64,000 nt of DNA from an uncultured Bacteroidia bacterium (GTDB lineage: Bacteria; Bacteroidota; Bacteroidia; Bacteroidales; UBA932), in contig CACWOH010000011.1 in the NCBI GenBank assembly GCA_902762435.1, forward strand, positions 62,001-126,000. Reading direction: 5' to 3'. A program made the translations under genes and the position numbers. Shown piece after piece: positions 1-64,000 of the stretch (positions within the stretch are counted from its first letter, which is position 1; every line of letters starts with the position of its first letter). The notes under the pieces were generated by a model. That model saw only the letters and a program-made list of their open reading frames with translations. It was not told where the DNA came from and ran no database searches.

Positions 1-123
1 GACGGCGGCGACCTGGACGCCATCACGGCATCCACGATCACGTCCCGCGCCTATGCGCTGGCGGTCTCGAACGCCGTGAACGTTTTCAAACAGCTTACGC
101 AGGGAGGACAGGGCAATGAGTAA
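1..123 (+). CDS. rnfG: RnfG, C-terminal fragment (electron transport complex subunit G)
   Basis: The window opens inside this gene; only the last 40 codons are present, in frame 1, ending with TAA. The visible tail contains the segment DAITASTITSRA, which matches the flavin-attachment region of RnfG/NqrC subunits, where a threonine in a (S/T)-x-(A/S)-T-x-T-(S/T) context carries FMN through a phosphoester bond. RnfG is a membrane-anchored flavoprotein of the ion-translocating ferredoxin:NAD+ oxidoreductase. It overlaps the next gene, rnfE, by 8 bp, as expected in an rnfBCDGEA operon. The identity rests on a short motif plus perfect operon context. Confidence 0.85.
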   Translation, partial: DGGDLDAITASTITSRAYALAVSNAVNVFKQLTQGGQGNE

Positions 124-700
124 GTGGCATTTCATCACCGACGGTTTCGTCAAGAACAACCCCACCTTCGTGCTGGTGCTCGGCATGTGCCCGACCCTCG
201 CCACCACGACCTCGGCCCTGAACGGCCTGGAGATGGGGCTTGCGACGATGTTCGTGCTGGTACTCAGCAACATCGTCATCTCCCTGGTCGCCCCGATGGT
301 GCCCGACAAGGTGCGCATCCCGGTGTACATCACCGTGATCGCGACCTTCGTGACGGTGCTCCAGCTGCTCATGCAGGCGTTCACGCCCGCGGCCTACGAG
401 ACGCTCGGCCTGTTCATCCCGCTGATCGTCGTGAACTGTATCGTCCTGGGCCGCGCCGAAGGCTTCGCCAACAAGCATTCCGTGGGCGAGTCCGCCCTCG
501 ACGGCATCGGCGTCGGACTGGGCTTCACCGCTTCCCTGACCGTCATCGGCATCGTCCGGGAGATCCTGGGCAGCGGCTCCCTCTTCGGCTGGAAGTTCCT
601 TCCCGGCGACGGCATCCTCGCCTTCGTGATGGCGCCGGGCGCCTTCCTCGTGCTCGGCTACCTGATGGTCCTGTTCAACAAGTATCTCGCTAAAAAGTAG
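116..700 (+). CDS. rnfE: RnfE, electron transport complex membrane subunit
   Basis: A 194-aa integral membrane protein of the Rnf complex, which couples electron flow from reduced ferredoxin to NAD+ with export of Na+ or H+. It has about six hydrophobic segments and the family signature NNPTFVLVLGMCPTLA near residue 14; the paired half-helix motif with a conserved cysteine is shared with its paralogue RnfA. The second half carries the matching repeat around IPLIVVNCIVLGRAE. Length is normal for the family (about 190-230 aa). The ATG at 116 overlaps the end of rnfG, and rnfA follows after 6 bp, so the three are co-transcribed. Confidence 0.95.
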   Translation: MSKWHFITDGFVKNNPTFVLVLGMCPTLATTTSALNGLEMGLATMFVLVLSNIVISLVAPMVPDKVRIPVYITVIATFVTVLQLLMQAFTPAAYETLGLFIPLIVVNCIVLGRAEGFANKHSVGESALDGIGVGLGFTASLTVIGIVREILGSGSLFGWKFLPGDGILAFVMAPGAFLVLGYLMVLFNKYLAKK

Positions 701-706
701 TGCGCC

Positions 707-1309
707 ATGGAGTATTTCCTCATCATCGTATCGGCGATCTTCGTCAATAACATCCTGCTGGCGCAGTTCCTCGGCATCTGCCCGTTCCTGGGCGTGTCGA
801 ACAAGCTTTCCACGGCCACGGGCATGTCCGGAGCGGTGTGCTTCGTGATCACGCTCGCCACCGTGGTGACCTACCTGCTGAACCGCTACCTGCTGGTCCC
901 CTTCGGCCTGCAGTTCCTGCAGACCATCTCCTTCATCCTGGTGATCGCCGCCCTCGTGCAGATGGTGGAGATCGTCCTGAAGAAGATCAGCCCTTCGCTC
1001 TACCAGGCCCTGGGCATCTTCCTTCCGCTGATCACCACCAACTGCGCCGTGCTCGGCGTGGCCATCACGGTGGTAACCAAAGACTTCGCCCTTGGTGGCG
1101 CCGCCCCGCACATGCTGAACCTGGGCCAGGCCACGGTCTATGCCCTGGCCACTTCGCTCGGCTACGGCCTTGCAATGTGCCTGTTCGCCGGACTGCGCGA
1201 GCATCTGGCGGGCTGCGACGTACCCAAGGCGTTCAAGGGCCTTCCCATCGCGCTCATTACCGTGGGCATCATGGCGATGGCCTTCCTCGGTTTTTCCGGA
1301 ATCGTTTAA
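707..1309 (+). CDS. rnfA: RnfA, electron transport complex membrane subunit
   Basis: A 200-aa polytopic membrane subunit of the Rnf ferredoxin:NAD+ oxidoreductase and the last gene of the operon. It begins MEYFLIIVSAIFVNNILLAQ and carries the RnfA signature NNILLAQFLGICPFLG with the conserved cysteine, followed by the inverted second half around LPLITTNCAVLG. In related complexes these two half-helix motifs hold a membrane-embedded iron-sulfur cluster between RnfA and RnfE. The gene starts 6 bp after rnfE. A small outer-membrane protein gene follows after only 20 bp with no visible terminator between, so read-through is possible. Confidence 0.95.
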   Translation: MEYFLIIVSAIFVNNILLAQFLGICPFLGVSNKLSTATGMSGAVCFVITLATVVTYLLNRYLLVPFGLQFLQTISFILVIAALVQMVEIVLKKISPSLYQALGIFLPLITTNCAVLGVAITVVTKDFALGGAAPHMLNLGQATVYALATSLGYGLAMCLFAGLREHLAGCDVPKAFKGLPIALITVGIMAMAFLGFSGIV

Positions 1310-1329
1310 CCCTCAAATTATTAATCATT

Positions 1330-1764
1330 ATGAAAAAAATTCTTGCAATTCTCGTGGCGGCCTTCGCATTCGTCGCCGTTGCTTCCGCTCAGCCCCGCGC
1401 CCTTGGTGTGCGTGCCGGTTGGGGTGGTGAACTCTCCTACCAGCACGGTGCCGGTGCCGGCTTCCTTGAGGCCGACCTCGGTTTCCTCGCCAACAACGGT
1501 TTCTATGTGACCGGTATCTACGACTTCATCCTCGGTTCCGCCGGTATCTGCAACTTCTACGCCGGCCCTGGCGCCCAGCTGGGTTTCTATCACGTGGGTG
1601 ACAACAGCGGTTTCAACGCCGGGATCGCCGGACAGCTCGGTGTGGAATTCGAGATTCCTTCCGTTCCCCTGAACCTCTCCCTCGACTGGAGGCCGGTGTA
1701 TTATTTCAACTACGGCGGCTTCGGCTGGCAGGGCATCGCCCTCGGCATCCGTTACCGTTTCTAG
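1330..1764 (+). CDS. Small secreted outer-membrane beta-barrel protein, function unknown
   Basis: A 144-aa protein with a clear signal peptide (MKKILAILVAAFAFVAVASA, cleavage near residue 20). The mature part alternates glycine- and aromatic-rich stretches and ends in IALGIRYRF; a C-terminal phenylalanine and alternating hydrophobic pattern are typical of outer-membrane barrels, here probably six to eight short strands. It resembles small Bacteroidales porin-like or opacity-type proteins but no specific family can be named. The reading frame extends far upstream inside rnfA, but the ATG at 1330 is the only start that gives a signal peptide. A strong terminator follows. Confidence 0.75.
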   Translation: MKKILAILVAAFAFVAVASAQPRALGVRAGWGGELSYQHGAGAGFLEADLGFLANNGFYVTGIYDFILGSAGICNFYAGPGAQLGFYHVGDNSGFNAGIAGQLGVEFEIPSVPLNLSLDWRPVYYFNYGGFGWQGIALGIRYRF

Positions 1765-1780
1765 GTTGTTAAAAATTCTT

Positions 1781-1819
1781 AAAAATATCCCGGCTTGGAG
1801 AACAAGCCGGGATATTTTT
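1781..1819 (+). terminator. Perfect 17-bp hairpin terminator
   Basis: Positions 1781-1797 and 1803-1819 are exact reverse complements separated by a 5-nt loop; the right arm ends in a T run and the left arm begins with an A run, so it can work in both directions. It closes the rnf/outer-membrane protein unit and lies 3 bp before the promoter box of the next gene. Confidence 0.9.
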
Positions 1820-1822
1820 GTG

Positions 1823-1830
1823 TATCTTTG
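1823..1830 (+). promoter_or_regulatory. Promoter -7 box (TATCTTTG) of the nfnA-like gene
   Basis: Matches the Bacteroidota TAnnTTTG consensus. Only 6 nt separate it from the ATG at 1837, so the transcript is probably leaderless or nearly so. Confidence 0.7.
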
Positions 1831-1836
1831 GTCGCT

Positions 1837-2697
1837 ATGTATGAGATCCTGACCAAAGAGATGCTGACCCCGGCCATCTGCCGGATGTCAGTCAAGGCCC
1901 CGCGCCTGGCCGCGGCGGCGCAGCCGGGGCAGTTCCTGATTGTCCGCGCGGACGAAAAAGGGGAGCGTATCCCGCTCACTATCAGTGACTACGATGCCCA
2001 GCAGGGAAGCGTGACCATCGTCACGCAGAAGATAGGCGCTTCGAGCGCGGATATCATCGCGTTCGAGCCCGGCGAGTCTTTCGCCGACGTGGTGGGCCCG
2101 CTCGGCCTGCCCTCCGAATTCGTTACGATGTCGCCGGACGAACTGTCCCGGCAGCGCTATATCCTCATCGCGGGCGGCGTGGGAACCGCTCCCGTGTACC
2201 CGCAGGCCAAGTGGCTCAAGGCACACGGCGTGCCCGTGGACGTGATCATCGGCGCGAAGACGAAGGACCTGCTGATCTACGTGGAGGAGATGCGCTCCGT
2301 ATGCGACAACCTCTTCATCTGCACGGACGACGGTTCGGCCGGCTTCAAGGGGATGGGAACGAACATGCTCGAGAAGGTCGTCGCCGACGGCCACAGCTAT
2401 ACCCAGGCCGTCATCATCGGCCCGATGATCATGATGAAGTTCACGACCCTGACCTGCCGCAAGCTCGGGATCCCCGCTATCGTGAGCCTGAACACCCTGA
2501 TGGTGGACGGCACCGGCATGTGCGGCGCCTGCCGCGTGAGCGTGGGCGGAAAGACGCGTTTCGCCTGCGTGGAGGGTCCGGAGTTCGACGGCTACGAGGT
2601 CGATTTCGACGAGGCGATGCGCCGCCAGGGCCAGTACAGGACCGAGGAGGCGGAAGCGAATGAGAAACACGTTTGTAAAATAGGGAGGGGCAAGTAA
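1837..2697 (+). CDS. nfnA: NfnA/SudB-like FAD-NAD(P) binding subunit of ferredoxin-NADP oxidoreductase
   Basis: A 286-aa protein of the ferredoxin-NADP reductase type found as the small subunit of NfnAB (NADH-dependent ferredoxin:NADP+ oxidoreductase) and sulfide dehydrogenase SudB. Visible are the FAD-binding RIPLTISD (about residues 44-51), a nucleotide-binding GGVGTAP (about 113-119) and a C-terminal [2Fe-2S] site with cysteines at about 229, 232 and 244 (MCGACRVS...C). The reading frame opens earlier, but the promoter box at 1823-1830 sits downstream of that start, so the ATG at 1837 is chosen. The large subunit follows after 1 bp. In Nfn the complex bifurcates electrons between NADH, ferredoxin and NADPH. 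Confidence 0.88.
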   Translation: MYEILTKEMLTPAICRMSVKAPRLAAAAQPGQFLIVRADEKGERIPLTISDYDAQQGSVTIVTQKIGASSADIIAFEPGESFADVVGPLGLPSEFVTMSPDELSRQRYILIAGGVGTAPVYPQAKWLKAHGVPVDVIIGAKTKDLLIYVEEMRSVCDNLFICTDDGSAGFKGMGTNMLEKVVADGHSYTQAVIIGPMIMMKFTTLTCRKLGIPAIVSLNTLMVDGTGMCGACRVSVGGKTRFACVEGPEFDGYEVDFDEAMRRQGQYRTEEAEANEKHVCKIGRGK

Positions 2698-2698
2698 T

Positions 2699-4135
2699 AT
2701 GGCAAACCGAATTCCCCGTGTACCGGTGCGCGAGCAGGACCCGAAGGTCCGCGCGACCAATTTTGAAGAAGTATGCTACGGCTACAATAAGGAAGAGGCG
2801 CTCCTGGAAGCGTCCCGCTGCCTGAACTGCCGCAACCCGCGCTGCATGACCGCCTGCCCGGTGAGCCTGCAGATCCCGCGTTTCATCGCGCAGCTCGCCG
2901 CCGGCGACATCGCCGGCGCGGCCGCGGTCATCGCGGAGGACTCGTCGCTTCCCGCCGTGTGCGGGCGCGTGTGTCCGCAGGAAACGCAGTGCGAGGGCAG
3001 CTGCGTGCTCGGCGTCAAGGGCGAGCCGGTCGCCATCGGCAAGCTCGAACGTTTCGTGGCGGACTACAGCCGGGAGGCGGCTGGCAGCTCCCACGATACC
3101 GTGGCCACCAGTCAGGCAGTCCCCTCCGGAAACACTGCCACCCTCGGCACGTTAAGAGATGGCCGCAAAAAGGTTGCTGTCATCGGCAGCGGCCCGGCAG
3201 GTCTGGCGTGCGCGAGCGATCTGGCGAAGTGGGGCTACGACGTCACCATCTTCGAGGCGCTCCACAAACCCGGCGGCGTGCTTGAATACGGCATCCCCGA
3301 ATTCCGCCTTCCGAAAGACAAGGTCCTGCGCCACGAGATCGACGCCGTCCGCGCGCTCGGCGTCAAGATCGAGACCAACGTCATCGTGGGCCGTACCATC
3401 ACCATCGACTCCCTGATGGACAACGAAGGCTTCGAAGCCGTCTTCGTGGGCACCGGTGCCGGCCTGCCCAAGTTCATGAACATCCCCGGCGAGAACCTCA
3501 ACGGCGTCTTCTCCGCCAACGAGTTCCTCACCCGCAACAACCTGATGAAGGCCTGGCGCGAGGATTATCTCACCCCGATCCACGCCGGCAAGAAGGTGTG
3601 CGTCGTGGGCGGCGGCAACGTCGCGATGGACGCGGCCCGCACGGCCCTGCGCCTGGGCGCCGAAGTGCATATCGTCTATCGCCGCACCGAGGCCGAACTC
3701 CCGGCACGCCGCGAGGAGGTCCACCACGCCCTCCAGGAAGGCATCATCTTCGACATGCTGACCAATCCCATCGAGGTGATCGGCGACGAGAAAGGCTGGG
3801 TAAGCGCCCTGAAGTGCATCCGGATGGAACTCGGCGAGCCCGATGAAAGCGGCCGCCGCAGTCCGGTGCCCATCCCGGGTTCCGAGTTCGAGATTCCTAC
3901 CGAGACCGTCATCATGGCCCTCGGAACTTCGCCCAACCCGCTGATTTCCAGGACCACGCAGGGGCTGGAGACCAACCGCCGCGGGTGCCTGGTCGCCGAC
4001 GCGGCCGGGGCGACCACCCGACCCGGCGTGTTCGCGGGCGGCGATGCCGTGACCGGCGCAGCGACCGTAATCCTCGCGATGGGGGCCGGGCGCACGGCGG
4101 CGAAGGCCATCGACGCTTACCTGAAAGGGAAATGA
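2699..4135 (+). CDS. nfnB: NfnB-like / GltD-family NADPH-dependent oxidoreductase, large subunit
   Basis: A 478-aa flavoprotein of the glutamate-synthase small-chain family (NADPH-dependent GltA/NfnB). The N-terminus holds two four-cysteine clusters (Cys41, 44, 49, 53 and Cys88, 92, 98, 102) for [4Fe-4S] centres; then come an FAD-binding GSGPAGLA (about 163-170) and a second nucleotide-binding GGGNVAMD for NADPH. It is preceded by a purine-rich AGGGAGGGG, one of the few RBS-like stretches in the window, and lies 1 bp after its partner. The pairing with nfnA and closeness to rnf argue for a ferredoxin/NAD(P)H role rather than glutamate synthesis; no large GltB subunit is nearby. Confidence 0.88.
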   Translation: MANRIPRVPVREQDPKVRATNFEEVCYGYNKEEALLEASRCLNCRNPRCMTACPVSLQIPRFIAQLAAGDIAGAAAVIAEDSSLPAVCGRVCPQETQCEGSCVLGVKGEPVAIGKLERFVADYSREAAGSSHDTVATSQAVPSGNTATLGTLRDGRKKVAVIGSGPAGLACASDLAKWGYDVTIFEALHKPGGVLEYGIPEFRLPKDKVLRHEIDAVRALGVKIETNVIVGRTITIDSLMDNEGFEAVFVGTGAGLPKFMNIPGENLNGVFSANEFLTRNNLMKAWREDYLTPIHAGKKVCVVGGGNVAMDAARTALRLGAEVHIVYRRTEAELPARREEVHHALQEGIIFDMLTNPIEVIGDEKGWVSALKCIRMELGEPDESGRRSPVPIPGSEFEIPTETVIMALGTSPNPLISRTTQGLETNRRGCLVADAAGATTRPGVFAGGDAVTGAATVILAMGAGRTAAKAIDAYLKGK

Positions 4136-4171
4136 CACTGAACCGATAAACTGATAACCTTTTCTGACCAC

Positions 4172-5098
4172 ATGATGAACCTGAAAACACTGACTGCTCC
4201 TCTCGGAACCTGGAAGTTCTGGAAGGAACTGATCATCATGACCGTCGGCATGTTCATTGCCGCCGCGGCCGTGTACTATTTCCTGGTGCCGAGCAAGATC
4301 GTCGTCGGCAGCATCTCCGGTCTGTCCATCGTGATCAGCGCCCTGTTCGAGAACGCCGGGATCGCCGTCAAGGTGTCCACCGTCGTGCTCGTCATCAACG
4401 CCATCCTGCTGGTGCTGGCCTACTTCCTCATCGGCAAGGAGTTCGGCCTCAAGACCTGCTACACGGCCCTGATTCTCGGTCCGATGATGGATGTCTGGGA
4501 GAAGATCTGCCCCAGTTCGGCCCTGCTGGCCCCGGGCTCCACGTCCGTGATGGGTGAGCTGTGGTTCGACCTGCTGTGCTTCGTGCTCATCCTGAGCATG
4601 TCGCAGGCCATCATGTTCCGCATCAACGCTTCCACGGGCGGCCTGGACATCCTGGCCAAGATCGTCAACAAGTATTTCCACTTCGACATTGGCCTGTCCG
4701 TGACCATCGCGGGCGTGGTCATCTGCTGCACCGCCTTTTTCGTGAACCCGTTCCGCCTGGTGATCATCGGCCTCATCGGCACCTGGATCAACGGCCTGAT
4801 CGTGGACTACTTCATGGCGAGCCTGAGCCGGCGCAAACGCGTCTGCATCATCTCCGATGACCATGAGGTGCTGCGGGACTACATCGTGAACAAGATCGTG
4901 CGCGGCTGCAGTCTGTATGAGGTGACGGGCGGTTACAAGGGCGACAAGCGTACGGAAATCCAGACCCTGCTGACCAAGGACGAGTTCGCGGACCTGATGA
5001 ATTTCATCCGCGAGCGCAAGATCCAGGCGTTCATCACCGCCGGCAACGTCAGCGAGGTGTATGGCTTGTGGTCCGAGCACAAACGGCATCATAAATAA
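4172..5098 (+). CDS. YitT family membrane protein (DUF161 plus DUF2179)
   Basis: A 308-aa protein with about five to six N-terminal transmembrane segments (residues roughly 20-215) containing family features such as PSKIVVGSISGLSIVI and INASTGGLDILAK, and a soluble C-terminal DUF2179 domain (about 220-300; TGGYKGDKRTEIQTLLTKDE). YitT-type proteins are widespread in Firmicutes and Bacteroidota and are of uncertain function; some are proposed transporters. It lies 36 bp downstream of nfnB in the same direction with no terminator visible between them. Confidence 0.85.
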   Translation: MMNLKTLTAPLGTWKFWKELIIMTVGMFIAAAAVYYFLVPSKIVVGSISGLSIVISALFENAGIAVKVSTVVLVINAILLVLAYFLIGKEFGLKTCYTALILGPMMDVWEKICPSSALLAPGSTSVMGELWFDLLCFVLILSMSQAIMFRINASTGGLDILAKIVNKYFHFDIGLSVTIAGVVICCTAFFVNPFRLVIIGLIGTWINGLIVDYFMASLSRRKRVCIISDDHEVLRDYIVNKIVRGCSLYEVTGGYKGDKRTEIQTLLTKDEFADLMNFIRERKIQAFITAGNVSEVYGLWSEHKRHHK

Positions 5099-5132
5099 GG
5101 GCGGTTTCTTGTTTATAATTACATTTTTTTTG

Positions 5133-5140
5133 TATATTTG
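5133..5140 (+). promoter_or_regulatory. Promoter -7 box (TATATTTG)
   Basis: Exact TAnnTTTG match 30 bp before the 43-aa ORF at 5171, in an AT-rich spacer after yitT. It probably drives the small ORF and the lipoprotein gene behind it. Confidence 0.65.
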
Positions 5141-5170
5141 ACTCCGTCACAATGATTTAAATAGGCGCCT

Positions 5171-5302
5171 ATGAAGAATGAACAGTCAAAAGAGCAGTAC
5201 GTCTCGCCGAAGTGCGAGGAGCTGGAAGCCCGGTTCGAGGGCGTGATGTCCGTCAGCCCCGGAGATTATCCCGAATGGGAGGAACAAGACATTAACGGTT
5301 AA
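5171..5302 (+). CDS. 43-aa peptide of the Bacteroidales YxxPxCExLE small-protein type
   Basis: A short ORF starting ATG AAG AAT GAA with the core YVSPKCEELEARFEGVMS followed by an acidic tail (GDYPEWEEQDING). Small peptides with a Y-x-x-P-x-C-E-x-L-E core and an acidic C-terminus are, from memory, recurrent upstream of surface lipoproteins in Bacteroidales genomes; their function is not known to me. It has its own promoter box 30 bp upstream and lies 13 bp before a lipoprotein gene, so the two are likely one operon. No signal peptide and no membrane segment are seen. Confidence 0.6.
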   Translation: MKNEQSKEQYVSPKCEELEARFEGVMSVSPGDYPEWEEQDING

Positions 5303-5315
5303 ACCTGCGAACATT

Positions 5316-6047
5316 ATGAAAAAGACGATTTTGTTTTTGATTATGGCCGCAGGCCTGCTTTCCTGCGCCAAGGAAATGACCCCCGCTCCGGAGAAAGCTC
5401 CGGCGGGCGTACCGATGAGCTTCAACATCACCGTGACCGGCACCAAGGCGGAAAAGACCAATTGGGCGAACGGTGATGTGGTCTATGTGTTTTTCAAGGG
5501 TCTGGAAGAGAAATATCTCACCCTGACCTACGACGGCAGCGGATGGACCGACGCCTCCGGGGGCGGCACGCTCACGGACACGGACTTCAGCACCCTCACG
5601 ACCCAGACCCTCACGGCGGTGCATCTGCCCGTGGAGGCGGACGTAGCTTTCGTGGACGGCGCCTTTGTCTTCACGAAGGGTGGTAATCCCGTTTATAACT
5701 ATTATCTGTACCAGACCGGTAAGGAATATACGGTGGACGGCACCACGGTAACCGCTTCCCTTGAGATGGGTAAGCCCGCGGGCATAGCCCAGTTCCACGT
5801 GGCCGGCATCACGGACTATGCGGAATTATATTGCTTCAGCAGCTCTGAAATCCGGCCTGTCGCCTGTTCGGGCGTCACGGTGGACGGCTCCGTCGTGGAG
5901 AAAGTCAAGCCGGCCGGCGACCAGCTGTGGGGCGTGGATGATGCGGACGGGCTCGTGTTCGGCGGCCGCCTGGAAAATCCGGGTGCGGCGGCGGAATACA
6001 AGTTCATTCTGACCGGTCCAATTGGAGCGCAGCAAGAAAGAGCTTAA
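5316..6047 (+). pseudogene. Lipoprotein with fimbrillin-like N-terminal part, 5' portion of a frameshifted gene
   Basis: Encodes 243 aa starting with a lipoprotein signal (lipobox LLSC, Cys at about residue 17) followed by a fimbrillin-like region: the pattern NWANGDVVYVFF and later LEMGKPAGIAQFHVAG resembles the N-terminal domain of Bacteroidales Mfa/FimA-like surface lipoproteins. The frame runs into a stop at 6045 just after YKFILTG, where such domains normally continue with a (K/T)xL...(Y)xFP strand. That continuation (KELNEGMRYNFPVP) is present in the +1 frame from about 6013. I therefore read 5316-7173 as one lipoprotein gene broken by a single-base event near 6013-6030; sequencing error is possible. 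Confidence 0.7.
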
Positions 6048-7173
6048 CGAAGGAATGAGGTATAATTTCCCGGTACCGGCGGAATGGACCGTCGTGGCGG
6101 ATAATCCGGGTTATGACTTTTTGCATCTCACTAATTATACCTTCAATGTCCAGGAAGAGGTTGAGGGTTTCGTTAATAGGCTTGGTTTGGACGGCAACGA
6201 CGGTTCCGTCCTTTGGTGGACGAAGGTCTCTCCGTCTTACTACATTGACCAGGATACGGGCGCCGATCCAAGCTCCCGGATCAGCAACCGTTACGCGTGT
6301 GCCGACTATGATGTGTCTTATATCAAGCTGGCCGAATTGGCCTTCAACGTGGTGGACGCGGATGATGAGTTTATGGATGACGAGGCGATAGAAAACGCCA
6401 ACCTGAGCGTGGAATTCACCTATGCGGATCCGGAACAAGGTTCTGAACTTCTGCCGGAAAAGAGTAGGACGGATTCTTTCCAGGATTATGACGACCTGTG
6501 GATCAATAAGACCACGTTCTATTACAGGACCAACGAAAAGCCGTTCATCCCGATGGTCGGGAAACTCTTCATTACGGTCGATGGAGAGAAGTACGAGCTT
6601 CCGACCCGCTTCTCCCGGCCCAAGGCTTCCGTGAAGCATCCGGGCGTGGTTCTTGACTACAGCCAGTTCGCCGTGGTCCGCTGGACGCCCTTCACGCAAC
6701 CTGAAGCCGGTGATTTCGGAATCGTCTTGGACGAGAACAAGATTTACCGTGAGCCTTTGTTCACGGGCTTGAATCTCGAGGACAATCGTCCAAACGGCGT
6801 CAGTTTTTCTGTGATCGAAAACGGAAATTGGGTCATAGGGAATGCTGCGACAAATGCCACGGCTTCCAGCGGTTCAGATGGTTACGTCTCGGGAATCAGT
6901 TCCAAGGACGCCTACCAGATCACGCTCAGTTATGAGATCAGTATTCCGAACGATCTCAAAAGACTCCTCTCCGTGAAATACAGCGAAGATGGCGAAAACT
7001 TTGAGAGCGAGCAGAATGAGGCCGGGACCCTGACTCCGTACATCGTCTTCGATTACAGTTCCGAGATTCAGTTCTATGGCGAAATTGACATCCCGGTGAC
7101 CGCCACGATCGAAAGCCCTTGGCAGGAGCCGCTGAACGTGGAGTATTGCTTTATCGTGCAAGGTATCAGTTAG
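6022..7173 (+). pseudogene. 3' portion of the frameshifted surface lipoprotein gene
   Basis: An open frame of 383 codons without its own signal peptide; its first ATG is at 6055, and 6022 is a TTG. The beginning (KELNEGMRYNFPVPAEWTVV) continues the sense of the upstream domain in another frame, so it is probably not an independent gene. The rest is rich in acidic and aromatic residues with a beta-sheet-like pattern and no recognised domain; near the end FYGEIDIPVTATIESPW resembles repeats of extracellular Bacteroidales lipoproteins. Base composition is visibly less GC-rich than the neighbours, suggesting faster evolution or transfer. It overlaps the end of the convergent AraC gene by 8 bp. 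Confidence 0.6.
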
Positions 7174-8002
7174 CCGGCAGCGCGGATGCGTCCGTCACGG
7201 GCGTTTTTCCGGGCGGGTAGCCATATTCGCGCTTGTAGGCGCGGCAGAAGGAGGCGGGGTCTTTGAACCCCGCCTCCGTCATTGCATCGGCGACGCGGCA
7301 GCCGCCGGCGGCGAGCAGCCGATGCGCGTCCTGCAGGCGCCGCAGGATCACCCATTTCTCGGGCGTGAGCGGGCTGACCTTCTTAAAATCCCGTTTGAAG
7401 GCGGACAGGCTGCGGCCCGAATAGCGCGCCAGCTCCGGCACGGACAGGTCGCAGAGGTAGTTCTCTTCCATAAAGGAAGGCAGGTCGATCTTCAAGTCGA
7501 ACAGCGAGGCGTAGAAGTCGGGATCCGCCGCCAGCACGCAGCGCAGGCCTTCTAGGCGCTTCTCCCAGGCCGTTTCCTGCGGCAGCGGCTCTCCTGCGTC
7601 CAGATATGGGGTGAGGGACAGGAAAAGACTTTCCAACGCCGGCCCCGCCGGAATCTTCAGCACAGCCTCCGAGATGGGGCGGGCGTCCCGCGGCAGTTCC
7701 TTGCGGGACAGGCTCCGGAAATAGCCCAACAGGAATTTCCGGCAGAAGAACAAGGCGACCGACTGGAAAGGCCGCCCGTCTTCGGGTGCCCAGGCGTCCA
7801 CCACCACGCGGTAGTCCTTCCGCAGGAACACGCAGTCGCCCGCGGCGAGCGGGGTACGGCGCTCCCCGAAGACAACTTCCGCCCGGCCCGAGCGGATATA
7901 GAGCAAGGTGTGGTCCTTGATGTGGACCGGCTCGCGGACGTCCTCCCGGTCCACCCGGGAGAACACCACGCCGGAACAATTGATGCGGCTGAATCCTTCC
8001 AT
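7166..8002 (-). CDS. AraC family transcriptional regulator
   Basis: A 278-aa regulator with an N-terminal cupin-like sensing domain (about residues 1-150) and a C-terminal double helix-turn-helix of the AraC type (about 180-270; LSVPELARYSGRSLSAFKRD and ADAMTEAGFKDPASFCRAYK). The frame extends to 8038, but that start would put codons inside the operator repeats and upstream of the TATATTTG box at 8008-8015; the ATG at 8002, 5 nt after the box, is preferred. It is divergent from a TonB-dependent receptor and most likely controls it, as PchR-type regulators do for siderophore receptors. The inducer is unknown. Confidence 0.85.
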   Translation of the reverse strand: MEGFSRINCSGVVFSRVDREDVREPVHIKDHTLLYIRSGRAEVVFGERRTPLAAGDCVFLRKDYRVVVDAWAPEDGRPFQSVALFFCRKFLLGYFRSLSRKELPRDARPISEAVLKIPAGPALESLFLSLTPYLDAGEPLPQETAWEKRLEGLRCVLAADPDFYASLFDLKIDLPSFMEENYLCDLSVPELARYSGRSLSAFKRDFKKVSPLTPEKWVILRRLQDAHRLLAAGGCRVADAMTEAGFKDPASFCRAYKREYGYPPGKTPVTDASALPAN

Positions 8003-8007
8003 AGGGG

Positions 8008-8015
8008 CAAATATA
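8008..8015 (-). promoter_or_regulatory. Promoter -7 box (TATATTTG) of the AraC gene
   Basis: Read on the minus strand, an exact TAnnTTTG box 5 nt before the preferred ATG at 8002. The two operator-like repeats lie directly upstream of it. Confidence 0.7.
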
Positions 8016-8022
8016 GTGGTTT

Positions 8023-8060
8023 TGGACTTTTCAGTCAAGCAAAATGGACTTTTCAGTCAA
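8023..8060. promoter_or_regulatory. Paired direct repeats, probable AraC operator
   Basis: The 16-base sequence TGGACTTTTCAGTCAA occurs at 8023-8038 and again at 8045-8060, identical and 22 bp apart start to start (about two helical turns). This is the usual geometry of AraC half-sites bound by a dimer. It lies between the AraC gene and the receptor gene, just upstream of both promoter boxes. Confidence 0.7.
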
Positions 8061-8081
8061 ATAGAATTGGCCGGGATGCGT

Positions 8082-8089
8082 TTACTTTG
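8082..8089 (+). promoter_or_regulatory. Promoter -7-like box (TTACTTTG) of the TonB receptor
   Basis: Near-consensus TAnnTTTG-type box 20 nt before the receptor ATG and about 21 bp downstream of the second operator repeat. Such a weak box fits an activator-dependent promoter. Confidence 0.5.
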
Positions 8090-8109
8090 TATCCACAATT
8101 GATTAACCG

Positions 8110-9972
8110 ATGAAAAGGATCCTTCTGATTATCACGGCCCTCGCCGTGACCTTCCCGGCCCTGGCCGTTTCCTCCCAGCCTGAAAACGAAAACATCGATA
8201 CCCTGAAAAGCGCCGTCGTGACCGGTACCCGCGTCGCGATGGAGCGCGACCGTCTGCCCGCCCCCGTGTCCGTGGTCGGCCGCGAGCGGATCGCCGTCAG
8301 CGACGAAAGCGCCCTGCTACCCTCGCTGATGGAAGAAGTGCCCGGCCTGTTCGTCACTTCGCGCGGCGTTACGGGCTACGGCGTGTCGGCCGGCGCGGCC
8401 GGCGGCATCTCGCTGCGCGGTTTCAGCGCCGCCAGCGGCCGCACCCTCGTGCTCATCGACGGACACCCGCAGTACCAGTCCATCTACGGTCACGCCGTGG
8501 CCGACGAGTACCTCGCGGACCTGGCCCAGCGCGTGGAAGTGACGCGCGGCGCGGCCTCCGTCCTGTACGGCTCCAACGCGATGGGCGGCGCCATCAACAT
8601 CATCACCCGGCGCCCGGAGTTCCTGGGCAACCGCGTGAACGTCAAGCTGATGGGCGGCTCCTACGGCACCTGGCGCGCCTCTGCCACGGAACAGTACTCA
8701 AACGGCCGCTTCTCGCTGGTCGCGAACGTGGGCCACGACCGCACCGCCGGCCACCGCGAGAACTCTGCCTTCCGCTCCACCAGCGGGATGCTGAAGGCCT
8801 CCTATGACCTGTCCGCCGCCTGGCGCCTGAGCGGCGACGTGAATCTCGTCAACGCCTACTCCCAGAACCCGGGCACCGTGGAGAAACCGATGTTCGATGG
8901 CACCGCCGACATCCTCCGCCTGATGTCCTGGATCTCCCTGGAGAACCACTATGAGCGCACGGACGGCGGCATCAACTTCTATTACAACTGGGGCAGGCAC
9001 GACATCAACGACGGCTACGCGCAGGGGGGACAGCCGCAGCCCTACCTCTTCCACAGCACCGACTACCAGGGCGGCGTGAACCTCTTCCAGGCCGTCCGGC
9101 CCTGGGAGGGCGGCACCCTGACCGCGGGCTTCGACCTCAAACTCTACGGCGGCAACGCCTACCGCAACCCCACCACCGAAATCTACGCGGACCACAAGAA
9201 ACTCCACGAGGAGGCCGGCTACCTGCTCGCGCAGCAGATCCTCGGTCCTGTGACCTTCGAGGGCGGCGTCCGCCTGGAGCACCACAGCCTTTACGGCTTT
9301 GAGTGGATCCCGCAGGCGGGCGTGAGCGTGCTCGCCTGGCCGGGCGCCAGCCTCAAGTTGTCCGCATCGAAGGGCTTCCGAACCCCGAACCTGCGCGAAC
9401 TCTATATGTACGCCGTCGCCAACGAGAATCTCCTTCCCGAGCGGGCCTGGAGCTATGATTTCACCTATGCCCAGCACTTCCTGGACGGCCGCCTGAACAC
9501 CGAACTGAGCCTGTTCTGGACCAAGGGCAGCAACATCATCGAGGTGACCGTCGTGGACGGCAAGCGCGCCAACCGCAATGTGGGCGCCTTCGAGAACAAG
9601 GGCGTGGAGTTCAGCGCGGACTGGCTGGCCACGGACGAACTGAAGTTCAACGCCAACTACAGCTACCTGCATATGGGCACCGTCTATACCGGCGCCCCGG
9701 TGCACAAGATGTATTTCTCCGGCACCTGGACCCCGGGCCGTTTCAGCGTCAACCTGGGTGTGATGGGCATCAAGGACCTGTACCTGTCCACCGGCGAGAA
9801 TGCCGTGAAGAGCAGCTACGCGGACCTGAAGGCCCGCCTGGCCTACGCCGTGACGGACTGGGTGACGGTCTTCGTGCGGGGCGAGAACCTGCTGAACCGC
9901 AGCTATCAGACGATGCTCGGCTTCCCCGAGCCCGGCATAACCGTGTTGGGCGGTGTCTCGCTCAACTTCTGA
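8110..9972 (+). CDS. TonB-dependent outer-membrane receptor
   Basis: A 620-aa outer-membrane receptor with an N-terminal signal peptide (about residues 1-22), a plug domain (about 40-160; SLRGFSAASGRTLVLIDGHP, then VEVTRGAASVLYGSNAMGGA INI) and a 22-strand barrel ending in GGVSLNF with the C-terminal aromatic residue. It lacks an N-terminal carboxypeptidase-like domain and has no SusD partner, so it is of the classical metal/siderophore/cofactor type rather than a glycan SusC. The adjacent AraC regulator and lack of any leader long enough for a cobalamin riboswitch favour a siderophore or haem-type ligand, but the ligand cannot be read from sequence. Confidence 0.88.
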   Translation: MKRILLIITALAVTFPALAVSSQPENENIDTLKSAVVTGTRVAMERDRLPAPVSVVGRERIAVSDESALLPSLMEEVPGLFVTSRGVTGYGVSAGAAGGISLRGFSAASGRTLVLIDGHPQYQSIYGHAVADEYLADLAQRVEVTRGAASVLYGSNAMGGAINIITRRPEFLGNRVNVKLMGGSYGTWRASATEQYSNGRFSLVANVGHDRTAGHRENSAFRSTSGMLKASYDLSAAWRLSGDVNLVNAYSQNPGTVEKPMFDGTADILRLMSWISLENHYERTDGGINFYYNWGRHDINDGYAQGGQPQPYLFHSTDYQGGVNLFQAVRPWEGGTLTAGFDLKLYGGNAYRNPTTEIYADHKKLHEEAGYLLAQQILGPVTFEGGVRLEHHSLYGFEWIPQAGVSVLAWPGASLKLSASKGFRTPNLRELYMYAVANENLLPERAWSYDFTYAQHFLDGRLNTELSLFWTKGSNIIEVTVVDGKRANRNVGAFENKGVEFSADWLATDELKFNANYSYLHMGTVYTGAPVHKMYFSGTWTPGRFSVNLGVMGIKDLYLSTGENAVKSSYADLKARLAYAVTDWVTVFVRGENLLNRSYQTMLGFPEPGITVLGGVSLNF

Positions 9973-9994
9973 TTGGAATTCCGGCAATAATCCG

Positions 9995-10002
9995 TATATT
10001 TG
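9995..10002 (+). promoter_or_regulatory. Promoter -7 box (TATATTTG) of the tRNA gene
   Basis: Exact TAnnTTTG match 43 bp before the tRNA-Arg, with a TTGG element 18 bp upstream that could serve as the -33 box. Confidence 0.65.
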
Positions 10003-10045
10003 CACGCCGTTTCGCCTTGCGCGGGGCGGCGTGCAGGTATGTGTC

Positions 10046-10122
10046 GGTCCCTTAACTCAGTTGGATAGAGTAACGGTCTTCTAAACCGTAAGTCGAGAGT
10101 TCGAGTCTCTCAGGGACTACCA
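10046..10122 (+). tRNA. tRNA-Arg(UCU)
   Basis: A 77-nt cloverleaf. The acceptor arm pairs GGTCCCT with AGGGACT (one G-U at the end), the discriminator is A and the CCA is encoded. The anticodon stem ACGGT/ACCGT encloses the loop CTTCTAA with anticodon TCT, read as arginine AGA/AGG. The T arm is GAGAG-TTCGAGT-CTCTC. It has its own promoter and terminator. Confidence 0.95.
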
Positions 10123-10159
10123 AGAGGGAGGTGCTGAAAACCAGCGCCTCCCTCTTTTT
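10122..10159 (+). terminator. Terminator of tRNA-Arg
   Basis: Inverted repeat of 15 bp with one G-U pair (10122-10136 against 10142-10156), short AAAAC loop and a run of five T, beginning at the final A of the tRNA CCA. Confidence 0.9.
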
Positions 10160-10269
10160 GGGGAAGGTCTCTGTTTAGGGGCCGGACCTTCCCCGCTGAT
10201 TCTGCCTCTGAAGCCATTGCAGGCCATTATTGCCGGGGAAGGTGTCAAGGCAAAATAGAGACCTTCCCC
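10160..10269. repeat. Nested palindromic repeat element beside tRNA-Arg
   Basis: The 9-mer GGGGAAGGT occurs at 10160 and 10235 and its complement ACCTTCCCC at 10186 and 10261. Together they form two adjacent hairpins (10160-10169 with 10185-10194; 10235-10243 with 10261-10269) and an outer 13-bp terminal inverted repeat (10160-10172 with 10257-10269). It encodes no protein. It could be a miniature mobile element or a decayed structured repeat; no target-site duplication was recognised. Confidence 0.55.
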
Positions 10270-10283
10270 ATTGCCGTTTTGGT

Positions 10284-10649
10284 CTACTGGTCATGGTGAG
10301 CCAGTCTGTGGCAATTTGCACAGAGTAATATACATTTAGACAGTTCTTCCTGAATCCGTAAATCGGAGAACAATCTGAGTTTTGTCCACATGTATTCTTT
10401 CTCTTCCGGGTTTGTGTGGTGAAAATCAAACACGCAGTAGTTATTATCCGTCAGTTCAAGACCGCACGATTTGCATCTGCCGCCGAGTTGTCGGATGTAT
10501 TTGATCTTTCTCTGTTTCCATCTGTCCATGCAGAACCTGTTGAAGCACTCTTTGCACAGACTCATGACCCCGTACTTGTGGCCGGGTTGTGCATAATAAT
10601 CAGAAATCGGTTTGTCCTGATGGCAGGACGAACAAATTTTAGTTTCCAT
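10284..10649 (-). CDS. HNH endonuclease-like small zinc protein
   Basis: A 121-aa protein with paired cysteines typical of HNH nucleases: CSSC (6-9), CKEC (32-35), CKSC (59-62) and CANC (110-113), plus the catalytic-type FDFHHTNP (75-81) and CHRLAHH. Similar small HNH proteins occur in phages, plasmids and as orphan genes; cutting activity is inferred, not shown. Base composition is clearly AT-richer than the rest of the window, and it sits just downstream of a tRNA gene and a palindromic element, which suggests horizontal acquisition. The start is the ATG whose complement ends at 10649; a TATA-rich stretch lies upstream. Confidence 0.75.
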   Translation of the reverse strand: METKICSSCHQDKPISDYYAQPGHKYGVMSLCKECFNRFCMDRWKQRKIKYIRQLGGRCKSCGLELTDNNYCVFDFHHTNPEEKEYMWTKLRLFSDLRIQEELSKCILLCANCHRLAHHDQ

Positions 10650-10683
10650 TCTACAACCTATAAAAGTGCATTTCTATAAAAAT

Positions 10684-10723
10684 ACAAAGCGAGCCAGGCA
10701 CGATATAACCTAACTCGCTTTGT
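10684..10723. repeat. Inverted repeat between HNH and asnA genes
   Basis: ACAAAGCGAG (10684-10693) and CTCGCTTTGT (10714-10723) form a 10-bp stem with a 20-nt loop. It lies downstream of the asnA remnant and upstream of the HNH gene. It may be a weak terminator, but no T run follows. Confidence 0.4.
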
Positions 10724-10795
10724 GGACTCGAAGTACCACGGTGTTCAGACTTGTAGTATCCTCAAGGACGAAGACAAATATAGTGAAAATGTTTA

Positions 10796-11795
10796 TTACA
10801 CCAAATTGATGCCGGCGTCGTGGCAGCGGCGGATCATCTCGTCGGGCCAGATGCTGCTCTGGATTTCGCCGATGTGGGCCTTGCGCAGCAGGAACATGCA
10901 CAGGCGGCTTTGGCCGATGCCGCCGCCGATGGTGCAGGGGAGTTCCCCGGCGAGCAGGCTCCGGTGGAAGGGGAGTTCCGCCTTCGCGCTTTCGCCCTTG
11001 ATTTCGAGCTGGCGGCGAAGCGCTTCCTCGTCCACGCGGATGCCCATGCTGGACAGCTCGAAAGGACGCTGCAGGACGTTGTTCCACACGAGGATATCGC
11101 CGTTCAGGCCCTTGAAACCCTCTTCGTTGGGGCTGCTCCAGTCGTCGTAGTCGGCGGCGCGGCCGTCGTGCGGCGCTCCGTCGGAGAGCACCCCGCCGAT
11201 GCCGATGATGAACACGGCGCCCCAGCGGCGCACGATCTCGTTCTCCCGTTCTTTGGGATTCAGGCCCGGGTAGAGCTGAACCAGCTCCTCGGCGTGGACG
11301 AAATGGATTTCTTCCGGGAGTTCCGGGACGATCTGCGGAAACTCCACAAAGAGCTTGTTCTCGGTAACCTTGATGGCCTCGTAGATGCGGCGGACGGTCT
11401 GCTTGAGGAAACCCAGGTGGCGGTCTTCGCGGCGGATGACCTTTTCCCAGTCCCACTGGTCCACGTAGATGGAGTGGAGGTTGTCCAGTTCTTCGTCGGG
11501 CCGCAGGGCGTTCATGTCGGTGTAGATGCCGCGCCCGGGACGGATGCCCATCTGCGCCTTCCGCCTTGCGCTCGTCCATGTCGCGGATGGGGAAGCGGAC
11601 GGGCCGCTCCACGCCGTTCAGCTCGTCGTTGAGGCCGGTCCCGGAGAGCACGACCATCGGGGCGGTCACGCGCAGCAGGGCCAGCTGGGCTGACAGGTTG
11701 TTCTGGAACATGTCTTTGACGGCCTTGATGGCCTTCTCCGTGTTCTCCGCACCTCCGAGGAGATCCACGTAGTGATCGGGAAGGATCAGTTGCAT
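10796..11795 (-). pseudogene. asnA: Aspartate-ammonia ligase AsnA, broken by an internal deletion
   Basis: AsnA makes asparagine from aspartate, ammonia and ATP. The first piece (from 11795, MQLILPDHYVDLLGG...) matches the N-terminus through [20 protein letters not shown] and KAE; the second, in another frame, starts near 11557 and runs [20 protein letters not shown] to the end at 10796, including [25 protein letters not shown] and [10 protein letters not shown]. Comparison with known AsnA sequences shows that the segment VVHSLAKWKR and a few following residues are missing, about 38 bp. This segment holds a conserved active-site lysine (Lys77 in the E. coli enzyme). The gene is thus frameshifted and lacks a key motif, unless the gap is an assembly error. 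Confidence 0.85.
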
Positions 11796-11823
11796 GACGC
11801 TACAGGTAATACACTAACTTCTG

Positions 11824-11831
11824 CAAAGATA
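11824..11831 (-). promoter_or_regulatory. Promoter -7 box (TATCTTTG) of asnA
   Basis: Exact TAnnTTTG box on the minus strand, 28 nt before the asnA ATG, in the short gap after the upstream membrane-protein gene. Confidence 0.65.
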
Positions 11832-11835
11832 GTGA

Positions 11836-12816
11836 TTATTTCTTCTTCCGCAAGGACAGGTGCGCATAGGAGATCACGCCCAGCAGGATGATCAGGATGG
11901 CGTGCGCCTCGTGGCCCAGGGTGGCGAGCAGGATGCCCGTTTCCCAGCTGGCTCCGTACAGGCTCTGGATGGACAGGGCGACGAGGTAGTGGTAGGCGCC
12001 GATGCCGCCCGGGACGGGGATGACGGAGGCGATGTTGCCCACGGCGGACAGGAACACGGCGTCCACCGTGCCCAGCGCGTCCAGCTGGGGCAGCGCCCGG
12101 ATGGTGCAGAACATCATCGCGATGTACATCGCCCAGATGCCGACGGTGCTGAGCAGGAAGGGCCATTTGTTCTCCATCCGCGCCACGCTGGCGAAGCCGG
12201 TGCCGAGCCCCTTCAGGACGCCGGCGATGCGGCCGAGCAGGCGCACCCGCCTGCGCAGCAGGACCACGGCGGTGAAGAAGCCGACGAGCAGCACGCCGGT
12301 CAGGACGACGATCAGGACGGCCGATCCGCCCAGGCGAGCGTAGAACGGCCCCCAGATGTTGTCGGCGAAGAAGGGTGCGAAGGTGTTCCATTTGAGGGCC
12401 AGCGCCGCGATGAGGATGGCCGCCACGGCGAGTACGTCGAACACGCGTTCGCACATGATGGTGCCGAGCCCCTTGTCGAAGCTCATCCTGCGGGAAGAGA
12501 CATAGCCGCAGCGCACGAGTTCGCCGGCGCCGGGCAGCACCACGCTGATCAGGTTGCCCACGTTGAGGGCGTCCCAGACGGGCAGGCGCCGCACCTGGGG
12601 GTCCAGCGGCTTGATGAGCGCGTACCAGCGCTCCGTACGGAAGACGAGCGCCAGCACCGCGGCGGCGAAATACAGGGCGACCCAGCCCCATCTCGTCTGC
12701 TGCAGGCCCTCCCAGAAAGCTTTCCAGTCCACGCCCCGGAAGGCGAACCAGACGAGCACGACCGCCAGGATGGTGGTCAGGGTATATTTGGCAATATTTG
12801 CGGCTTTCTTCAACAT
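11836..12816 (-). CDS. Lysylphosphatidylglycerol synthase-like (UPF0104/AglD family) membrane protein
   Basis: A 326-aa polytopic membrane protein with about eight hydrophobic segments and the family features VLPGAGELVRCGYVSSR, ERVFDVLAVAAIL and VIPVPGGIGAYHYLVAL. The family includes the membrane half of MprF (aminoacyl-phospholipid flippase) and AglD; stand-alone forms are common in Bacteroidota and their substrate is not known. The frame can be extended to a TTG at 12825, but the ATG at 12816 lies 6 nt after a TAAATTTG box and is preferred. Divergent from the PfkB-type kinase gene. Confidence 0.85.
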   Translation of the reverse strand: MLKKAANIAKYTLTTILAVVLVWFAFRGVDWKAFWEGLQQTRWGWVALYFAAAVLALVFRTERWYALIKPLDPQVRRLPVWDALNVGNLISVVLPGAGELVRCGYVSSRRMSFDKGLGTIMCERVFDVLAVAAILIAALALKWNTFAPFFADNIWGPFYARLGGSAVLIVVLTGVLLVGFFTAVVLLRRRVRLLGRIAGVLKGLGTGFASVARMENKWPFLLSTVGIWAMYIAMMFCTIRALPQLDALGTVDAVFLSAVGNIASVIPVPGGIGAYHYLVALSIQSLYGASWETGILLATLGHEAHAILIILLGVISYAHLSLRKKK

Positions 12817-12822
12817 AGGGCG

Positions 12823-12830
12823 CAAATTTA
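12823..12830 (-). promoter_or_regulatory. Promoter -7 box (TAAATTTG), minus side of a divergent pair
   Basis: Exact box, 6 nt before the ATG at 12816. Its partner on the plus strand begins 22 bp away at 12845. Confidence 0.7.
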
Positions 12831-12844
12831 CGATTAATTATTGT

Positions 12845-12852
12845 TATTTTTG
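12845..12852 (+). promoter_or_regulatory. Promoter -7 box (TATTTTTG), plus side of a divergent pair
   Basis: Exact TAnnTTTG box, 6 nt before the ATG of the PfkB kinase at 12859; predicts a leaderless transcript. Confidence 0.7.
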
Positions 12853-12858
12853 TAAAAT

Positions 12859-13857
12859 ATGAAATCAATTCTCGGAATAGGCAATGCCCTGACGGACATC
12901 CTGGCCGTTTTGCCGGATGATTCCCTGCTGAACACCTTCCATTTGCCGAAAGGCAGCATGCAGCACGTCGACCACGAAACGGGCGACGGCATCTGGGCGG
13001 CCCTCAAGCCGCTGGGCGTGAAATACGTCGCCGGCGGCTCCGCGGCCAACACGATCACCTGCACGGCCATCTTCGGCATGCCGTCCGGCTTCATCGGCAA
13101 GATCGGCAACGACGAGCTCGGCCTGCTGTTCAAGAGCGACCAGGAGCAGTACGGCGTGCAGACGCGCCTGCTGACCAGCGAGCACGCCAGCGGCCGGTCG
13201 ATGGTGTTCGTCAGCGGCGGAAACGCCGAGCGCACCTTCGCCGTATACCTGGGCGCCGCGCTGGACCTGGTGCCGGACGACCTGCAGCCGGAGTGGTTCG
13301 ATGGCTACGACTATTTCCACATCGAGGGCTACCTGGTGCAGAACCAGGACCTGGTGCGTCGCGCCGTCGAGTACGCGCACCGCGCCGGGTGCATCATCTC
13401 GCTGGACATGGCCTCCTACAACGTCGTGGAGTCCAACCTGGCCTTCCTGCACGACATCGTGGAGAAGTACGTGGACATCGTCTTCGCGAACGAGACCGAG
13501 GCGCGGGCCTTCACCGGCCTGTCCGATCCGCAGGCATCGCTGGACGAGATTTCCAGACTCTGCCGGACTGCCATCGTGAAGGTGGGCAAGGACGGCAGCT
13601 GGGTCAAGCGCGGCGACGAGGTGCACTTCATCGAGCCCTGGCCCGCCGCCACGGTGGATGCCACCGGCGCCGGCGACACCTACGCCGCCGGCTTCCTCTA
13701 TGCGGACTCGCTGGGCCTGCCGCTCAAGACCTGCGGCGAGATCGGCTCCATCATCGCGGCCAAGGTGGTAGAGGTGGTGGGCACCAAGATCGACATCCCG
13801 CGCTGGCGGCTCGCCAAGCAGGAGATCCGGGACGTGATAGCCGCGACCGGCCGATGA
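12859..13857 (+). CDS. PfkB family carbohydrate/nucleoside kinase
   Basis: A 332-aa ribokinase-like sugar or nucleoside kinase. Family features are the N-terminal GIGNALTDILA, the substrate-side GGSAANTI (about 60-67) and the second PfkB signature DATGAGDTYAAGFLY (about 267-281) with the catalytic aspartate. The overall pattern (VDHETG, GGSAANT, FIGKIGNDELG) is close to the adenosine-kinase-like branch common in Bacteroidota, but the substrate cannot be fixed. It begins a run of three genes joined by ATGA overlaps at 13854 and 14333. Confidence 0.85.
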   Translation: MKSILGIGNALTDILAVLPDDSLLNTFHLPKGSMQHVDHETGDGIWAALKPLGVKYVAGGSAANTITCTAIFGMPSGFIGKIGNDELGLLFKSDQEQYGVQTRLLTSEHASGRSMVFVSGGNAERTFAVYLGAALDLVPDDLQPEWFDGYDYFHIEGYLVQNQDLVRRAVEYAHRAGCIISLDMASYNVVESNLAFLHDIVEKYVDIVFANETEARAFTGLSDPQASLDEISRLCRTAIVKVGKDGSWVKRGDEVHFIEPWPAATVDATGAGDTYAAGFLYADSLGLPLKTCGEIGSIIAAKVVEVVGTKIDIPRWRLAKQEIRDVIAATGR

Positions 13858-14336
13858 AAAACCCCCTCCTGACCCTTTTCCGCCACTGTGCGCTGCGCTC
13901 CCTGGAAGGAGGCGCCGCCACGGGCCTGCTGCCGCTCGGACAGTTCCGCAGCGCCCTGGTGATCGTGGATGCGGCAGAAGGGGAGGAGGCCGTTTCCAAG
14001 GTGAGCCGCAGCGTGCGTCAGTTCTTTGAATACCAGGGGATTCCGGTGCAGATAGCCGCTCCTTCCAGGAAGGAGCTGGACCTGATCGGCCGCCCGAAAA
14101 GGAAATTGCGCGAGGCGCTTGCCGCTGGGGCGGACCTGCTGGTCTGCCTGGACGCTTCGCCGGACGGATTTACGGCGGAATACCTGTCCCGCACCGTTCC
14201 GGCCCGCTTCAAGGTGGGCTGCCGCGCGCTGGAAGGAAATGTTTACGACCTGGTGGTCGCCCCGCCGGAGGGCGGTGCGGGCGGCCAGGCGGCCGCCTTT
14301 GCCGCCATCCGGGACATACTTGTCAAGATCCGATGA
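13854..14336 (+). CDS. Conserved hypothetical protein (DUF6913-like)
   Basis: A 160-aa soluble protein that starts MKNPLLTLFRHCALRSLEGG and contains ALVIVDAAEGEEAV, KELDLIGRPKRKLRE, LLVCLDASP and RFKVGCR, a pattern I recall from a Bacteroidota-restricted family of unknown function usually found near dapA-type or kinase genes. No catalytic motif is evident. It overlaps the stop of the kinase gene by 4 bp and the start of the next membrane gene by 4 bp, so its translation is coupled to both. Confidence 0.65.
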   Translation: MKNPLLTLFRHCALRSLEGGAATGLLPLGQFRSALVIVDAAEGEEAVSKVSRSVRQFFEYQGIPVQIAAPSRKELDLIGRPKRKLREALAAGADLLVCLDASPDGFTAEYLSRTVPARFKVGCRALEGNVYDLVVAPPEGGAGGQAAAFAAIRDILVKIR

Positions 14337-14806
14337 AAAAATACCTGATCGTCTTCCTCATCTCGATGGTGCCGCTGATCGAACTTCGCGGTGCCATCCC
14401 CTATGCGGTGGGCTTCGGGCTGCCGCTCGTCCCTTCGCTGATCGTCGCCCTGGTGGGCAACATGGTTCCGGTGCCGTTCATCTTCCTGTTCGCCCGCAAG
14501 GTCCTCGAGTGGGGCAAGGACAAGAAGGTGATCGGCGGGTTCTTCACTTGGTGCCTGGAGAAGGGCGAGAAGGGCGGCCGGAAGCTGGAGGCCAAGGCGG
14601 GCGCGGGCCTGTATGTGGCCCTGCTGCTGTTCGTGGGCATTCCGCTGCCGGGCACGGGCGCCTGGACGGGAACCCTCGCCGCGAGCATCCTGGACATGGA
14701 TTTCAAGAAGAGCATGGTCTATGTGTTCCTGGGCCTGCTCCTCGCCGCGGCCATCATGCTGCTGGCCAGCCTCGGCGTGTTCGGCGCCATCAACCTCGCG
14801 AAATAA
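14333..14806 (+). CDS. Small multi-drug export family membrane protein (COG2426)
   Basis: A 157-aa membrane protein with four hydrophobic segments and the family pattern SMVPLIELRGAIPYAVGFGL at residues 10-29, then GNMVPVPFIFLFARKVLEWG and GIPLPGTGAWTGTLAASIL. It belongs to the Sm_multidrug_ex (PF06695) group, whose name comes from an early assignment; real transport substrates are not established. Coupled by an ATGA overlap to the hypothetical gene before it. Confidence 0.85.
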   Translation: MKKYLIVFLISMVPLIELRGAIPYAVGFGLPLVPSLIVALVGNMVPVPFIFLFARKVLEWGKDKKVIGGFFTWCLEKGEKGGRKLEAKAGAGLYVALLLFVGIPLPGTGAWTGTLAASILDMDFKKSMVYVFLGLLLAAAIMLLASLGVFGAINLAK

Positions 14807-14824
14807 CTTGTAAGATCCTTTGAT

Positions 14825-16567
14825 ATGAAGAAACTGTTGTTCATCGTCGCGCTTCTCGCCTGGGCGACCGGCGTGCAGGCGGGTATCCGCCTTCCTTCAC
14901 ACATCAGTGAGAACATGGTCCTGCAGCAGCAGACGCAGGCCCGTCTCTGGGGCTGGGCCGACCCCGGCGCCGGCATTACCGTAAGCACGTCCTGGGACGG
15001 CCGCAGCTATTCCGCCAAGGCGGACCGGGACGGCGCCTGGACGGTGGAGGTGGCCACCCCCGCCGGAAGCTACAAGGAGGAGACGGTCACGATCAGCTCC
15101 GGTCGCGAGAAGGTCGTGCTCGGTCACGTGCTGATCGGCGAAGTGTGGCTGGGCAGCGGCCAGAGCAACATGGAGATGCCGCTCCGGGGCTTCGACAACT
15201 GCCCCGTGGACGGCGCCCTGCAGGAGATCGCCGAATCCGGCCGCTACCGGGGCCGCATCCGCTTCTCCACCGTTCCCAAGGTGGGCGCGTATTCGCCCAA
15301 GGACATCGTGGACGCTCCCTGGCTGGAGAGCTGTCCGGACAACGCCCCCGGCTTCGGCGCCGCCGCGTGGTTCTTCGCCAAGAACCTGAACGAGGTGCTG
15401 GACGTGCCCGTGGGCATCATCAACAACGCCTGGGGCGGCAGCCGCGTGGAAGGCTGGCTCCCCCGGGAAATCGTGGCGGGCTATCCCGGCGTGCCCTCCG
15501 ACTCGCTCGCCGTGAGCCGGATCTTCGAGATGAACCGCCCCACCATCATGTACTACGGCCAGTGGGCGCCCGTGCGGAAGTACACCTTCAAGGGCGTGAT
15601 CTGGTACCAGGGCGAGACCAACGTGGGCCTGGACCCGCTGGAGTACGCCAAGCGCATGGAGACGCTGATTGCCCTGTGGCGCAGCGAGACAGGCAATCCC
15701 GGCCTTCCCGTCTATCAGGTGGAGCTGGCGCCCTATGGCGACAACGATCCCGACGCCTTCGGGTACCCCGTCCTGCGCGAGCAGCAGCAGAAGGCCGCCC
15801 GCGAGACGGAGAACTGCTGGATCGTGAGCACCGCCGACCTGGCCCATCCCTACGAGACGGCCCAGATCCATCCCGGCAGGAAACGCGAGGTGGGCCAGCG
15901 CCTGAGCTACCTGGCGCTGAACCATACCTACGGCCGCACCGTCTTCCCGGGCGTCGCCCCGGAGTATGCCTCCTTCGACGTGGACGGGGAGGAGGTTACC
16001 GTCACCTTCAACAACGTGCGTGAGTCCGGCGGTTTCAACCTCTTCGACAGCATCGAAGGCTTCGAGCTCTGCGGCCCTGACCTGGTGTTCCATCCGGCCG
16101 AGGCGCGTACCCAGCGCAACGCCGTCATCGTCAGCAGCCCGGAGGTGAAGCAGCCCGTCGCGGTCCGCTATGCGTTCCGCAACTTCCGTCCCGGCAACCT
16201 GGCCGGCGCGAACGGACTGGCGGTGCCGCCCTTCCGGAGCGACCGCATCCTGGAAGGGGAGATCCCGGCCAATCCGGCCGACCAACCGGACGGCGACTTC
16301 GCCGGCCGCTGGACCGGCAAGGCCCAGGGTATGGGCGGCCAGGAGATGGCCTTCGACCTGACCTTCAAGAAGTTGGCGGACGGCAGCTGGCAGTGCGAGA
16401 TGCCCGGCCAGGAGCCCCGGCCCGCCCGCGTGCGCGGGAACCGCGCCACCGTCGAATTCCCGTTCGGCAACGGTATGCGCATGCCTATACAGGTGAAGAT
16501 CCACGACGACGGCAGCGTGTGGGTGGAAATGATGGGCAATCCCTTCGCGAAGTTGGAGAGGAAGTAG
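14825..16567 (+). CDS. Sialate O-acetylesterase family SGNH hydrolase with C-terminal extension
   Basis: A 580-aa secreted enzyme (signal peptide about 1-19). The SGNH domain shows GSGQSNMEMPL with the nucleophile serine (about residues 111-121), GVIWYQGETNV and the catalytic histidine in IHPGRKREVGQR. The family removes acetyl groups from sialic acid or from plant polysaccharides such as xylan; in Bacteroidales both occur. After the esterase core (to about 490) comes a roughly 85-residue beta-rich tail (DGDFAGRWTGKAQGMGGQEM onward) resembling small lipid- or ligand-binding repeats found in secreted Bacteroidales enzymes. It stands 18 bp after the membrane gene and ends at a strong terminator. 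Confidence 0.85.
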   Translation: MKKLLFIVALLAWATGVQAGIRLPSHISENMVLQQQTQARLWGWADPGAGITVSTSWDGRSYSAKADRDGAWTVEVATPAGSYKEETVTISSGREKVVLGHVLIGEVWLGSGQSNMEMPLRGFDNCPVDGALQEIAESGRYRGRIRFSTVPKVGAYSPKDIVDAPWLESCPDNAPGFGAAAWFFAKNLNEVLDVPVGIINNAWGGSRVEGWLPREIVAGYPGVPSDSLAVSRIFEMNRPTIMYYGQWAPVRKYTFKGVIWYQGETNVGLDPLEYAKRMETLIALWRSETGNPGLPVYQVELAPYGDNDPDAFGYPVLREQQQKAARETENCWIVSTADLAHPYETAQIHPGRKREVGQRLSYLALNHTYGRTVFPGVAPEYASFDVDGEEVTVTFNNVRESGGFNLFDSIEGFELCGPDLVFHPAEARTQRNAVIVSSPEVKQPVAVRYAFRNFRPGNLAGANGLAVPPFRSDRILEGEIPANPADQPDGDFAGRWTGKAQGMGGQEMAFDLTFKKLADGSWQCEMPGQEPRPARVRGNRATVEFPFGNGMRMPIQVKIHDDGSVWVEMMGNPFAKLERK

Positions 16568-16594
16568 ATTCCCGTCCCCAAAGCGGGCATTATA

Positions 16595-16635
16595 TGAGGA
16601 TGGAGAGCGGGAAAACCGCTCTCCATCCTCATTTT
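16595..16635 (+). terminator. Strong 16-bp hairpin terminator between convergent genes
   Basis: Perfect stem 16595-16610 with 16616-16631, GAAAA loop, followed by TTTTGG. It separates the sialate esterase from the convergent serine hydrolase. Confidence 0.9.
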
Positions 16636-16658
16636 GGGCCTCCGGTGTGGACGGGGGC

Positions 16659-17723
16659 CTATTTCAGGGCGGCCAGGGCGGGGAAGAGGTATTCGTACAC
16701 CAGGTTCTGCTCGGCCTGGAGGTTGGCGGAGTTGGCCGTGCAGGCGATCACCGCGTCGCTGTCCGGGATGATGAAGATGTACTGCCCGCGGGCGCCGTCC
16801 GCCCGGTAGGCGTTGTCGGGGCAGCGCCACATCTGGTAGCCGTATCCCAGCATGAAGGTGCAGTTCTCCGGGGTCAGGCCCTTCGCCGCCGCCTCGTCCG
16901 GACGCGTTCCGGCGGGCACGGACGGGACCTGGTACTTGGACGCCTCGTTCACCCAGGCCTCGCTGACCAGCTGCTTGCCGTTCCACTTGCCCTTCTGGAG
17001 GAACAACTGGCCGAACTTGGCCATGTCCTCGGTCTTGAGCTGGAGGCCCCAGCCGCCGGCGTTGATGCCCTGCGGGCTCTCTTCCCACTCGGGAACGGCG
17101 ATGTTCAGCGGCTCGAACAGGCGCGGCGTCAAGTAGTCGAGCACCTTCTGCCCGGTGAGCTTCTGGACGATGGCGGAGAGCATGTAGGTGCCCAGTGAGT
17201 TGTAGCAGTACCAGGTACCGGGCTCGTGGACGAAGGGATGCGCGAGGAAGCTGGCCACCCAGTCGTCGCTGCCGCGGAAGCGGGCCTCCGTCTCCTGGCC
17301 GCAGTTCATCGTGAGCAGGTCGTGCACCGTGACGGCCTTCAGGTTGTCCGAGACTTCCGCGGGGAGCTTGTCCGGGAAGAAGTCCACCACTTTGTCCGTG
17401 ACTTTCAGCAGGCCGTCGTCGATGGCCATACCCACGGCCGTGGCGGTGAAGGACTTGCTGACGGAATGCATCGCGTGCGGCTTGTCCGGGGCGGCGTCGC
17501 CGTACCAGCCCTCATACAGCACCTTACCGTGCTTGAGGATCATCAGGCTCTCGAAGAGGACGGAATCGTCGGCCTTGTCGCCGGCGAGGACGGCATCCAC
17601 GGCCTCCTGGATGGAGGCGGGGGTGGCGGCGCGGGGAAGGTCCCCGCCAATCTCTTTCTTCCCGCAGGAAGCGAGCAGGACCGTGGCTGCAACAGCCAGG
17701 GAGAGGAGAAAGGTCTTTTTCAT
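16659..17723 (-). CDS. Serine hydrolase, class C beta-lactamase fold, lipoprotein
   Basis: A 354-aa protein with a lipoprotein signal (lipobox LLASC, Cys20) and the beta-lactamase/DD-peptidase-like fold. The catalytic SxxK is SVSK at 87-90 within AMHSVSKSFTATAVGMA; the second-motif tyrosine lies in GTWYCYNSLGTYML. Members include penicillin-binding-like esterases, D-aminopeptidases and 6-aminohexanoate hydrolase-like enzymes, so the substrate is open. Resistance to beta-lactams should not be inferred. It faces the sialate esterase tail to tail. Confidence 0.85.
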   Translation of the reverse strand: MKKTFLLSLAVAATVLLASCGKKEIGGDLPRAATPASIQEAVDAVLAGDKADDSVLFESLMILKHGKVLYEGWYGDAAPDKPHAMHSVSKSFTATAVGMAIDDGLLKVTDKVVDFFPDKLPAEVSDNLKAVTVHDLLTMNCGQETEARFRGSDDWVASFLAHPFVHEPGTWYCYNSLGTYMLSAIVQKLTGQKVLDYLTPRLFEPLNIAVPEWEESPQGINAGGWGLQLKTEDMAKFGQLFLQKGKWNGKQLVSEAWVNEASKYQVPSVPAGTRPDEAAAKGLTPENCTFMLGYGYQMWRCPDNAYRADGARGQYIFIIPDSDAVIACTANSANLQAEQNLVYEYLFPALAALK

Positions 17724-17742
17724 ATAATTGGTTTTAAGATGA

Positions 17743-18393
17743 TTACCGGAACAGTTCCCGCAGGACCCGCAGCGAGCGTGCCTCGATGCGGGTTTCCGTA
17801 TGGTAGCCGAGGTAGCGGAGCAGGATTTCCGCGATCTCGCTGCGCTGCCCGCCGCTCAGGGGGACGAGCAGGCTCTCGCTGAAGCCGGACTGCACCAGGG
17901 CGCGGAGCTGCGCGAGATGCTCGCCGGCGAAGGGCATCAGGTCCTCCAGGGAGGGGGCGAAGCCCAGCGCGGCGGCGAGTTCCAGCAGGAAGCGGAGGTG
18001 GTAGTTGGCGAAGTCGCCTTCCAGAGCGTCGAGGGTGAGGATGGAGCGCTCGCACCATTCGAAGAGGCCCTCTTCCCGCGCCCCGTCGCGGATGGTGCGC
18101 CACAGCACCTCGGCCATGAACAGGGACATCGCGTTCTTGGCGGGGCTGGTCCGCAGGCCCGTCAGGGGGTGCCGGGCGGAGAAGGCGTGCGCCCGCCAGA
18201 GGTCCGAGCGGGGGTTTTCGACGATTTCGGCGTCCAGGATGCCCAGCGGCTGGAACAGCGCCATCCCGCCGCCCCGGGGCACGGAGGCGATGAAACTGCG
18301 GCGCCCCCAGTCGGGACTGAGGGTGTGCAGGACCAGGGACTTCTCCCCGACCTTGGTGGTATTCAGGATGATGAGCTGGGTGCTGCGGACCAT
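17743..18393 (-). CDS. recO: DNA repair protein RecO
   Basis: A 216-aa RecO: N-terminal OB fold (about 1-80; IILNTTKVGEKSLVLHTLSP, RRSFIASVPRGG) and an alpha-helical C-terminal part with KNAMSLFMAEVLWRTI. RecO helps RecR load RecA on SSB-coated DNA in recombinational repair. The zinc-binding cysteines present in some RecO proteins are absent here. ATG at 18393 is preferred over the upstream TTG; it overlaps the stop of the S41 protease gene by one base (TGATG), so the two are translationally coupled. Confidence 0.88.
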   Translation of the reverse strand: MVRSTQLIILNTTKVGEKSLVLHTLSPDWGRRSFIASVPRGGGMALFQPLGILDAEIVENPRSDLWRAHAFSARHPLTGLRTSPAKNAMSLFMAEVLWRTIRDGAREEGLFEWCERSILTLDALEGDFANYHLRFLLELAAALGFAPSLEDLMPFAGEHLAQLRALVQSGFSESLLVPLSGGQRSEIAEILLRYLGYHTETRIEARSLRVLRELFR

Positions 18394-20009
18394 CAATACT
18401 GTTTGATCCGCTCGCTGACGAGGGCCTGCCGGAGGGCGTCGTCATAGCGGATGCGGATTTCCACGCCGGCCTCCTGGAAGTAGTAGCGGACGGCGATCTC
18501 CTCCTCGATGAAGGGCACGATCTCGTCTTTCTTCAGGCGCAGGAACTCCTCTTTCTCCATATTGAGCACCTGCTCCAGGGCGTCCAGCTGCGGTTTCATC
18601 GTCTCGTCCAGCCCGTCGAGTTTCAGCTCCTCCTTCGCCCGGTCGAAATAGGTCTTGGCGGAGGAACGGTAGTCGAACTCCCGGCCCTTCGCGTAGGCGA
18701 TGAAGTCCTCGTAGTCCGCGTCGGACAGGTGGAACTCCTTCACGGGCGGGATGCTCGCGTGCTTGCGCACGTACTCCAGGGCGTACTGCTCGATGATGCC
18801 GTAGCTGACGAGCGAGTAGGTGAGGCGGCTGTATTCGTGGAACTTCAGCTCCACGTCCGGGGTGATGCCGCCGCCGTCGCGCACGCTGCGGCCGTGGGCG
18901 GTCTTGAACTCGCGGGTGAGCGAGTCGGGGATGTGCGCCACGCTGCCGTCGGGCCGCCGCTGGGCGTAGTCGATCGCCTGCACGCAGCGACCGGACGGGG
19001 TGTAGTACTTTGCGGTCGTGACCTTGAGCTCGCCGCCGTAGGGCAGCGAACGGATGCTCTGTACGAGGCCCTTGCCGAAGGTGCGCTCGCCCATGATGGT
19101 GGCGCGGTCCATGTCCTGCAGGGCGCCCGCCACGATCTCGGAGGCGGAGGCGGAGCCGGAATCCACCAGCACGATCACGGGCAGCTTGGTGTCCACGGGC
19201 TCGCGGGTGGTCTTCATCGTGTAGTTCGCGTGCGGCTCGCGTCCCTTCGCGGACACGACCACGGAACCCCTGGGCACGAAGGCGGATACGATCTCGACGG
19301 CCTCGTTCATCAGGCCGCCGCCGTTGCCGCGCAGGTCCAGCACGAGCACTTTCATCCCCTGTTTCTTGAGGTCCTGGACACGCTGCCGCAGTTCGGTGCC
19401 CACGCCCTCGGCGAAGCCGGTCTGGGAGATGTAGCCCACGCCGCCGTCCAGCATCCCGGCGTACTCGATGTCCGGGAGGCGGATGCGCTCGCGCGTGACC
19501 ACGACGTCGGTCTCCTCGCCGCTGCGCAGCTTCTTCACGCGGAAGACGACCTGCGTGCCGGGGTCGCCGCGCATCTTCTCGCTGCACTGCTGGGAGGTAA
19601 GGCCGACGACGCTCTCGCCGTCGATGGCCATGATCTCGTCGCCGCACACCAGGCCGTACTTCTGCGCCGGGGAGCCGGCGTAGGGCTCGTTGATGATCAC
19701 GTTCCCCTGGACGTCGGGCTTGTAGATGACGGCGCCGATGCCTCCGTAGGTGCGGTTGATCATCATCTGGAGGTTCTCGTTCTCCTCCTCGGGGATATAG
19801 ACCGTGTAGGGGTCCAGGTTCTCCAGCATCGCGTCGATGCCGCGCCGCTCGATGCGGTCGATGGGCAGCGAATCCACGTAGGAGCGCGACAGCTCCTGGA
19901 GGATGGCGGTCTGGATCTCGGTCCACTTGCCGAGCTTGAAGCGGGGGGACTGGGCGCCTGCGGCGAGGCTGAGGCCCAGCAGGACTATGAGGGTAAGGAT
20001 GCGTTTCAT
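18393..20009 (-). CDS. S41 family C-terminal processing peptidase
   Basis: A 538-aa periplasmic protease: signal peptide (1-19), N-terminal helical region, PDZ domain (about 85-175; GGIGAVIYKPD, GDEIMAIDGESV) and the S41 catalytic domain with LDLRGNGGGLMNEAV, the nucleophile region DSGSASASEIV and the lysine in ERTFGKGLVQS. It cleaves proteins from exposed C-termini (CtpA/Prc type). The last 130 residues are a helical extension common in Bacteroidota homologues. recO follows with a one-base overlap. Confidence 0.92.
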   Translation of the reverse strand: MKRILTLIVLLGLSLAAGAQSPRFKLGKWTEIQTAILQELSRSYVDSLPIDRIERRGIDAMLENLDPYTVYIPEEENENLQMMINRTYGGIGAVIYKPDVQGNVIINEPYAGSPAQKYGLVCGDEIMAIDGESVVGLTSQQCSEKMRGDPGTQVVFRVKKLRSGEETDVVVTRERIRLPDIEYAGMLDGGVGYISQTGFAEGVGTELRQRVQDLKKQGMKVLVLDLRGNGGGLMNEAVEIVSAFVPRGSVVVSAKGREPHANYTMKTTREPVDTKLPVIVLVDSGSASASEIVAGALQDMDRATIMGERTFGKGLVQSIRSLPYGGELKVTTAKYYTPSGRCVQAIDYAQRRPDGSVAHIPDSLTREFKTAHGRSVRDGGGITPDVELKFHEYSRLTYSLVSYGIIEQYALEYVRKHASIPPVKEFHLSDADYEDFIAYAKGREFDYRSSAKTYFDRAKEELKLDGLDETMKPQLDALEQVLNMEKEEFLRLKKDEIVPFIEEEIAVRYYFQEAGVEIRIRYDDALRQALVSERIKQY

Positions 20010-20027
20010 ACTTGTGCGCTTAACAGG

Positions 20028-20888
20028 TTACAGGGAGCCGTAGAGCAGCAGGGCGACGCCTGCCATCATCAGCAGCATTTCCAGCGCCTTTTCCTTGACG
20101 TGGCCTTCCTTGAGGATCAGTGCGCCGCCGAGGAAGGTGATCAGCACCGAGCAACGGCGTACCATCGAAATGATGGAGAGCATGGCGTCCGGTTCCTTGA
20201 CCGCGAAGAAGTACAAGGCGTCGGCCACGGTGATCAGCACCGAGATCAGCAGGATGCGCCAGTCCCAGACAAAAGGCTGGAAGCGCTTCTTGTCCGTCAA
20301 ATATTGTACCAGCAGCAGGATGGCCAGGAGGATGGTGATATAGACGTTGGTCCAGCTCTGGACGAACATCGGGTCCAGGTTCAGTTGCTGGAGGATATGC
20401 TTGTCGTAGAGGGCGCTGGCGGAACCGGCCAGTACCGAGAGGATCATCAGGGAGATGCCCTTGGCGGAAGTCTTCCTGTCCGTTTCGTGGTGCTTGGAGC
20501 GGGAGCTGAGCAGCAGGGCCGTCATCACGACCGCCACGCCGAGCCACTGCAGCAGGTTGAGGCGCTCGCCGAAGAGGAGGATGGAGAAGATGAGCACGAA
20601 CATCGGCCGGGAGGCCTTGATGGTGCTCACGGTCGTGAGCGGGAGGCATTCCATCGCCTTGAGCCCGGACACCCAGGAGAGCGAGACCAGTACGGCCTTC
20701 AGCATCAGGCTCAGGTGGTCGGGCAGCGACCCCGTCCGGAGGAAGAGGAAAGGCGAGAGGTACAGCGCCGTGAGCCCCGTGGCGGTGACGAGGATCCAAT
20801 AGACCCCGTTTCGCTTCAGGGCCCGCTTCTTCGCGACATCGTAGGTGCCCAGCAGCAGGGCGGACAGGACAGTTAGCCAAAGCCACAT
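20028..20888 (-). CDS. EamA/DMT family transporter
   Basis: A 286-aa membrane protein with ten hydrophobic segments arranged as two EamA repeats, as in drug/metabolite transporters. Visible features are [20 protein letters not shown] and [17 protein letters not shown] in the first half and the corresponding [20 protein letters not shown] in the second. The substrate is unknown. It lies 18 bp upstream of the S41 gene in the same direction and is divergent from uvrA, with which it shares a compact promoter region. Confidence 0.85.
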
Positions 20889-20907
20889 ACGGCAGACAAT
20901 GTTTTTA

Positions 20908-20915
20908 CAAAGTTA
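20908..20915 (-). promoter_or_regulatory. Promoter -7 box (TAACTTTG), minus side of a divergent pair
   Basis: Exact TAnnTTTG box 19 nt before the EamA start; the plus-strand partner for uvrA begins 22 bp away. Confidence 0.6.
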
Positions 20916-20929
20916 ACCATAAATTTTTG

Positions 20930-20937
20930 TATTTTTG
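20930..20937 (+). promoter_or_regulatory. Promoter -7 box (TATTTTTG) of uvrA
   Basis: Exact box 11 nt before the ATG at 20949. A TTG in frame overlaps the box end and is rejected as start for that reason. Confidence 0.65.
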
Positions 20938-20948
20938 TGTTTGCATCC

Positions 20949-23657
20949 ATGAAAGAGAGCAAGATCGAAATACGCGGCGCCCGCGCCCATAATCTCAAGA
21001 ACGTGAACGTGGACATCCCGCGCAGGAAGTTCGTGGTCATCACCGGGATCAGCGGCAGCGGCAAGTCTTCGCTGGCCTTCGACACGCTCTACGCCGAGGG
21101 GCAGCGGCGCTACATGAACACGCTCTCCCCGTACGCCAAGCATTTCATGGGCATTCTCGAGAAACCGCAGGTGGAAAGCGTGGGCGGCCTGAGTCCGGTC
21201 ATCGCCATCGAGCAGAAGACCACCGGCAGCAACCCCCGCTCCACCGTCGGCACCATCACGGAGATCTCCGACTTCCTGCGCCTTCTGTACGCCCGCGCCT
21301 CCACGGCCTACTCGCCCGTGACGGGCAAGGAGATGGTGCGCTACACCGATGCACAGATCGTGGACCTCATCCTGGAGGAGTTCCGGGACCGCAAGTGCCT
21401 GCTGCTCGCCCCGCTGGTGCGCGGCCGCAAGGGGCACTACCGCGAACTGTTCGAGTCGCTGCGCAAGAAGGGTTTCCTGCAGGTGCGCATCGACGGGGAG
21501 ATCTGCGACCTCGGCCCCATCGAGGCGGTGGACCGCTACAAGGCCCACTTCATCGAGCTGGTGGTGGACAAGCTGAAACCCTCCGAGGGGGACCTCTCCC
21601 GCGTCCGCAGTTCCGTGGCCACCGCCCTGGGCATGGGCCGGGGGTCCATCGCGCTGCTGGACCAGCAGACCGGCGCCGTGCACCACTATTCCAAGCACCT
21701 GGTGGACCCGGAGAACGGCATCTCCCTGCAGGAACCCGCCCCGCATACCTTTTCCTTCAACTCCCCGGAAGGTTGCTGCCCGCACTGCAAGGGCCTCGGG
21801 ACCGTACCCGACGTCAGCCTGGACACCATCGTGCCGGACCCCGGCATATCCGTCGCGGACGGCGGCATCGCCCCGCTGGGACGCATCCGGGACGGGCGGA
21901 AGTTCGAGCTGGTCCGCGCCATCGCGCGCAAGCACAACTTCTCGCTGTACGAGCCCATCGCCGCCCTGCCGGACGAGGCCGTGACCCTGCTGGTGTTCGG
22001 CTCGGACGAGTTCTACCGCGTGGGCGAGGGCGCCCAGGCGGAGATGGTGAACTGGGACGGCGTCGTGGGCGACATCGAGGACAAGGTGGTCTGCCCCGTC
22101 TGCCACGGCACGCGCCTGGGCGAGCATGTGAAGTGCTTCCGCATCGACGGCAAGGACATCGCCCAGGTGAGCGCGATGGAGATTTCCGAACTTGCGGCGT
22201 GGCTGGACACCCTGCCGGAGAAACTGGACAAGCGGGCCGGCACCATCGCCCGGGACATCCTCAAGGAACTGACCGACCGCGTCCGCTTCCTGCTGGACGT
22301 GGGTCTGGACTACCTCAGCCTGGACCGGCCGACGGCCTCGCTGTCCGGCGGCGAGGGCCAGCGCATCCGCCTCGCCACGCAGATCGGCTCCAAGCTCGTG
22401 AACGTGATCTATATCCTCGACGAGCCGAGCATCGGCCTGCACCAGCGGGACAACCGCAAGCTGCTTGCCTCGCTGAAGAAGCTGCGCGACGAGGGCAACA
22501 CCGTGATCGTCGTGGAGCACGACGAGGAGACGATGCGGGCGGCCGACTGGATCGTGGACGTGGGCCCCGGTGCGGGCGAACTGGGCGGCCGCATCTGCTA
22601 CAGCGGTCCCCCCAGGCCGGTGGCGAACCCGATCGGCGTCCCGGCGGGCCGCCGCCAGGGCAACGGCCTCAGCCTGACGCTGCGCGGCGCCCGGGGCAAC
22701 AACCTCAAGGGCATCGACGCGGAGTTCCCGCTGGGCACCCTGATCGGGGTGAGCGGCGTGAGCGGCAGCGGCAAGTCCTCGCTCGTCAACGAGACCCTGA
22801 TGCCCATCCTCAAGGGGAAATTCTATCATTTCAAGGAACGTCCGCTGCCCTACGGATCCATCGAGGGCGTGGAGAACATAGACAAGGTCATCGAGGTGGA
22901 CCAGAGCCCGATCGGCCGCACCCCGCGCTCCAACCCGGCCACCTTTACGGGCGTGTTCGGCGACATCCGCGCCTTGTTCGAGGAGACGCCGGACGCCAAG
23001 GTGCGCGGCTTCAAGGCGGGCCGCTTCTCCTTCAACGTCCCCGGCGGGCGCTGCGAGGAGTGCAAGGGCGCCGGCATCAAGGTGATCGAGATGAACTTCC
23101 TGCCGTCCGTGGCCGTGTGCTGCGAGGCCTGCGGCGGGCGCCGCTACAAGGAGGACACCCTGGCGGTCCGGTACCGCGGCAAGAACATCAACGACGTGCT
23201 GGAGATGCCCGTTTCGGAGGCCTACGAGTTCTTCAAGTCCCATCCCAAGATCGCCCCGAAGCTGAAGGCGATGGTGGACGTGGGCCTGGGCTACGTGCAC
23301 CTCGGGCAGTCCGCCGTGACCCTGTCCGGCGGTGAGAGCCAGCGGATGAAACTGGCCGCGGAGCTGGCCCGCAAGGCCACCGGCAACACCCTCTATATGC
23401 TGGACGAGCCCACCACGGGCCTGCATTTCGACGATATCAAGGTGCTCCTGGGCGTACTCGACCGCCTGGTGGACCAGGGCAATACCGTCATCGTGATCGA
23501 ACACAACCTCGACGTGCTCAAGAGCGTCGATTATCTGATAGACATGGGTCCCGGCGGGGGCGCCGCAGGCGGCAGGATCGTTGCGACGGGCACCCCCGAG
23601 CAGGTCGCCGCCGACCCGGCGTCGGTCACCGGACCTTTTTTGAAGGAACTGTTATGA
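20949..23657 (+). CDS. uvrA: Excinuclease ABC subunit A
   Basis: A 902-aa UvrA, the damage-sensing ATPase of nucleotide excision repair. It has two ABC modules: Walker [10 protein letters not shown] near 33-41 and GVSGSGKSS near 605-615, two signature motifs ([12 protein letters not shown] and [12 protein letters not shown]), and zinc-finger cysteine pairs ([17 protein letters not shown] with CCEACGGRR). Length is slightly below the usual 940, mostly from loops. Bacteroidota often carry more than one UvrA, and I cannot decide from one sequence whether this is the main copy. The nucleoside kinase overlaps its stop by 4 bp (ATGA). Confidence 0.93.
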
Positions 23658-24646
23658 CAAAGATTGAAGCCGCGAGAGCGGAGTACAAGGACTGGTGCGA
23701 AGCCATCGGCATCGACACCCTCGAGAAAGTGAATGAAACCCTGGATGCGGGAAAGGCCATCGAACTGATCAACCTCTGCGAGGCCCGGCAGGAGCGCCAG
23801 TACGCCCAGGTGGCCGACCAGATCTTCTGGCGGCGCAACCGCTGCCGCATCGTGATGATGTCCGGCCCGTCTTCCAGCGGCAAGACCAGCTCTTCGCTGC
23901 GGATCGCGCAGCAGGCGCGCGTGCTGGGGCTCAAGCCCAAGGTGGTGGAGCTGGACAATTACTTCGTGGCGCGCGACGAGACGCCGATCGACGAGAACGG
24001 GGAGCGCGACTACGAGGCCCTCGAGGCGATGGACGTGAAGTTCCTGAACGAGCAGCTGACCGACCTGCTCGCCGGCAAGGAGGTGGAACTCCCGAAGTTC
24101 GACTTCAAGGCCGGCCACCGCGTCTTCGAGGGCAACACCCTCAAATTGGAGGCGGGTGACATCCTCTTCATGGAGGGCATCCACGCGCTCAATCCGGCCC
24201 TCACGCCCGACATCGACCGCGACCGCATCTTCGGCGTGTACATCTCCGCCCTGTCCGCCCTCCCCGGGGGCGAGAAAGACCACGGCTCCACCACGGACAA
24301 GCGCCTGCTCCGCCGCATCGTCCGGGACAACCGCGTGCGCGGCATCTCCCCGGAAGACAACATCCTCCGCTGGCCATCCGTGCGCCGCGGCGAGACGCGC
24401 AACATCTTCCCCTTCGAGGAGAACGCCCGCATCATCTTCAACTCCTCCACGCTGTACGACGTGCCCCTGCTGAAATACTATGCGGAGCCGCTCCTGTGCG
24501 GCATTTCGGAGTCTTCGCCCGCCTATCCCAAGGCGCAGAGCCTGCTTACCTTCCTGGAGCGCGTGCGCGCCCTGAAGCCCGCGGAGATCGCCGCCGTCCC
24601 GCCCACTTCCATCATGCGCGAATTCATCGGCGGCCAGACGCTCTGA
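23654..24646 (+). CDS. Uridine kinase-like nucleoside kinase, short form
   Basis: A 330-aa P-loop kinase of the phosphoribulokinase/uridine kinase family: Walker A GPSSSGKTSSS (about residues 73-83), KVVELDNYFVARDETP (substrate-side aspartate), and the lid region TTDKRLLRRIVRDNRVRG. Homologues in Bacteroidales are usually about 550 aa with an N-terminal TGS/threonyl-tRNA-synthetase-like part; here only the kinase half is present, starting directly before it. Translation is coupled to uvrA by ATGA. It ends at a terminator. Confidence 0.8.
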   Translation: MTKIEAARAEYKDWCEAIGIDTLEKVNETLDAGKAIELINLCEARQERQYAQVADQIFWRRNRCRIVMMSGPSSSGKTSSSLRIAQQARVLGLKPKVVELDNYFVARDETPIDENGERDYEALEAMDVKFLNEQLTDLLAGKEVELPKFDFKAGHRVFEGNTLKLEAGDILFMEGIHALNPALTPDIDRDRIFGVYISALSALPGGEKDHGSTTDKRLLRRIVRDNRVRGISPEDNILRWPSVRRGETRNIFPFEENARIIFNSSTLYDVPLLKYYAEPLLCGISESSPAYPKAQSLLTFLERVRALKPAEIAAVPPTSIMREFIGGQTL

Positions 24647-24673
24647 GCTCAGAGCGCAAAGTTCCGACTGCCA

Positions 24674-24715
24674 AGAAAAAAGCCCGCTGCGATTTGCAAC
24701 GGGCTTTCTTCTTAG
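24674..24715 (+). terminator. Hairpin terminator between convergent genes
   Basis: AAGCCCG...CGGGCTT stem (24680-24690 with 24696-24706, one mismatch) preceded by an A run and followed by TTTCTTCTT. Usable on both strands between the nucleoside kinase and the alpha-2-macroglobulin gene. Confidence 0.8.
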
Positions 24716-24725
24716 AGGGGCATCC

Positions 24726-27700
24726 CTACTTCACCTCGGTCCACTTGCCCGGGACCAGGGCGGAAATCTTGTCGTCATACATTGCCTCGCAGCTCACGGC
24801 GGGCAGGTAGAAGCGGCCCGGATAGGTGGCGGTGAGGCCGGTGGTGACGGTCACGCTCTGGCCGGCGCCGAGGTCGAAGAAACTGTAGACGCGGTCGTCG
24901 CGGAAGTCCTGGTAGTTGATGCCGGCGGGGTAGGAGACGTCTTCGCGGTTCACGCGGTCGTTGCGGATCTCCCAGCCGGACGGGAACTTCTGCGCGAGGG
25001 CGAGGTCGTAGACCGCCGCGGAGCCGGTGTTGGTCACCGTCACCACGGACTTGAAGGTGCGGCCGCGGGACAGGGTGTCCACGCCGATGGGGGCGCCCAT
25101 CTCATCCACGTAGGAGATGGTCAACTTCAGCCCGGAGGCCTTGGCCTTCTCGGTGCCCGCCTTCGGGACGCCGGTCACGGAAATGACGGCGTGCAGCGGC
25201 GTGGAGCCGTTGTTGGACAGGCTCAGGGCGGCCCTCGTGGCATCGGCGCCCACCGGGATGTCCTGGTGGACGAGGGCCTTCTCGCTCGTCATCTTGTAGG
25301 TCTTGTCGGCCTTGACGGAACCCGCCACGCCGCCGCCGGCCATCGTGCGGGCATAGTCGCTGATGGCGTAGAGCGACCAGGCGGTGGCCTGCGTGCTCAT
25401 GTAGCGCTGGCTGTCGTTCAGCGAGGCGGCCACCTTCTCGGCCAGCTCGAAGGCGGCTTCCTTCTGGCCGGTCAGGATGGAGGTGCGCAGGGCGATGGCC
25501 CGGTTGCGGTCCTCGCTGCCGTAATACTGATAGTAGTCGGACGAGGCGTTCTCCAGGTACGGCAGGCCGTTGGTGAGCGTGGTCGCCACCTGCTTCTTGC
25601 CGTCGCTGGCATAGGCGCCCGCGAGCATCCAGACGGCGCTGCGCGGCATCTTCTTCACCTGCTCGCGGAGCAGGTTCATCGCGCTGCGCTGCGGCTTGCC
25701 CGCGGCGGCCAGCGCATACAGGCCGTAGGCGCGCACGAACTCGCCCTCCTTCTTGTTGGACACGACGCTGGACGTCAGGTAGCGGACCAGGCCGTCCTTC
25801 AGGTCGGCGGGCACGGCGTAGCCCTGGCGCTCGGCTTCCTGCAGGAAGTGGAGCGCATAGGCGGTGCCGAACGACGAGGATGCGGAGGTGCCCGGCCAGT
25901 AGCTCAGGGAGCCGTCCGGACGGCGGAAGTTGTGCAGGCGGTTGATGGCGGCGGTCACGTTGCGCGAGGTGCGCTTGACGGTGTTCTCGTCGCAGTCCAT
26001 CACCTGGCTGAGGTAGAGCTGCGGGAAGGCCGCGGAGATGGTCTGCTCGACGCATCCGTACGGGTAATCCAGCAGGTACTTCAGGCGACGGCCGAGGTCG
26101 ATCGCCGGGATGGAGGAGAGCTCGACGGCCAGGGCGTTGGTGCCCGGCACGCCGAACAGGTCCGCGGAGGCGTCTTTCGACTTGCCCGCCTCGAGCAGGA
26201 AGGACTGGACGCGGGTAACCTCGGGATTCGGGTTGAGCACGTCGATCTCCACGTTGCTGACGGACTTGTCGGAGCCGGACTGCGCCGTCACGCTCACGTG
26301 GGCGATGCCGGTCTGCTCGCCCACCTGGACTTCGAAGTATTCCACGACCTGGCCGTTGTCCGGGGCCTTGACCTCCTTGGAGGCGGCGCCCTTGACGGTC
26401 AGCAGGTCGTCGGTCTTGATGCTCAGCTTGACGTTGCCCACGCCCTCCTTGAGGGTCATGACGGTGGCGGGGACCTGGATGGTCTCGCCGATGCTGAGGG
26501 TCCTCGGCAGGGTGGCCTGGACCATCACCGGCTGCGTCACGGCCACGTCCTTGGCGGTGCTGCCCTGGGCCTTGCCGTCGGTGGCGACGACCATCGCCCG
26601 CAGGGAACCGATGTACTGCGGCACGTCCACGCTGTGGCTGGCGGTCTTTCCGGCCTTCAGCTCGAAGGGACCGAGGTAGGCGACCACCGGCTTGAAGCGG
26701 TCGGCGCCCTGGCGCTTGAGCTCGCCGGTGGCTTCGTCGTCACCACCGATCGCGAACAGCTGCTCGATGTGGCCGCCGTAGGCACCGATGACGGCGTCAT
26801 ACTCGTCCCAGGTGCGTACGCGGAGGGCTTCCTTGGCGTAGAAGGAGGCCCAGGCGTCCGGGGTCTTGAAGCCGGTGAGCGAGAGGAGTCCCTCGTCCAC
26901 CAGGGCCACGATGTAGCTCATCGCGCGGCCCTTCTCCTCCTTCACCTTGAAGTTGAGGGTGGATTCCGGCTTGGTCTCGGCGGGGATGTCCAGCACCGGG
27001 TTCAGGCGCGAGGAGGCGTCCTCGACGTTGATGTTCTGCACGCCGTACAGGCGGATCGGGGCGTCGTTGTGGACGTTGCCGTGCGGCTGGATCAGCGCGA
27101 TGGACGCATAGGCGTTCGGCATCATCTCCCGGGTGATGGGGATGCGGATCTCGGTGCTGCCGGCGTAGCAGTCCACGCGGCGGGTGCTCAGGATCCGGCC
27201 GCCCTTCTCGATGGAGACGAGGGCGCTGGTGCCGGCGGCGGACGGGATGGTGATGCGCGCCGTCTCGCCGACGTTGTAGGTCTCCTTGTCGATCAGCATG
27301 TTGAGCTGCGTGGAGCCCTCGGCGACATCGGAGGCGCCGCGGTTCTCATACACCTCGCAGAGCATGGAGGTCGCGTGGCCGCCGCGGTCGGTGACGCGGA
27401 TGTAGTACACGCCGTCCGGCGCATCGGCGAAGTCGTAGCTGAAGCTTCCCTTGCCGCTGCTGGTGGCGATGTTCTGCTCGAAGAAGAGCTCCTTGCTGCG
27501 GCCGGCCATATAGCTGGCGATCTGCCCGGAGGCGTCCCACCACCAGCTCCAGTCCACGTGGTAGATCTCTGCGTGCAGGCCCGTGGCGTTCAGGCCCTTG
27601 CCCTCGGCGTTGACGGCGGCTACCTCGAACTTGTGCGGCTTGCCGGAGCGGATGTAGCTGCTGCCCCAGCGGTCCTTGTCCAGCTCGGTCTTGATGCCGA

Positions 27701-29282
27701 CGTAGGTGCTGAACGGGGACATCCTGATGCTGTTGTAGGAGGTGCTGAATTCCCCGGAAGGCTCGTAGGCCTGGAAGGTGAAGCCCGCGTTCAGCATACC
27801 GGGCGTCGCGGCCTTGTTCACGTCGTACCAGGTGTTGATGTAGGCGTGGCCTTCGTCGTTGGTCTTGAAGTCGCTGTAGACGAGCTTCTGCGTCTCGAAG
27901 GAGCGGGCGTCGTCGCGGAAGTCGTAGTCCTCCCAGCCCTTGAAGCTGGTGGTGGCGGCGCTGAGCTCGAGCGAACCGTTGATCTTCAGGCCGGCGCCCG
28001 GGGCGCCGTACAGCCAGCGGACGGCGATGTCGCCCACGCAGTTGCGGTCGGGGATGATGTAGTCGTCGTCGAAGTGCAGGCTGATATCCAGCTTGTTGGG
28101 CTTGATGGTCTCCACGCGGAGCGACTTGCTGAAAGTCTGCCCGCCTACGTTCACGTCCACGCGCCAGCGGCCCGAGGGGGCGTCGGCGGCGGTGGTGAAG
28201 GGGAAGTGGTAGATATTGGCGGCGCTGCCGTGCTCGGTGAGCGTCTGGGTCAGCTGGCCGTCGGGGTTGCGCAGCTGGGCCACGATCGGGTGCCCGGCCG
28301 GCAGGGGGGTATCGTCGAAGAGGGTGACCACGCTGACGTGCAGCGTGTCGCCCGGACGCCAGACGCCGCGCTCCCCGAAGATGTAGGCCTTGATGCCCCC
28401 TTCGTGGGTGGTGCCGCTGACGTCGAAGTTACTGGTGGACAGCGCCTTCTCGTTTTTGAGGTCGAGGTACGCGAAGTTCTTGCCGTTGGTGGCCGTGACG
28501 AAACGACCGTCGCCGGCGGGGAAGCTCACGTGGCCCTCGCGGTCGGTCTGGCCCTTGGCGAGCTCCTGCTGCGCGAAGTCGTACAACTTGATGCGCGCGC
28601 CGGAAACGGGCTTGCCGCGGAGGACGTCGTAGGCGAAGACCTCGGTGGCGCCGTCGCCCTTCTTGGCGATCAGCACGAGGTCGCTCGCGAGCAGGTCCAC
28701 GCTGCGCTCTTCGTAGGTCTCATAGTCGCCGAACGAGCTGTCGCTGTCCCAGAAGTCCTCTTCCACGAGGGGCTCCCGGCCGCGGATCTCGATGTGGTAG
28801 ATGGCGCCGGGCTCCGGCTTTACCAGTTCGTCCAGGCTCAGGCCGTAGGTCTTCCACTCGCGGATGTGGTCCGCGTCGCGGTCGCCCAGCACGAGCGTCG
28901 TGTCGGCCACGGTACCGGCCACCTTATAGAGTTCGTAGCGGGTCTCGTAGTCGTCGAACTGCATGAACTGCAGGATGTTGTTGCTGTAGATCTTCTTCAC
29001 GCGCACCTGCGCCTTCGCATAGGATACGGATCCGAACAGCAGGTCCAGGTTGCCCGAGGAAGGGAGGATGGAGCCCTTGCTCAGGAAGCGGATGGTGGGA
29101 ACCTCGGGATCGACGTCCTGTCCCGCGGGGGCGGCGCCTTCGTTCCCGAGGCTCAGTTCGGCTCCGCCGGCGACGGCGGACACGGTAGGTCCCGCGGGTT
29201 TCTTGGTGCCGCCGCCCTGCTGGCAGGCGGCGAGCAGGCCGGCAACGGCGGCCATGGCAAGGATGAGACGGATTGTTTTCAT
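24726..29282 (-). CDS. Bacterial alpha-2-macroglobulin lipoprotein with thioester motif
   Basis: A 1518-aa giant lipoprotein (lipobox LLAAC, Cys20). It has the order of a bacterial alpha-2-macroglobulin: several macroglobulin beta-sandwich domains, a bait-region-bearing middle (YIFGERGVWRPGDTLHVSVV; ALVDEGLLSLTGFKTPD), then the thioester domain with YPYGCVEQT (Cys1077, Gln1080) and the alpha-toroid helices behind it. These proteins trap proteases in the periplasm or at the cell surface. The frame runs upstream to 29774, but the ATG at 29282 gives the signal peptide. It is divergent from the PBP1C gene, a pairing known from Proteobacteria, where protease trapping and wall repair are thought to act together. 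Confidence 0.92.
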   Translation of the reverse strand: MKTIRLILAMAAVAGLLAACQQGGGTKKPAGPTVSAVAGGAELSLGNEGAAPAGQDVDPEVPTIRFLSKGSILPSSGNLDLLFGSVSYAKAQVRVKKIYSNNILQFMQFDDYETRYELYKVAGTVADTTLVLGDRDADHIREWKTYGLSLDELVKPEPGAIYHIEIRGREPLVEEDFWDSDSSFGDYETYEERSVDLLASDLVLIAKKGDGATEVFAYDVLRGKPVSGARIKLYDFAQQELAKGQTDREGHVSFPAGDGRFVTATNGKNFAYLDLKNEKALSTSNFDVSGTTHEGGIKAYIFGERGVWRPGDTLHVSVVTLFDDTPLPAGHPIVAQLRNPDGQLTQTLTEHGSAANIYHFPFTTAADAPSGRWRVDVNVGGQTFSKSLRVETIKPNKLDISLHFDDDYIIPDRNCVGDIAVRWLYGAPGAGLKINGSLELSAATTSFKGWEDYDFRDDARSFETQKLVYSDFKTNDEGHAYINTWYDVNKAATPGMLNAGFTFQAYEPSGEFSTSYNSIRMSPFSTYVGIKTELDKDRWGSSYIRSGKPHKFEVAAVNAEGKGLNATGLHAEIYHVDWSWWWDASGQIASYMAGRSKELFFEQNIATSSGKGSFSYDFADAPDGVYYIRVTDRGGHATSMLCEVYENRGASDVAEGSTQLNMLIDKETYNVGETARITIPSAAGTSALVSIEKGGRILSTRRVDCYAGSTEIRIPITREMMPNAYASIALIQPHGNVHNDAPIRLYGVQNINVEDASSRLNPVLDIPAETKPESTLNFKVKEEKGRAMSYIVALVDEGLLSLTGFKTPDAWASFYAKEALRVRTWDEYDAVIGAYGGHIEQLFAIGGDDEATGELKRQGADRFKPVVAYLGPFELKAGKTASHSVDVPQYIGSLRAMVVATDGKAQGSTAKDVAVTQPVMVQATLPRTLSIGETIQVPATVMTLKEGVGNVKLSIKTDDLLTVKGAASKEVKAPDNGQVVEYFEVQVGEQTGIAHVSVTAQSGSDKSVSNVEIDVLNPNPEVTRVQSFLLEAGKSKDASADLFGVPGTNALAVELSSIPAIDLGRRLKYLLDYPYGCVEQTISAAFPQLYLSQVMDCDENTVKRTSRNVTAAINRLHNFRRPDGSLSYWPGTSASSSFGTAYALHFLQEAERQGYAVPADLKDGLVRYLTSSVVSNKKEGEFVRAYGLYALAAAGKPQRSAMNLLREQVKKMPRSAVWMLAGAYASDGKKQVATTLTNGLPYLENASSDYYQYYGSEDRNRAIALRTSILTGQKEAAFELAEKVAASLNDSQRYMSTQATAWSLYAISDYARTMAGGGVAGSVKADKTYKMTSEKALVHQDIPVGADATRAALSLSNNGSTPLHAVISVTGVPKAGTEKAKASGLKLTISYVDEMGAPIGVDTLSRGRTFKSVVTVTNTGSAAVYDLALAQKFPSGWEIRNDRVNREDVSYPAGINYQDFRDDRVYSFFDLGAGQSVTVTTGLTATYPGRFYLPAVSCEAMYDDKISALVPGKWTEVK

Positions 29283-29293
29283 AGGAAAATTGC

Positions 29294-29301
29294 TACATTT
29301 G
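29294..29301 (+). promoter_or_regulatory. Promoter -7 box (TACATTTG) of pbpC
   Basis: Exact TAnnTTTG box 9 nt before the ATG of pbpC at 29311. The minus-strand box for the alpha-2-macroglobulin gene lies downstream at 29316-29323, so the two promoters face each other. Confidence 0.65.
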
Positions 29302-29310
29302 TTCAACCAA

Positions 29311-31623
29311 ATGTCCAAAGTTAAGAAAATTCTTTTAATATCTGTACCGGCCATCCTCTTTGTCTGGTTCCTTTTCTGCCTGCCGCGCCATCTTTTCCGC
29401 GCGCCGCTCAGCGCCACGGCCGTTTCCGCCGACGGAACGCTGCTGGGAGCGCGCATCTCCGCGGACGGGCAGTGGTGTTTTCCGCCTGCGGACCACGTGC
29501 CGGAAAAGTTCGCCAAATGCATCGTCGCCTTCGAGGACAAACGCTTCTGGCTGCACGGCGGCGTGGACCCCTTGTCCGCCGCCCGGGCGCTGGTGCAGAA
29601 CCTGCGGCGGGGCGGGGTGGTGAGCGGTGCCAGCACCCTGACGATGCAGGTCATCCGCCTGAGCCGTCCCGACAAGCCGCGCAGCCTGCCGGAGAAACTG
29701 TATGAGATGATGCTGGCCACGCGCCTGGAGTTCCGTTGCAGCAAGCGTAAAATCCTGCTCCTGTATGCATCCAACGCCCCTTTCGGGGGGAACGTGGTGG
29801 GCCTGGAAGCGGCCGCCTGGCGCTATTTCGGGCGGAGCGCGGACGACCTTTCCTGGGGCGAGAGCGCGATGCTCGCCGTGCTGCCGAACGCCCCGGGCCT
29901 GATCCATCCCGGCCGGGCGCGCGAACGCCTGCTGGAAAAGCGCAACGCGCTCCTGGACAAGCTCGCGCGCAAGGGCGTCATCGACGAGACGGAGTGCCTG
30001 CTGGCGAAGGACGAACCCCTGCCGGACCGGCCGCTGCCGATGCCCGACGCCGCCTACCATCTGCTGGAGCGCTGCCGGCTGGAACGGGGCGACGGCCCGT
30101 TCGAGACCACGGTGGACGCCGTTCTGCAGAACCGGGTGAACGCCATCGCGCGGCGCTATTTCGACACGTACCGGACCAACCTCGTGGACAATATGGGCAT
30201 CCTGGCCGTGGACGTGCATACGGGCGAGGTCCGGGCCTATTACGGCAACACCCGCGGCTGCGCCCCCCGGGTGCGCGGTGCCGACGTGGACATGATCCCG
30301 GCCGCGCGCTCCAGCGGCTCCACCCTGAAGCCCCTGTTGTACGCCTCGATGCTCCAGGCGGGGCAGATCCTGCCCACCTCGCTGGTCAAGGACACGCCTT
30401 ACAACCATAACAATTTCTCCCCGCACAACTACAGCCGCACCTTCGAGGGGGCGGTGCCCGCGCACGAGGTCATCGAGCGCTCGCTGAACGTCCCGTCCGT
30501 GCGGATGCTGGAAGACTTCGGCGCGGAGCGCTTCCTGGAGGTGCTGCGCGGGATGGGGTTCACGACCATCGACAAGGACGCGGACCACTACGGCCTGTCG
30601 CTGATCCTCGGCGGTGCCGAGATTACGCTGGAAACTCTGGCGCGCGCCTATTACTATCTGGCGGCGGAGCTCGCCGGAGATACTGTGTATGAAGAACTTG
30701 CGTATCTTTCCGATACGCGCCGCGACCGCCTGCCCGCCCGGAAGATTCCCATCGGCAAGGCGGCTGCCTACCTGACCTTCGAGGCCCTCTCGAACGCCAA
30801 CCGGCCGGAGGAGGAGGCATCCTGGATGGACTTCTCCACCGGACGGCGCATCGCCTGGAAGACGGGCACCTCCTGGGGCAACCGCGACGCCTGGTGCGTG
30901 GGCGTGAACCGCGACTGGGTGGTGGCGGTCTGGGTGGGCAACAGCGACGGCGAGGGCCGGGCCGGGATGACGGGCGTGTCGTACGCCGCCCCCGTGATGT
31001 TCGACGTGTTCTCCGCCCTGTCCGGCTCCGCCTGGTTCTCCCGGCCCACCGGGGAGATGACGCAGATCGAGGTCTGCCACGAGAGCGGCTTCCCCGCCGG
31101 CGACCTCTGCCCGCACCTGGACACCCTGTGGGTACCCGACGTGTCCGAGCAGCCGGACATGTGCCGCTACCACGTCCTGGTGCACCTGGACGCCACCGGG
31201 CGCTGGCAGGTGAACTCCAGCGTCTGCCCGCCGGAGGAGATGCGCGCGGAGGTGCGCTTCGTACTGCCGCCCGCGCAGGAGTGGTACTTTATGCAGAAGC
31301 ACCTGGACTACAAGCCGTTACCTCCCAAGCATCCGCTCTTCGACGTGGCTTCTTCCGGGGTGAATCCCATCGAGATCATCTATCCGCAGAACGGCATCAC
31401 GCTGGTGCTGACGCGCGCCCTGTCCGGGCAGCAGAACGGGGCGGTGTTCCGGGCGGCGCACGCCGACCCCTCCGCCACGCTCTACTGGCATATCGACGAC
31501 GAGTTCGTGGGGGAGACCACCGGCGACCACGAGCTGCGGGTGGACCCGGCCCCCGGACAGCACCGCCTGACGCTCATCGACGGCCAGGGGGCGCGGCGGG
31601 TGCATCTCTTTACCGTGAAGTAG
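29311..31623 (+). CDS. pbpC: Penicillin-binding protein 1C (transglycosylase/transpeptidase)
   Basis: A 770-aa bifunctional cell-wall synthase. After one N-terminal membrane helix (about 8-25) comes the GT51 transglycosylase domain with the catalytic glutamate in FEDKRFWLHGGVDP and GASTLTMQVIRL; the transpeptidase domain shows SSGSTLKPLLYA (SxxK), ERSLNVPSV (SxN) and WKTGTSWG (KTG). The C-terminal 90 residues form the PBP1C-specific BiPBP_C domain (SSGVNPIEIIYPQNG onward). ATG at 29311 is chosen because the promoter box lies just before it; the frame extends further upstream inside the divergent gene. Confidence 0.93.
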   Translation: MSKVKKILLISVPAILFVWFLFCLPRHLFRAPLSATAVSADGTLLGARISADGQWCFPPADHVPEKFAKCIVAFEDKRFWLHGGVDPLSAARALVQNLRRGGVVSGASTLTMQVIRLSRPDKPRSLPEKLYEMMLATRLEFRCSKRKILLLYASNAPFGGNVVGLEAAAWRYFGRSADDLSWGESAMLAVLPNAPGLIHPGRARERLLEKRNALLDKLARKGVIDETECLLAKDEPLPDRPLPMPDAAYHLLERCRLERGDGPFETTVDAVLQNRVNAIARRYFDTYRTNLVDNMGILAVDVHTGEVRAYYGNTRGCAPRVRGADVDMIPAARSSGSTLKPLLYASMLQAGQILPTSLVKDTPYNHNNFSPHNYSRTFEGAVPAHEVIERSLNVPSVRMLEDFGAERFLEVLRGMGFTTIDKDADHYGLSLILGGAEITLETLARAYYYLAAELAGDTVYEELAYLSDTRRDRLPARKIPIGKAAAYLTFEALSNANRPEEEASWMDFSTGRRIAWKTGTSWGNRDAWCVGVNRDWVVAVWVGNSDGEGRAGMTGVSYAAPVMFDVFSALSGSAWFSRPTGEMTQIEVCHESGFPAGDLCPHLDTLWVPDVSEQPDMCRYHVLVHLDATGRWQVNSSVCPPEEMRAEVRFVLPPAQEWYFMQKHLDYKPLPPKHPLFDVASSGVNPIEIIYPQNGITLVLTRALSGQQNGAVFRAAHADPSATLYWHIDDEFVGETTGDHELRVDPAPGQHRLTLIDGQGARRVHLFTVK
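29316..29323 (-). promoter_or_regulatory. Promoter -7 box (TAACTTTG) of the alpha-2-macroglobulin gene
   Basis: Exact box on the minus strand, inside the first codons of pbpC and 33 nt before its own ATG. Confidence 0.55.
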
Positions 31624-31662
31624 TTTTTGCTTCCAGCGGAACAATTATCCGCGCAGACGTGC

Positions 31663-31670
31663 TATATTTG
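31663..31670 (+). promoter_or_regulatory. Promoter -7 box (TATATTTG) of the DUF486 gene
   Basis: Exact box 20 nt before the ATG at 31691, in the spacer after pbpC. Confidence 0.65.
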
Positions 31671-31690
31671 CGGGCTTTTTGGAAATCGCC

Positions 31691-32062
31691 ATGCAACAAG
31701 GAATCTGGACCATCCTGATGCTCGTCTGCTCGAACGTCTTCATGACGCTCGCCTGGTACGGGCATCTCAAGCTTCAGGAAATGAAGATCTCGACCGGATG
31801 GCCGCTGATCCTCATCATCCTGTTCTCCTGGGGAATCGCCTTCTTCGAATATTGCCTGACCGTGCCGGCCAACCGCATCGGCTTCAGCGGCAACGGCGGC
31901 CCCTTCAGCCTGATGCAGCTCAAGATCCTGCAGGAGGTCATCTCCCTGACCGTCTTCACGATCGTCGTGCACTTCCTCTTCCAGGGCCAGCACTTCGAGT
32001 GGAACCACCTCGCCGCCTTCGCCTGCCTGGTCCTGGCGGTGTTCTTCGCGTTCCTCAAATAA
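31691..32062 (+). CDS. DUF486 family small membrane protein
   Basis: A 123-aa membrane protein with four hydrophobic segments and the DUF486 pattern MTLAWYGHLK, WGIAFFEYCLTVPANRIG and FSLMQLKILQEVISLTVF. The family is fold-related to small DMT transporters; its substrate is unknown. The ATG at 31691 is preferred to the upstream TTG at 31679, and a promoter box lies 20 nt before it. Confidence 0.85.
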   Translation: MQQGIWTILMLVCSNVFMTLAWYGHLKLQEMKISTGWPLILIILFSWGIAFFEYCLTVPANRIGFSGNGGPFSLMQLKILQEVISLTVFTIVVHFLFQGQHFEWNHLAAFACLVLAVFFAFLK

Positions 32063-32150
32063 GTTTCTCCAGGAACTCCGCGGGAGTATAGACGGGGATA
32101 CGTGTGTATCTCTGGAAATGCCGGATGTCTTCCGGACAGGCCTCCTTTTC
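32055..32150 (-). pseudogene. C-terminal remnant of a PIN-domain-like protein
   Basis: The minus-strand frame ends ...DIRHFQRYTRIPVYTP then AEFLEKLI and a stop. The sequence resembles the C-terminus of PIN-domain toxin components (pattern RHF...IPV-TP-x-EFL). Upstream of about 32150 the frame enters palindromic repeats and no PIN core with its acidic residues is visible. I read it as a decayed remnant; a chance resemblance is possible because the match is short. Confidence 0.35.
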
Positions 32151-32159
32151 CCGGAGCCT

Positions 32160-32310
32160 GGGAATCCGATGGGAGAAATCCGGAAAAACGCCCTCCTGCG
32201 GGCTTGTGGGTGGATTTCTCCCGACCCAAAGTGCCCAGGACCGGGGTTTTTCCGGGAGAAGTACACCCACACCCCGCTGCAGGCCCGAATAACTGGATTT
32301 CTCCCTATGA
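32160..32310. repeat. Composite palindromic repeat, non-coding
   Basis: GGGAGAAATCC (32171-32181) is complemented by GGATTTCTCCC at 32212-32222 and again at 32294-32304. A second inverted pair, CCGGAAAAACGCCC near 32180 and GGGGTTTTTCCGG near 32243, is nested in it, and a third pairs GTGGGTG (near 32206) with CACCCAC (near 32264). The stretch can fold into a branched hairpin and holds no credible ORF. The rest of the gap 32063-32353 contains only the gene remnant. Confidence 0.55.
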
Positions 32311-32353
32311 GATGACCAGTTGGCATCGATTTCATCCTTTTTCAGGCCCGGGG

Positions 32354-33055
32354 TCAGCCCCGGTTGATCACCACCGGCTCCAGATCGGGATCCGGTTCCT
32401 CTTCGGGCTCGTTGAAGGGCTCGAGGAACGGATTGCCCGTGCGCTCCTGGCCGATGGTGGAGGAAGGGCCGTGGCCGGGGAAGATCCGGGTGGCGGGGTC
32501 GAGCGGGAGGAGTTTTTCCAGGATGGAGCGGATGAGGTCGTCGTACTCGCCGCCCGGAAGGTCGGAGCGGCCGATGGAGCCCGCGAAGAGGGTGTCGCCG
32601 CTGAAGAGGATGCCCGCCTCGCGCTCGAGGTAGCATACGCTCCCCGGGGAGTGGCCGGGCGTGGCGATGACCTCGAAGTCCATGCCCGCGACGGAGAGGG
32701 GGCCTTCCGCGAGGTCCGTCCGGGTGAAGTCCGTATCCGGTTCCGGGAAGCCCATCATCCGGGGCACGACGCTGCAGAAGCGCAGCTGGCGCGCGTCGTC
32801 CGGGTGCAGGTACACCGGGATGCCCCCGAAGCGGTCCTGGAGGGCCTTCACGGCATAGACGTGGTCGAAGTGGGCGTGGGTGAGCAGGATGGCCTCGGGG
32901 CGGAGCCCTTCTTCCGTGAGGATCTTTCCGAGCAGGCGCAGCTCGTCATCCCCGTAGCAGCCGGGATCCACCAGCACGCAGCGGGGCGCTTCGCGCCAGG
33001 CGAGGTAGCAGCGCTCCTGGAGCGGGTTGCAGGTGAGGGAACGGATATTGAGCAT
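32354..33055 (-). CDS. MBL-fold metallohydrolase, glyoxalase II-like
   Basis: A 233-aa metallo-beta-lactamase-fold hydrolase. Metal ligands are visible in THAHFDHV (HxHxDH), in TPGHSPGS and in FSGDTLF, with the last histidine in IFPGHGPSSTIG. The size and spacing match the stand-alone glyoxalase II-like hydrolases common in anaerobes, which act on thioesters; the substrate is not established. The C-terminal 35 residues are an acidic tail (EPEEEPDPDLEP). ATG at 33055 is preferred over the GTG one codon before. Divergent from the first deoxynucleoside kinase. Confidence 0.85.
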   Translation of the reverse strand: MLNIRSLTCNPLQERCYLAWREAPRCVLVDPGCYGDDELRLLGKILTEEGLRPEAILLTHAHFDHVYAVKALQDRFGGIPVYLHPDDARQLRFCSVVPRMMGFPEPDTDFTRTDLAEGPLSVAGMDFEVIATPGHSPGSVCYLEREAGILFSGDTLFAGSIGRSDLPGGEYDDLIRSILEKLLPLDPATRIFPGHGPSSTIGQERTGNPFLEPFNEPEEEPDPDLEPVVINRG

Positions 33056-33077
33056 CACTTTGCGTCTTTTGTTATGG

Positions 33078-33085
33078 CAAATTTA
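33078..33085 (-). promoter_or_regulatory. Promoter -7 box (TAAATTTG), minus side of a divergent pair
   Basis: Exact box 22 nt before the MBL hydrolase ATG; the plus-strand partner begins 20 bp away. Confidence 0.65.
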
Positions 33086-33097
33086 CAAAACTTGTGT

Positions 33098-33105
33098 TAA
33101 ATTTG
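33098..33105 (+). promoter_or_regulatory. Promoter -7 box (TAAATTTG) of the first deoxynucleoside kinase
   Basis: Exact box 22 nt before the ATG at 33128; the second kinase gene has the same box at the same distance. Confidence 0.65.
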
Positions 33106-33127
33106 TATGTTACACTTATCTCGGAAG

Positions 33128-33742
33128 ATGCACATCGGAATCGCAGGAAACATCGGGAGCGGCAAGACCACCCTCACCCGGAAACTCTCGGAACACTACG
33201 GCTGGACCCCGAAATACGAGGCCGTGACGTACAATCCCTACCTGGAAGACTACTACAAGGACATCCCGCGCTGGTCCTACAACCTGGAGACCTACTTCCT
33301 CGCGCAGCGCTTCCAGGACCTGCTGGACATCGCCAAGTCCCCGGATGTGATCATCCAGGACCGCACCATCCTGGAAGGCGTGGAGATCTTCGTCGCGAAC
33401 AACCACGACATGGGCAACCTGTCCGACCGGGACTACGATACCTACATGCAGCTCTTCCGCCTGATGATGTCGATGGTAAGCCCGCCGGACCTGCTCATCT
33501 ACCTCCGCTGCACCGTCCCGCACCTCGTCGCGCAGATCCAGAAGCGCGGCCGCGACTACGAGCAGTCGATGAGCCTGGACTACCTCGGCGGCCTGAACGA
33601 ACGCTACGAGAAGTGGATCGAGAACTACAAGGGGCGGCTGCTGGTCATCGACGCGGACCTGCTGGACTTCGAGAACCGGCCGGAGGATTTCGCGTCCATC
33701 ACGGACAAGATAGACGCCGAACTGTACGGACTATTCAAATAA
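33128..33742 (+). CDS. Deoxynucleoside kinase (first of a tandem pair)
   Basis: A 204-aa kinase of the deoxyadenosine/deoxyguanosine kinase family. It has the P-loop GNIGSGKTT (7-15), the catalytic-side segment IQDRTILEGVEIFV and the lid region KRGRDYEQSMSLDYLGGLNERYEKWI. It phosphorylates deoxynucleosides for DNA precursor salvage. The frame extends to an ATG at 33107, but the paralogue starts exactly at MHI and the promoter box ends at 33105, so 33128 is preferred. The second copy starts 34 bp downstream with its own promoter; paired deoxynucleoside kinases form heterodimers in Lactobacillus, which may hold here. Confidence 0.88.
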   Translation: MHIGIAGNIGSGKTTLTRKLSEHYGWTPKYEAVTYNPYLEDYYKDIPRWSYNLETYFLAQRFQDLLDIAKSPDVIIQDRTILEGVEIFVANNHDMGNLSDRDYDTYMQLFRLMMSMVSPPDLLIYLRCTVPHLVAQIQKRGRDYEQSMSLDYLGGLNERYEKWIENYKGRLLVIDADLLDFENRPEDFASITDKIDAELYGLFK

Positions 33743-33746
33743 TTCT

Positions 33747-33754
33747 TAAATTTG
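33747..33754 (+). promoter_or_regulatory. Promoter -7 box (TAAATTTG) of the second deoxynucleoside kinase
   Basis: Exact box immediately after the stop of the first kinase gene and 22 nt before the second ATG. Confidence 0.65.
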
Positions 33755-33776
33755 CAAGCTATTAAAGAATCGAGAC

Positions 33777-34415
33777 ATGCACATCGCGATCGCAGGTAAT
33801 ATCGGCAGCGGCAAGACCACGCTCACCAAGATGCTGGCCGCGCACTACGGCTGGATTCCGAAATTCGAATCGGTGGACTTCAATCCCTACCTCTCAGACT
33901 TCTACGAGGATATGGAGCGCTGGTCCTTCAACCTTCAGATCTACTTCCTCAACAAGCGTTTCAAGGACGTGGTCGAGATCGCGAAGACCGACGACGTGAT
34001 CATCCAGGACCGCACCATCTACGAGGATGCCCGCATCTTCGCCCCCAACCTGCACGACATGGGGCTGATGAGCACTCGCGACTTCGAGAACTACAGCGAC
34101 CTGTTCGACCTGATGATGTCGCTGGTGGGGAACCCGGACCTGCTCATCTACCTGCGTTCCAGCATCCCCAATCTGATCTCGCAGATCCAGAAGCGCGGCC
34201 GCGAGTACGAGAAGAGCATCCGCATCGACTACCTGACCGGCCTGAACGAGAAGTACGAGAACTGGATCAAGGACTACAAGGGCAACCTGCTGATCATCGA
34301 CGCGGACCACATCAAGTTCGGCAACAATCCGGAGGACTTCGCGAAGGTGACCGACATGATCGACGCCCAGCTCTACGGCCTCTTCACGCCGAAGGACAAG
34401 CAGTACGGAGAATAA
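33777..34415 (+). CDS. Deoxynucleoside kinase (second of a tandem pair)
   Basis: A 212-aa paralogue of the preceding gene with the same P-loop GNIGSGKTT at 7-15, IIQDRTIYEDARIFA and KRGREYEKSIRIDYLTGLNE. The two proteins are similar along their whole length but differ in the stretch after the DRT motif (NLHDMGLMSTRDFENY here against NNHDMGNLSDRDYDTY), a region near the substrate pocket, so different base preferences are likely. It carries a slightly longer C-terminus (FTPKDKQYGE). The sugar permease gene follows 21 bp later. Confidence 0.88.
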   Translation: MHIAIAGNIGSGKTTLTKMLAAHYGWIPKFESVDFNPYLSDFYEDMERWSFNLQIYFLNKRFKDVVEIAKTDDVIIQDRTIYEDARIFAPNLHDMGLMSTRDFENYSDLFDLMMSLVGNPDLLIYLRSSIPNLISQIQKRGREYEKSIRIDYLTGLNEKYENWIKDYKGNLLIIDADHIKFGNNPEDFAKVTDMIDAQLYGLFTPKDKQYGE

Positions 34416-34436
34416 CTGAAACCTTATAATTAAGAA

Positions 34437-35675
34437 ATGGAAAAGAAAAAAGTCAACATGGTGGCTGTCGTGACGATGTGTTTCATCTTCGCGATGATCT
34501 CCTTCGTCACCAACATGGCCGCCCCGTTCGGCAACATCTGGAAGGGCCAGTACAGCTGGGCCGCCATGATGGGCAACATGATGAATTTCGCCGCCTACCT
34601 CTTCATGGGTATCCCGGCCGGCAAGATGCTGGTCAAGGTGGGTTACAAGAAGACCACCCTCATCGGCATCGCGACCGGTTTCGTCGGCATCGTGATCCAG
34701 TGGCTTTCCAGCCTTCCGGCCTTCGGCAATTCCGCCATCTACGTCTATCTGCTCGGCGCCTTCGTCTGCGGATTCTGCGTCTGCATGCTCAATACCGTCG
34801 TGAACCCGATGCTGAACCTGCTCGGCGGCGGCGGCAACAAGGGCAACCAGTTCATCCAGATCGGCGGCACCTGCAACTCCCTGGCGGGAACCCTGACTCC
34901 GCTGCTGGTGGGCGTGCTGATCGGCACCGTCACGGACAACACCAAGATGTCCGACGTGTCCCCGCTGCTGTTCATCGCGATGGCCGTGTTCGCCATCTCC
35001 TTCGTGATCATCTACTTCGTCCGGATCCCGGAACCGGCCCTGGAGCGCAAGAACCTCAAGTTCGAGCACAGCGCGTGGAATTTCCGGCACACCGTGCTCG
35101 GCATTATCGCCATCTTCTTCTACGTGGGCATCGAGATCGGCATCCCGGCCCAGCTGAACTTCTACATCTCCGACCTCGGTTTTGAGGGCTCCGCCGCCGT
35201 GGCCGGCTTCCTGGCCGCCTCCTACTGGTTCCTGATGATGATCGGACGTTTCCTGAGCAGCGCCATCAGCGGCAAGGTCAGCACCCGGGCGCAGATGATC
35301 TGCGTGTCCTCCCTGGCCATCCTCCTGCTGCTCGTCGCCATCTTCCTGCCGGAGAGCGTCAGCATGACCGTGAAGGGCTCCGCCGTGCCGATGAAGTGCA
35401 TCTTCCTCGCGCTCTGCGGCATCTGCACCTCCATCATGTGGGGCGCCATCTTCAACCTGGCCGTCGAGGGTCTGGGCAAGTACACCGAGCAGGCTTCCGG
35501 CCTCTTCATGATGATGGTGGTCGGCGGCGGCATCATGCCGCTCATCCAGCAGGCCATCGCCCAGCGCGCAGGCGCCATCCCCAGCTACTGGCTGGTGGTC
35601 GCGATGCTCGCCTACCTGCTCTACTACGCCCTGTGGGGTTGCAAGAACGTGAACAAGGACATCCCGGTCGAATAA
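34437..35675 (+). CDS. MFS sugar permease, FHS (FucP/GlcP-like) family
   Basis: A 412-aa major facilitator with twelve predicted membrane helices. Features such as FVTNMAAPFGNIWK, GYKKTTLIGIATGFVGI and NTVVNPMLNLLGGGGNKGNQ resemble the fucose-hexose symporter group found in Bacteroidota (glucose/galactose or fucose transport with protons). It is followed after 15 bp by a ROK glucokinase, so a glucose-type substrate is the best guess. The second half contains TEQASGLFMMMVVGGGIMPL, typical of the family's helix 11. Confidence 0.85.
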   Translation: MEKKKVNMVAVVTMCFIFAMISFVTNMAAPFGNIWKGQYSWAAMMGNMMNFAAYLFMGIPAGKMLVKVGYKKTTLIGIATGFVGIVIQWLSSLPAFGNSAIYVYLLGAFVCGFCVCMLNTVVNPMLNLLGGGGNKGNQFIQIGGTCNSLAGTLTPLLVGVLIGTVTDNTKMSDVSPLLFIAMAVFAISFVIIYFVRIPEPALERKNLKFEHSAWNFRHTVLGIIAIFFYVGIEIGIPAQLNFYISDLGFEGSAAVAGFLAASYWFLMMIGRFLSSAISGKVSTRAQMICVSSLAILLLLVAIFLPESVSMTVKGSAVPMKCIFLALCGICTSIMWGAIFNLAVEGLGKYTEQASGLFMMMVVGGGIMPLIQQAIAQRAGAIPSYWLVVAMLAYLLYYALWGCKNVNKDIPVE

Positions 35676-35690
35676 TAAACGGACAGAATT

Positions 35691-36656
35691 ATGGCAAAGC
35701 AATATGTAGTCGGTATCGACATCGGAGGCCAGACCTCCAAGATCGGCGTCGTGGACGCCCGCGGCGACGTGTTATACCAGAGCGCCATCCGCACGGACAC
35801 CTTCGGGAGCGACGCGGACGCCTATATCTCGGCGCTGGCCGAGGCCGTGAAGACCTGCGTCCTGCAGGCCGGCATGACGATGGAGGACATCCGCGGCATC
35901 GGCGTGGGCGCCCCGAACGGAAACTATTATACGGGCGTGGTGGCCTTCGCACCGAACCTGTCGTGGGCGGCCGAGAGCGCCGTTCCCCTGGCGGAGAAGC
36001 TTTCCGCGGCCTGTGAAGGCGTGCCGGTGTCCCTGACCAACGACGCCAATGCGGCGGCGGTGGGCGAGATGGCCTACGGCGCCGCCCGCGGCATGAAGAA
36101 TTTCATCATGATCACCCTCGGCACCGGCGTGGGCAGCGGCATCGTGGTGGACGGCAAGGTCCTCTACGGCCACGACGGCTTCGCCGGCGAACTCGGCCAC
36201 ACCTGCGTGGAGCGCCACAACGGCCGCACCTGCAACTGCGGCAAGACCGGTTGCCTGGAGGCCTACTGCTCCGCCATCGGCATCGCCCGCACGGCCCGCG
36301 AGTGGCTGGCTGCGTCCGGCCAGCCGACCCCGCTCCGCGACCTCAATAACATCACTTCCAAGGACATCTACGATGCGGCCAAGGACGGCGACAACTTCGC
36401 CCTGCGCCTGTTCGACTATACGGGAACGCTGCTCGGCCAGAGCTTCGCGGACTTCGTGGCGTTCAGCGCCCCGGAGGCCATCGTGCTTTTCGGCGGCCTG
36501 GCCCGCGCCAAGGAATTCCTCTACGAGCCGATGAAGCGCGCGATGGAAGAAAACCTCCTCAAGATCTGGAAGGGCAAAGTCAAGATCGTTTTCTCCCAGC
36601 TCAAGGAGTCCGACGCCGCCATCCTGGGCGCCTCGGCCCTGGCCTGGGAACTGTAA
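35691..36656 (+). CDS. ROK family glucokinase
   Basis: A 321-aa sugar kinase of the ROK family: N-terminal ATP-binding GIDIGGQTSKIGVVD (about 8-22), the catalytic-type NDANAAAVGEMAYGAARG and the zinc motif CNCGKTGCLEAYCS (about 181-194). It phosphorylates glucose or a related hexose at C6. Located directly downstream of a hexose permease and probably co-transcribed with it, giving an uptake-and-trap unit. Length and motifs are complete. Confidence 0.9.
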   Translation: MAKQYVVGIDIGGQTSKIGVVDARGDVLYQSAIRTDTFGSDADAYISALAEAVKTCVLQAGMTMEDIRGIGVGAPNGNYYTGVVAFAPNLSWAAESAVPLAEKLSAACEGVPVSLTNDANAAAVGEMAYGAARGMKNFIMITLGTGVGSGIVVDGKVLYGHDGFAGELGHTCVERHNGRTCNCGKTGCLEAYCSAIGIARTAREWLAASGQPTPLRDLNNITSKDIYDAAKDGDNFALRLFDYTGTLLGQSFADFVAFSAPEAIVLFGGLARAKEFLYEPMKRAMEENLLKIWKGKVKIVFSQLKESDAAILGASALAWEL

Positions 36657-36681
36657 TAAGGCTTAAACAATTAATTATAAA

Positions 36682-37434
36682 ATGAAAGCAACCAAGTTTC
36701 TTGCGGTCCTTCTGATCGGACTTGCATTTGCGGCTTGCACGGGCAAGCCGGGGGAGCAGCTCCCCAAAGAATTCCAGCCTTCCAAGGCCACCGTCGATTC
36801 CGTGAGCTATCTGCTCGGTATCAATTTCGGCAGCTTCATGGCCAACTACGATTTCGGCAAGGATATGAACTATTCGGAGATCGTGCGCGGCATCAAGGAT
36901 TTCGTGAACGCCGAGGGCGATTTCCAGGATCCTGATTTCGTGAAGCAGTTCAAGGTCGACCCCAACCAGATGAATGACCTGTTCAACCGTTATCTGGAGA
37001 ACCGTCGCCAGGGTGTCGCCGCCGCCGCCAAGGAGAAGAGCGAGAAGTTCCTTGCCGACAACGCCAAGAAGGCGGATGTCGTGACCACCGAATCCGGTCT
37101 GCAGTACAAGATCCTCGAGCCGGGCAGCGATGTGAAGCCGGGCCCGCAGGACACCGTGTGGGTACGTTACAAGGGTACCCTGATTGACGGTACCGTCTTT
37201 GACCAGGTCGCCGAGGACGCCGATCCGATCCGCCTGACGCTCAACCGCGTCGTCCCGGGCTGGACCGAGGGTCTGCAGCTCGTGGGCGAGGGTGGCAAGA
37301 TCCAGCTCTTCATCCCCTCCGAGCTCGGTTACGGCGAGCAGGGCACCCAGGGCATCCCGGGCAACTCCGCGTTGCTGTTCGATGTCGAACTGACCAAGGT
37401 GGGCAAGTATGTCGAGCCGGCTCCGGCCGAGTAA
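36682..37434 (+). CDS. FKBP-type peptidyl-prolyl cis-trans isomerase lipoprotein
   Basis: A 250-aa lipoprotein (lipobox AFAAC, Cys19) with an N-terminal helical dimerisation region (FKBP_N, about 35-130; VDSVSYLLGINFGSFMANYD) and a C-terminal FKBP domain (about 138-243; DTVWVRYKGTLIDGTVFDQV, GWTEGLQLVGEGGKIQLFIP, GIPGNSALLFDVEL). It resembles the FkpA/Mip type that assists protein folding outside the inner membrane. It stands alone 25 bp after glucokinase and ends at a double terminator. Confidence 0.92.
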   Translation: MKATKFLAVLLIGLAFAACTGKPGEQLPKEFQPSKATVDSVSYLLGINFGSFMANYDFGKDMNYSEIVRGIKDFVNAEGDFQDPDFVKQFKVDPNQMNDLFNRYLENRRQGVAAAAKEKSEKFLADNAKKADVVTTESGLQYKILEPGSDVKPGPQDTVWVRYKGTLIDGTVFDQVAEDADPIRLTLNRVVPGWTEGLQLVGEGGKIQLFIPSELGYGEQGTQGIPGNSALLFDVELTKVGKYVEPAPAE

Positions 37435-37443
37435 TGGATAATT

Positions 37444-37503
37444 TCCGCCCGGGAAGGGCGGATCAAGGAGAAAGCCACCCGAACCGGGTGGCTTTCTGTT
37501 TTT
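37444..37503 (+). terminator. Tandem hairpins, terminator of the FKBP gene
   Basis: A small hairpin (37444-37450 with 37456-37462) is followed by a 12-bp hairpin (37469-37480 with 37486-37497, GAACC loop) and TGTTTTTATT. It also overlaps the end of the convergent gene at 37502. Confidence 0.85.
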
Positions 37504-38065
37504 ATTCGTTTTCGTCGTAGAGGATCTCTTCTTCTTCCTTCTCCTCATCCTCCTCCTCGTCCTCTTCATCTTCGTCGAAGTCCTCATCGTCGTCGTCATC
37601 GTCGTCGTCCTTGCCGCGCCGGGCCTCACCGGGGAGCCTGCGGCGCTCTTCCGGCAGGTCTTCGAAGGCGACGTAGCCGTTCTCGAACTCCAGGGGGACG
37701 GGGCCCTTGGACTCCAGCAGGCGCGGGACGGCCGTGAATTCCGGCGTCTCGCCCTCCAGGGTGATGATGACGCTCTTGCGCGAGGCGATGTCGTAGAAAT
37801 AGATGAAACTCGCCACGCCCGCCTTTACGGTGTCGGCGACGGACACGTTGTCCACCGCGCCGAAGCCGATGTCCATCAGGGCGTAGCGGGCCACCACGCC
37901 GCCGTCGGCGTCCAGTGCCTTGAAAAGGATGGGCTGGTCCACCGGGAATTCGAGATCCGCGCGCAACTGCTTGTGGAAGGTGTACAACGAATTCTCCCCG
38001 TTCACGAGGTAAACCCGGAAAAAGCCTTTGATGCCGGCCAGCGTGACTCTGTATCTGTAATTCAT
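37502..38065 (-). CDS. Plasmid pRiA4b ORF-3-like protein with long acidic tail
   Basis: A 187-aa protein. The first 130 residues (MNYRYRVTLAGIKGFFRVYL... YTFHKQLRADLEFPVDQPIL... FIYFYDIASRKSVIITLEGE) resemble the small pRiA4b ORF-3/IS1096-passenger-like domain widespread in Bacteroidales and of unknown function. The last 40 or so residues are almost entirely Asp and Glu, including an unbroken run of eight Asp, ending EEEEILYDENE. Such tails often bind basic proteins or mimic nucleic acid. The frame extends upstream, but ATG at 38065 lies 4 nt after a TATCTTCG box and is preferred. Confidence 0.7.
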   Translation of the reverse strand: MNYRYRVTLAGIKGFFRVYLVNGENSLYTFHKQLRADLEFPVDQPILFKALDADGGVVARYALMDIGFGAVDNVSVADTVKAGVASFIYFYDIASRKSVIITLEGETPEFTAVPRLLESKGPVPLEFENGYVAFEDLPEERRRLPGEARRGKDDDDDDDDEDFDEDEEDEEEDEEKEEEEILYDENE

Positions 38066-38069
38066 ATTG

Positions 38070-38077
38070 CGAAGATA
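38070..38077 (-). promoter_or_regulatory. Promoter -7-like box (TATCTTCG), minus side of a divergent pair
   Basis: One mismatch to TAnnTTTG; 4 nt before the ATG at 38065. The plus-strand partner begins 20 bp away. Confidence 0.55.
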
Positions 38078-38089
38078 GGAAATAATCGC

Positions 38090-38097
38090 TAAATTTG
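38090..38097 (+). promoter_or_regulatory. Promoter -7 box (TAAATTTG) of the YigZ gene
   Basis: Exact box 8 nt before the ATG at 38106. Confidence 0.65.
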
Positions 38098-38105
38098 ATT
38101 CCCCG

Positions 38106-38702
38106 ATGGCAGTAAAAGATACATACAAAAGCATCGAGGCGCCTTCAGAGGGCCTTTTCAAGGATCTCGGAAGCCGTTTCATCGCCCGGGCGTACCCGGT
38201 CGAGAGCGAGGCGGAGGTCCGGGATATCGTCGCCGCCATCAGGAAGGAGTACCACGACGCCCGGCACCACTGCTTCGCCTACCGCCTCGGCCTGGAAGGG
38301 GAGCCGTGGCGGGCCGCGGACGACGGCGAGCCCGCCGGTTCGGCCGGCCGCCCCATCCTCGGGCAGATTGATTCCGCCGGCCTGAGCGACATCCTCGTGG
38401 TCGTGATCCGCTATTTCGGCGGCATCAAGCTGGGCATCCCCGGACTCATCCGCGCATACAAGACTTCCACCGCCGACGCCCTCGCGCAGGCGCGTGTGGT
38501 AGAAAAAGTGGCGGGGCGCTGGTACGGCCTGCGTTTCCCGTACGCGAGCCTGCCCGCCGTGATGAAAATCGTCAAGGACCTGGACCTGCCGCAGCGGGGG
38601 CAGTCCTTCCTGGAGGAATGCACGCTCGAGGTGCGGGTGCGCCGCTCGCTCGAGGAGAAGTTTTTGGAATTATTTAGAAATTTAGGTATCTTCACAAGCT
38701 AA
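38106..38702 (+). CDS. YigZ/IMPACT family protein (UPF0029)
   Basis: A 198-aa protein with the UPF0029 N-terminal domain (about 10-125): [46 protein letters not shown] and [20 protein letters not shown], all strong family markers. A DUF1949-like ferredoxin fold follows. The family is conserved from bacteria to the eukaryotic translation regulator IMPACT, but its bacterial role is unclear. It precedes serC by 16 bp. Confidence 0.9.
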
Positions 38703-38718
38703 AATTTCAAACCGTATT

Positions 38719-39792
38719 ATGGGCAAAAAACACATTTTCAACGCCGGGCCGTGCCTGCTGCCGCAGGTGGCCATCGACAACACCATCGAGGCCCTGAAGG
38801 ATTTCAAGGGCACCGGTGTCTCCCTGCTTTCCATTTCCCACCGCACCAAGGGCTGGGACGAAACGATGGACGAGTGCCGTGCACTCTGGAAGGAACTCCT
38901 CTGTATCCCGGAGGGCTATGAAGTCGTCTTCCTGGGCGGCGGCGCCAGCCTACAGTTCCTGATGGCTGCCATGAACTTCCTGGAGAACAAGGCGGGTTAC
39001 CTGGAGACCGGCGTCTGGGCCAAGAAGGCCCTCAAGGAAGCCAAGGGCCTGGGCAACGCCTTCGCCGTGGCGAGCTCCGCGGACAAGAACTATTCCTATA
39101 TCCCGAAGGGCTATGAGATCCCGGCGGACCTTGACTATTTCCACATCACGACCAACAACACCATTTACGGTACGGAGATCCGCAAGGACATCGACAGCCC
39201 GGTGCCCCTCATCGCGGACATGTCCTCCGACATCCTCAGCCGTCCCGTGGATGTGAGCAAATATGAACTGATCTACGCGGGTGCGCAGAAGAACGCGGGT
39301 CCTGCCGGCGTGGCCGTGGCCATCGTCAAGACGGACGCCCTCGGCAAGGTCAGCCGCTACCTCCCGACGATGCTCGACTACCGCACCCACATCGACAAGC
39401 TCTCGATGTTCAACACCCCGCCCGTCGTGTCCATCTTCGTGATGAACGAGACCCTGAAGTGGCTCAAGGGCATCGGCGGCGTGAGCGCCATCAACGCCAT
39501 CAACGTCAGGAAGGCCGAGACCCTCTATGCCGAGATCGACCGCAACAGCCTCTTTACCGGCACCGCCGCCAAGGAGGACCGCTCCATCATGAACATCTGC
39601 TTCGTGATGGCTCCGGGCAAGGAAGACCTGCAGGACGAGTTCCTGAAGTTCGCCGTCGAGCGTGACATGGTGGGCATCAAGGGTCACCGCAGCGTGGGCG
39701 GCTTCCGCGCCTCCACCTACAATGCCTGCACGCAGGAAGACGTCGAGGCCCTCGTGGCCGTGATGCAGGAGTTCGAGAAAATCCGCGGCTAG
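38719..39792 (+). CDS. serC: Phosphoserine aminotransferase SerC
   Basis: A 357-aa PLP enzyme of class V that converts 3-phosphohydroxypyruvate and glutamate to phosphoserine. It begins [13 protein letters not shown] and shows [11 protein letters not shown], the glycine-rich [19 protein letters not shown] and the PLP lysine in [12 protein letters not shown] (about residue 194). Length matches the family. serA follows after 4 bp, so two successive steps of serine synthesis are co-transcribed. Confidence 0.95.
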
Positions 39793-39796
39793 CCCT

Positions 39797-40717
39797 ATGA
39801 AAGTACTCGTCGCCACCCAGAAGCCCTTTGCGGCCGCAGCGGTCGCGGGCATCCGCAAGATCGTGGAAGATGCGGGCTATGAGCTCGCCCTGCTGGAGAA
39901 ATACGTCGACCAGGCCGACCTGGTCGCCGCCGTCGCCGACGCCGACGCGCTGATCGTCCGTTCGGACAAGGTCACCGCCGAGGTGGTCGCCGCCGCGCCG
40001 AAGCTCAAGATCGTCGTCCGCGCCGGCGCGGGCTTCGACAACCTCGACCTTCCCGCCTGCACGGCGAAGGGCGTCGTTGCGATGAACACCCCCGGCCAGA
40101 ACGCCAACGCCGTGGCTGAACTGGCCATCGCGATGATGATCTTCATGGCCCGTACGCAGTTCACCCCCGCCACCGGCTCGGAAGTCCAGGGCAAGACCCT
40201 CGGCATCCAGGCCTTCGGCAACGTGGGGCGCCTGGTGGGGCAGAAGGCCGCCGCCCTCGGCATGAAGGTGAAGGCCCTCGACCCGTTCCTGACCCCGGAC
40301 CAGATCCGCGCCGGCGGCGCCGAGCCCGTCGAGTCCCTCGATGAGCTCTACGCCGGCAGCGACTATCTGTCCCTGCACATCCCGGCCACGCCCCAGACCG
40401 TCGGCAGCATCGGCTACGACCTGATGATGAAGATGCCGAAGGGCGCTACGCTCGTCAACACCGCCCGCAAGGAGGTCATCGACGAGGCCGGCCTGGAGAA
40501 GGCGCTCGCCGAGCGTCCTGACCTCAAGTACGTCACCGACGTGGCTCCGGACAACCTCGCCGCCCTGCAGGAGCAGTTCGGCCTGCGCGTGTTCGCCACG
40601 CCCAAGAAGATGGGCGCCCAGACCGCCGAGGCCAACGTCAACGCCGGCCTTGCCGCCGCGCGCCAGATCGTCGCCTACTTCAAGGAAGGCTGCACGAAGT
40701 TCCAGCTGAACAAATAA
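39797..40717 (+). CDS. serA: D-3-phosphoglycerate dehydrogenase, short form without ACT domain
   Basis: A 306-aa D-2-hydroxyacid dehydrogenase: lid/substrate part with VVRAGAGFDNLDLPAC (about 72-87), NAD-binding region GIQAFGNVGRLVGQKAAALG (about 136-155) and IPATPQTVGSIGYDLM. It lacks the C-terminal ACT domain for serine feedback, the common short type in Bacteroidota, so it should not be serine-regulated. Identity as SerA rests on being directly downstream of serC; by sequence alone it could be another hydroxyacid dehydrogenase. Confidence 0.88.
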   Translation: MKVLVATQKPFAAAAVAGIRKIVEDAGYELALLEKYVDQADLVAAVADADALIVRSDKVTAEVVAAAPKLKIVVRAGAGFDNLDLPACTAKGVVAMNTPGQNANAVAELAIAMMIFMARTQFTPATGSEVQGKTLGIQAFGNVGRLVGQKAAALGMKVKALDPFLTPDQIRAGGAEPVESLDELYAGSDYLSLHIPATPQTVGSIGYDLMMKMPKGATLVNTARKEVIDEAGLEKALAERPDLKYVTDVAPDNLAALQEQFGLRVFATPKKMGAQTAEANVNAGLAAARQIVAYFKEGCTKFQLNK

Positions 40718-40734
40718 CGGCCAGCATATCCTGG

Positions 40735-40770
40735 ATAAAAGCCGCCCGGGTGAGGGCGGCTTTTATTCTT
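40735..40770 (+). terminator. Hairpin terminator after serA
   Basis: Perfect 13-bp stem (40735-40747 with 40754-40766), loop GGGTGA, with T-rich arms (CTTTTATTCTT). Confidence 0.9.
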
Positions 40771-40838
40771 TCTGTCCGTGCAATTATTTTGAAATATGAC
40801 AAATAATCGTTATCTTGTGATATAGTTTCGATTGAAAT

Positions 40839-42101
40839 ATGGTACGAGTCAAACCTTTTGCGGCACTGCGTCCGCCCAAAGGCATCGTGACGGAAGTCGC
40901 GGCGCCGCCCTATGACGTATTGAACTCCGAGGAAGCCCGGAAGATGGCCGGGGAGAAATCCCTGCTTCACATCACCAAACCCGAAATTGACTTCGAGCCG
41001 ATCGCCGGCGAGCACGAGCAGCGCACCTACGACCGCGCCGTCGAGAATTTCAAGACCTGGCAGAAGAACGGCTGGCTGGTCCGGGAGGACAAGGAGAAGT
41101 ATTATGTCTATGCCCAGACCATGGGCCGCCGCACGCAGTACGGCATCGTGCTCTGCGCCCACACCGACGACTATGCCGCGGGCATCATCAAGAAGCACGA
41201 ACTGACCCGCAAGGACAAGGAGGACGACAGGATGATCCACGTCCGCATCCAGAACGCCAACATCGAACCGGTGTTCTTCGCCTTCAAGGACAACGCCGAA
41301 CTCGGCGCGATCATCGCGAAGACCGCCGCCGGCGCACCCGAGTACAAGTTCGTCGACGAGAACAAGTTCACCCACACCTTCTGGGTAATCGACGACGACG
41401 CGGTGAACGCCCGCATCACGGAGATCTTCACGAAGGACGTCGACGCTTTCTACGTGGCCGACGGCCATCACCGCACGGCCGCGGCCGCCCGCGTGGGCGC
41501 GGAGAAACGCGCGCAGAACCCGAACCACACCGGCAACGAGGAATACAACTTCTTCATGGCCGTCTGCTTCCCGGAGAGCCAGCTCGCCATCATCGACTAC
41601 AACCGCGTGGTCAAGGACCTGAACGGCCTGCAGCCGGAGGAGTTCCTGAAGGCGCTGGAGGAGGATTTCGAGGTCTCTCTCGCCTCCAAGCCGCGCTGCG
41701 GCCGTCCGGCGAAGCCCTATGCCCCGACGCAGCTGCACAACTTCTCGATGTACCTCGGGGACAAGTGGTACAGCCTGACCGCGAAACCCGGCCGCTATGA
41801 CGACGCCGACCCGATCGGGGTGCTGGACGTCACCATCCTGTCCAACCTGGTGCTGGACAAGCTGCTGGGCATCAAGGACCTCCGCACGGACAAGCGCATC
41901 GACTTCGTGGGCGGCATCCGCGGGCTCGGCGAGCTTTCCCGCCGCGTGGACAGCGGCGAGATGAAGGTCGCCTTCGCCCTCTATCCCGTCAGCATGCAGC
42001 AGCTCATCAACATCGCCGACACGGGCAACATCATGCCGCCCAAGACGACGTGGTTCGAACCCAAGCTTCGCTCCGGACTTGCCATTCACACCTTAGACTA
42101 A
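40839..42101 (+). CDS. DUF1015 family protein (SerC-associated, HipA-like fold unknown)
   Basis: A 420-aa soluble protein of the DUF1015 family, beginning MVRVKPFAALRPPKGIVTEV followed by PPYDVLNSEEARKMA, with the hallmark YVADGHHRTAAAARV near residue 208 and FPESQLAIIDYNRVVKDL. It commonly follows serC and serA in Bacteroidota and many anaerobes; the conserved ADGHHR segment suggests an enzymatic or ligand-binding role. A kinase role in serine metabolism has been proposed for relatives, but I cannot support it from this sequence. A terminator separates it from serA, so it may have its own promoter. recQ begins 7 bp after its stop. Confidence 0.85.
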   Translation: MVRVKPFAALRPPKGIVTEVAAPPYDVLNSEEARKMAGEKSLLHITKPEIDFEPIAGEHEQRTYDRAVENFKTWQKNGWLVREDKEKYYVYAQTMGRRTQYGIVLCAHTDDYAAGIIKKHELTRKDKEDDRMIHVRIQNANIEPVFFAFKDNAELGAIIAKTAAGAPEYKFVDENKFTHTFWVIDDDAVNARITEIFTKDVDAFYVADGHHRTAAAARVGAEKRAQNPNHTGNEEYNFFMAVCFPESQLAIIDYNRVVKDLNGLQPEEFLKALEEDFEVSLASKPRCGRPAKPYAPTQLHNFSMYLGDKWYSLTAKPGRYDDADPIGVLDVTILSNLVLDKLLGIKDLRTDKRIDFVGGIRGLGELSRRVDSGEMKVAFALYPVSMQQLINIADTGNIMPPKTTWFEPKLRSGLAIHTLD

Positions 42102-42107
42102 GTCCCC

Positions 42108-44317
<2,210 letters not shown>

Positions 44318-44321
<4 letters not shown>

Positions 44322-46312
44322 TACCGCAGGAGACCGTCAATCTGATACTGGATACCGCCCGCATCGAAGATGTCGTGGGGGATTTCGTCACGTTGAAGCG
44401 GCGGGGGAGCAGCCTCTGGGCCTGCTGCCCGTTCCACAACGAGAAGACCCCCTCCTTCCACGTCGAGCCGGCGCGCGGCATCTACAAGTGTTTCGGTTGC
44501 GGCAAATCCGGGACGGCCGTGGGTTTCCTGATGGAGTACGAGCGCCTGTCGTACGTGGATGCGCTCCGCTACCTGGCCCGGAAGTATCACATCGAGGTGC
44601 AGGAGGAAGAGGAGTCCGCCGAGGAGATCGCCCGGCGGCAGCGCAGCGAGAGCCTGCTGCTCGTCTCCGACTTCGCCCGGCAGTTTTTCAACGACCAGCT
44701 CAAATCCGGCGAAGGACGCAGCGTGGGGTACGCCTACTACCGCTCCCGCGGCATCGAGGACGAGACCATCGCACGCTGGAGCCTCGGCTGGGCCCCGGCC
44801 GGCCGCTCGGGCCTCGTGGAGGCCGCCCGCAAGGCCGGCTACAAGGACGAGTACCTGCTCGGGGCGGGCCTGGCCGTACAGAACGACGACGGCTTGCTGA
44901 CGGACCGTTTCCGCGAGCGCGTGATGTTCCCGATCCATACGGTGAGCGGACGCGTGATCGCGTTCAGCGGCCGCACGCTCAAGTCCGACAACCCCGCGAA
45001 ATACGTCAACTCGCCCGAGACGGAGATCTACGTCAAGAGCCGCAACCTGATGGGCATCTATTTCGCCAAGGGCGAGATCGCCCGCGCGGACCGCTGCATC
45101 CTCGTGGAAGGCAACGTGGACGTGGTAATGATGCACCAGCTGGGCATCACCAATGTCGTGGCTTCCTGCGGCACCTCGCTCACCGTGGAGCAGGTGCGCC
45201 TGATCAAGAAGTTCACGGAGAACGTGACGATCATGTACGACGGCGACTCCGCCGGCATCCACGCTGCCGAACGCGCCGTGCCGATGATCCTGGACGAGGG
45301 GATGAACGTGCGCATCGTGCCCCTGCCGGAGGGCGAGGACCCCGATTCCTTCTCCCGCAGCCACAGCCGCGACGAGGTCCGCGCCTACATCGAGGCGAAC
45401 GAGAAGGATTTCATCGTCTTCCACACGGACCGCCTGCTCGCCCAGGCGGCGGGCGACCCGCTGCGGAAGGCGGGCCTGATCAACGGGATCGCGGATACCA
45501 TCGCACACATCCCGGACGCCGTGAAACGCACCACCTACGCGGAGGCCGTGGCCCGGCAGTTCGATATGGAGGTGGGCAACCTGCTCGAGCGGATCGGCCG
45601 CACGCGCCGCGCCCTGCAGGAAGAGGAACTGAAGGCGAAGGAGCGGGAAGAACGCCGGCGCCGCAACGGCCTGCCCCCGGAGCCGGGGCTGACGGACGCA
45701 CCGGACGAGCCTGGCGAACTTCCGCGGACGGACGCTTCCGTACCGGAAGAAAACCGGATCCTGGGCCCCGCGGAACGGGATTTGCTGTATTTCCTGCTGC
45801 GTTACGGCTGCAACCAGCTGGACTTCGAGAGCGATTCGGAATACTACAGCGGCAGCGAACTGGACAAGCCCACCGTGGCGGATTTCATCCACGGCGCCCT
45901 CAGCGACGGAACGCGGATGGGGAACAGTGCCTACGCGGCGGTCTATGACGCCTTTTTCGCCCTGTACGACGAAGGCCTGTCGCAGGAGGAGATCGTCAAG
46001 CGCCTGCTGGATTCGGCGGACCGCCGGATGGCCGGCATCGTCTCGGAACTCTCCACGGAGAAGTACCAGCTGACGGTGGAGGCGTTCGAGCGCTCCCTGA
46101 CCACGACCGACTCCTGGCTGGTCGCGCAGGTGCCGCGCGCCATCCTCAATTACGCCGAGCGGCGCCTGCAGAGCCGCTACGAGCAGCTTCGGCTCTCCCT
46201 GTCGGACGCCCAACCCGACACGGAGCCGGCCATCCTGCAGGAAATGATCAAGATCCAGACCGCGCAGCGGCGGATCAGACAGAAAATGGGAAGAGAAAAG
46301 AACACGAAATAA
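44318..46312 (+). CDS. dnaG: DNA primase DnaG
   Basis: A 664-aa primase that makes RNA primers for replication. The CHC2 zinc finger uses Cys37, His40, Cys58 and Cys61 ([16 protein letters not shown]...[10 protein letters not shown]); the catalytic part follows with [18 protein letters not shown] and the TOPRIM acidic residues in [13 protein letters not shown] and [12 protein letters not shown]. The C-terminal helicase-binding region starts around 480. The start is GTG at 44318, overlapping the recQ stop (GTGA), and the stop overlaps the metG ATG (TAATG), so recQ-dnaG-metG are translationally coupled. Confidence 0.95.
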
Positions 46313-48366
46313 TGGACAAACAATTCAAGAGAACCCTCGTGACCTGCGCGTTGCCCTACGCCAACGGTCCGATCCACATCGGCCACCTGGCCGGAGTCTA
46401 TGTGCCCGCAGACATCTATGTGCGCTACCTGCGTATGCGCGGCAAGGAAGTCCTGTATGTCTGCGGATCCGACGAACACGGTGTGCCCATCACCATCAAG
46501 GCGCGCCAGCAGGGCTGCAGCCCGCAGGACATCGTGGACCGGTACCACGGCATCATCAAGGACTCGTTCGAGGGCCTGGGCATCCACTTTGACATCTATG
46601 GCCGCACCTCCTCCAAGGTCCACGCCGACACCTCCTCCGAGTTTTTCCGTCGGCTCTACGACGCCGGCAAGTTCATCACGAAGGAGAGCGAGCAGTACTA
46701 CGACCCCGAGGCGAAGACCTTCCTCGCGGACCGCTACATCGTGGGCACCTGCCCCAAGTGCGGCAATGAAGGCGCCTACGGCGACCAGTGCGAGAAATGC
46801 GGCAGCACCCTCAGTCCCGAGGAGCTGATCAACCCGAAGAGCAAGCTCAGCGGCGCCGCGCCCGTCAAGAAGAAGACCACCCACTGGTACCTCCCGCTGC
46901 AGGACTACGAGCCCTGGCTGCGCGAGTGGATCCTGGAAGGGCACACCGAGTGGCGCTCCAACGTCTACGGCCAGGTCAAGAGCTGGCTGGACGGCGGCCT
47001 GCAGCCGCGCGCCGTCACCCGCGACCTCGACTGGGGTGTACCCGTGCCCGTGGAGGGCGCCGAGGGCAAGGTCCTCTACGTGTGGTTTGACGCCCCGATC
47101 GGCTACATTTCCAACACGAAGGAACTCCTGCCCGACAGCTGGGAGAAGTGGTGGAAGTCGCCGGACACCCGCCTGATCCACTTCATCGGCAAGGACAACA
47201 TCGTCTTCCACTGCATCGTGTTCCCGTCGATGCTGAAGGCCTACGGCGACGGCTTCATCCTCCCGGACAACGTCCCCGCCAACGAGTTCCTCAACCTCGA
47301 GGGCGACAAGATCTCGACCTCGCGCGGCTGGGCCGTGTGGGCGCACGAGTACCTGCAGGACTTCCCGGGCAAGGAGGACGTGCTGCGCTACGTGCTCACG
47401 GCCAACGCCCCCGAGACCAAGGACAACGACTTCAGCTGGAAGGACTTCCAGCAGCGCAACAACAGCGAGCTCGTGGCCATTTTCGGCAACTTCGTCAACC
47501 GGGCCATGGTGCTGACGCACAAGTACTTCGACGGCAAGGTCCCGCCCTGCGGGACGCTGGAGGACATCGACCGGGAGGCGCTCGCCGAGATCCCGGCGCT
47601 GAAGGCCTCGATGGAAAGGAACCTCGAGGGCTTCCGCTTCCGCGAGGCGCTCAAGGACGCGATGGGCATCGCCCGCGTGGGCAACAAGTACATCTCCGAC
47701 ACGGAGCCCTGGAAGGTCGCCAAGACCGACCTGGACCGCACCGCCACCATCCTGAACCTGTCGCTGCAGATCTGCGCGGACCTCGCGATCGCCTTCGAGC
47801 CCTTCACCCCGTTCGCCGCGAAGCGGCTCCGGGAGATGCTCGGCTCGCCGCTGGACTGGGAAGTCCTCGGGCGGCCGCAGATCCTGCCTGCCGGGCACGT
47901 GCTGGGCGCCGCCGAACTGCTGTTCGCCAAGATCGAGGACGACGCCATCGACAGGCAGCTCGCCCGCCTGGACGCCATCCGCGCCGAGCGCGAGGCGGCC
48001 GCCAAGGCCGAAGCCGCGAAGCAGGTGGCCCCGCAGAAGGACGGCTGCACCTTCGACGAGTTCGAGAAGATGGACATCCGCACCGCGACGGTCCTGGAGG
48101 CCGAGCGCGTGCCCAAGACGGACAAGTTGCTCAAGCTTACGATCGACACCGGCATCGACCGGCGCGTGATCGTGTCCGGCATCGCCGAGTACTACAGCCC
48201 CGAGGCGATGGTGGGCCGGCAGATCTGCATCCTGGCGAACCTGCAGCCCCGCACGATCCGCGGCATCGAGAGCAAGGGCATGATCCTGATGGCGAAGCAG
48301 GGCGACGGTTCCATGCGTTTCATCACCCCGGAGGAGGCCGTCTGCAACGGCGCCCAGATCGGTTAA
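46312..48366 (+). CDS. metG: Methionyl-tRNA synthetase
   Basis: A 684-aa class I aminoacyl-tRNA synthetase. Visible are the HIGH motif in [15 protein letters not shown], the zinc knuckle [18 protein letters not shown], the KMSKS-equivalent [13 protein letters not shown], the helical anticodon-binding domain, and a C-terminal EMAP/Trbp111-like tRNA-binding domain (about 575-684; [18 protein letters not shown] onward) used for dimerisation and tRNA capture. The KISTS form is normal for this branch. It follows dnaG with a one-base overlap. Confidence 0.96.
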
Positions 48367-48380
48367 AGGAAGACACAGAG

Positions 48381-49526
48381 ATGAAAGTTCTGATCATAGA
48401 CGACGAGCGGGCGATCCGCAATTCGCTGGGGGAGATCCTCGGCGACGAAGGCTACGAAGTCGATACCGCCGAAGACGGGCTCGTGGCGCTCCAGAAGGTT
48501 GAAAAGGAGAAATACGACGTCATCTTCTGCGACATCAAGATGCCCGGGATGGACGGCACCGAGGTGCTCGCGAAATTCATGGAAATGGGCCTGGACGCCG
48601 CCGTGGTGATGATTTCCGGCCACGCCGACATCAAGACCGCCGTGGACTGCATCAAGCTGGGCGCCTTCGACTTCATCGAGAAGCCGCTGGACCTGAACCG
48701 CATCCTGATCACGATCAAGAACGCCGGGGACCGGGTGGTGCTGACCGCCCAGAACAAGGCGCTCAAGAAGAAGGTGTACGGCGCCGACATGGTGGGAGAT
48801 TCCGCCCCGATGCAGCACGTCCGCGAGATGATCGCGAAGGTGGCGCCCACCGACGCCCGCGTGCTGGTCATCGGCCCCAACGGTTCCGGCAAGGAACTCG
48901 TGGCGCGCAACCTCCACCAGCTCAGCCCCCGCAGCGCGATGCCTTTCGTGGAGGTGAACTGCGCCGCCATTCCCGGCGAACTCATCGAAAGCGAACTGTT
49001 CGGACACGAGAAGGGCTCCTTCACCTCGGCCATCAAGCAGCACAAGGGCAAGTTCGAGCAAGCGGACGGCGGCACCCTCTTCCTGGACGAGATCGGCGAT
49101 ATGAGCCTGGCCGCCCAGGCAAAGGTCCTGCGCGTGCTGCAGGAGAAGAAACTTTCCCGCGTGGGTTCCGACAAGGACATCGAGGTGGACGTCCGCGTGG
49201 TCGCCGCCACCAACAAGGACCTGGCGAAGGAGATCGAGAAGGGGACCTTCCGCGAGGACCTCTACCACCGCCTGAGCGTGATCGTGATCCCCGTCCCCTC
49301 GCTGGACGAGCGGCGCGACGACATCCCGCAGCTGATCGAGTTCTTCAAGGCGAAGTACACCGACGGCGGCAAGCCCCGCAGCTTCTCGCCGGAGGCGGTG
49401 GAACTGCTGAAACAGAAGCACTGGCCGGGCAACATCCGCGAACTGGACAACGTCGTGGACCGGCTCCTCATCCTCGGGGACGAGCCCGTCAGCGCGGAGA
49501 ACGTCCGCTCGTACGTGAATCTTTAG
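48381..49526 (+). CDS. NtrC-type response regulator without DNA-binding domain
   Basis: A 381-aa protein with a receiver domain (1-120; Asp7/Asp8, phospho-acceptor Asp51, Lys101) and a central AAA+ sigma-54 activator domain (about 135-375; Walker A GPNGSGKE at 165-172, Walker B GGTLFLDEIGDM). The loop that contacts sigma-54, GAFTGA in active members, reads GSFTSA here (212-217), and the protein stops at NVRSYVNL without the usual Fis-type helix-turn-helix. Bacteroidota homologues share this form. It may act from solution, on other AAA+ partners, or not on sigma-54 at all. It starts 14 bp after metG and overlaps the convergent gene by 4 bp. Confidence 0.88.
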   Translation: MKVLIIDDERAIRNSLGEILGDEGYEVDTAEDGLVALQKVEKEKYDVIFCDIKMPGMDGTEVLAKFMEMGLDAAVVMISGHADIKTAVDCIKLGAFDFIEKPLDLNRILITIKNAGDRVVLTAQNKALKKKVYGADMVGDSAPMQHVREMIAKVAPTDARVLVIGPNGSGKELVARNLHQLSPRSAMPFVEVNCAAIPGELIESELFGHEKGSFTSAIKQHKGKFEQADGGTLFLDEIGDMSLAAQAKVLRVLQEKKLSRVGSDKDIEVDVRVVAATNKDLAKEIEKGTFREDLYHRLSVIVIPVPSLDERRDDIPQLIEFFKAKYTDGGKPRSFSPEAVELLKQKHWPGNIRELDNVVDRLLILGDEPVSAENVRSYVNL

Positions 49527-50299
49527 TCCCGCACCACCACGGCGCCGCGGCGCCCGATACGCCGGATTTCGTCCTCGGAGAAGCGGGCGTCATCCGGCGT
49601 CCTGTACCGGCGTTTCTCGAAGAGGAGCAGCTCGTGCGTGTCCGCGGAAATCAGCATCTTGTAGCAGAAGCGGTCCCCGCCGCCGTCCGCCGGCGCCACG
49701 CACAGGGCGGCCACGGCGTCTTTCCGCTGCGCGAGGACGGCCGCGTCCGCCGCGTCGGGGTCGAGCAGGACCGTCTTCCCGCGCAGGCTGGCGCCATCCA
49801 GGGCCGGCAGTCCGGCGTAGGCCGTCCGGTCGGAAATCATCGCCTGCTCCACGAAGTTCTGGATGATGTCCAGGAACGCGCCCATCAGCACGAGTTCCCG
49901 TCCGCCGGGATCGTCCGCGCCGGCGATGGGTATCCGGACCACCTCGAAAGCCTGCTTGAGCTGGTCCTTTTCGCCTTCCTTCCCGCCTTTGGACAGGATC
50001 AGGAACAGGATGCCGCGGTCCTGCGCCAGCGTGAGGAAGTAATAGGAAGAGGAGAAAGCCAGGCGCCCGTATTCTTCCGGGGTGCAGAATTCATAGGGCG
50101 AGATGCGCCAGTGGACGGCGACGGCCTCGCGCAGCGTGAGCTCCAGGAAGGGGTTGCCTCCGAGGACCACCTTGGTGGTGCGGGCGGGGAAGTCCGCCAG
50201 CCGCAGCTTGCGCGTATAGACCTTGCCCTGGCCCGGGGCCGGCAGCGCGGCGAACAGCAGGAAAAGGGTCAGAAAAAGATGGCGCAAACGGAACTTCAT
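49523..50299 (-). CDS. Exported protein of unknown function
   Basis: A 258-aa protein with a signal peptide (MKFRLRHLFLTLFLLFAALP, cleavage about 23). The mature part is mixed alpha/beta with no recognised domain; notable stretches are TTKVVLGGNPFLELTLREAV, WRISPYEFCTPEEYG and a tail of arginine-rich residues (RRIGRRGAVVVRD). It is divergent from dnaX and shares a compact promoter region with it. ATG at 50299 is chosen because it lies 5 nt after a TAAATTTG box and opens with the signal peptide. I recall similar proteins only from Bacteroidales. Confidence 0.65.
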   Translation of the reverse strand: MKFRLRHLFLTLFLLFAALPAPGQGKVYTRKLRLADFPARTTKVVLGGNPFLELTLREAVAVHWRISPYEFCTPEEYGRLAFSSSYYFLTLAQDRGILFLILSKGGKEGEKDQLKQAFEVVRIPIAGADDPGGRELVLMGAFLDIIQNFVEQAMISDRTAYAGLPALDGASLRGKTVLLDPDAADAAVLAQRKDAVAALCVAPADGGGDRFCYKMLISADTHELLLFEKRRYRTPDDARFSEDEIRRIGRRGAVVVRD

Positions 50300-50304
50300 A
50301 CGGC

Positions 50305-50312
50305 CAAATTTA
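50305..50312 (-). promoter_or_regulatory. Promoter -7 box (TAAATTTG), minus side of the dnaX divergent pair
   Basis: Exact box 5 nt before the ATG at 50299; its plus-strand partner begins 20 bp away. Confidence 0.7.
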
Positions 50313-50324
50313 CACAAAATTCAT

Positions 50325-50332
50325 TACATTTG
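50325..50332 (+). promoter_or_regulatory. Promoter -7 box (TACATTTG) of dnaX
   Basis: Exact TAnnTTTG box with 6 nt to the dnaX ATG at 50339, predicting a leaderless transcript. Confidence 0.7.
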
Positions 50333-50338
50333 TAAACT

Positions 50339-52126
50339 ATGTCAGACTACGTCGTATCAGCCCGCAAATACCGTCCGGACTCCTTCGAGTCGCTGATCGG
50401 ACAGGACAACATCGCACGGACCCTCAAGAACTCGATCCAGCGCGGCCAGCTCGCGCACGCCTACCTGTTCTGCGGACCCCGGGGCGTCGGCAAGACCAGC
50501 GCCGCGCGCATCTTCGCCAAGACCATCAACTGCGCCCATCCGGGTCCGGACCTGGAGCCGTGCGGCGAGTGCGACTCCTGCCGTTCCTTCGCCGAGGGGC
50601 GCTCGTACTGCATCCACGAACTGGATGCGGCGTCCAACAACGGCGTGGACGACATCAAGACCCTGATGGACCAGGTGCAGATTCCGCCGCAGGTGGGCCG
50701 CTACTCGGTGTTCATCATCGATGAGGTGCACATGCTCTCGCAGTCGGCTTTCAACGCCTTCCTGAAGACGCTGGAGGAGCCGCCCGCACACGCCATCTTC
50801 ATCCTCGCCACCACGGAGAAGCACAAGATCCTGCCCACCATCCTGAGCCGCTGCCAGACCTACGATTTCAATCGCATCGGCGTGCCCGACATCGTGCGCA
50901 ACCTGCGGGACATCGCGGGCAAGGAGGGCGTGAACGTGGACGACGAGTCGCTGCACGTGATCGCGCACAAGGCGGACGGCGCGATGCGCGACGCCCTCAC
51001 GCTCTTCGACCAGACGGTCGCCTTCTGCGGCACGGACGTCCGTTACGAGGACGTGATCCGCAACCTGGGCGTGCTGGATTACGAATACAGTTTCCGCCTG
51101 GTGGAGGCGTTCCTCGCCGGCGATTATGCCGCGGCGCTGCTCATCTTTGACGAGATCCTCTCGAAGGGTTTCAACGCGCAGCATTTCATCGCGGCGCTGA
51201 GCGCGCACCTGCGCGACCTGCTGGTGAGCCGTACCGGCGGCCTGGAGGCGCTGCTGGACCTGCCGGATTCCCTGCGGGCCCGCTACAAGGACCAGGGGGA
51301 CCGCTGCAGCGTGAAGTGGCTGTACGACGCCCTGGGCATTACCACCGCCTGCGAGGCCGGCTACCGCCTCTCGACGAACCCCCGCCTCCATATCGAATTC
51401 GCCCTGATGAAGCTCGCCTTCCTGCAGAACCAGCCCTCCGCCCAGCCTGCGGTCGCTCCGGCAGCCAAACCGGCGCAGCAGGAGGCAGTTGGCCGCTCCG
51501 CGGAGCCTGCCCCGTCGGTGTCCGATGGTGGAGTGCTGCCCCCGGAAACCGTGACCGCCGGACCTGCTGCCGAGCAACCGAAGACCGCTGAGCCTGCCGA
51601 GCCCGCGGCAGTACCTGCTACAGAGCAACAGAAACCGGCACCGAGGAAGCGCAAGACCGGCGCGTCGCTGTCGCTGGCGGCGCTGCTCAGCGACGACGAA
51701 CCCGAAATCATGCCGGCGGCCACCCCCGACCCCGCGGCGGCTCCGCAGGCCCTCCCTTCGGACGAAGAGATCGCGGCCAGATGGAAAGACCTGGCGGCCC
51801 AGTACGGCGGCGTCCAGCCCCGCCTGGCCAACGCCCTGGCCAACGCCACGCTCCAGTGCCGTGAAGAAGACGGCCGCAAGGTGATCGGCTTCTCGGTGAC
51901 GAACGAAGCCCAGAAGAAATGGATCGAAGAGCGGATCCTCCGCGACCTGGAAGACCGGTTCGCGAAACTGACCGGCTGCGGACGCATCCGCCTCGAGCCG
52001 TCCGTGGTCGCGGAAGAAGAGCAGGGGCCCCGCATCTACATGCCCACGGAAAAGGCCGCCGACCTGATGAGCAAGAACGAGGAGGTCCGCAAGCTCGTCG
52101 TGGACCTCGCCCTGGACATCAAATAA
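50339..52126 (+). CDS. dnaX: DNA polymerase III subunit gamma/tau
   Basis: A 595-aa clamp-loader ATPase. The AAA+ part shows [20 protein letters not shown] (Walker A), the zinc module [37 protein letters not shown] (Walker B) and [18 protein letters not shown] proline- and alanine-rich linker (about 375-470) leads to a C-terminal domain (about 475-595) that in tau contacts the polymerase. No A-AAA-AAG type slippery site was noticed, so a separate gamma form from frameshifting is not predicted. Confidence 0.94.
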
Positions 52127-52137
52127 ACCGGAACGCC

Positions 52138-52909
<772 letters not shown>

Positions 52910-52920
<11 letters not shown>

Positions 52921-54535
52921 GCACGCTGCGCGCGGGACGGTCGGGATCGTTCTCCACGCGGCACACGTCATTCAGGATCATCACCTCTCCGTTTTCCGGC
53001 GTGTACTTCGGCCACGCCGGCAGGGCGTCGCAGTTGGGATCGCCGGTGCGCATGAAGGCCAGCAGCGCGTCGGACATCTTGTCGGAAAGCGCGCGCGGCC
53101 TGGCACCGCCGCCGGTATGGGTGAGCATCACGTCGGTGTTGTGCAGCCAGAAGCAGATGTCCAGGCAGTGGAAGGCGCGCATGCGGCCGTCGAACAGGGG
53201 CGGCTGCCACTGGAACCAGGCCACATAGACCGGGGCGCCCTGCGCGTACTTGGTGTCCGCCGAGCGGACCACGTTCGTGCGGGTGGACAGGAGCATGGAC
53301 CAGATTTCGATCGGCCGCCGGTCCGGGAACTGCCGGGCATAGGCTTCCACGATCTCGCGCGTACGCTCGCCGTAGCGGGAGGAGAGCTGCTCCACCACGC
53401 CGTCCAGGGTGATGTCTTCCAGATCCGGCCGGGTGCGGTTGGGGTTGTTCTCGTTGAGGGTGGTGCAGTACAGGATCGGGATGTTGGGCAGGGACGCGTC
53501 GGCCGGGTCGAAGAAGGTGCCGGCCGGGATGTCCACGCCGTCGCCCACCGGGCTGAAGCCGGCGCGGCCGCCGGCGGGCGTTCCGCGGAAACTGCGGGCG
53601 GCCCGGTTGGCCAGCGCATAGTATTCTTCCCAGGGCATCTGCTGGAGCCGGTCGATCTGCGAGGGCTTCAGGCCCGCCTCCTTGAGGATATGGGCGCCGA
53701 GCGCTTCCGCGTAGGCCTTGTCCGTGGCGTTGACGGCGTTGCCGCTGAGGGCGACGCCCTTGTGGACGAGCCCCTTGGCGGCCGGCATCGTGGCGATGAC
53801 GCTGACTTTGCCGCCACCGCCGGACTGGCCGATGATGGTCACGTTGCCCGGGTCGCCGCCGAAATTGGCGATGTTGTCGTGCACCCATTGCAGGGCGGCG
53901 ATGATGTCGAGCATGCCGACGTTGCCGGAGTGGAGGTATTTCTCCCCGCCGACAGAAGCGAAATCGCTGAACCCGAACGAGTTGAGCCGGTGGTTGACGG
54001 AGCAGCAGACCACATTGCCGTAGCGGGCGAGGTTCTCGCCGCCGTAGCCGTCCTGCTCGATGGCGTTGCCGCTGGAGTAGCCGCCGCCGTGCAGCCAGAC
54101 GAGCACGGGCCGCTTCTCGCCGTCCAGGCCGGGCGTCCAGACGTTGAGGCGGAGGCAGTTTTCGCCGATGAGGTCGTAGTTCCAGTGGTCCGTGAAACCG
54201 CCGTAGGATTCGGGCCGGCGGTCATAGGCGACCACCTGCGGGGCGGACTCGCCGAACATGAGCGCCGGACGCACGTCGTCCCAGCTCTGGGGCGGCTGGG
54301 GCGGCATGAAGCGGTTCTCGCCGGCGGTGCTGGCGCCGTAGGGGATGCCGCGGAACTGGTAGATGTCGTCGAGGATGAAGCCGCGCACGCGGCCATACTG
54401 CGTGTTGGCGACGGCGATGTCTTCGCCGATGAACAGCCGCTGTCCGTCCGGGTCCTTGGCGGACTTGCCGGACGGGCCCGCGCAGGCGCACAGCAGGGCC
54501 GCTGCCGCCAGCAGGAGGAAAAGATTCTTTTTCAT
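52910..54535 (-). CDS. Type B carboxylesterase, lipoprotein
   Basis: A 541-aa alpha/beta hydrolase of the carboxylesterase/cholinesterase family with a lipoprotein signal (lipobox LLCAC, Cys at about 17). Family features: [20 protein letters not shown] near the start, the oxyanion-hole [11 protein letters not shown], and the nucleophile elbow [11 protein letters not shown] with the catalytic serine. In Bacteroidales such enzymes remove acetyl or feruloyl groups from plant polymers or act on small esters. The frame extends to an ATG at 54559, but the lipoprotein signal starts at 54535. Divergent from cmk. Confidence 0.88.
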
Positions 54536-54560
54536 ATGGGTTTGAACGTGGGTTTCCATA

Positions 54561-54568
54561 CAAATTTA
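54561..54568 (-). promoter_or_regulatory. Promoter -7 box (TAAATTTG), minus side of the cmk divergent pair
   Basis: Exact box 25 nt before the esterase ATG; the plus-strand partner begins 21 bp away. Confidence 0.65.
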
Positions 54569-54581
54569 TACAATAATTCAG

Positions 54582-54589
54582 TATATTTG
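54582..54589 (+). promoter_or_regulatory. Promoter -7 box (TATATTTG) of cmk
   Basis: Exact TAnnTTTG box 31 nt before the cmk ATG. Confidence 0.65.
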
Positions 54590-54620
54590 TAATCCTGCTG
54601 AAAGCTAAACCACACAATTT

Positions 54621-55322
54621 ATGCGCATTCCTGATATCACCATAGCCATCGACGGCTATTCCTCCACGGGCAAGAGCACGCTTGCCAAACTGATCGCCAC
54701 GCATTTCGATTTCCTGTACCTCGATTCCGGCGCGATGTACCGCGGCGTCACCCTCTTCGCCCAGGAGCAGGGCCTGATCTCCCCGGACAACGTGATCGAT
54801 CCGGCGCTGGAGGCGGCCCTGGAAGGGCTCGACCTGCATTTCGCGCCGGGCACCGTCCTGTATATGGGCGACCGCAGCATCGAGAAGGAGATCCGCACCA
54901 TGGAAGTCTCCTCGCAGGTGAGCCCCATCGCTGCCGTGCCCTACGTGCGCAGCTGGGTGGATGCGCGCCTGCACGCCTTTTCCGAGGCGGGCCGCGTGGT
55001 GATGGACGGCCGCGACATCGGAACCACCGTCTTCCCGGATGCGGAGATCAAGATCTTCATGACCGCCCGTCCGGAGGTGCGCGCCCAGCGCCGCTTCGAC
55101 GAACTCGTCTCCAAGGGCGAGAATCCGGTGTTCGAGGAGGTGATGAAGAACCTGCAGGAGCGCGATTACATCGACTCCCACCGGGAGACCTCCCCGCTGC
55201 GCCGGGCGGAAGACGCCTTCGAACTGAACAATTCCGAGATGGGCCTCACCGAGGAGATTGCCTGGGCGGAGGGCCTCATCCGCGGGAAATTCGGCCTGCT
55301 GAACGCCCCGGAGGAGCTGTGA
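54621..55322 (+). CDS. cmk: Cytidylate kinase
   Basis: A 233-aa (d)CMP kinase: P-loop IDGYSSTGKSTLAK (about 10-23; the third position carries Tyr-Ser-Ser rather than the usual GPAGSGKS, a form seen in Bacteroidota), FLYLDSGAMYRGVTL for CMP binding, VVMDGRDIGTTVFPDAEIKI and RDYIDSHRETSPLRRAEDAF. It phosphorylates CMP and dCMP for nucleic-acid synthesis. ispH overlaps its stop by one base (TGATG), a gene order (cmk-ispH) common in many bacteria. Confidence 0.93.
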   Translation: MRIPDITIAIDGYSSTGKSTLAKLIATHFDFLYLDSGAMYRGVTLFAQEQGLISPDNVIDPALEAALEGLDLHFAPGTVLYMGDRSIEKEIRTMEVSSQVSPIAAVPYVRSWVDARLHAFSEAGRVVMDGRDIGTTVFPDAEIKIFMTARPEVRAQRRFDELVSKGENPVFEEVMKNLQERDYIDSHRETSPLRRAEDAFELNNSEMGLTEEIAWAEGLIRGKFGLLNAPEEL

Positions 55323-56212
55323 TGCAGGTCGAGATCGATCCCCATTCCGGTTTCTGCGGCGGCGTGATCCGCGCCATCGGGGAAGCGGAGCGTGTCCTGG
55401 ACGCCGAAGGGCGCCTGTACTCGCTCGGCGCCATCGTGCACAACGAGGAGGAACTCGCGCGCCTGCAGGAGCGCGGCCTCGTGACCCTCGACACGGACGA
55501 CCTCCGGCAGATGGACGGGCCGGTGGCGGGGGAGTCCCTGCTGATCCGGGCGCACGGCGTGCCCCCGCAGGTGTACGCGCGTGCCGGGGAATTGGGATTC
55601 AAGGTAATCGACTGTACCTGCCCGGTGGTGCTGGGCCTGCAGAAAGAGATCCGCGAGGCGCACGCCCGCCTGCTGAGTACCGGCGGGCAGATCGTCATCT
55701 TCGGCAAGATCGGCCATCCCGAGGTGCTCGGCCTGGTGGGCCAGGTGGAGGGCGGGGTGACCGTGGTCGAGAACCCGGAACAGCTGCGCGCTCGGCTGGA
55801 AGACGGGTCGCTGCGCGCCGACCGCGACATAGAACTCTTTTCGCAGACGACGATGAGCCCCGAGGGTTACCGCAGCGTCCGCCAGGTCCTGGAGGCGGCG
55901 ATGGACGCGGGCGCCACCCTGTCGGTGCACGACACCATCTGCCGCCAGGTGGCCTCCCGGCACCGCGAGCTGTCCGAATTCGCCCGGGCCCACGACGTGG
56001 TCGTGTTCGTGTCCGGCAAGGAGAGTTCCAACGGCAAGGTGCTGTGCGAACTGTGCAGCCGCGCCAACATCCGCACCTGGCACATCGGCAGCGCCGCCGC
56101 ACTGCGCGCCGAATGGTTCCGCCCGGAGGACCGCGTGGGCGTGTGCGGAGCCACCTCCACCCCCAAGTGGCTGCTGGAAGAGGTGGCCCTCGCCATCAAA
56201 AATTTGCAATAG
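55322..56212 (+). CDS. ispH: 4-hydroxy-3-methylbut-2-enyl diphosphate reductase
   Basis: A 296-aa [4Fe-4S] enzyme, the last step of the MEP isoprenoid pathway. The three cluster cysteines are visible in HSGFCGGVIRAI (Cys12), DCTCPVV and in the C-terminal SVHDTICRQVASR region; other markers are IRAHGVPPQVY, FGKIGHPEVLGL and GATSTPKWLLEEV. The ATG at 55322 is preferred to the GTG one codon earlier because it gives the usual one-base overlap with cmk. Length is typical. Confidence 0.93.
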   Translation: MQVEIDPHSGFCGGVIRAIGEAERVLDAEGRLYSLGAIVHNEEELARLQERGLVTLDTDDLRQMDGPVAGESLLIRAHGVPPQVYARAGELGFKVIDCTCPVVLGLQKEIREAHARLLSTGGQIVIFGKIGHPEVLGLVGQVEGGVTVVENPEQLRARLEDGSLRADRDIELFSQTTMSPEGYRSVRQVLEAAMDAGATLSVHDTICRQVASRHRELSEFARAHDVVVFVSGKESSNGKVLCELCSRANIRTWHIGSAAALRAEWFRPEDRVGVCGATSTPKWLLEEVALAIKNLQ

Positions 56213-56226
56213 TTACGGCAAATCGC

Positions 56227-56234
56227 TAAATTTG
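56227..56234 (+). promoter_or_regulatory. Promoter -7 box (TAAATTTG) of efp
   Basis: Exact box in the 58-bp gap after ispH, 36 nt before the efp ATG; it probably also serves the gene cluster that overlaps the end of efp. Confidence 0.65.
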
Positions 56235-56270
56235 CCCGGATAACGCAATTTAACTAAACAAGATACTTTT

Positions 56271-56834
56271 ATGGCAACAACAGCTGATTTCAAGAACGGC
56301 CTTTTCCTCAAGTACAACGGCAAGCCGTGCCAGATCGTATGGTTCCAGCACGTGAAGCCGGGCAAGGGCCCCGCTTTCGTGAAGACCAAGCTCCGCAACC
56401 TGGAGAACGGTAACATCCTGGAGAACACCTTCACCGCCGGCATGAAGATCGAGACGATCGAGGTCGAGCGCCGTCCCTACCAGTTCCTCTATGCCGAGGA
56501 GGACGGGTTCAACTTCATGCACGAAGAGACCTATGAGCAGATCCTGCTCCCGAAGAACCTCGTGGAGAACGCCGACCTGATGAAGGAAGGCCAGCACGTG
56601 GAGATGATGTTCGTGGTGGGCGAGGAAAGGTGCCTTACCTGCGAGCTTCCGACCTACGTCACCCTGGAGGTCACGTATTCCGAGCCCGCCGTGAAGGGCA
56701 ACACCGCATCCACTTCCGCCCTCAAGGAAGTTACCCTCGAGACCGGTGCGAAAGTGATGGTCCCGCTGTTCATCGAAACGGGCGAGAAGATCAACGTCAA
56801 CACTTCCGACCGCTCCTATGGCGGACGCGCCTAG
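56271..56834 (+). CDS. efp: Elongation factor P
   Basis: A 187-aa EF-P with three beta-barrel domains, which relieves ribosome stalling at consecutive prolines. The N-terminal loop reads QHVKPGKGPAFVK with lysine at the tip that is modified in many bacteria (about residue 32-34). The C-terminal oligonucleotide-binding domain ends TGEKINVNTSDRSYGGRA. The radical SAM gene starts inside its last codons (17-bp overlap), so efp heads the cluster downstream. Confidence 0.95.
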   Translation: MATTADFKNGLFLKYNGKPCQIVWFQHVKPGKGPAFVKTKLRNLENGNILENTFTAGMKIETIEVERRPYQFLYAEEDGFNFMHEETYEQILLPKNLVENADLMKEGQHVEMMFVVGEERCLTCELPTYVTLEVTYSEPAVKGNTASTSALKEVTLETGAKVMVPLFIETGEKINVNTSDRSYGGRA

Positions 56835-58062
56835 TCCGGTCGGATACTTGCCTTTCTATAGCAGGGAGACCGATATTTACGCGCTCCCGGAGTTGGTGGA
56901 GCATCCCGTGGATGCCGCCTACCTCCGGGAGCTTGGCGTTTCCGTGACGCCCTCCGCCGAGACGCTGGCGGGCCTGGAACGCGGCTCGCGCATCTTTGCG
57001 CAGCGTTTCCGCGAGCGCACCCTGCTGCCCCATACCCGCTTCCGGACAGGCAGCATCGATCCGGCGCGCGAGGAACCCGAGATCCACAACTATACCGGCC
57101 GCTGCCCCACGCTGACCTACGAGATCAATCCCGTGCGGGGCTGTGGCGTGGGCTGCCAGTACTGCCTGGTGACGGACGGCGTGCACGAGCAGCCGCTCGT
57201 CGCGCTGGAGAACTATCACCTGTACGTCCGCCGTCTGCTGGACGAGATGAACGGTCCCGGCAGCGAAAACGCCAACCATTACTATTATTTCTCGCCCAAG
57301 ACCGAAGCCTTCCAGGAACCGACGCTGCTGACCGGCATCGCCCACCGCATCCTGCGCGAGTTCATCGACCACTTCCGCCGCTGCCCGCAGTCCCGGGCCC
57401 GGCTGTTCATCGCTTCCAAGGCGGGGGCGAAGCACCTGCTGGTCGAGGACGGGGGCGAGTCGGTGCTCGACCTTTTCGCACAGCTGCGCGGCCGGATGCA
57501 GTTCAACACCAGCGTGTCCATCATGCCGGACGCCTTCCGGGACCTGCTGGAGCCGTATGCGGCGCCGCTTTCGGAGCGCCTGCGTGCGGTAACGATGTGC
57601 CGGGAGCGGGGCATCCAGTCCAATTCCGCGCTGGTGCAGCCCATCTTCACTCCCTGGCTGTCGGATGAACATATCAAGGCTTTCTTCGACGCCCTGCACG
57701 GGGCGGGCATCATCAACTACAAGCCGGAGTTCCTGACCGCCTGCATGGAGAACCTCTCGATGCTGGGCCCGCTGCTCGGGCACTTCGACAAGGCCCTCGA
57801 GCGGCAGCTCTACGAGGATTACCTCCTGCCGTCCAACGCCGACCACCGCAAGCAGCGCGGCCGTACGGCGCCCGACCGCGCCCTCAGCCGCGAATCCATC
57901 GCCCGGATGTCGCGCTATACCGACACCCTCGGGATGAGCGTGAGCGTGTGCTACTGGGTGCGCAGCCAACTGGGCATCACCGAGGCCGAAGTGCCGCTGA
58001 TCAACCGCAACGGCTTCCAGTGCCTGGGCTACCAGTCCGAGCTGTTCCGCGATGTTCAGTGA
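56818..58062 (+). CDS. Radical SAM protein, spore-photoproduct-lyase-like branch
   Basis: A 414-aa protein whose radical SAM cluster motif is GCGVGCQYC (Cys109, Cys113, Cys116: CxxxCxxC) inside TYEINPVRGCGVGCQYCL, a context typical of the SPL/Rv2578c-like branch. YYYFSPKTEAFQEPTLL resembles the GGVTDPYQPxE segment of that branch, and a TIM-barrel-like pattern follows. No SPASM or B12-binding domain is seen. The reaction is unknown. It overlaps efp by 17 bp and the next gene by 11 bp, opening a five-gene unit with an ATP-grasp-like protein, a WbqC protein, a glycosyltransferase and a DegT-like protein. Confidence 0.75.
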   Translation: MADAPSPVGYLPFYSRETDIYALPELVEHPVDAAYLRELGVSVTPSAETLAGLERGSRIFAQRFRERTLLPHTRFRTGSIDPAREEPEIHNYTGRCPTLTYEINPVRGCGVGCQYCLVTDGVHEQPLVALENYHLYVRRLLDEMNGPGSENANHYYYFSPKTEAFQEPTLLTGIAHRILREFIDHFRRCPQSRARLFIASKAGAKHLLVEDGGESVLDLFAQLRGRMQFNTSVSIMPDAFRDLLEPYAAPLSERLRAVTMCRERGIQSNSALVQPIFTPWLSDEHIKAFFDALHGAGIINYKPEFLTACMENLSMLGPLLGHFDKALERQLYEDYLLPSNADHRKQRGRTAPDRALSRESIARMSRYTDTLGMSVSVCYWVRSQLGITEAEVPLINRNGFQCLGYQSELFRDVQ

Positions 58063-59254
58063 CCTTGCGCCATATTATTTCCGCTGGTACCACGACCGCC
58101 CGGTAGGGATCACCCCGGCGCGCTGCGACGAACTGCGCCGCCTGCACGCCGTGCTGTACCGCTGCGCGGAACATTTCGCGCTGCACTACGAAGACTTTGT
58201 CCCCGGGCGCATCCCGCTGTCCGACAAGGAATTGGAAATCCTGTCCCTGCAATCCGGGACGCCTTTCCGCGCCGGTACCTGGCGGCCGGACTACCTGGTC
58301 GCCGCCGACGGCTCCCTGCAACTCTGCGAGATCACCTCGCGTTTCTTCGCCCACGGCATCTTCATGTCCTGCTTCGCGGAATACGCCGCCGACGCCTTCA
58401 TGAAGCGTTTTCCGGGGCGGACGCGGGAGAGCCGCTACGGGGAACTGATGGATTACATGCGCGCGCTGCCCGGCGGCAGCCGGCGGATGTACGTGCTCAA
58501 AAGCGCGGACCGGACCAGTGAGATCCGGCTCTACCGGCGTTTCTACGAGCGGCAGGGCCTGACTTTCACGGAAATCACGCAGGACGAGGTGGAGGCGCGG
58601 CGCGGCGAATGGGCCCGCGAGGGTTCGTTCGTGGTGAGCGCCCTGAACCAGCGGGACCTGCTGGCTTACGGGATGGACACGCTCCGCGCGATGGTGGACG
58701 TGGGGATGGTCAGCGACTTCCGCAACATCTTCCTCATCCACGACAAGCGTTTTATGCGGCTCTGGTTCGAGGATGCCTTCACTTCCCGCTGCCTCTCGCC
58801 GGAGGACGCCGCCTTCCTGCGCGCCCACGCCATCCCCACGCGGATCTGCTGCGAGGAGGATGCGCAGCCCTGGCTGGAAGATGCTTTCCGCCACAAGGAA
58901 GCCTATATCCTCAAGCCCTGGCGGCTCGGCAAGAGCGAGGGAGTGCAGGCCGGCCCGCTGACGCGCGAAAGGGACTGGCGGCGGCTCTGGAAGCCCGGTC
59001 CCGACGGGCGCCGCCCCGTGGACGGGATGGTCATCCAGCCTTTCCTGGAGCAGCGCAGCTTCCCGACCGTCTGGGAGGGGAAGCGCTACGGCGACTACCT
59101 CTGCGGGATGATGCTCTGCGTGGACGACCGCTACTTTGATTCCGGTCTTTTCCGGACCTCGAGCCTGCCCGTGACCAATGTCGGGGACGACCGCAAGGCC
59201 TGCCCCCTGCAGACCGCCGACCCTGAGATCCTTTCCTGCTGCGACGTGCTATGA
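58052..59254 (+). CDS. ATP-grasp-like ligase of unknown substrate
   Basis: A 400-aa protein I cannot assign to a named family. RPDYLVAADGSLQLCEITSR (78-97) resembles the substrate-side strand of glutathionylspermidine-synthase-like proteins, and AYILKPWRLGKSEGVQAG (284-301; Lys288) with MVIQPFLEQR (326-335) looks like the ATP-clamping strands of an ATP-grasp fold, possibly circularly permuted. Cysteine pairs occur at 266-267 and near the end (SCCDVL). ATP-grasp enzymes join carboxylates to amines, so a ligase making an amide bond is a fair guess. It overlaps the radical SAM gene by 11 bp and wbqC by 4 bp (ATGA). Confidence 0.55.
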   Translation: MFSDLAPYYFRWYHDRPVGITPARCDELRRLHAVLYRCAEHFALHYEDFVPGRIPLSDKELEILSLQSGTPFRAGTWRPDYLVAADGSLQLCEITSRFFAHGIFMSCFAEYAADAFMKRFPGRTRESRYGELMDYMRALPGGSRRMYVLKSADRTSEIRLYRRFYERQGLTFTEITQDEVEARRGEWAREGSFVVSALNQRDLLAYGMDTLRAMVDVGMVSDFRNIFLIHDKRFMRLWFEDAFTSRCLSPEDAAFLRAHAIPTRICCEEDAQPWLEDAFRHKEAYILKPWRLGKSEGVQAGPLTRERDWRRLWKPGPDGRRPVDGMVIQPFLEQRSFPTVWEGKRYGDYLCGMMLCVDDRYFDSGLFRTSSLPVTNVGDDRKACPLQTADPEILSCCDVL

Positions 59255-59955
59255 CCCTTGCCGGCAACCAGCCCTATCTCTTCCCGTATCTGGGATACTG
59301 GCAGCTGATCCACGCGGCCGACCGCTTCCTGATCGCGGACGACTACGACTTCATCCGGCACGGCTGGGTGACGCGGAACCGCATCCTGGTCAACGGAGAG
59401 GTGCAGTATCTCCGCGTGGAGGTGCACCGGGGCGGGCCGTCGCGGCACATCTGCGACAAGCGCCTGGCCCTGACTCCGGACCGTCTGTCCGAAAGGCTCC
59501 GCACCCTGGAGATGGCCTACCACAAGGCGCCTTTCTTCGCGGAGGGCTATGCGCTGGCGGAGAAGGTGCTCGGCCTGCCGGAGGACAACCTGGCCCTGTT
59601 CCTCGAGCACGGCATCCGGCAGGTGTGCGCGTACCTCGGCATCGAAACCCCCATCGGCCGCAGCTCGGACCTGCCCGGCAACGACCGTTTCAAGCGCGAG
59701 GAGCGCATCTATGATTTCTGCGCCCGCCTGGGCGCCGATACCTACATCAACGCGCCGGGCGGGCAGCAGCTTTACTCCTTCGAGGAGTTCGAGAGGCGGG
59801 GCATCCGCCTGCGCTTCCTGCAGTCCAAGCTGCCGCCTTATCCGCAGTTCGGCGGGCCTTTCGTGGAGCGTCTGTCTATCCTCGACGCCATTATGTTCAA
59901 CAGTCCGGAGGCGCTGCACGCGATGCTGGACGAATATGTGTTCATCGATGGATGA
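59251..59955 (+). CDS. WbqC family protein
   Basis: A 234-aa protein with the WbqC (PF08889) signature right at the start: AGNQPYLFPYLGYWQLIHAA followed by DRFLIADDYDFIRHGWVTRN and later FYDFCARLGADTYIN-type and GRSSDLPG segments. WbqC-like proteins occur in O-antigen and other surface-glycan clusters and in amino-sugar loci; their reaction is not settled. It overlaps the ATP-grasp-like gene (ATGA) and the glycosyltransferase gene by 8 bp. Confidence 0.85.
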   Translation: MTLAGNQPYLFPYLGYWQLIHAADRFLIADDYDFIRHGWVTRNRILVNGEVQYLRVEVHRGGPSRHICDKRLALTPDRLSERLRTLEMAYHKAPFFAEGYALAEKVLGLPEDNLALFLEHGIRQVCAYLGIETPIGRSSDLPGNDRFKREERIYDFCARLGADTYINAPGGQQLYSFEEFERRGIRLRFLQSKLPPYPQFGGPFVERLSILDAIMFNSPEALHAMLDEYVFIDG

Positions 59956-60862
59956 GATCGTGGTCAGCGTCATCTGCCTGACGTACAATCAGGCGGACAC
60001 CATCCGCGATGCGCTGGAAGGCTTCCTCGCGCAGCGGGCGCCGTTCCGCTTCGAACTGCTGGTGCACGACGACGCGTCCACGGACGGCACCGCGGACATC
60101 GTGCGGGCGTACGAAAGCCGCCGACCGGACCTTGTACGTGGGGTGTACCAGACGGAAAACCAGTTCTCGAAGGGGGTGTTCATCGCCCGCGAGTTCCTCT
60201 GGCCGCTGGTCCGCGGCCGCTATGTGGCGCTCTGCGAGGGGGATGATTACTGGACCGACCCGCGCAAGCTGGAGAAGCAGGTGGCGGCGCTGGAGGCGCA
60301 CCCGGAGGTGGACATCTGCGCCCACCGGGCGCTGAAACTTACCGGCGGGCAGCCGCACGGTTACGTGGCCCCGCGCTTGCGGGATGCGCTCATCCCCGTG
60401 GAGGACGTCATCGTCGGCGGGGGCAACTTCGTGGCCACCGCGAGCCTGCTCTGCCGCACGGAAGCCTACCGGGCGTGGACGCCGCTGCGGCAGGCGCTTC
60501 CCAACGATTATTCCCTGCAGATCCAGGGCGCGCTGCGCGGCGGGCTGCTTTACCTGCACGACTGCATGTCGGTGTACCGGACGGATGCGCCCGGTTCTTG
60601 GACCCGGAGCCACGGCCGCCTGCTGGACGCTCCCACGCGCAAGCTGGTCGGGGAGATGCTCGACGCCGCGGACGCCTGGACGGAAGGCCGTTATCACCGC
60701 GCCGTGGTGCTGCGCAAGCGCTATTTCGACTCCAACGCCCTGCTGGCGGCGCGGCGCTATGCAGCCCTGTTCGCCCCGCGCGAAATCGGCATCACCCTGC
60801 GGCGCGCCCTCCGCAGCCTTTCCGATGCATTCCGTAAACTCTTCCTGTCGCTTTCCCGATGA
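59948..60862 (+). CDS. Family 2 glycosyltransferase
   Basis: A 304-aa GT-A glycosyltransferase: VSVICLTYNQADTI near the start, nucleotide-sugar aspartates in LVHDDASTDGT (DDAS at 41-44) and ALCEGDDYWTDPRKLEKQ (EGDDYW at 97-102, acceptor/metal region). The C-terminal part is helical and positively charged and may lie on the inner membrane. Start ATG at 59948 is inside the wbqC end; the frame is open far upstream as a shadow. It most likely adds a sugar to a surface glycan or lipid carrier. The DegT-like gene overlaps its stop by 4 bp. Confidence 0.88.
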   Translation: MDEIVVSVICLTYNQADTIRDALEGFLAQRAPFRFELLVHDDASTDGTADIVRAYESRRPDLVRGVYQTENQFSKGVFIAREFLWPLVRGRYVALCEGDDYWTDPRKLEKQVAALEAHPEVDICAHRALKLTGGQPHGYVAPRLRDALIPVEDVIVGGGNFVATASLLCRTEAYRAWTPLRQALPNDYSLQIQGALRGGLLYLHDCMSVYRTDAPGSWTRSHGRLLDAPTRKLVGEMLDAADAWTEGRYHRAVVLRKRYFDSNALLAARRYAALFAPREIGITLRRALRSLSDAFRKLFLSLSR

Positions 60863-61779
60863 AGAAAACCACCGTCACCCGCACTTCGCTGCCTCCGTTC
60901 GAGGAGTTCTGCGCGCAGATCCGTCCGCTCTGGGACAGCCGCATCCTGACCAACATGGGCACGCAGCACGAGGCGTTCCGGGCCGCCCTGGAGCAGTACC
61001 TGGAAGTTCCGCACGCCGTGCCCTTCACCAACGGCCACCTGGCGCTGGAAGCCGCCCTGCGCGCGCTGCGCCTGCCGGCCGGGGCAGAAGTCGTCACCAC
61101 GCCCTTCACCTTCGTATCCACGGTGCACGCCATCGTGCGCTGCGGCTTCGTGCCGGTGTTCTGCGACGTCCGGGAAGAGGACGGTACCCTGGACCCGGCG
61201 CTGTCGGAGTCCTTGCTGACGGAACGCACGGCGGCGGTCCTGCCCGTGCACGTGTACGGCAATGTCTGCGACGTGGAGCGCATCGGGGCTTTCGCCGCCC
61301 GGAACGGCCTGAAGGTCCTCTACGACGCGGCGCACGCGTTCGGCGTGCGGCTGCACGGGGAAAGCGTGGCACGCTTCGGCGACGCCTCTGTGTTCAGTTT
61401 CCACGCCACGAAGGTCTTTTCCACCGTCGAGGGCGGGGCGGTGTGCACGGCCGACAGGACCCTGCTGCAGGCGTTGGAAGACGAGAAGAACTTCGGCATC
61501 CGGGATGAGGAGCACTGCGCCGCCGTGGGCGGGACGCAGGCGCTGCGCGACGCCGTCTTCGCGCGCCTGGCCGCCGCGGACATCCTCGCCCGCAAGTATT
61601 TCTATCCGCTGGTGCCGGACCTGGAATGCTATGCCGGCACGCCCTTCGCGGCTGCGGCCCGCGTGCCGGTGGCCCGGAGCCTTGCCGCCCGGGTACTGTG
61701 CCTGCCCCTCTACGCCGGCCTGCAGGCCGACGAGGTGGACCGTATCTGTGACATCGTGCTTACAGCTGCTCGATCTTGA
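60859..61779 (+). CDS. DegT/DnrJ/EryC1-type aminotransferase, internally shortened
   Basis: A 306-aa PLP-dependent sugar aminotransferase-like protein; the family is normally about 360-380 aa. PLP-binding parts are present: TNGHLALEAAL, TPFTFVSTVHA, LYDAAHAFG (Asp156) and SFHATKVFSTVEGGAV with the Schiff-base Lys185. After KNFGI (211-215), where members continue with an NGKMNEFQAA-type helix, the sequence jumps through about 15 unusual residues to DILARKYFYPL, a late motif. Some 50-70 residues are missing, including part of the dimer and substrate site. Amino-sugar formation (VioA/FdtB-like) is the family role; activity here is doubtful. Confidence 0.75.
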   Translation: MKKTTVTRTSLPPFEEFCAQIRPLWDSRILTNMGTQHEAFRAALEQYLEVPHAVPFTNGHLALEAALRALRLPAGAEVVTTPFTFVSTVHAIVRCGFVPVFCDVREEDGTLDPALSESLLTERTAAVLPVHVYGNVCDVERIGAFAARNGLKVLYDAAHAFGVRLHGESVARFGDASVFSFHATKVFSTVEGGAVCTADRTLLQALEDEKNFGIRDEEHCAAVGGTQALRDAVFARLAAADILARKYFYPLVPDLECYAGTPFAAAARVPVARSLAARVLCLPLYAGLQADEVDRICDIVLTAARS

Positions 61780-62239
61780 GCTGCTGGATCTTGAAAGATT
61801 TGCCCTTGGCGCTCACGAAGATGGTCACGGAGAAGTTTTCTCCGCCGGCCTTGAGCGTGCCGAGGGCATATTTCATGTTATCACGCCCGGCGGTGTGGTT
61901 GATGGTGAAGGAGCGGGGCGTGTAGTTCTCGAAGAAAGACTTGACGATCTGGCGGGCCTGGGCCTTGGACGCGTTGCTCGCCTGCGAGATGACGGCGATC
62001 TCGAGGGTGTCGTCGAACCAGGCGGAGAGGTTGTCGGCATTACCCTGCGCCATATACTTGCTGATGGGGATGAATACGTCGAACCCGCCCGGCTGCGGCG
62101 CTTCGCGCGGGGCGGCCTGGAGGTTCATCGCAGGCTTGGACTGGGGCGGACGGCCGAAGCCGCCGGCGGGCTGGGCCGCCAGCCGCCCGCAGGTAAGCAG
62201 GGAAAGCAGAATGATCGCTATTTCCAGGATTCGTCGCAC
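61760..62239 (-). CDS. DUF4783-like (NTF2-fold) secreted protein
   Basis: A 159-aa protein with a signal peptide (about 1-22, ending RLAAQ), a proline/glutamine-rich linker (AGGFGRPPQSKPAM) and a roughly 105-residue NTF2-like domain: DVFIPISKYMAQGNADNLSA, WFDDTLEIAVI, SKAQARQIVKSFFENY and IFVSAKGKSFKIQQLKIEQL. This matches Bacteroidota DUF4783 proteins of unknown function. The likely start is a GTG at 62239. It overlaps the convergent DegT-like gene by 20 bp and is divergent from rlmH. Confidence 0.75.
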   Translation of the reverse strand: MRRILEIAIILLSLLTCGRLAAQPAGGFGRPPQSKPAMNLQAAPREAPQPGGFDVFIPISKYMAQGNADNLSAWFDDTLEIAVISQASNASKAQARQIVKSFFENYTPRSFTINHTAGRDNMKYALGTLKAGGENFSVTIFVSAKGKSFKIQQLKIEQL

Positions 62240-62273
62240 AGCGTAAAACTTTGCAAAATCCGAGCCACGTTAT

Positions 62274-62281
62274 TATCTTTG
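62274..62281 (+). promoter_or_regulatory. Promoter -7 box (TATCTTTG) of rlmH
   Basis: Exact TAnnTTTG box 7 nt before the ATG at 62289. A weaker minus-strand box (GGATTTTG, 62261-62254) lies 20 bp away on the DUF4783 side. Confidence 0.65.
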
Positions 62282-62288
62282 TAATAGG

Positions 62289-62762
62289 ATGCATATCACG
62301 CTGCTCACAGTCGGAAAGACGGATATCCCCTGGGTTCGGGCGGGGCTGGAAACCTATGTTTCCCGCCTGGAGCATTACGTGCCGTTCTCGCTGAAGGAGA
62401 TTCCGGAACTCAAGGGCGTCTCCGCGCTGGGCCGCGAGCAGATCAAGGCCCGCGAAGGCGAACTGATCCTGCGGCAGCTCCGGCCCGCCGACGAGGTGGT
62501 GCTGCTGGACGAGCACGGGAAGGAGTTCCGTTCGCTGGAGCTTGCGGACTGGCTGGGGCGGCGCCTGAACGCATCCGTGCGCGACCTCGTGTTCGTGGTC
62601 GGCGGCGCCTATGGTTTCTCCGACGCGGTGTATGCGCGGGCGGATGGGAAACTGTCGCTGTCGAAGATGACCTTTTCGCACCAGCTTGTGAGAACGATTT
62701 TTGCAGAGCAGCTATACCGGGCCTTCACCATCCTGCGCGGTGAGCCCTACCATCACGAATGA
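62289..62762 (+). CDS. rlmH: 23S rRNA pseudouridine-1915 N3-methyltransferase RlmH
   Basis: A 157-aa SPOUT-fold methyltransferase that modifies pseudouridine 1915 in helix 69 of 23S rRNA. Markers are MHITLLTVGKTDIPWV at the start, LLDEHGKEFRSLELADWL, the AdoMet-knot VFVVGGAYGFSDAVYARADG and the C-terminal FSHQLVRTIFAEQLYRAFTI followed by LRGEPYHHE. Length is exactly typical. It overlaps the next gene by 4 bp (ATGA). Confidence 0.96.
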   Translation: MHITLLTVGKTDIPWVRAGLETYVSRLEHYVPFSLKEIPELKGVSALGREQIKAREGELILRQLRPADEVVLLDEHGKEFRSLELADWLGRRLNASVRDLVFVVGGAYGFSDAVYARADGKLSLSKMTFSHQLVRTIFAEQLYRAFTILRGEPYHHE

Positions 62763-64000
62763 AACTGGGCAAGAACATCAGGGAATGGATCGCCGCGGCA
62801 TTTTTCGTCGTCGGCGCGGTGCTGTTCATCTCCTCGTTCCGGGTGTCGCTGCCGTCCGGGGACACCACCGGGGCGGCCCGGCGCGTGGAACGCGTGCTGA
62901 ACCGCCGCATGGCCCTGCTGGATACCTATGCCGGGCAGGCGCTCGCGCAGGATCCCGCCCAGTGGATGACACTGGAGGGGCTTCCCCGCGACATGGTGGT
63001 TTACCGCTACTGCCGGGATACGCTCCAGTCCTGGAACCACGCCTTCCCGATCGCGAACGACAACATCAACCAGCGCGTTTACGTACCTTTCCTGGCGGAT
63101 CCCCGCGTGGGCGCAGAATCCCCGCTGCTGCAGGCGGAAGACTCCGTCGGTTTCGTGTGCATGGGCACGCACTGGTACCTGCTGAAGTCGTACGGCGACG
63201 CCGCCGTGCGCGTGATCGCCGGCGTGGAGGTGATGGACGACCTGCCGATGGGCGGGGCTTCCCGGGTAAACCCGCGGCTGCGCCTGTCCCGCCGGTATTC
63301 CATCCGTCCGCTGACCACCGGCGGCGGAACCGCCGTGACGGTGCAGGGCCGGCCGCAGTTCAAGGTCCTGTGCGAGACGCTGACGATGAGCCGGGACGCC
63401 TCCCCGCTGCTCTGGCTGGCGCTTTTCCTGGTCCTGGCCGCCTTCCTCCTGTACCTGTCGGCGGAGCGTTCCAGGAGCCGCTTCCACTTCGTGTCGGCCG
63501 GCATCCTGGCGGTCATGGCGGGACTGTATTTCTGGGGGAAATACGCCCGGAGCCGGGTACTGATCTTCTCGCCGATGCTCTATGCCGGCGGCGAGGTGCT
63601 GTACTCGCTGGGCGCGGTCATCCTGATCAACATCGCCATCCTGATGATCGCGGGCTGCGCCTATATGGTCCGCGCCGACATCCGGGCCTGGACGGACTCG
63701 CCGCGCAGGCGCCGCATCGTCGGGTGGAGCGTCGCGGCCGCCGTGCTGGCCATCCTGGCCTATTCGCAGGCGGCGCTGCGCAGCATCGCGCTCAATTCCG
63801 GCTTCTCGCTGGAAATCTACAAACTCGCGCAGCTCTCGCCTTTCTGCATCGTGGTGTACCTGTCTTTCATCACGATGCTGCTCAGCGTGCCGCTCCTGCT
63901 GCAGCTGGCGGGTCCGCTCGTGTCGGAAAGGACCGGGCGTCCCTTCGACTCCTTCTCGCTGACGGGCCGCGTGATCTATTCCATCCTGGTGGCGGTGTAC
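62759..64000 (+). CDS. Large membrane protein, N-terminal part (possible sensor kinase), cut by the window end
   Basis: An open frame of 414 codons running off the window. It has an N-terminal membrane helix (about 10-30), a roughly 180-residue extracytoplasmic region (about 30-215; PFLADPRVGAESPLLQAEDS) and then several further hydrophobic segments (about 220-240, 250-260, 275-305, 325-345, 365-390), with FDSFSLTGRVIYSILVAVY at the edge. This architecture resembles Bacteroidales membrane sensor histidine kinases found behind rlmH, but no HAMP or kinase motif is inside the window, so the role is open. The start is the ATG at 62759, coupled to rlmH. Confidence 0.6.
   Translation, partial: MKLGKNIREWIAAAFFVVGAVLFISSFRVSLPSGDTTGAARRVERVLNRRMALLDTYAGQALAQDPAQWMTLEGLPRDMVVYRYCRDTLQSWNHAFPIANDNINQRVYVPFLADPRVGAESPLLQAEDSVGFVCMGTHWYLLKSYGDAAVRVIAGVEVMDDLPMGGASRVNPRLRLSRRYSIRPLTTGGGTAVTVQGRPQFKVLCETLTMSRDASPLLWLALFLVLAAFLLYLSAERSRSRFHFVSAGILAVMAGLYFWGKYARSRVLIFSPMLYAGGEVLYSLGAVILINIAILMIAGCAYMVRADIRAWTDSPRRRRIVGWSVAAAVLAILAYSQAALRSIALNSGFSLEIYKLAQLSPFCIVVYLSFITMLLSVPLLLQLAGPLVSERTGRPFDSFSLTGRVIYSILVAVY

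What the first reader, a model, noticed from the sequence alone, without database searches (positions are those of the whole stretch)
12816..62291. Back-to-back TAnnTTTG boxes with constant 20-22 bp spacing at divergent gene pairs
At six of the nine divergent gene pairs the two promoter boxes point apart with start-to-start distances of 22 (12823/12845), 22 (20908/20930), 20 (33078/33098), 20 (38070/38090), 20 (50305/50325) and 21 bp (54561/54582). A seventh pair (62254/62274) fits at 20 bp with a weak minus-strand box. Spacing equals about two helical turns and places the -33 region of each promoter on the -7 box of the other. This predicts symmetric bidirectional promoters where one sigma site pair serves both genes. 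Bidirectional promoters with overlapping elements are known in E. coli; I know of no description for the Bacteroidota consensus. The exceptions are the AraC/TonB pair, whose 66-bp gap carries operators, and the pbpC pair, whose boxes face inward.
Basis: partly seen in the sequence, partly recalled or inferred. Interest (0 to 1): 0.72.

Follow-up and report, generated by a model that had tools for sequence, protein, structure and literature searches.

The report
Interlocked back-to-back promoters, helically spaced
In this gut-type bacterium and many members of its order, neighbouring genes read in opposite directions often share one very short stretch of DNA in which their two start signals sit about two, three or four turns of the DNA helix apart, apparently because each start signal fills an A/T-rich slot that the other one uses.

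Summary
Genome-wide there are 36 perfect pairs at 20-22 bp and 1 at 24-26; the reversed control motif gives 0 in both. Box-to-start-codon distances vary widely while box-to-box spacing does not: 20 of 45 nearest pairs lie at 20-22, against 1.2 expected when leaders are permuted.

The pattern is wider than reported. Over 149 genomes of the order, spacings form a ladder (20-22, 29-31, 39-41 bp) with troughs at 24-26 and 34-36 and a shallow one at 44-46.

My reading: two separate SigABfr-type promoters with interlocked upstream DNA. Lone promoters here carry A/T tracts phased about 10 bp apart upstream of the box, and their base composition alone predicts the first two peaks and troughs for a partner box. 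So each -7 box sits in an A/T slot of the other promoter; the -33 TTG is mostly absent from these pairs rather than shared. Mutually exclusive occupancy is inferred. No start site was mapped.

The parts
12823..12830 (-). -7 box of the gene at 11836-12816 (lysylphosphatidylglycerol synthase TM family), 6 nt before its ATG
12845..12852 (+). -7 box of the gene at 12859-13857 (PfkB family kinase), 6 nt before its ATG; d = 22
20908..20915 (-). -7 box of the gene at 20028-20888 (EamA-family transporter)
20930..20937 (+). -7 box of the gene at 20949-23657 (UvrA-like); d = 22
33078..33085 (-). -7 box of the gene at 32354-33055 (metallo-beta-lactamase superfamily fold)
33098..33105 (+). -7 box of the gene at 33128-33742 (deoxynucleoside kinase); d = 20
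38070..38077 (-). -7 box with one mismatch, of the gene at 37502-38065 (no Pfam match)
38090..38097 (+). -7 box of the gene at 38106-38702 (UPF0029); d = 20
50305..50312 (-). -7 box of the gene at 49523-50299 (no Pfam match), 5 nt before its ATG
50325..50332 (+). -7 box of dnaX (50339-52126), 6 nt before its ATG; d = 20
54561..54568 (-). -7 box of the gene at 52910-54559 (carboxylesterase family); only 1 nt from the called ATG, so that start is doubtful
54582..54589 (+). -7 box of the gene at 54621-55322 (cytidylate kinase); d = 21

Best explanation
These are pairs of ordinary SigABfr-type (TAnnTTTG) promoters that point apart and have interlocked upstream halves. Shown: a promoter of this organism carries, besides its -7 box, A/T tracts about 10 bp apart upstream of the box (box-relative -8..-4, -18..-14, about -28..-22; that is near -18, -28 and -37 if the start lies 4 nt after the box). 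Shown: a partner box sits where such a tract would be, at 20-22 bp, 29-31 bp or 39-41 bp. Inferred: at 20-22 bp the two boxes and one central tract form a 28-30 bp, nearly palindromic platform on which RNA polymerase can dock in either direction, each box serving as the -28 A/T element of the other in place of a -33 TTG. Start sites would be 37-41 bp apart, so two polymerases could not sit there at once and the two genes would compete. Compact genomes favour this because a whole divergent control region can shrink to about 40 bp.
For: Spacing is box to box: SD 1.0 bp while leaders have SD 27 and 23 bp, permutation mean 1.2 and maximum 7 of 20,000 trials against 20 observed. Ladder in 149 genomes: forward/control 1216/593 (20-22), 718/569 (24-26), 1226/568 (29-31), 817/563 (34-36), 1299/638 (39-41), 1054/543 (44-46). 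Pairs with one mismatch repeat the first rungs: 15, 1, 13, 6, 11, 7 for 19-22, 23-27, 28-31, 32-37, 38-42, 43-47. Phased A/T tracts at 49 tandem promoters, 48 of them without any partner, and in 460 boxes of relatives. Base composition of 48 partnerless tandem promoters predicts relative partner density 1.85, 0.44, 2.73, 0.59 in the first four windows. The dnaX locus shows d of 19-21 in 19 of 35 loci, with 30, 40 and 41 in three others. AT-rich motifs at -18 and -28, one helical turn apart, are published for F. johnsoniae (PMC6847099, passages).
Against: No start sites are mapped. The composition model gives 0.96 and 1.02 for 39-41 and 44-46, so it does not predict the third rung, and it predicts more pairs at 29-31 than at 20-22, the reverse of the own genome (36 versus 13). 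Periodicity over all relatives' spacings beyond 25 bp is not significant (43 pairs, p 0.42), and over 16-66 bp its best period was 8.3, not 10. A/T phasing is weaker in relatives. One dnaX locus has d = 33, off the ladder.
Confidence: 0.65

Rival explanations
1. Helix-face selection: the two polymerases (or the DNA twist between the promoters) must meet on the same face of the helix so that they exclude or couple to each other; the A/T tracts are a side effect.
For: The spacing steps of about 9-10 bp put both box centres on nearly the same face. Overlap of the two binding regions follows from the geometry.
Against: Promoters without a partner already carry the phased tracts, and these predict the first peaks and troughs without any coupling between promoters.
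Confidence: 0.15
2. General A/T periodicity of intergenic DNA (curvature, nucleoid proteins) makes any two A/T-rich words fall in phase; promoters play no part in it.
For: Periodic A-tracts are known from many prokaryotic genomes (PMC3940949, abstract start in the listing). A weak signal also lies at -80..-45 in relatives (p 0.012).
Against: In the own genome the phasing is confined to the promoter (p 0.48 at -80..-45). Tandem box pairs of relatives show no phase (44 pairs, p 1.0). The reversed motif shows almost no pattern in the order totals (563-638 over the six windows of one call set).
Confidence: 0.12
3. The palindrome is an operator for one global regulator or nucleoid protein, not two promoters.
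For: Inverted symmetry with a preferred spacing is typical of sites for dimeric regulators (general knowledge).
Against: The half site is the published housekeeping -7 consensus (PMC6847099, PMC7366714; passages) and occurs alone upstream of tandem genes (61 genes). Spacing takes several values, and the window pairs lie at unrelated genes.
Confidence: 0.05
4. Compactness alone: gaps are short and each box sits at a set distance from its start codon, so the box spacing is a by-product.
For: Divergent gaps are short (median 78 bp) and box-to-start distances cluster at 4-8 and 19-28 nt.
Against: Leader permutation destroys the spacing (mean 1.2 against 20). Pairs at 20-22 occur with very different leaders (for example 6/6, 22/22, 50/5).
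Confidence: 0.03

Closest known systems
Bidirectional promoters of E. coli (PMC12825309: abstract, introduction and passages seen; the 2021 Warman paper only as cited there)
   Same: Near-symmetric DNA driving divergent transcription, with expected exclusion between the two polymerases.
   Different: There a shared -10 element serves both directions and starts lie 18, 10 or 23 bp apart; here two separate -7 boxes lie 20-22 bp apart with predicted starts 37-41 bp apart. That paper sets separate divergent promoters aside.
SigABfr promoters of Flavobacterium johnsoniae (PMC6847099, passages)
   Same: Same TAnnTTTG box 4-5 nt before the start, AT-rich motifs at -18 and -28 one helical turn apart, weak or absent -33 motif.
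   Different: The passages found describe single promoters; the term 'divergent' occurs once there, for a cloning construct. Interlocking of two promoters is not mentioned in them.
Bacteroides thetaiotaomicron promoter map (PMC7366714, passages)
   Same: Same order by general knowledge; a SigABfr-like promoter at 81% of primary start sites.
   Different: The passages found do not treat spacing between divergent promoters ('bidirectional' does not occur). Leaders under 10 nt are about 3.7% there.

Membership tests
SigABfr-type housekeeping promoter of Bacteroidota | TAnnTTTG -7 box upstream of genes | tested here: met
   Perfect boxes in the five window pairs; 86 of 93 divergent gaps in 864 kb have one on at least one side (49 both, 37 one)
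SigABfr-type housekeeping promoter of Bacteroidota | -33 TTG/TTTG element | tested here: inconclusive
   TTG at box-relative -23 in 17 of 61 tandem and 13 of 79 other divergent promoters, but 2 of 41 with a partner at 18-23 bp
SigABfr-type housekeeping promoter of Bacteroidota | AT-rich motifs one helical turn apart upstream of the box (about -18, -28) | tested here: met
   49 tandem promoters, not reached in 1000 row shifts over -45..-3
SigABfr-type housekeeping promoter of Bacteroidota | Transcription starts 4-5 nt after the box | not testable with these tools
   No transcript data for this organism; distance taken from PMC6847099
Bidirectional promoter in the sense of PMC12825309 | One shared -10 element serves both directions | tested here: not met
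   Two separate boxes, start-to-start 20-22 bp; no outward pair closer than 12 bp in 464 kb
Bidirectional promoter in the sense of PMC12825309 | Divergent start sites 10, 18 or 23 bp apart | not testable with these tools
   Predicted 37-41 bp here from geometry; not mapped
Bidirectional promoter in the sense of PMC12825309 | Polymerases exclude each other | not testable with these tools
   Inferred from overlapping binding regions only

The most novel reading that the evidence does not exclude
In the order Bacteroidales, divergent promoters are built on a common ladder of A/T rungs one helical turn apart. The -7 box is itself a rung and can be read from either side; two, three or four turns give spacings of about 20, 30 and 40 bp. 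In the two-turn form the orientation of polymerase is a competitive choice, so these pairs are built-in either/or switches, and the partner's -7 box takes over from the -33 element as upstream recognition or bending element for the SigABfr polymerase.
Probability: 0.3. Interest if true: 0.75.

Novelty: new variant of a known kind. Interest (0 to 1): 0.6.

Why it matters
It would give a role to the unexplained AT-rich motifs at -18 and -28 of Bacteroidota promoters, suggest why the -33 element is so hard to see, and predict competition between neighbouring genes across a major order of gut bacteria. It also offers a pattern for compact two-way promoters in Bacteroides work. The spacing ladder can be checked at once against existing start-site maps.

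Tried and rejected
Longer-range helical phasing: own pairs at 39-66 bp gave p 0.026 but with a best period of 12; relatives plus own gave p 0.36; relatives over 16-66 bp gave p 0.002 with a best period of 8.3. So I claim discrete peaks only to about 42 bp.

Phylum-wide generality: at 20-22 bp, 48 genomes of the same class outside the order had 258 forward and 222 control matches (summed), so I limit the claim to the order. The remaining 149 of the 198 genomes were not summed. One distant genome with 22 versus 2 (G139) had 151 versus 48 over a wider range of gaps and only part of its matches is listed; not used.

A first logo mixed tandem and divergent promoters by a slip in the script and was redone. 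A first gene caller made shadow-frame errors and was replaced. The class 'div_nopartner' (57 promoters) still holds 10 with a perfect partner at another spacing, so I rely on the tandem class. The A/T test in relatives used eight of the ten sampled genomes (G021 and G294 left out) and no gene calls.

In the order counts, G022 has 47 matches at 34-36, probably a repeat; it stays in the totals and works against the troughs. In the own-genome histogram two nested duplicate pairs were left out (d 61 and 49) and d 27-38 was only partly listed.

Novelty: that this ladder is not described rests on searches in an open-licence library, judged by titles and abstract starts apart from the papers named as seen in passages. 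The 2021 Warman paper was not among the ten of 23 rows listed and was seen only as cited. PMC10268837 was seen in listings only.
Full report
WHAT WAS CHECKED. The window is contig 11, bases 62001-126000, of a 2.30-Mb genome in 46 contigs, 63.6% G+C. Named relatives found with its dnaX protein are mostly uncultured Bacteroidales genomes, many from rumen. Five pairs are perfect, none in 100 shuffles. The 38070 pair has one mismatch and the 62254 pair two.

GENOME-WIDE. The perfect outward pair with an 8-18 bp gap occurs 46 times, the reversed motif never. Start-to-start distances, typed into, are 17:1, 18:2, 19:6, 20:13, 21:14, 22:9, 25:1. I took 40 stretches (800 kb) from ten contigs, plus the window, and called genes with a dicodon model of my own. 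Of 93 divergent gaps, 49 have a perfect box on both sides, 37 on one, 7 on none; of 45 nearest pairs, 20 are at 20-22 bp. Allowing one mismatch in a pair, 36 of 93 gaps have a pair at 19-22 (21 perfect, 15 with one mismatch).

SPACING IS BETWEEN BOXES, NOT BETWEEN START CODONS. In the 22 pairs with d 17-24 the spacing has SD 1.0 bp, the two leaders SD 27 and 23 bp. Permuting the leaders over the gaps gives a mean of 1.2 and a maximum of 7 pairs at 20-22 in 20,000 trials, against 20. In the first 464 kb, outward perfect pairs within 120 bp numbered 35, inward 2, tandem 5.

A LADDER, NOT ONE DISTANCE. I counted six 3-bp windows in 149 genomes of the order. Own genome: 36 (20-22), 1 (24-26), 13 (29-31), 0 (34-36), 13 (39-41), 3 (44-46), controls 0. 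All 149 genomes, forward/control: 1216/593, 718/569, 1226/568, 817/563, 1299/638, 1054/543. Over the 146 genomes outside the own family: 20-22 exceeds 24-26 in 104 and is below in 29 (sign test p 4e-11); 29-31 over 24-26 in 102 versus 30 (2e-10); 29-31 over 34-36 in 99 versus 34 (1.5e-8); 39-41 over 34-36 in 105 versus 30 (6e-11); 39-41 over 44-46 only in 81 versus 53 (0.02); 20-22 over 44-46 is not significant (76 versus 53, 0.05). Genomes are related, so these p-values are optimistic. Pairs with one mismatch in the own gaps, a separate set, give 15, 1, 13, 6, 11, 7 for 19-22, 23-27, 28-31, 32-37, 38-42, 43-47. Against: in stretches of ten relatives, spacings beyond 25 bp show no significant period (43 pairs, p 0.42), and beyond about 45 bp none is secure. 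All 18 other genomes labelled same genus have 48-116 pairs with a 10-40 bp gap, controls 0-12.

ONE LOCUS ACROSS SPECIES. I read the DNA upstream of dnaX in 35 of the 80 loci. Perfect pairs with d 12-45 occur in 23 of 35: 19 at 19-21, one at 30 (the same locus also has one at 22), one at 33 (off the ladder), one at 40, one at 41; three of the 19 also show a pair at 12. Some loci are near-identical, so these are not 23 independent events, and the neighbouring gene was not checked in each.

WHY THESE DISTANCES. Forty-nine tandem promoters of the own genome (one with an outward partner) have A/T tracts at box-relative -8..-4, -18..-14 and about -28..-22, with G+C-richer steps between. The 9.5-11 bp periodicity over -45..-3 is not reached in 1000 row shifts; over -45..-12 p is 0.004; over -80..-45 it is absent (p 0.48). 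In 460 boxes of relatives it is weaker but present (0 of 500 over -45..-3 and over -45..-12), with a small remainder further upstream (p 0.012). A partner box at d = 20, 30 or 40 puts its A/T core near -16, -26 and -36. From the base frequencies of 48 tandem promoters with no perfect partner, the expected relative density of CAAAnnTA is 1.85, 0.44, 2.73, 0.59, 0.96, 1.02 for the six windows. This predicts the first two peaks and troughs from promoters that have no partner. It does not predict that 20-22 is commonest in the own genome, nor the 39-41 peak. F. [quoted passage not shown] with the start 4 nt after the box these are the first two tracts here.

THE -33 ELEMENT. TTG at box-relative -23 is found in 17 of 61 tandem promoters, 13 of 79 other divergent promoters and 2 of 41 promoters with a partner at 18-23 (30/140 versus 2/41, Fisher p 0.018). 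The partner box lies there instead.

MECHANISM, AND WHAT IS INFERRED. Shown: anatomy, spacing statistics, phased tracts. Inferred: start sites 37-41 bp apart, one polymerase at a time, competition between genes, the partner box acting as an upstream A/T element. E. [quoted passage not shown]

COMPARISON. In E. coli the shared -10 gives start sites 18, 10 or 23 bp apart, and separate divergent promoters are set aside (PMC12825309, introduction). The present arrangement fails that definition but may work like it. I found no description in searches; only open-licence papers are held. Outside the order the excess is small (48 genomes of the class, 258 versus 222 at 20-22).

LIMITS. One genome, probably uncultivated, with gene calls of my own; stretches were taken from contigs already known to carry hits, though the whole-genome counts do not depend on this; no transcript data; tandem and inward pairs were not counted over the 149 genomes.

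Noticed in passing
window 12859, 50339, 62289 and 864 kb of the own genome: Many boxes sit 3-8 nt before the start codon: 48 of 181 genes with a perfect box, which with a start 4-5 nt after the box means no leader or one of up to 4 nt. Published figures are lower: about 3.7% of leaders under 10 nt in B. thetaiotaomicron, 5.5% leaderless in F. psychrophilum, 1 of 37 Bacteroidetes/Chlorobi genomes with leaderless genes (PMC3160421, passages). Prediction from sequence only.
   Followed up: partly
window 50325-50339 and dnaX loci L074-L108: In 16 of 35 dnaX loci a listed pair has its box exactly 6 nt before the ATG, so a nearly leaderless dnaX transcript looks conserved.
   Followed up: partly
window 8023-8060: Two copies of TGGACTTTTCAGTCAA with a 22-bp period (8023-8038, 8045-8060) between an AraC/ExsA-type regulator gene and a TonB-dependent receptor gene: a candidate operator (sequence, genes).
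   Followed up: no
window 29294-29323: Inward-facing boxes at the pbpC gene: plus box 29294-29301, minus box 29316-29323; the minus-strand promoter would lie inside the start of pbpC (ATG at 29311), start-to-start 22 bp.
   Followed up: no
own genome C5:73552 and C6:5208: The two outward pairs at 12 bp in 864 kb lie between convergent genes, so they are not divergent promoters.
   Followed up: no
genome G022: 47 pairs at 34-36 bp against 8, 5, 9, 7 and 8 in the five other windows, perhaps a dispersed repeat with outward TAnnTTTG ends.
   Followed up: no
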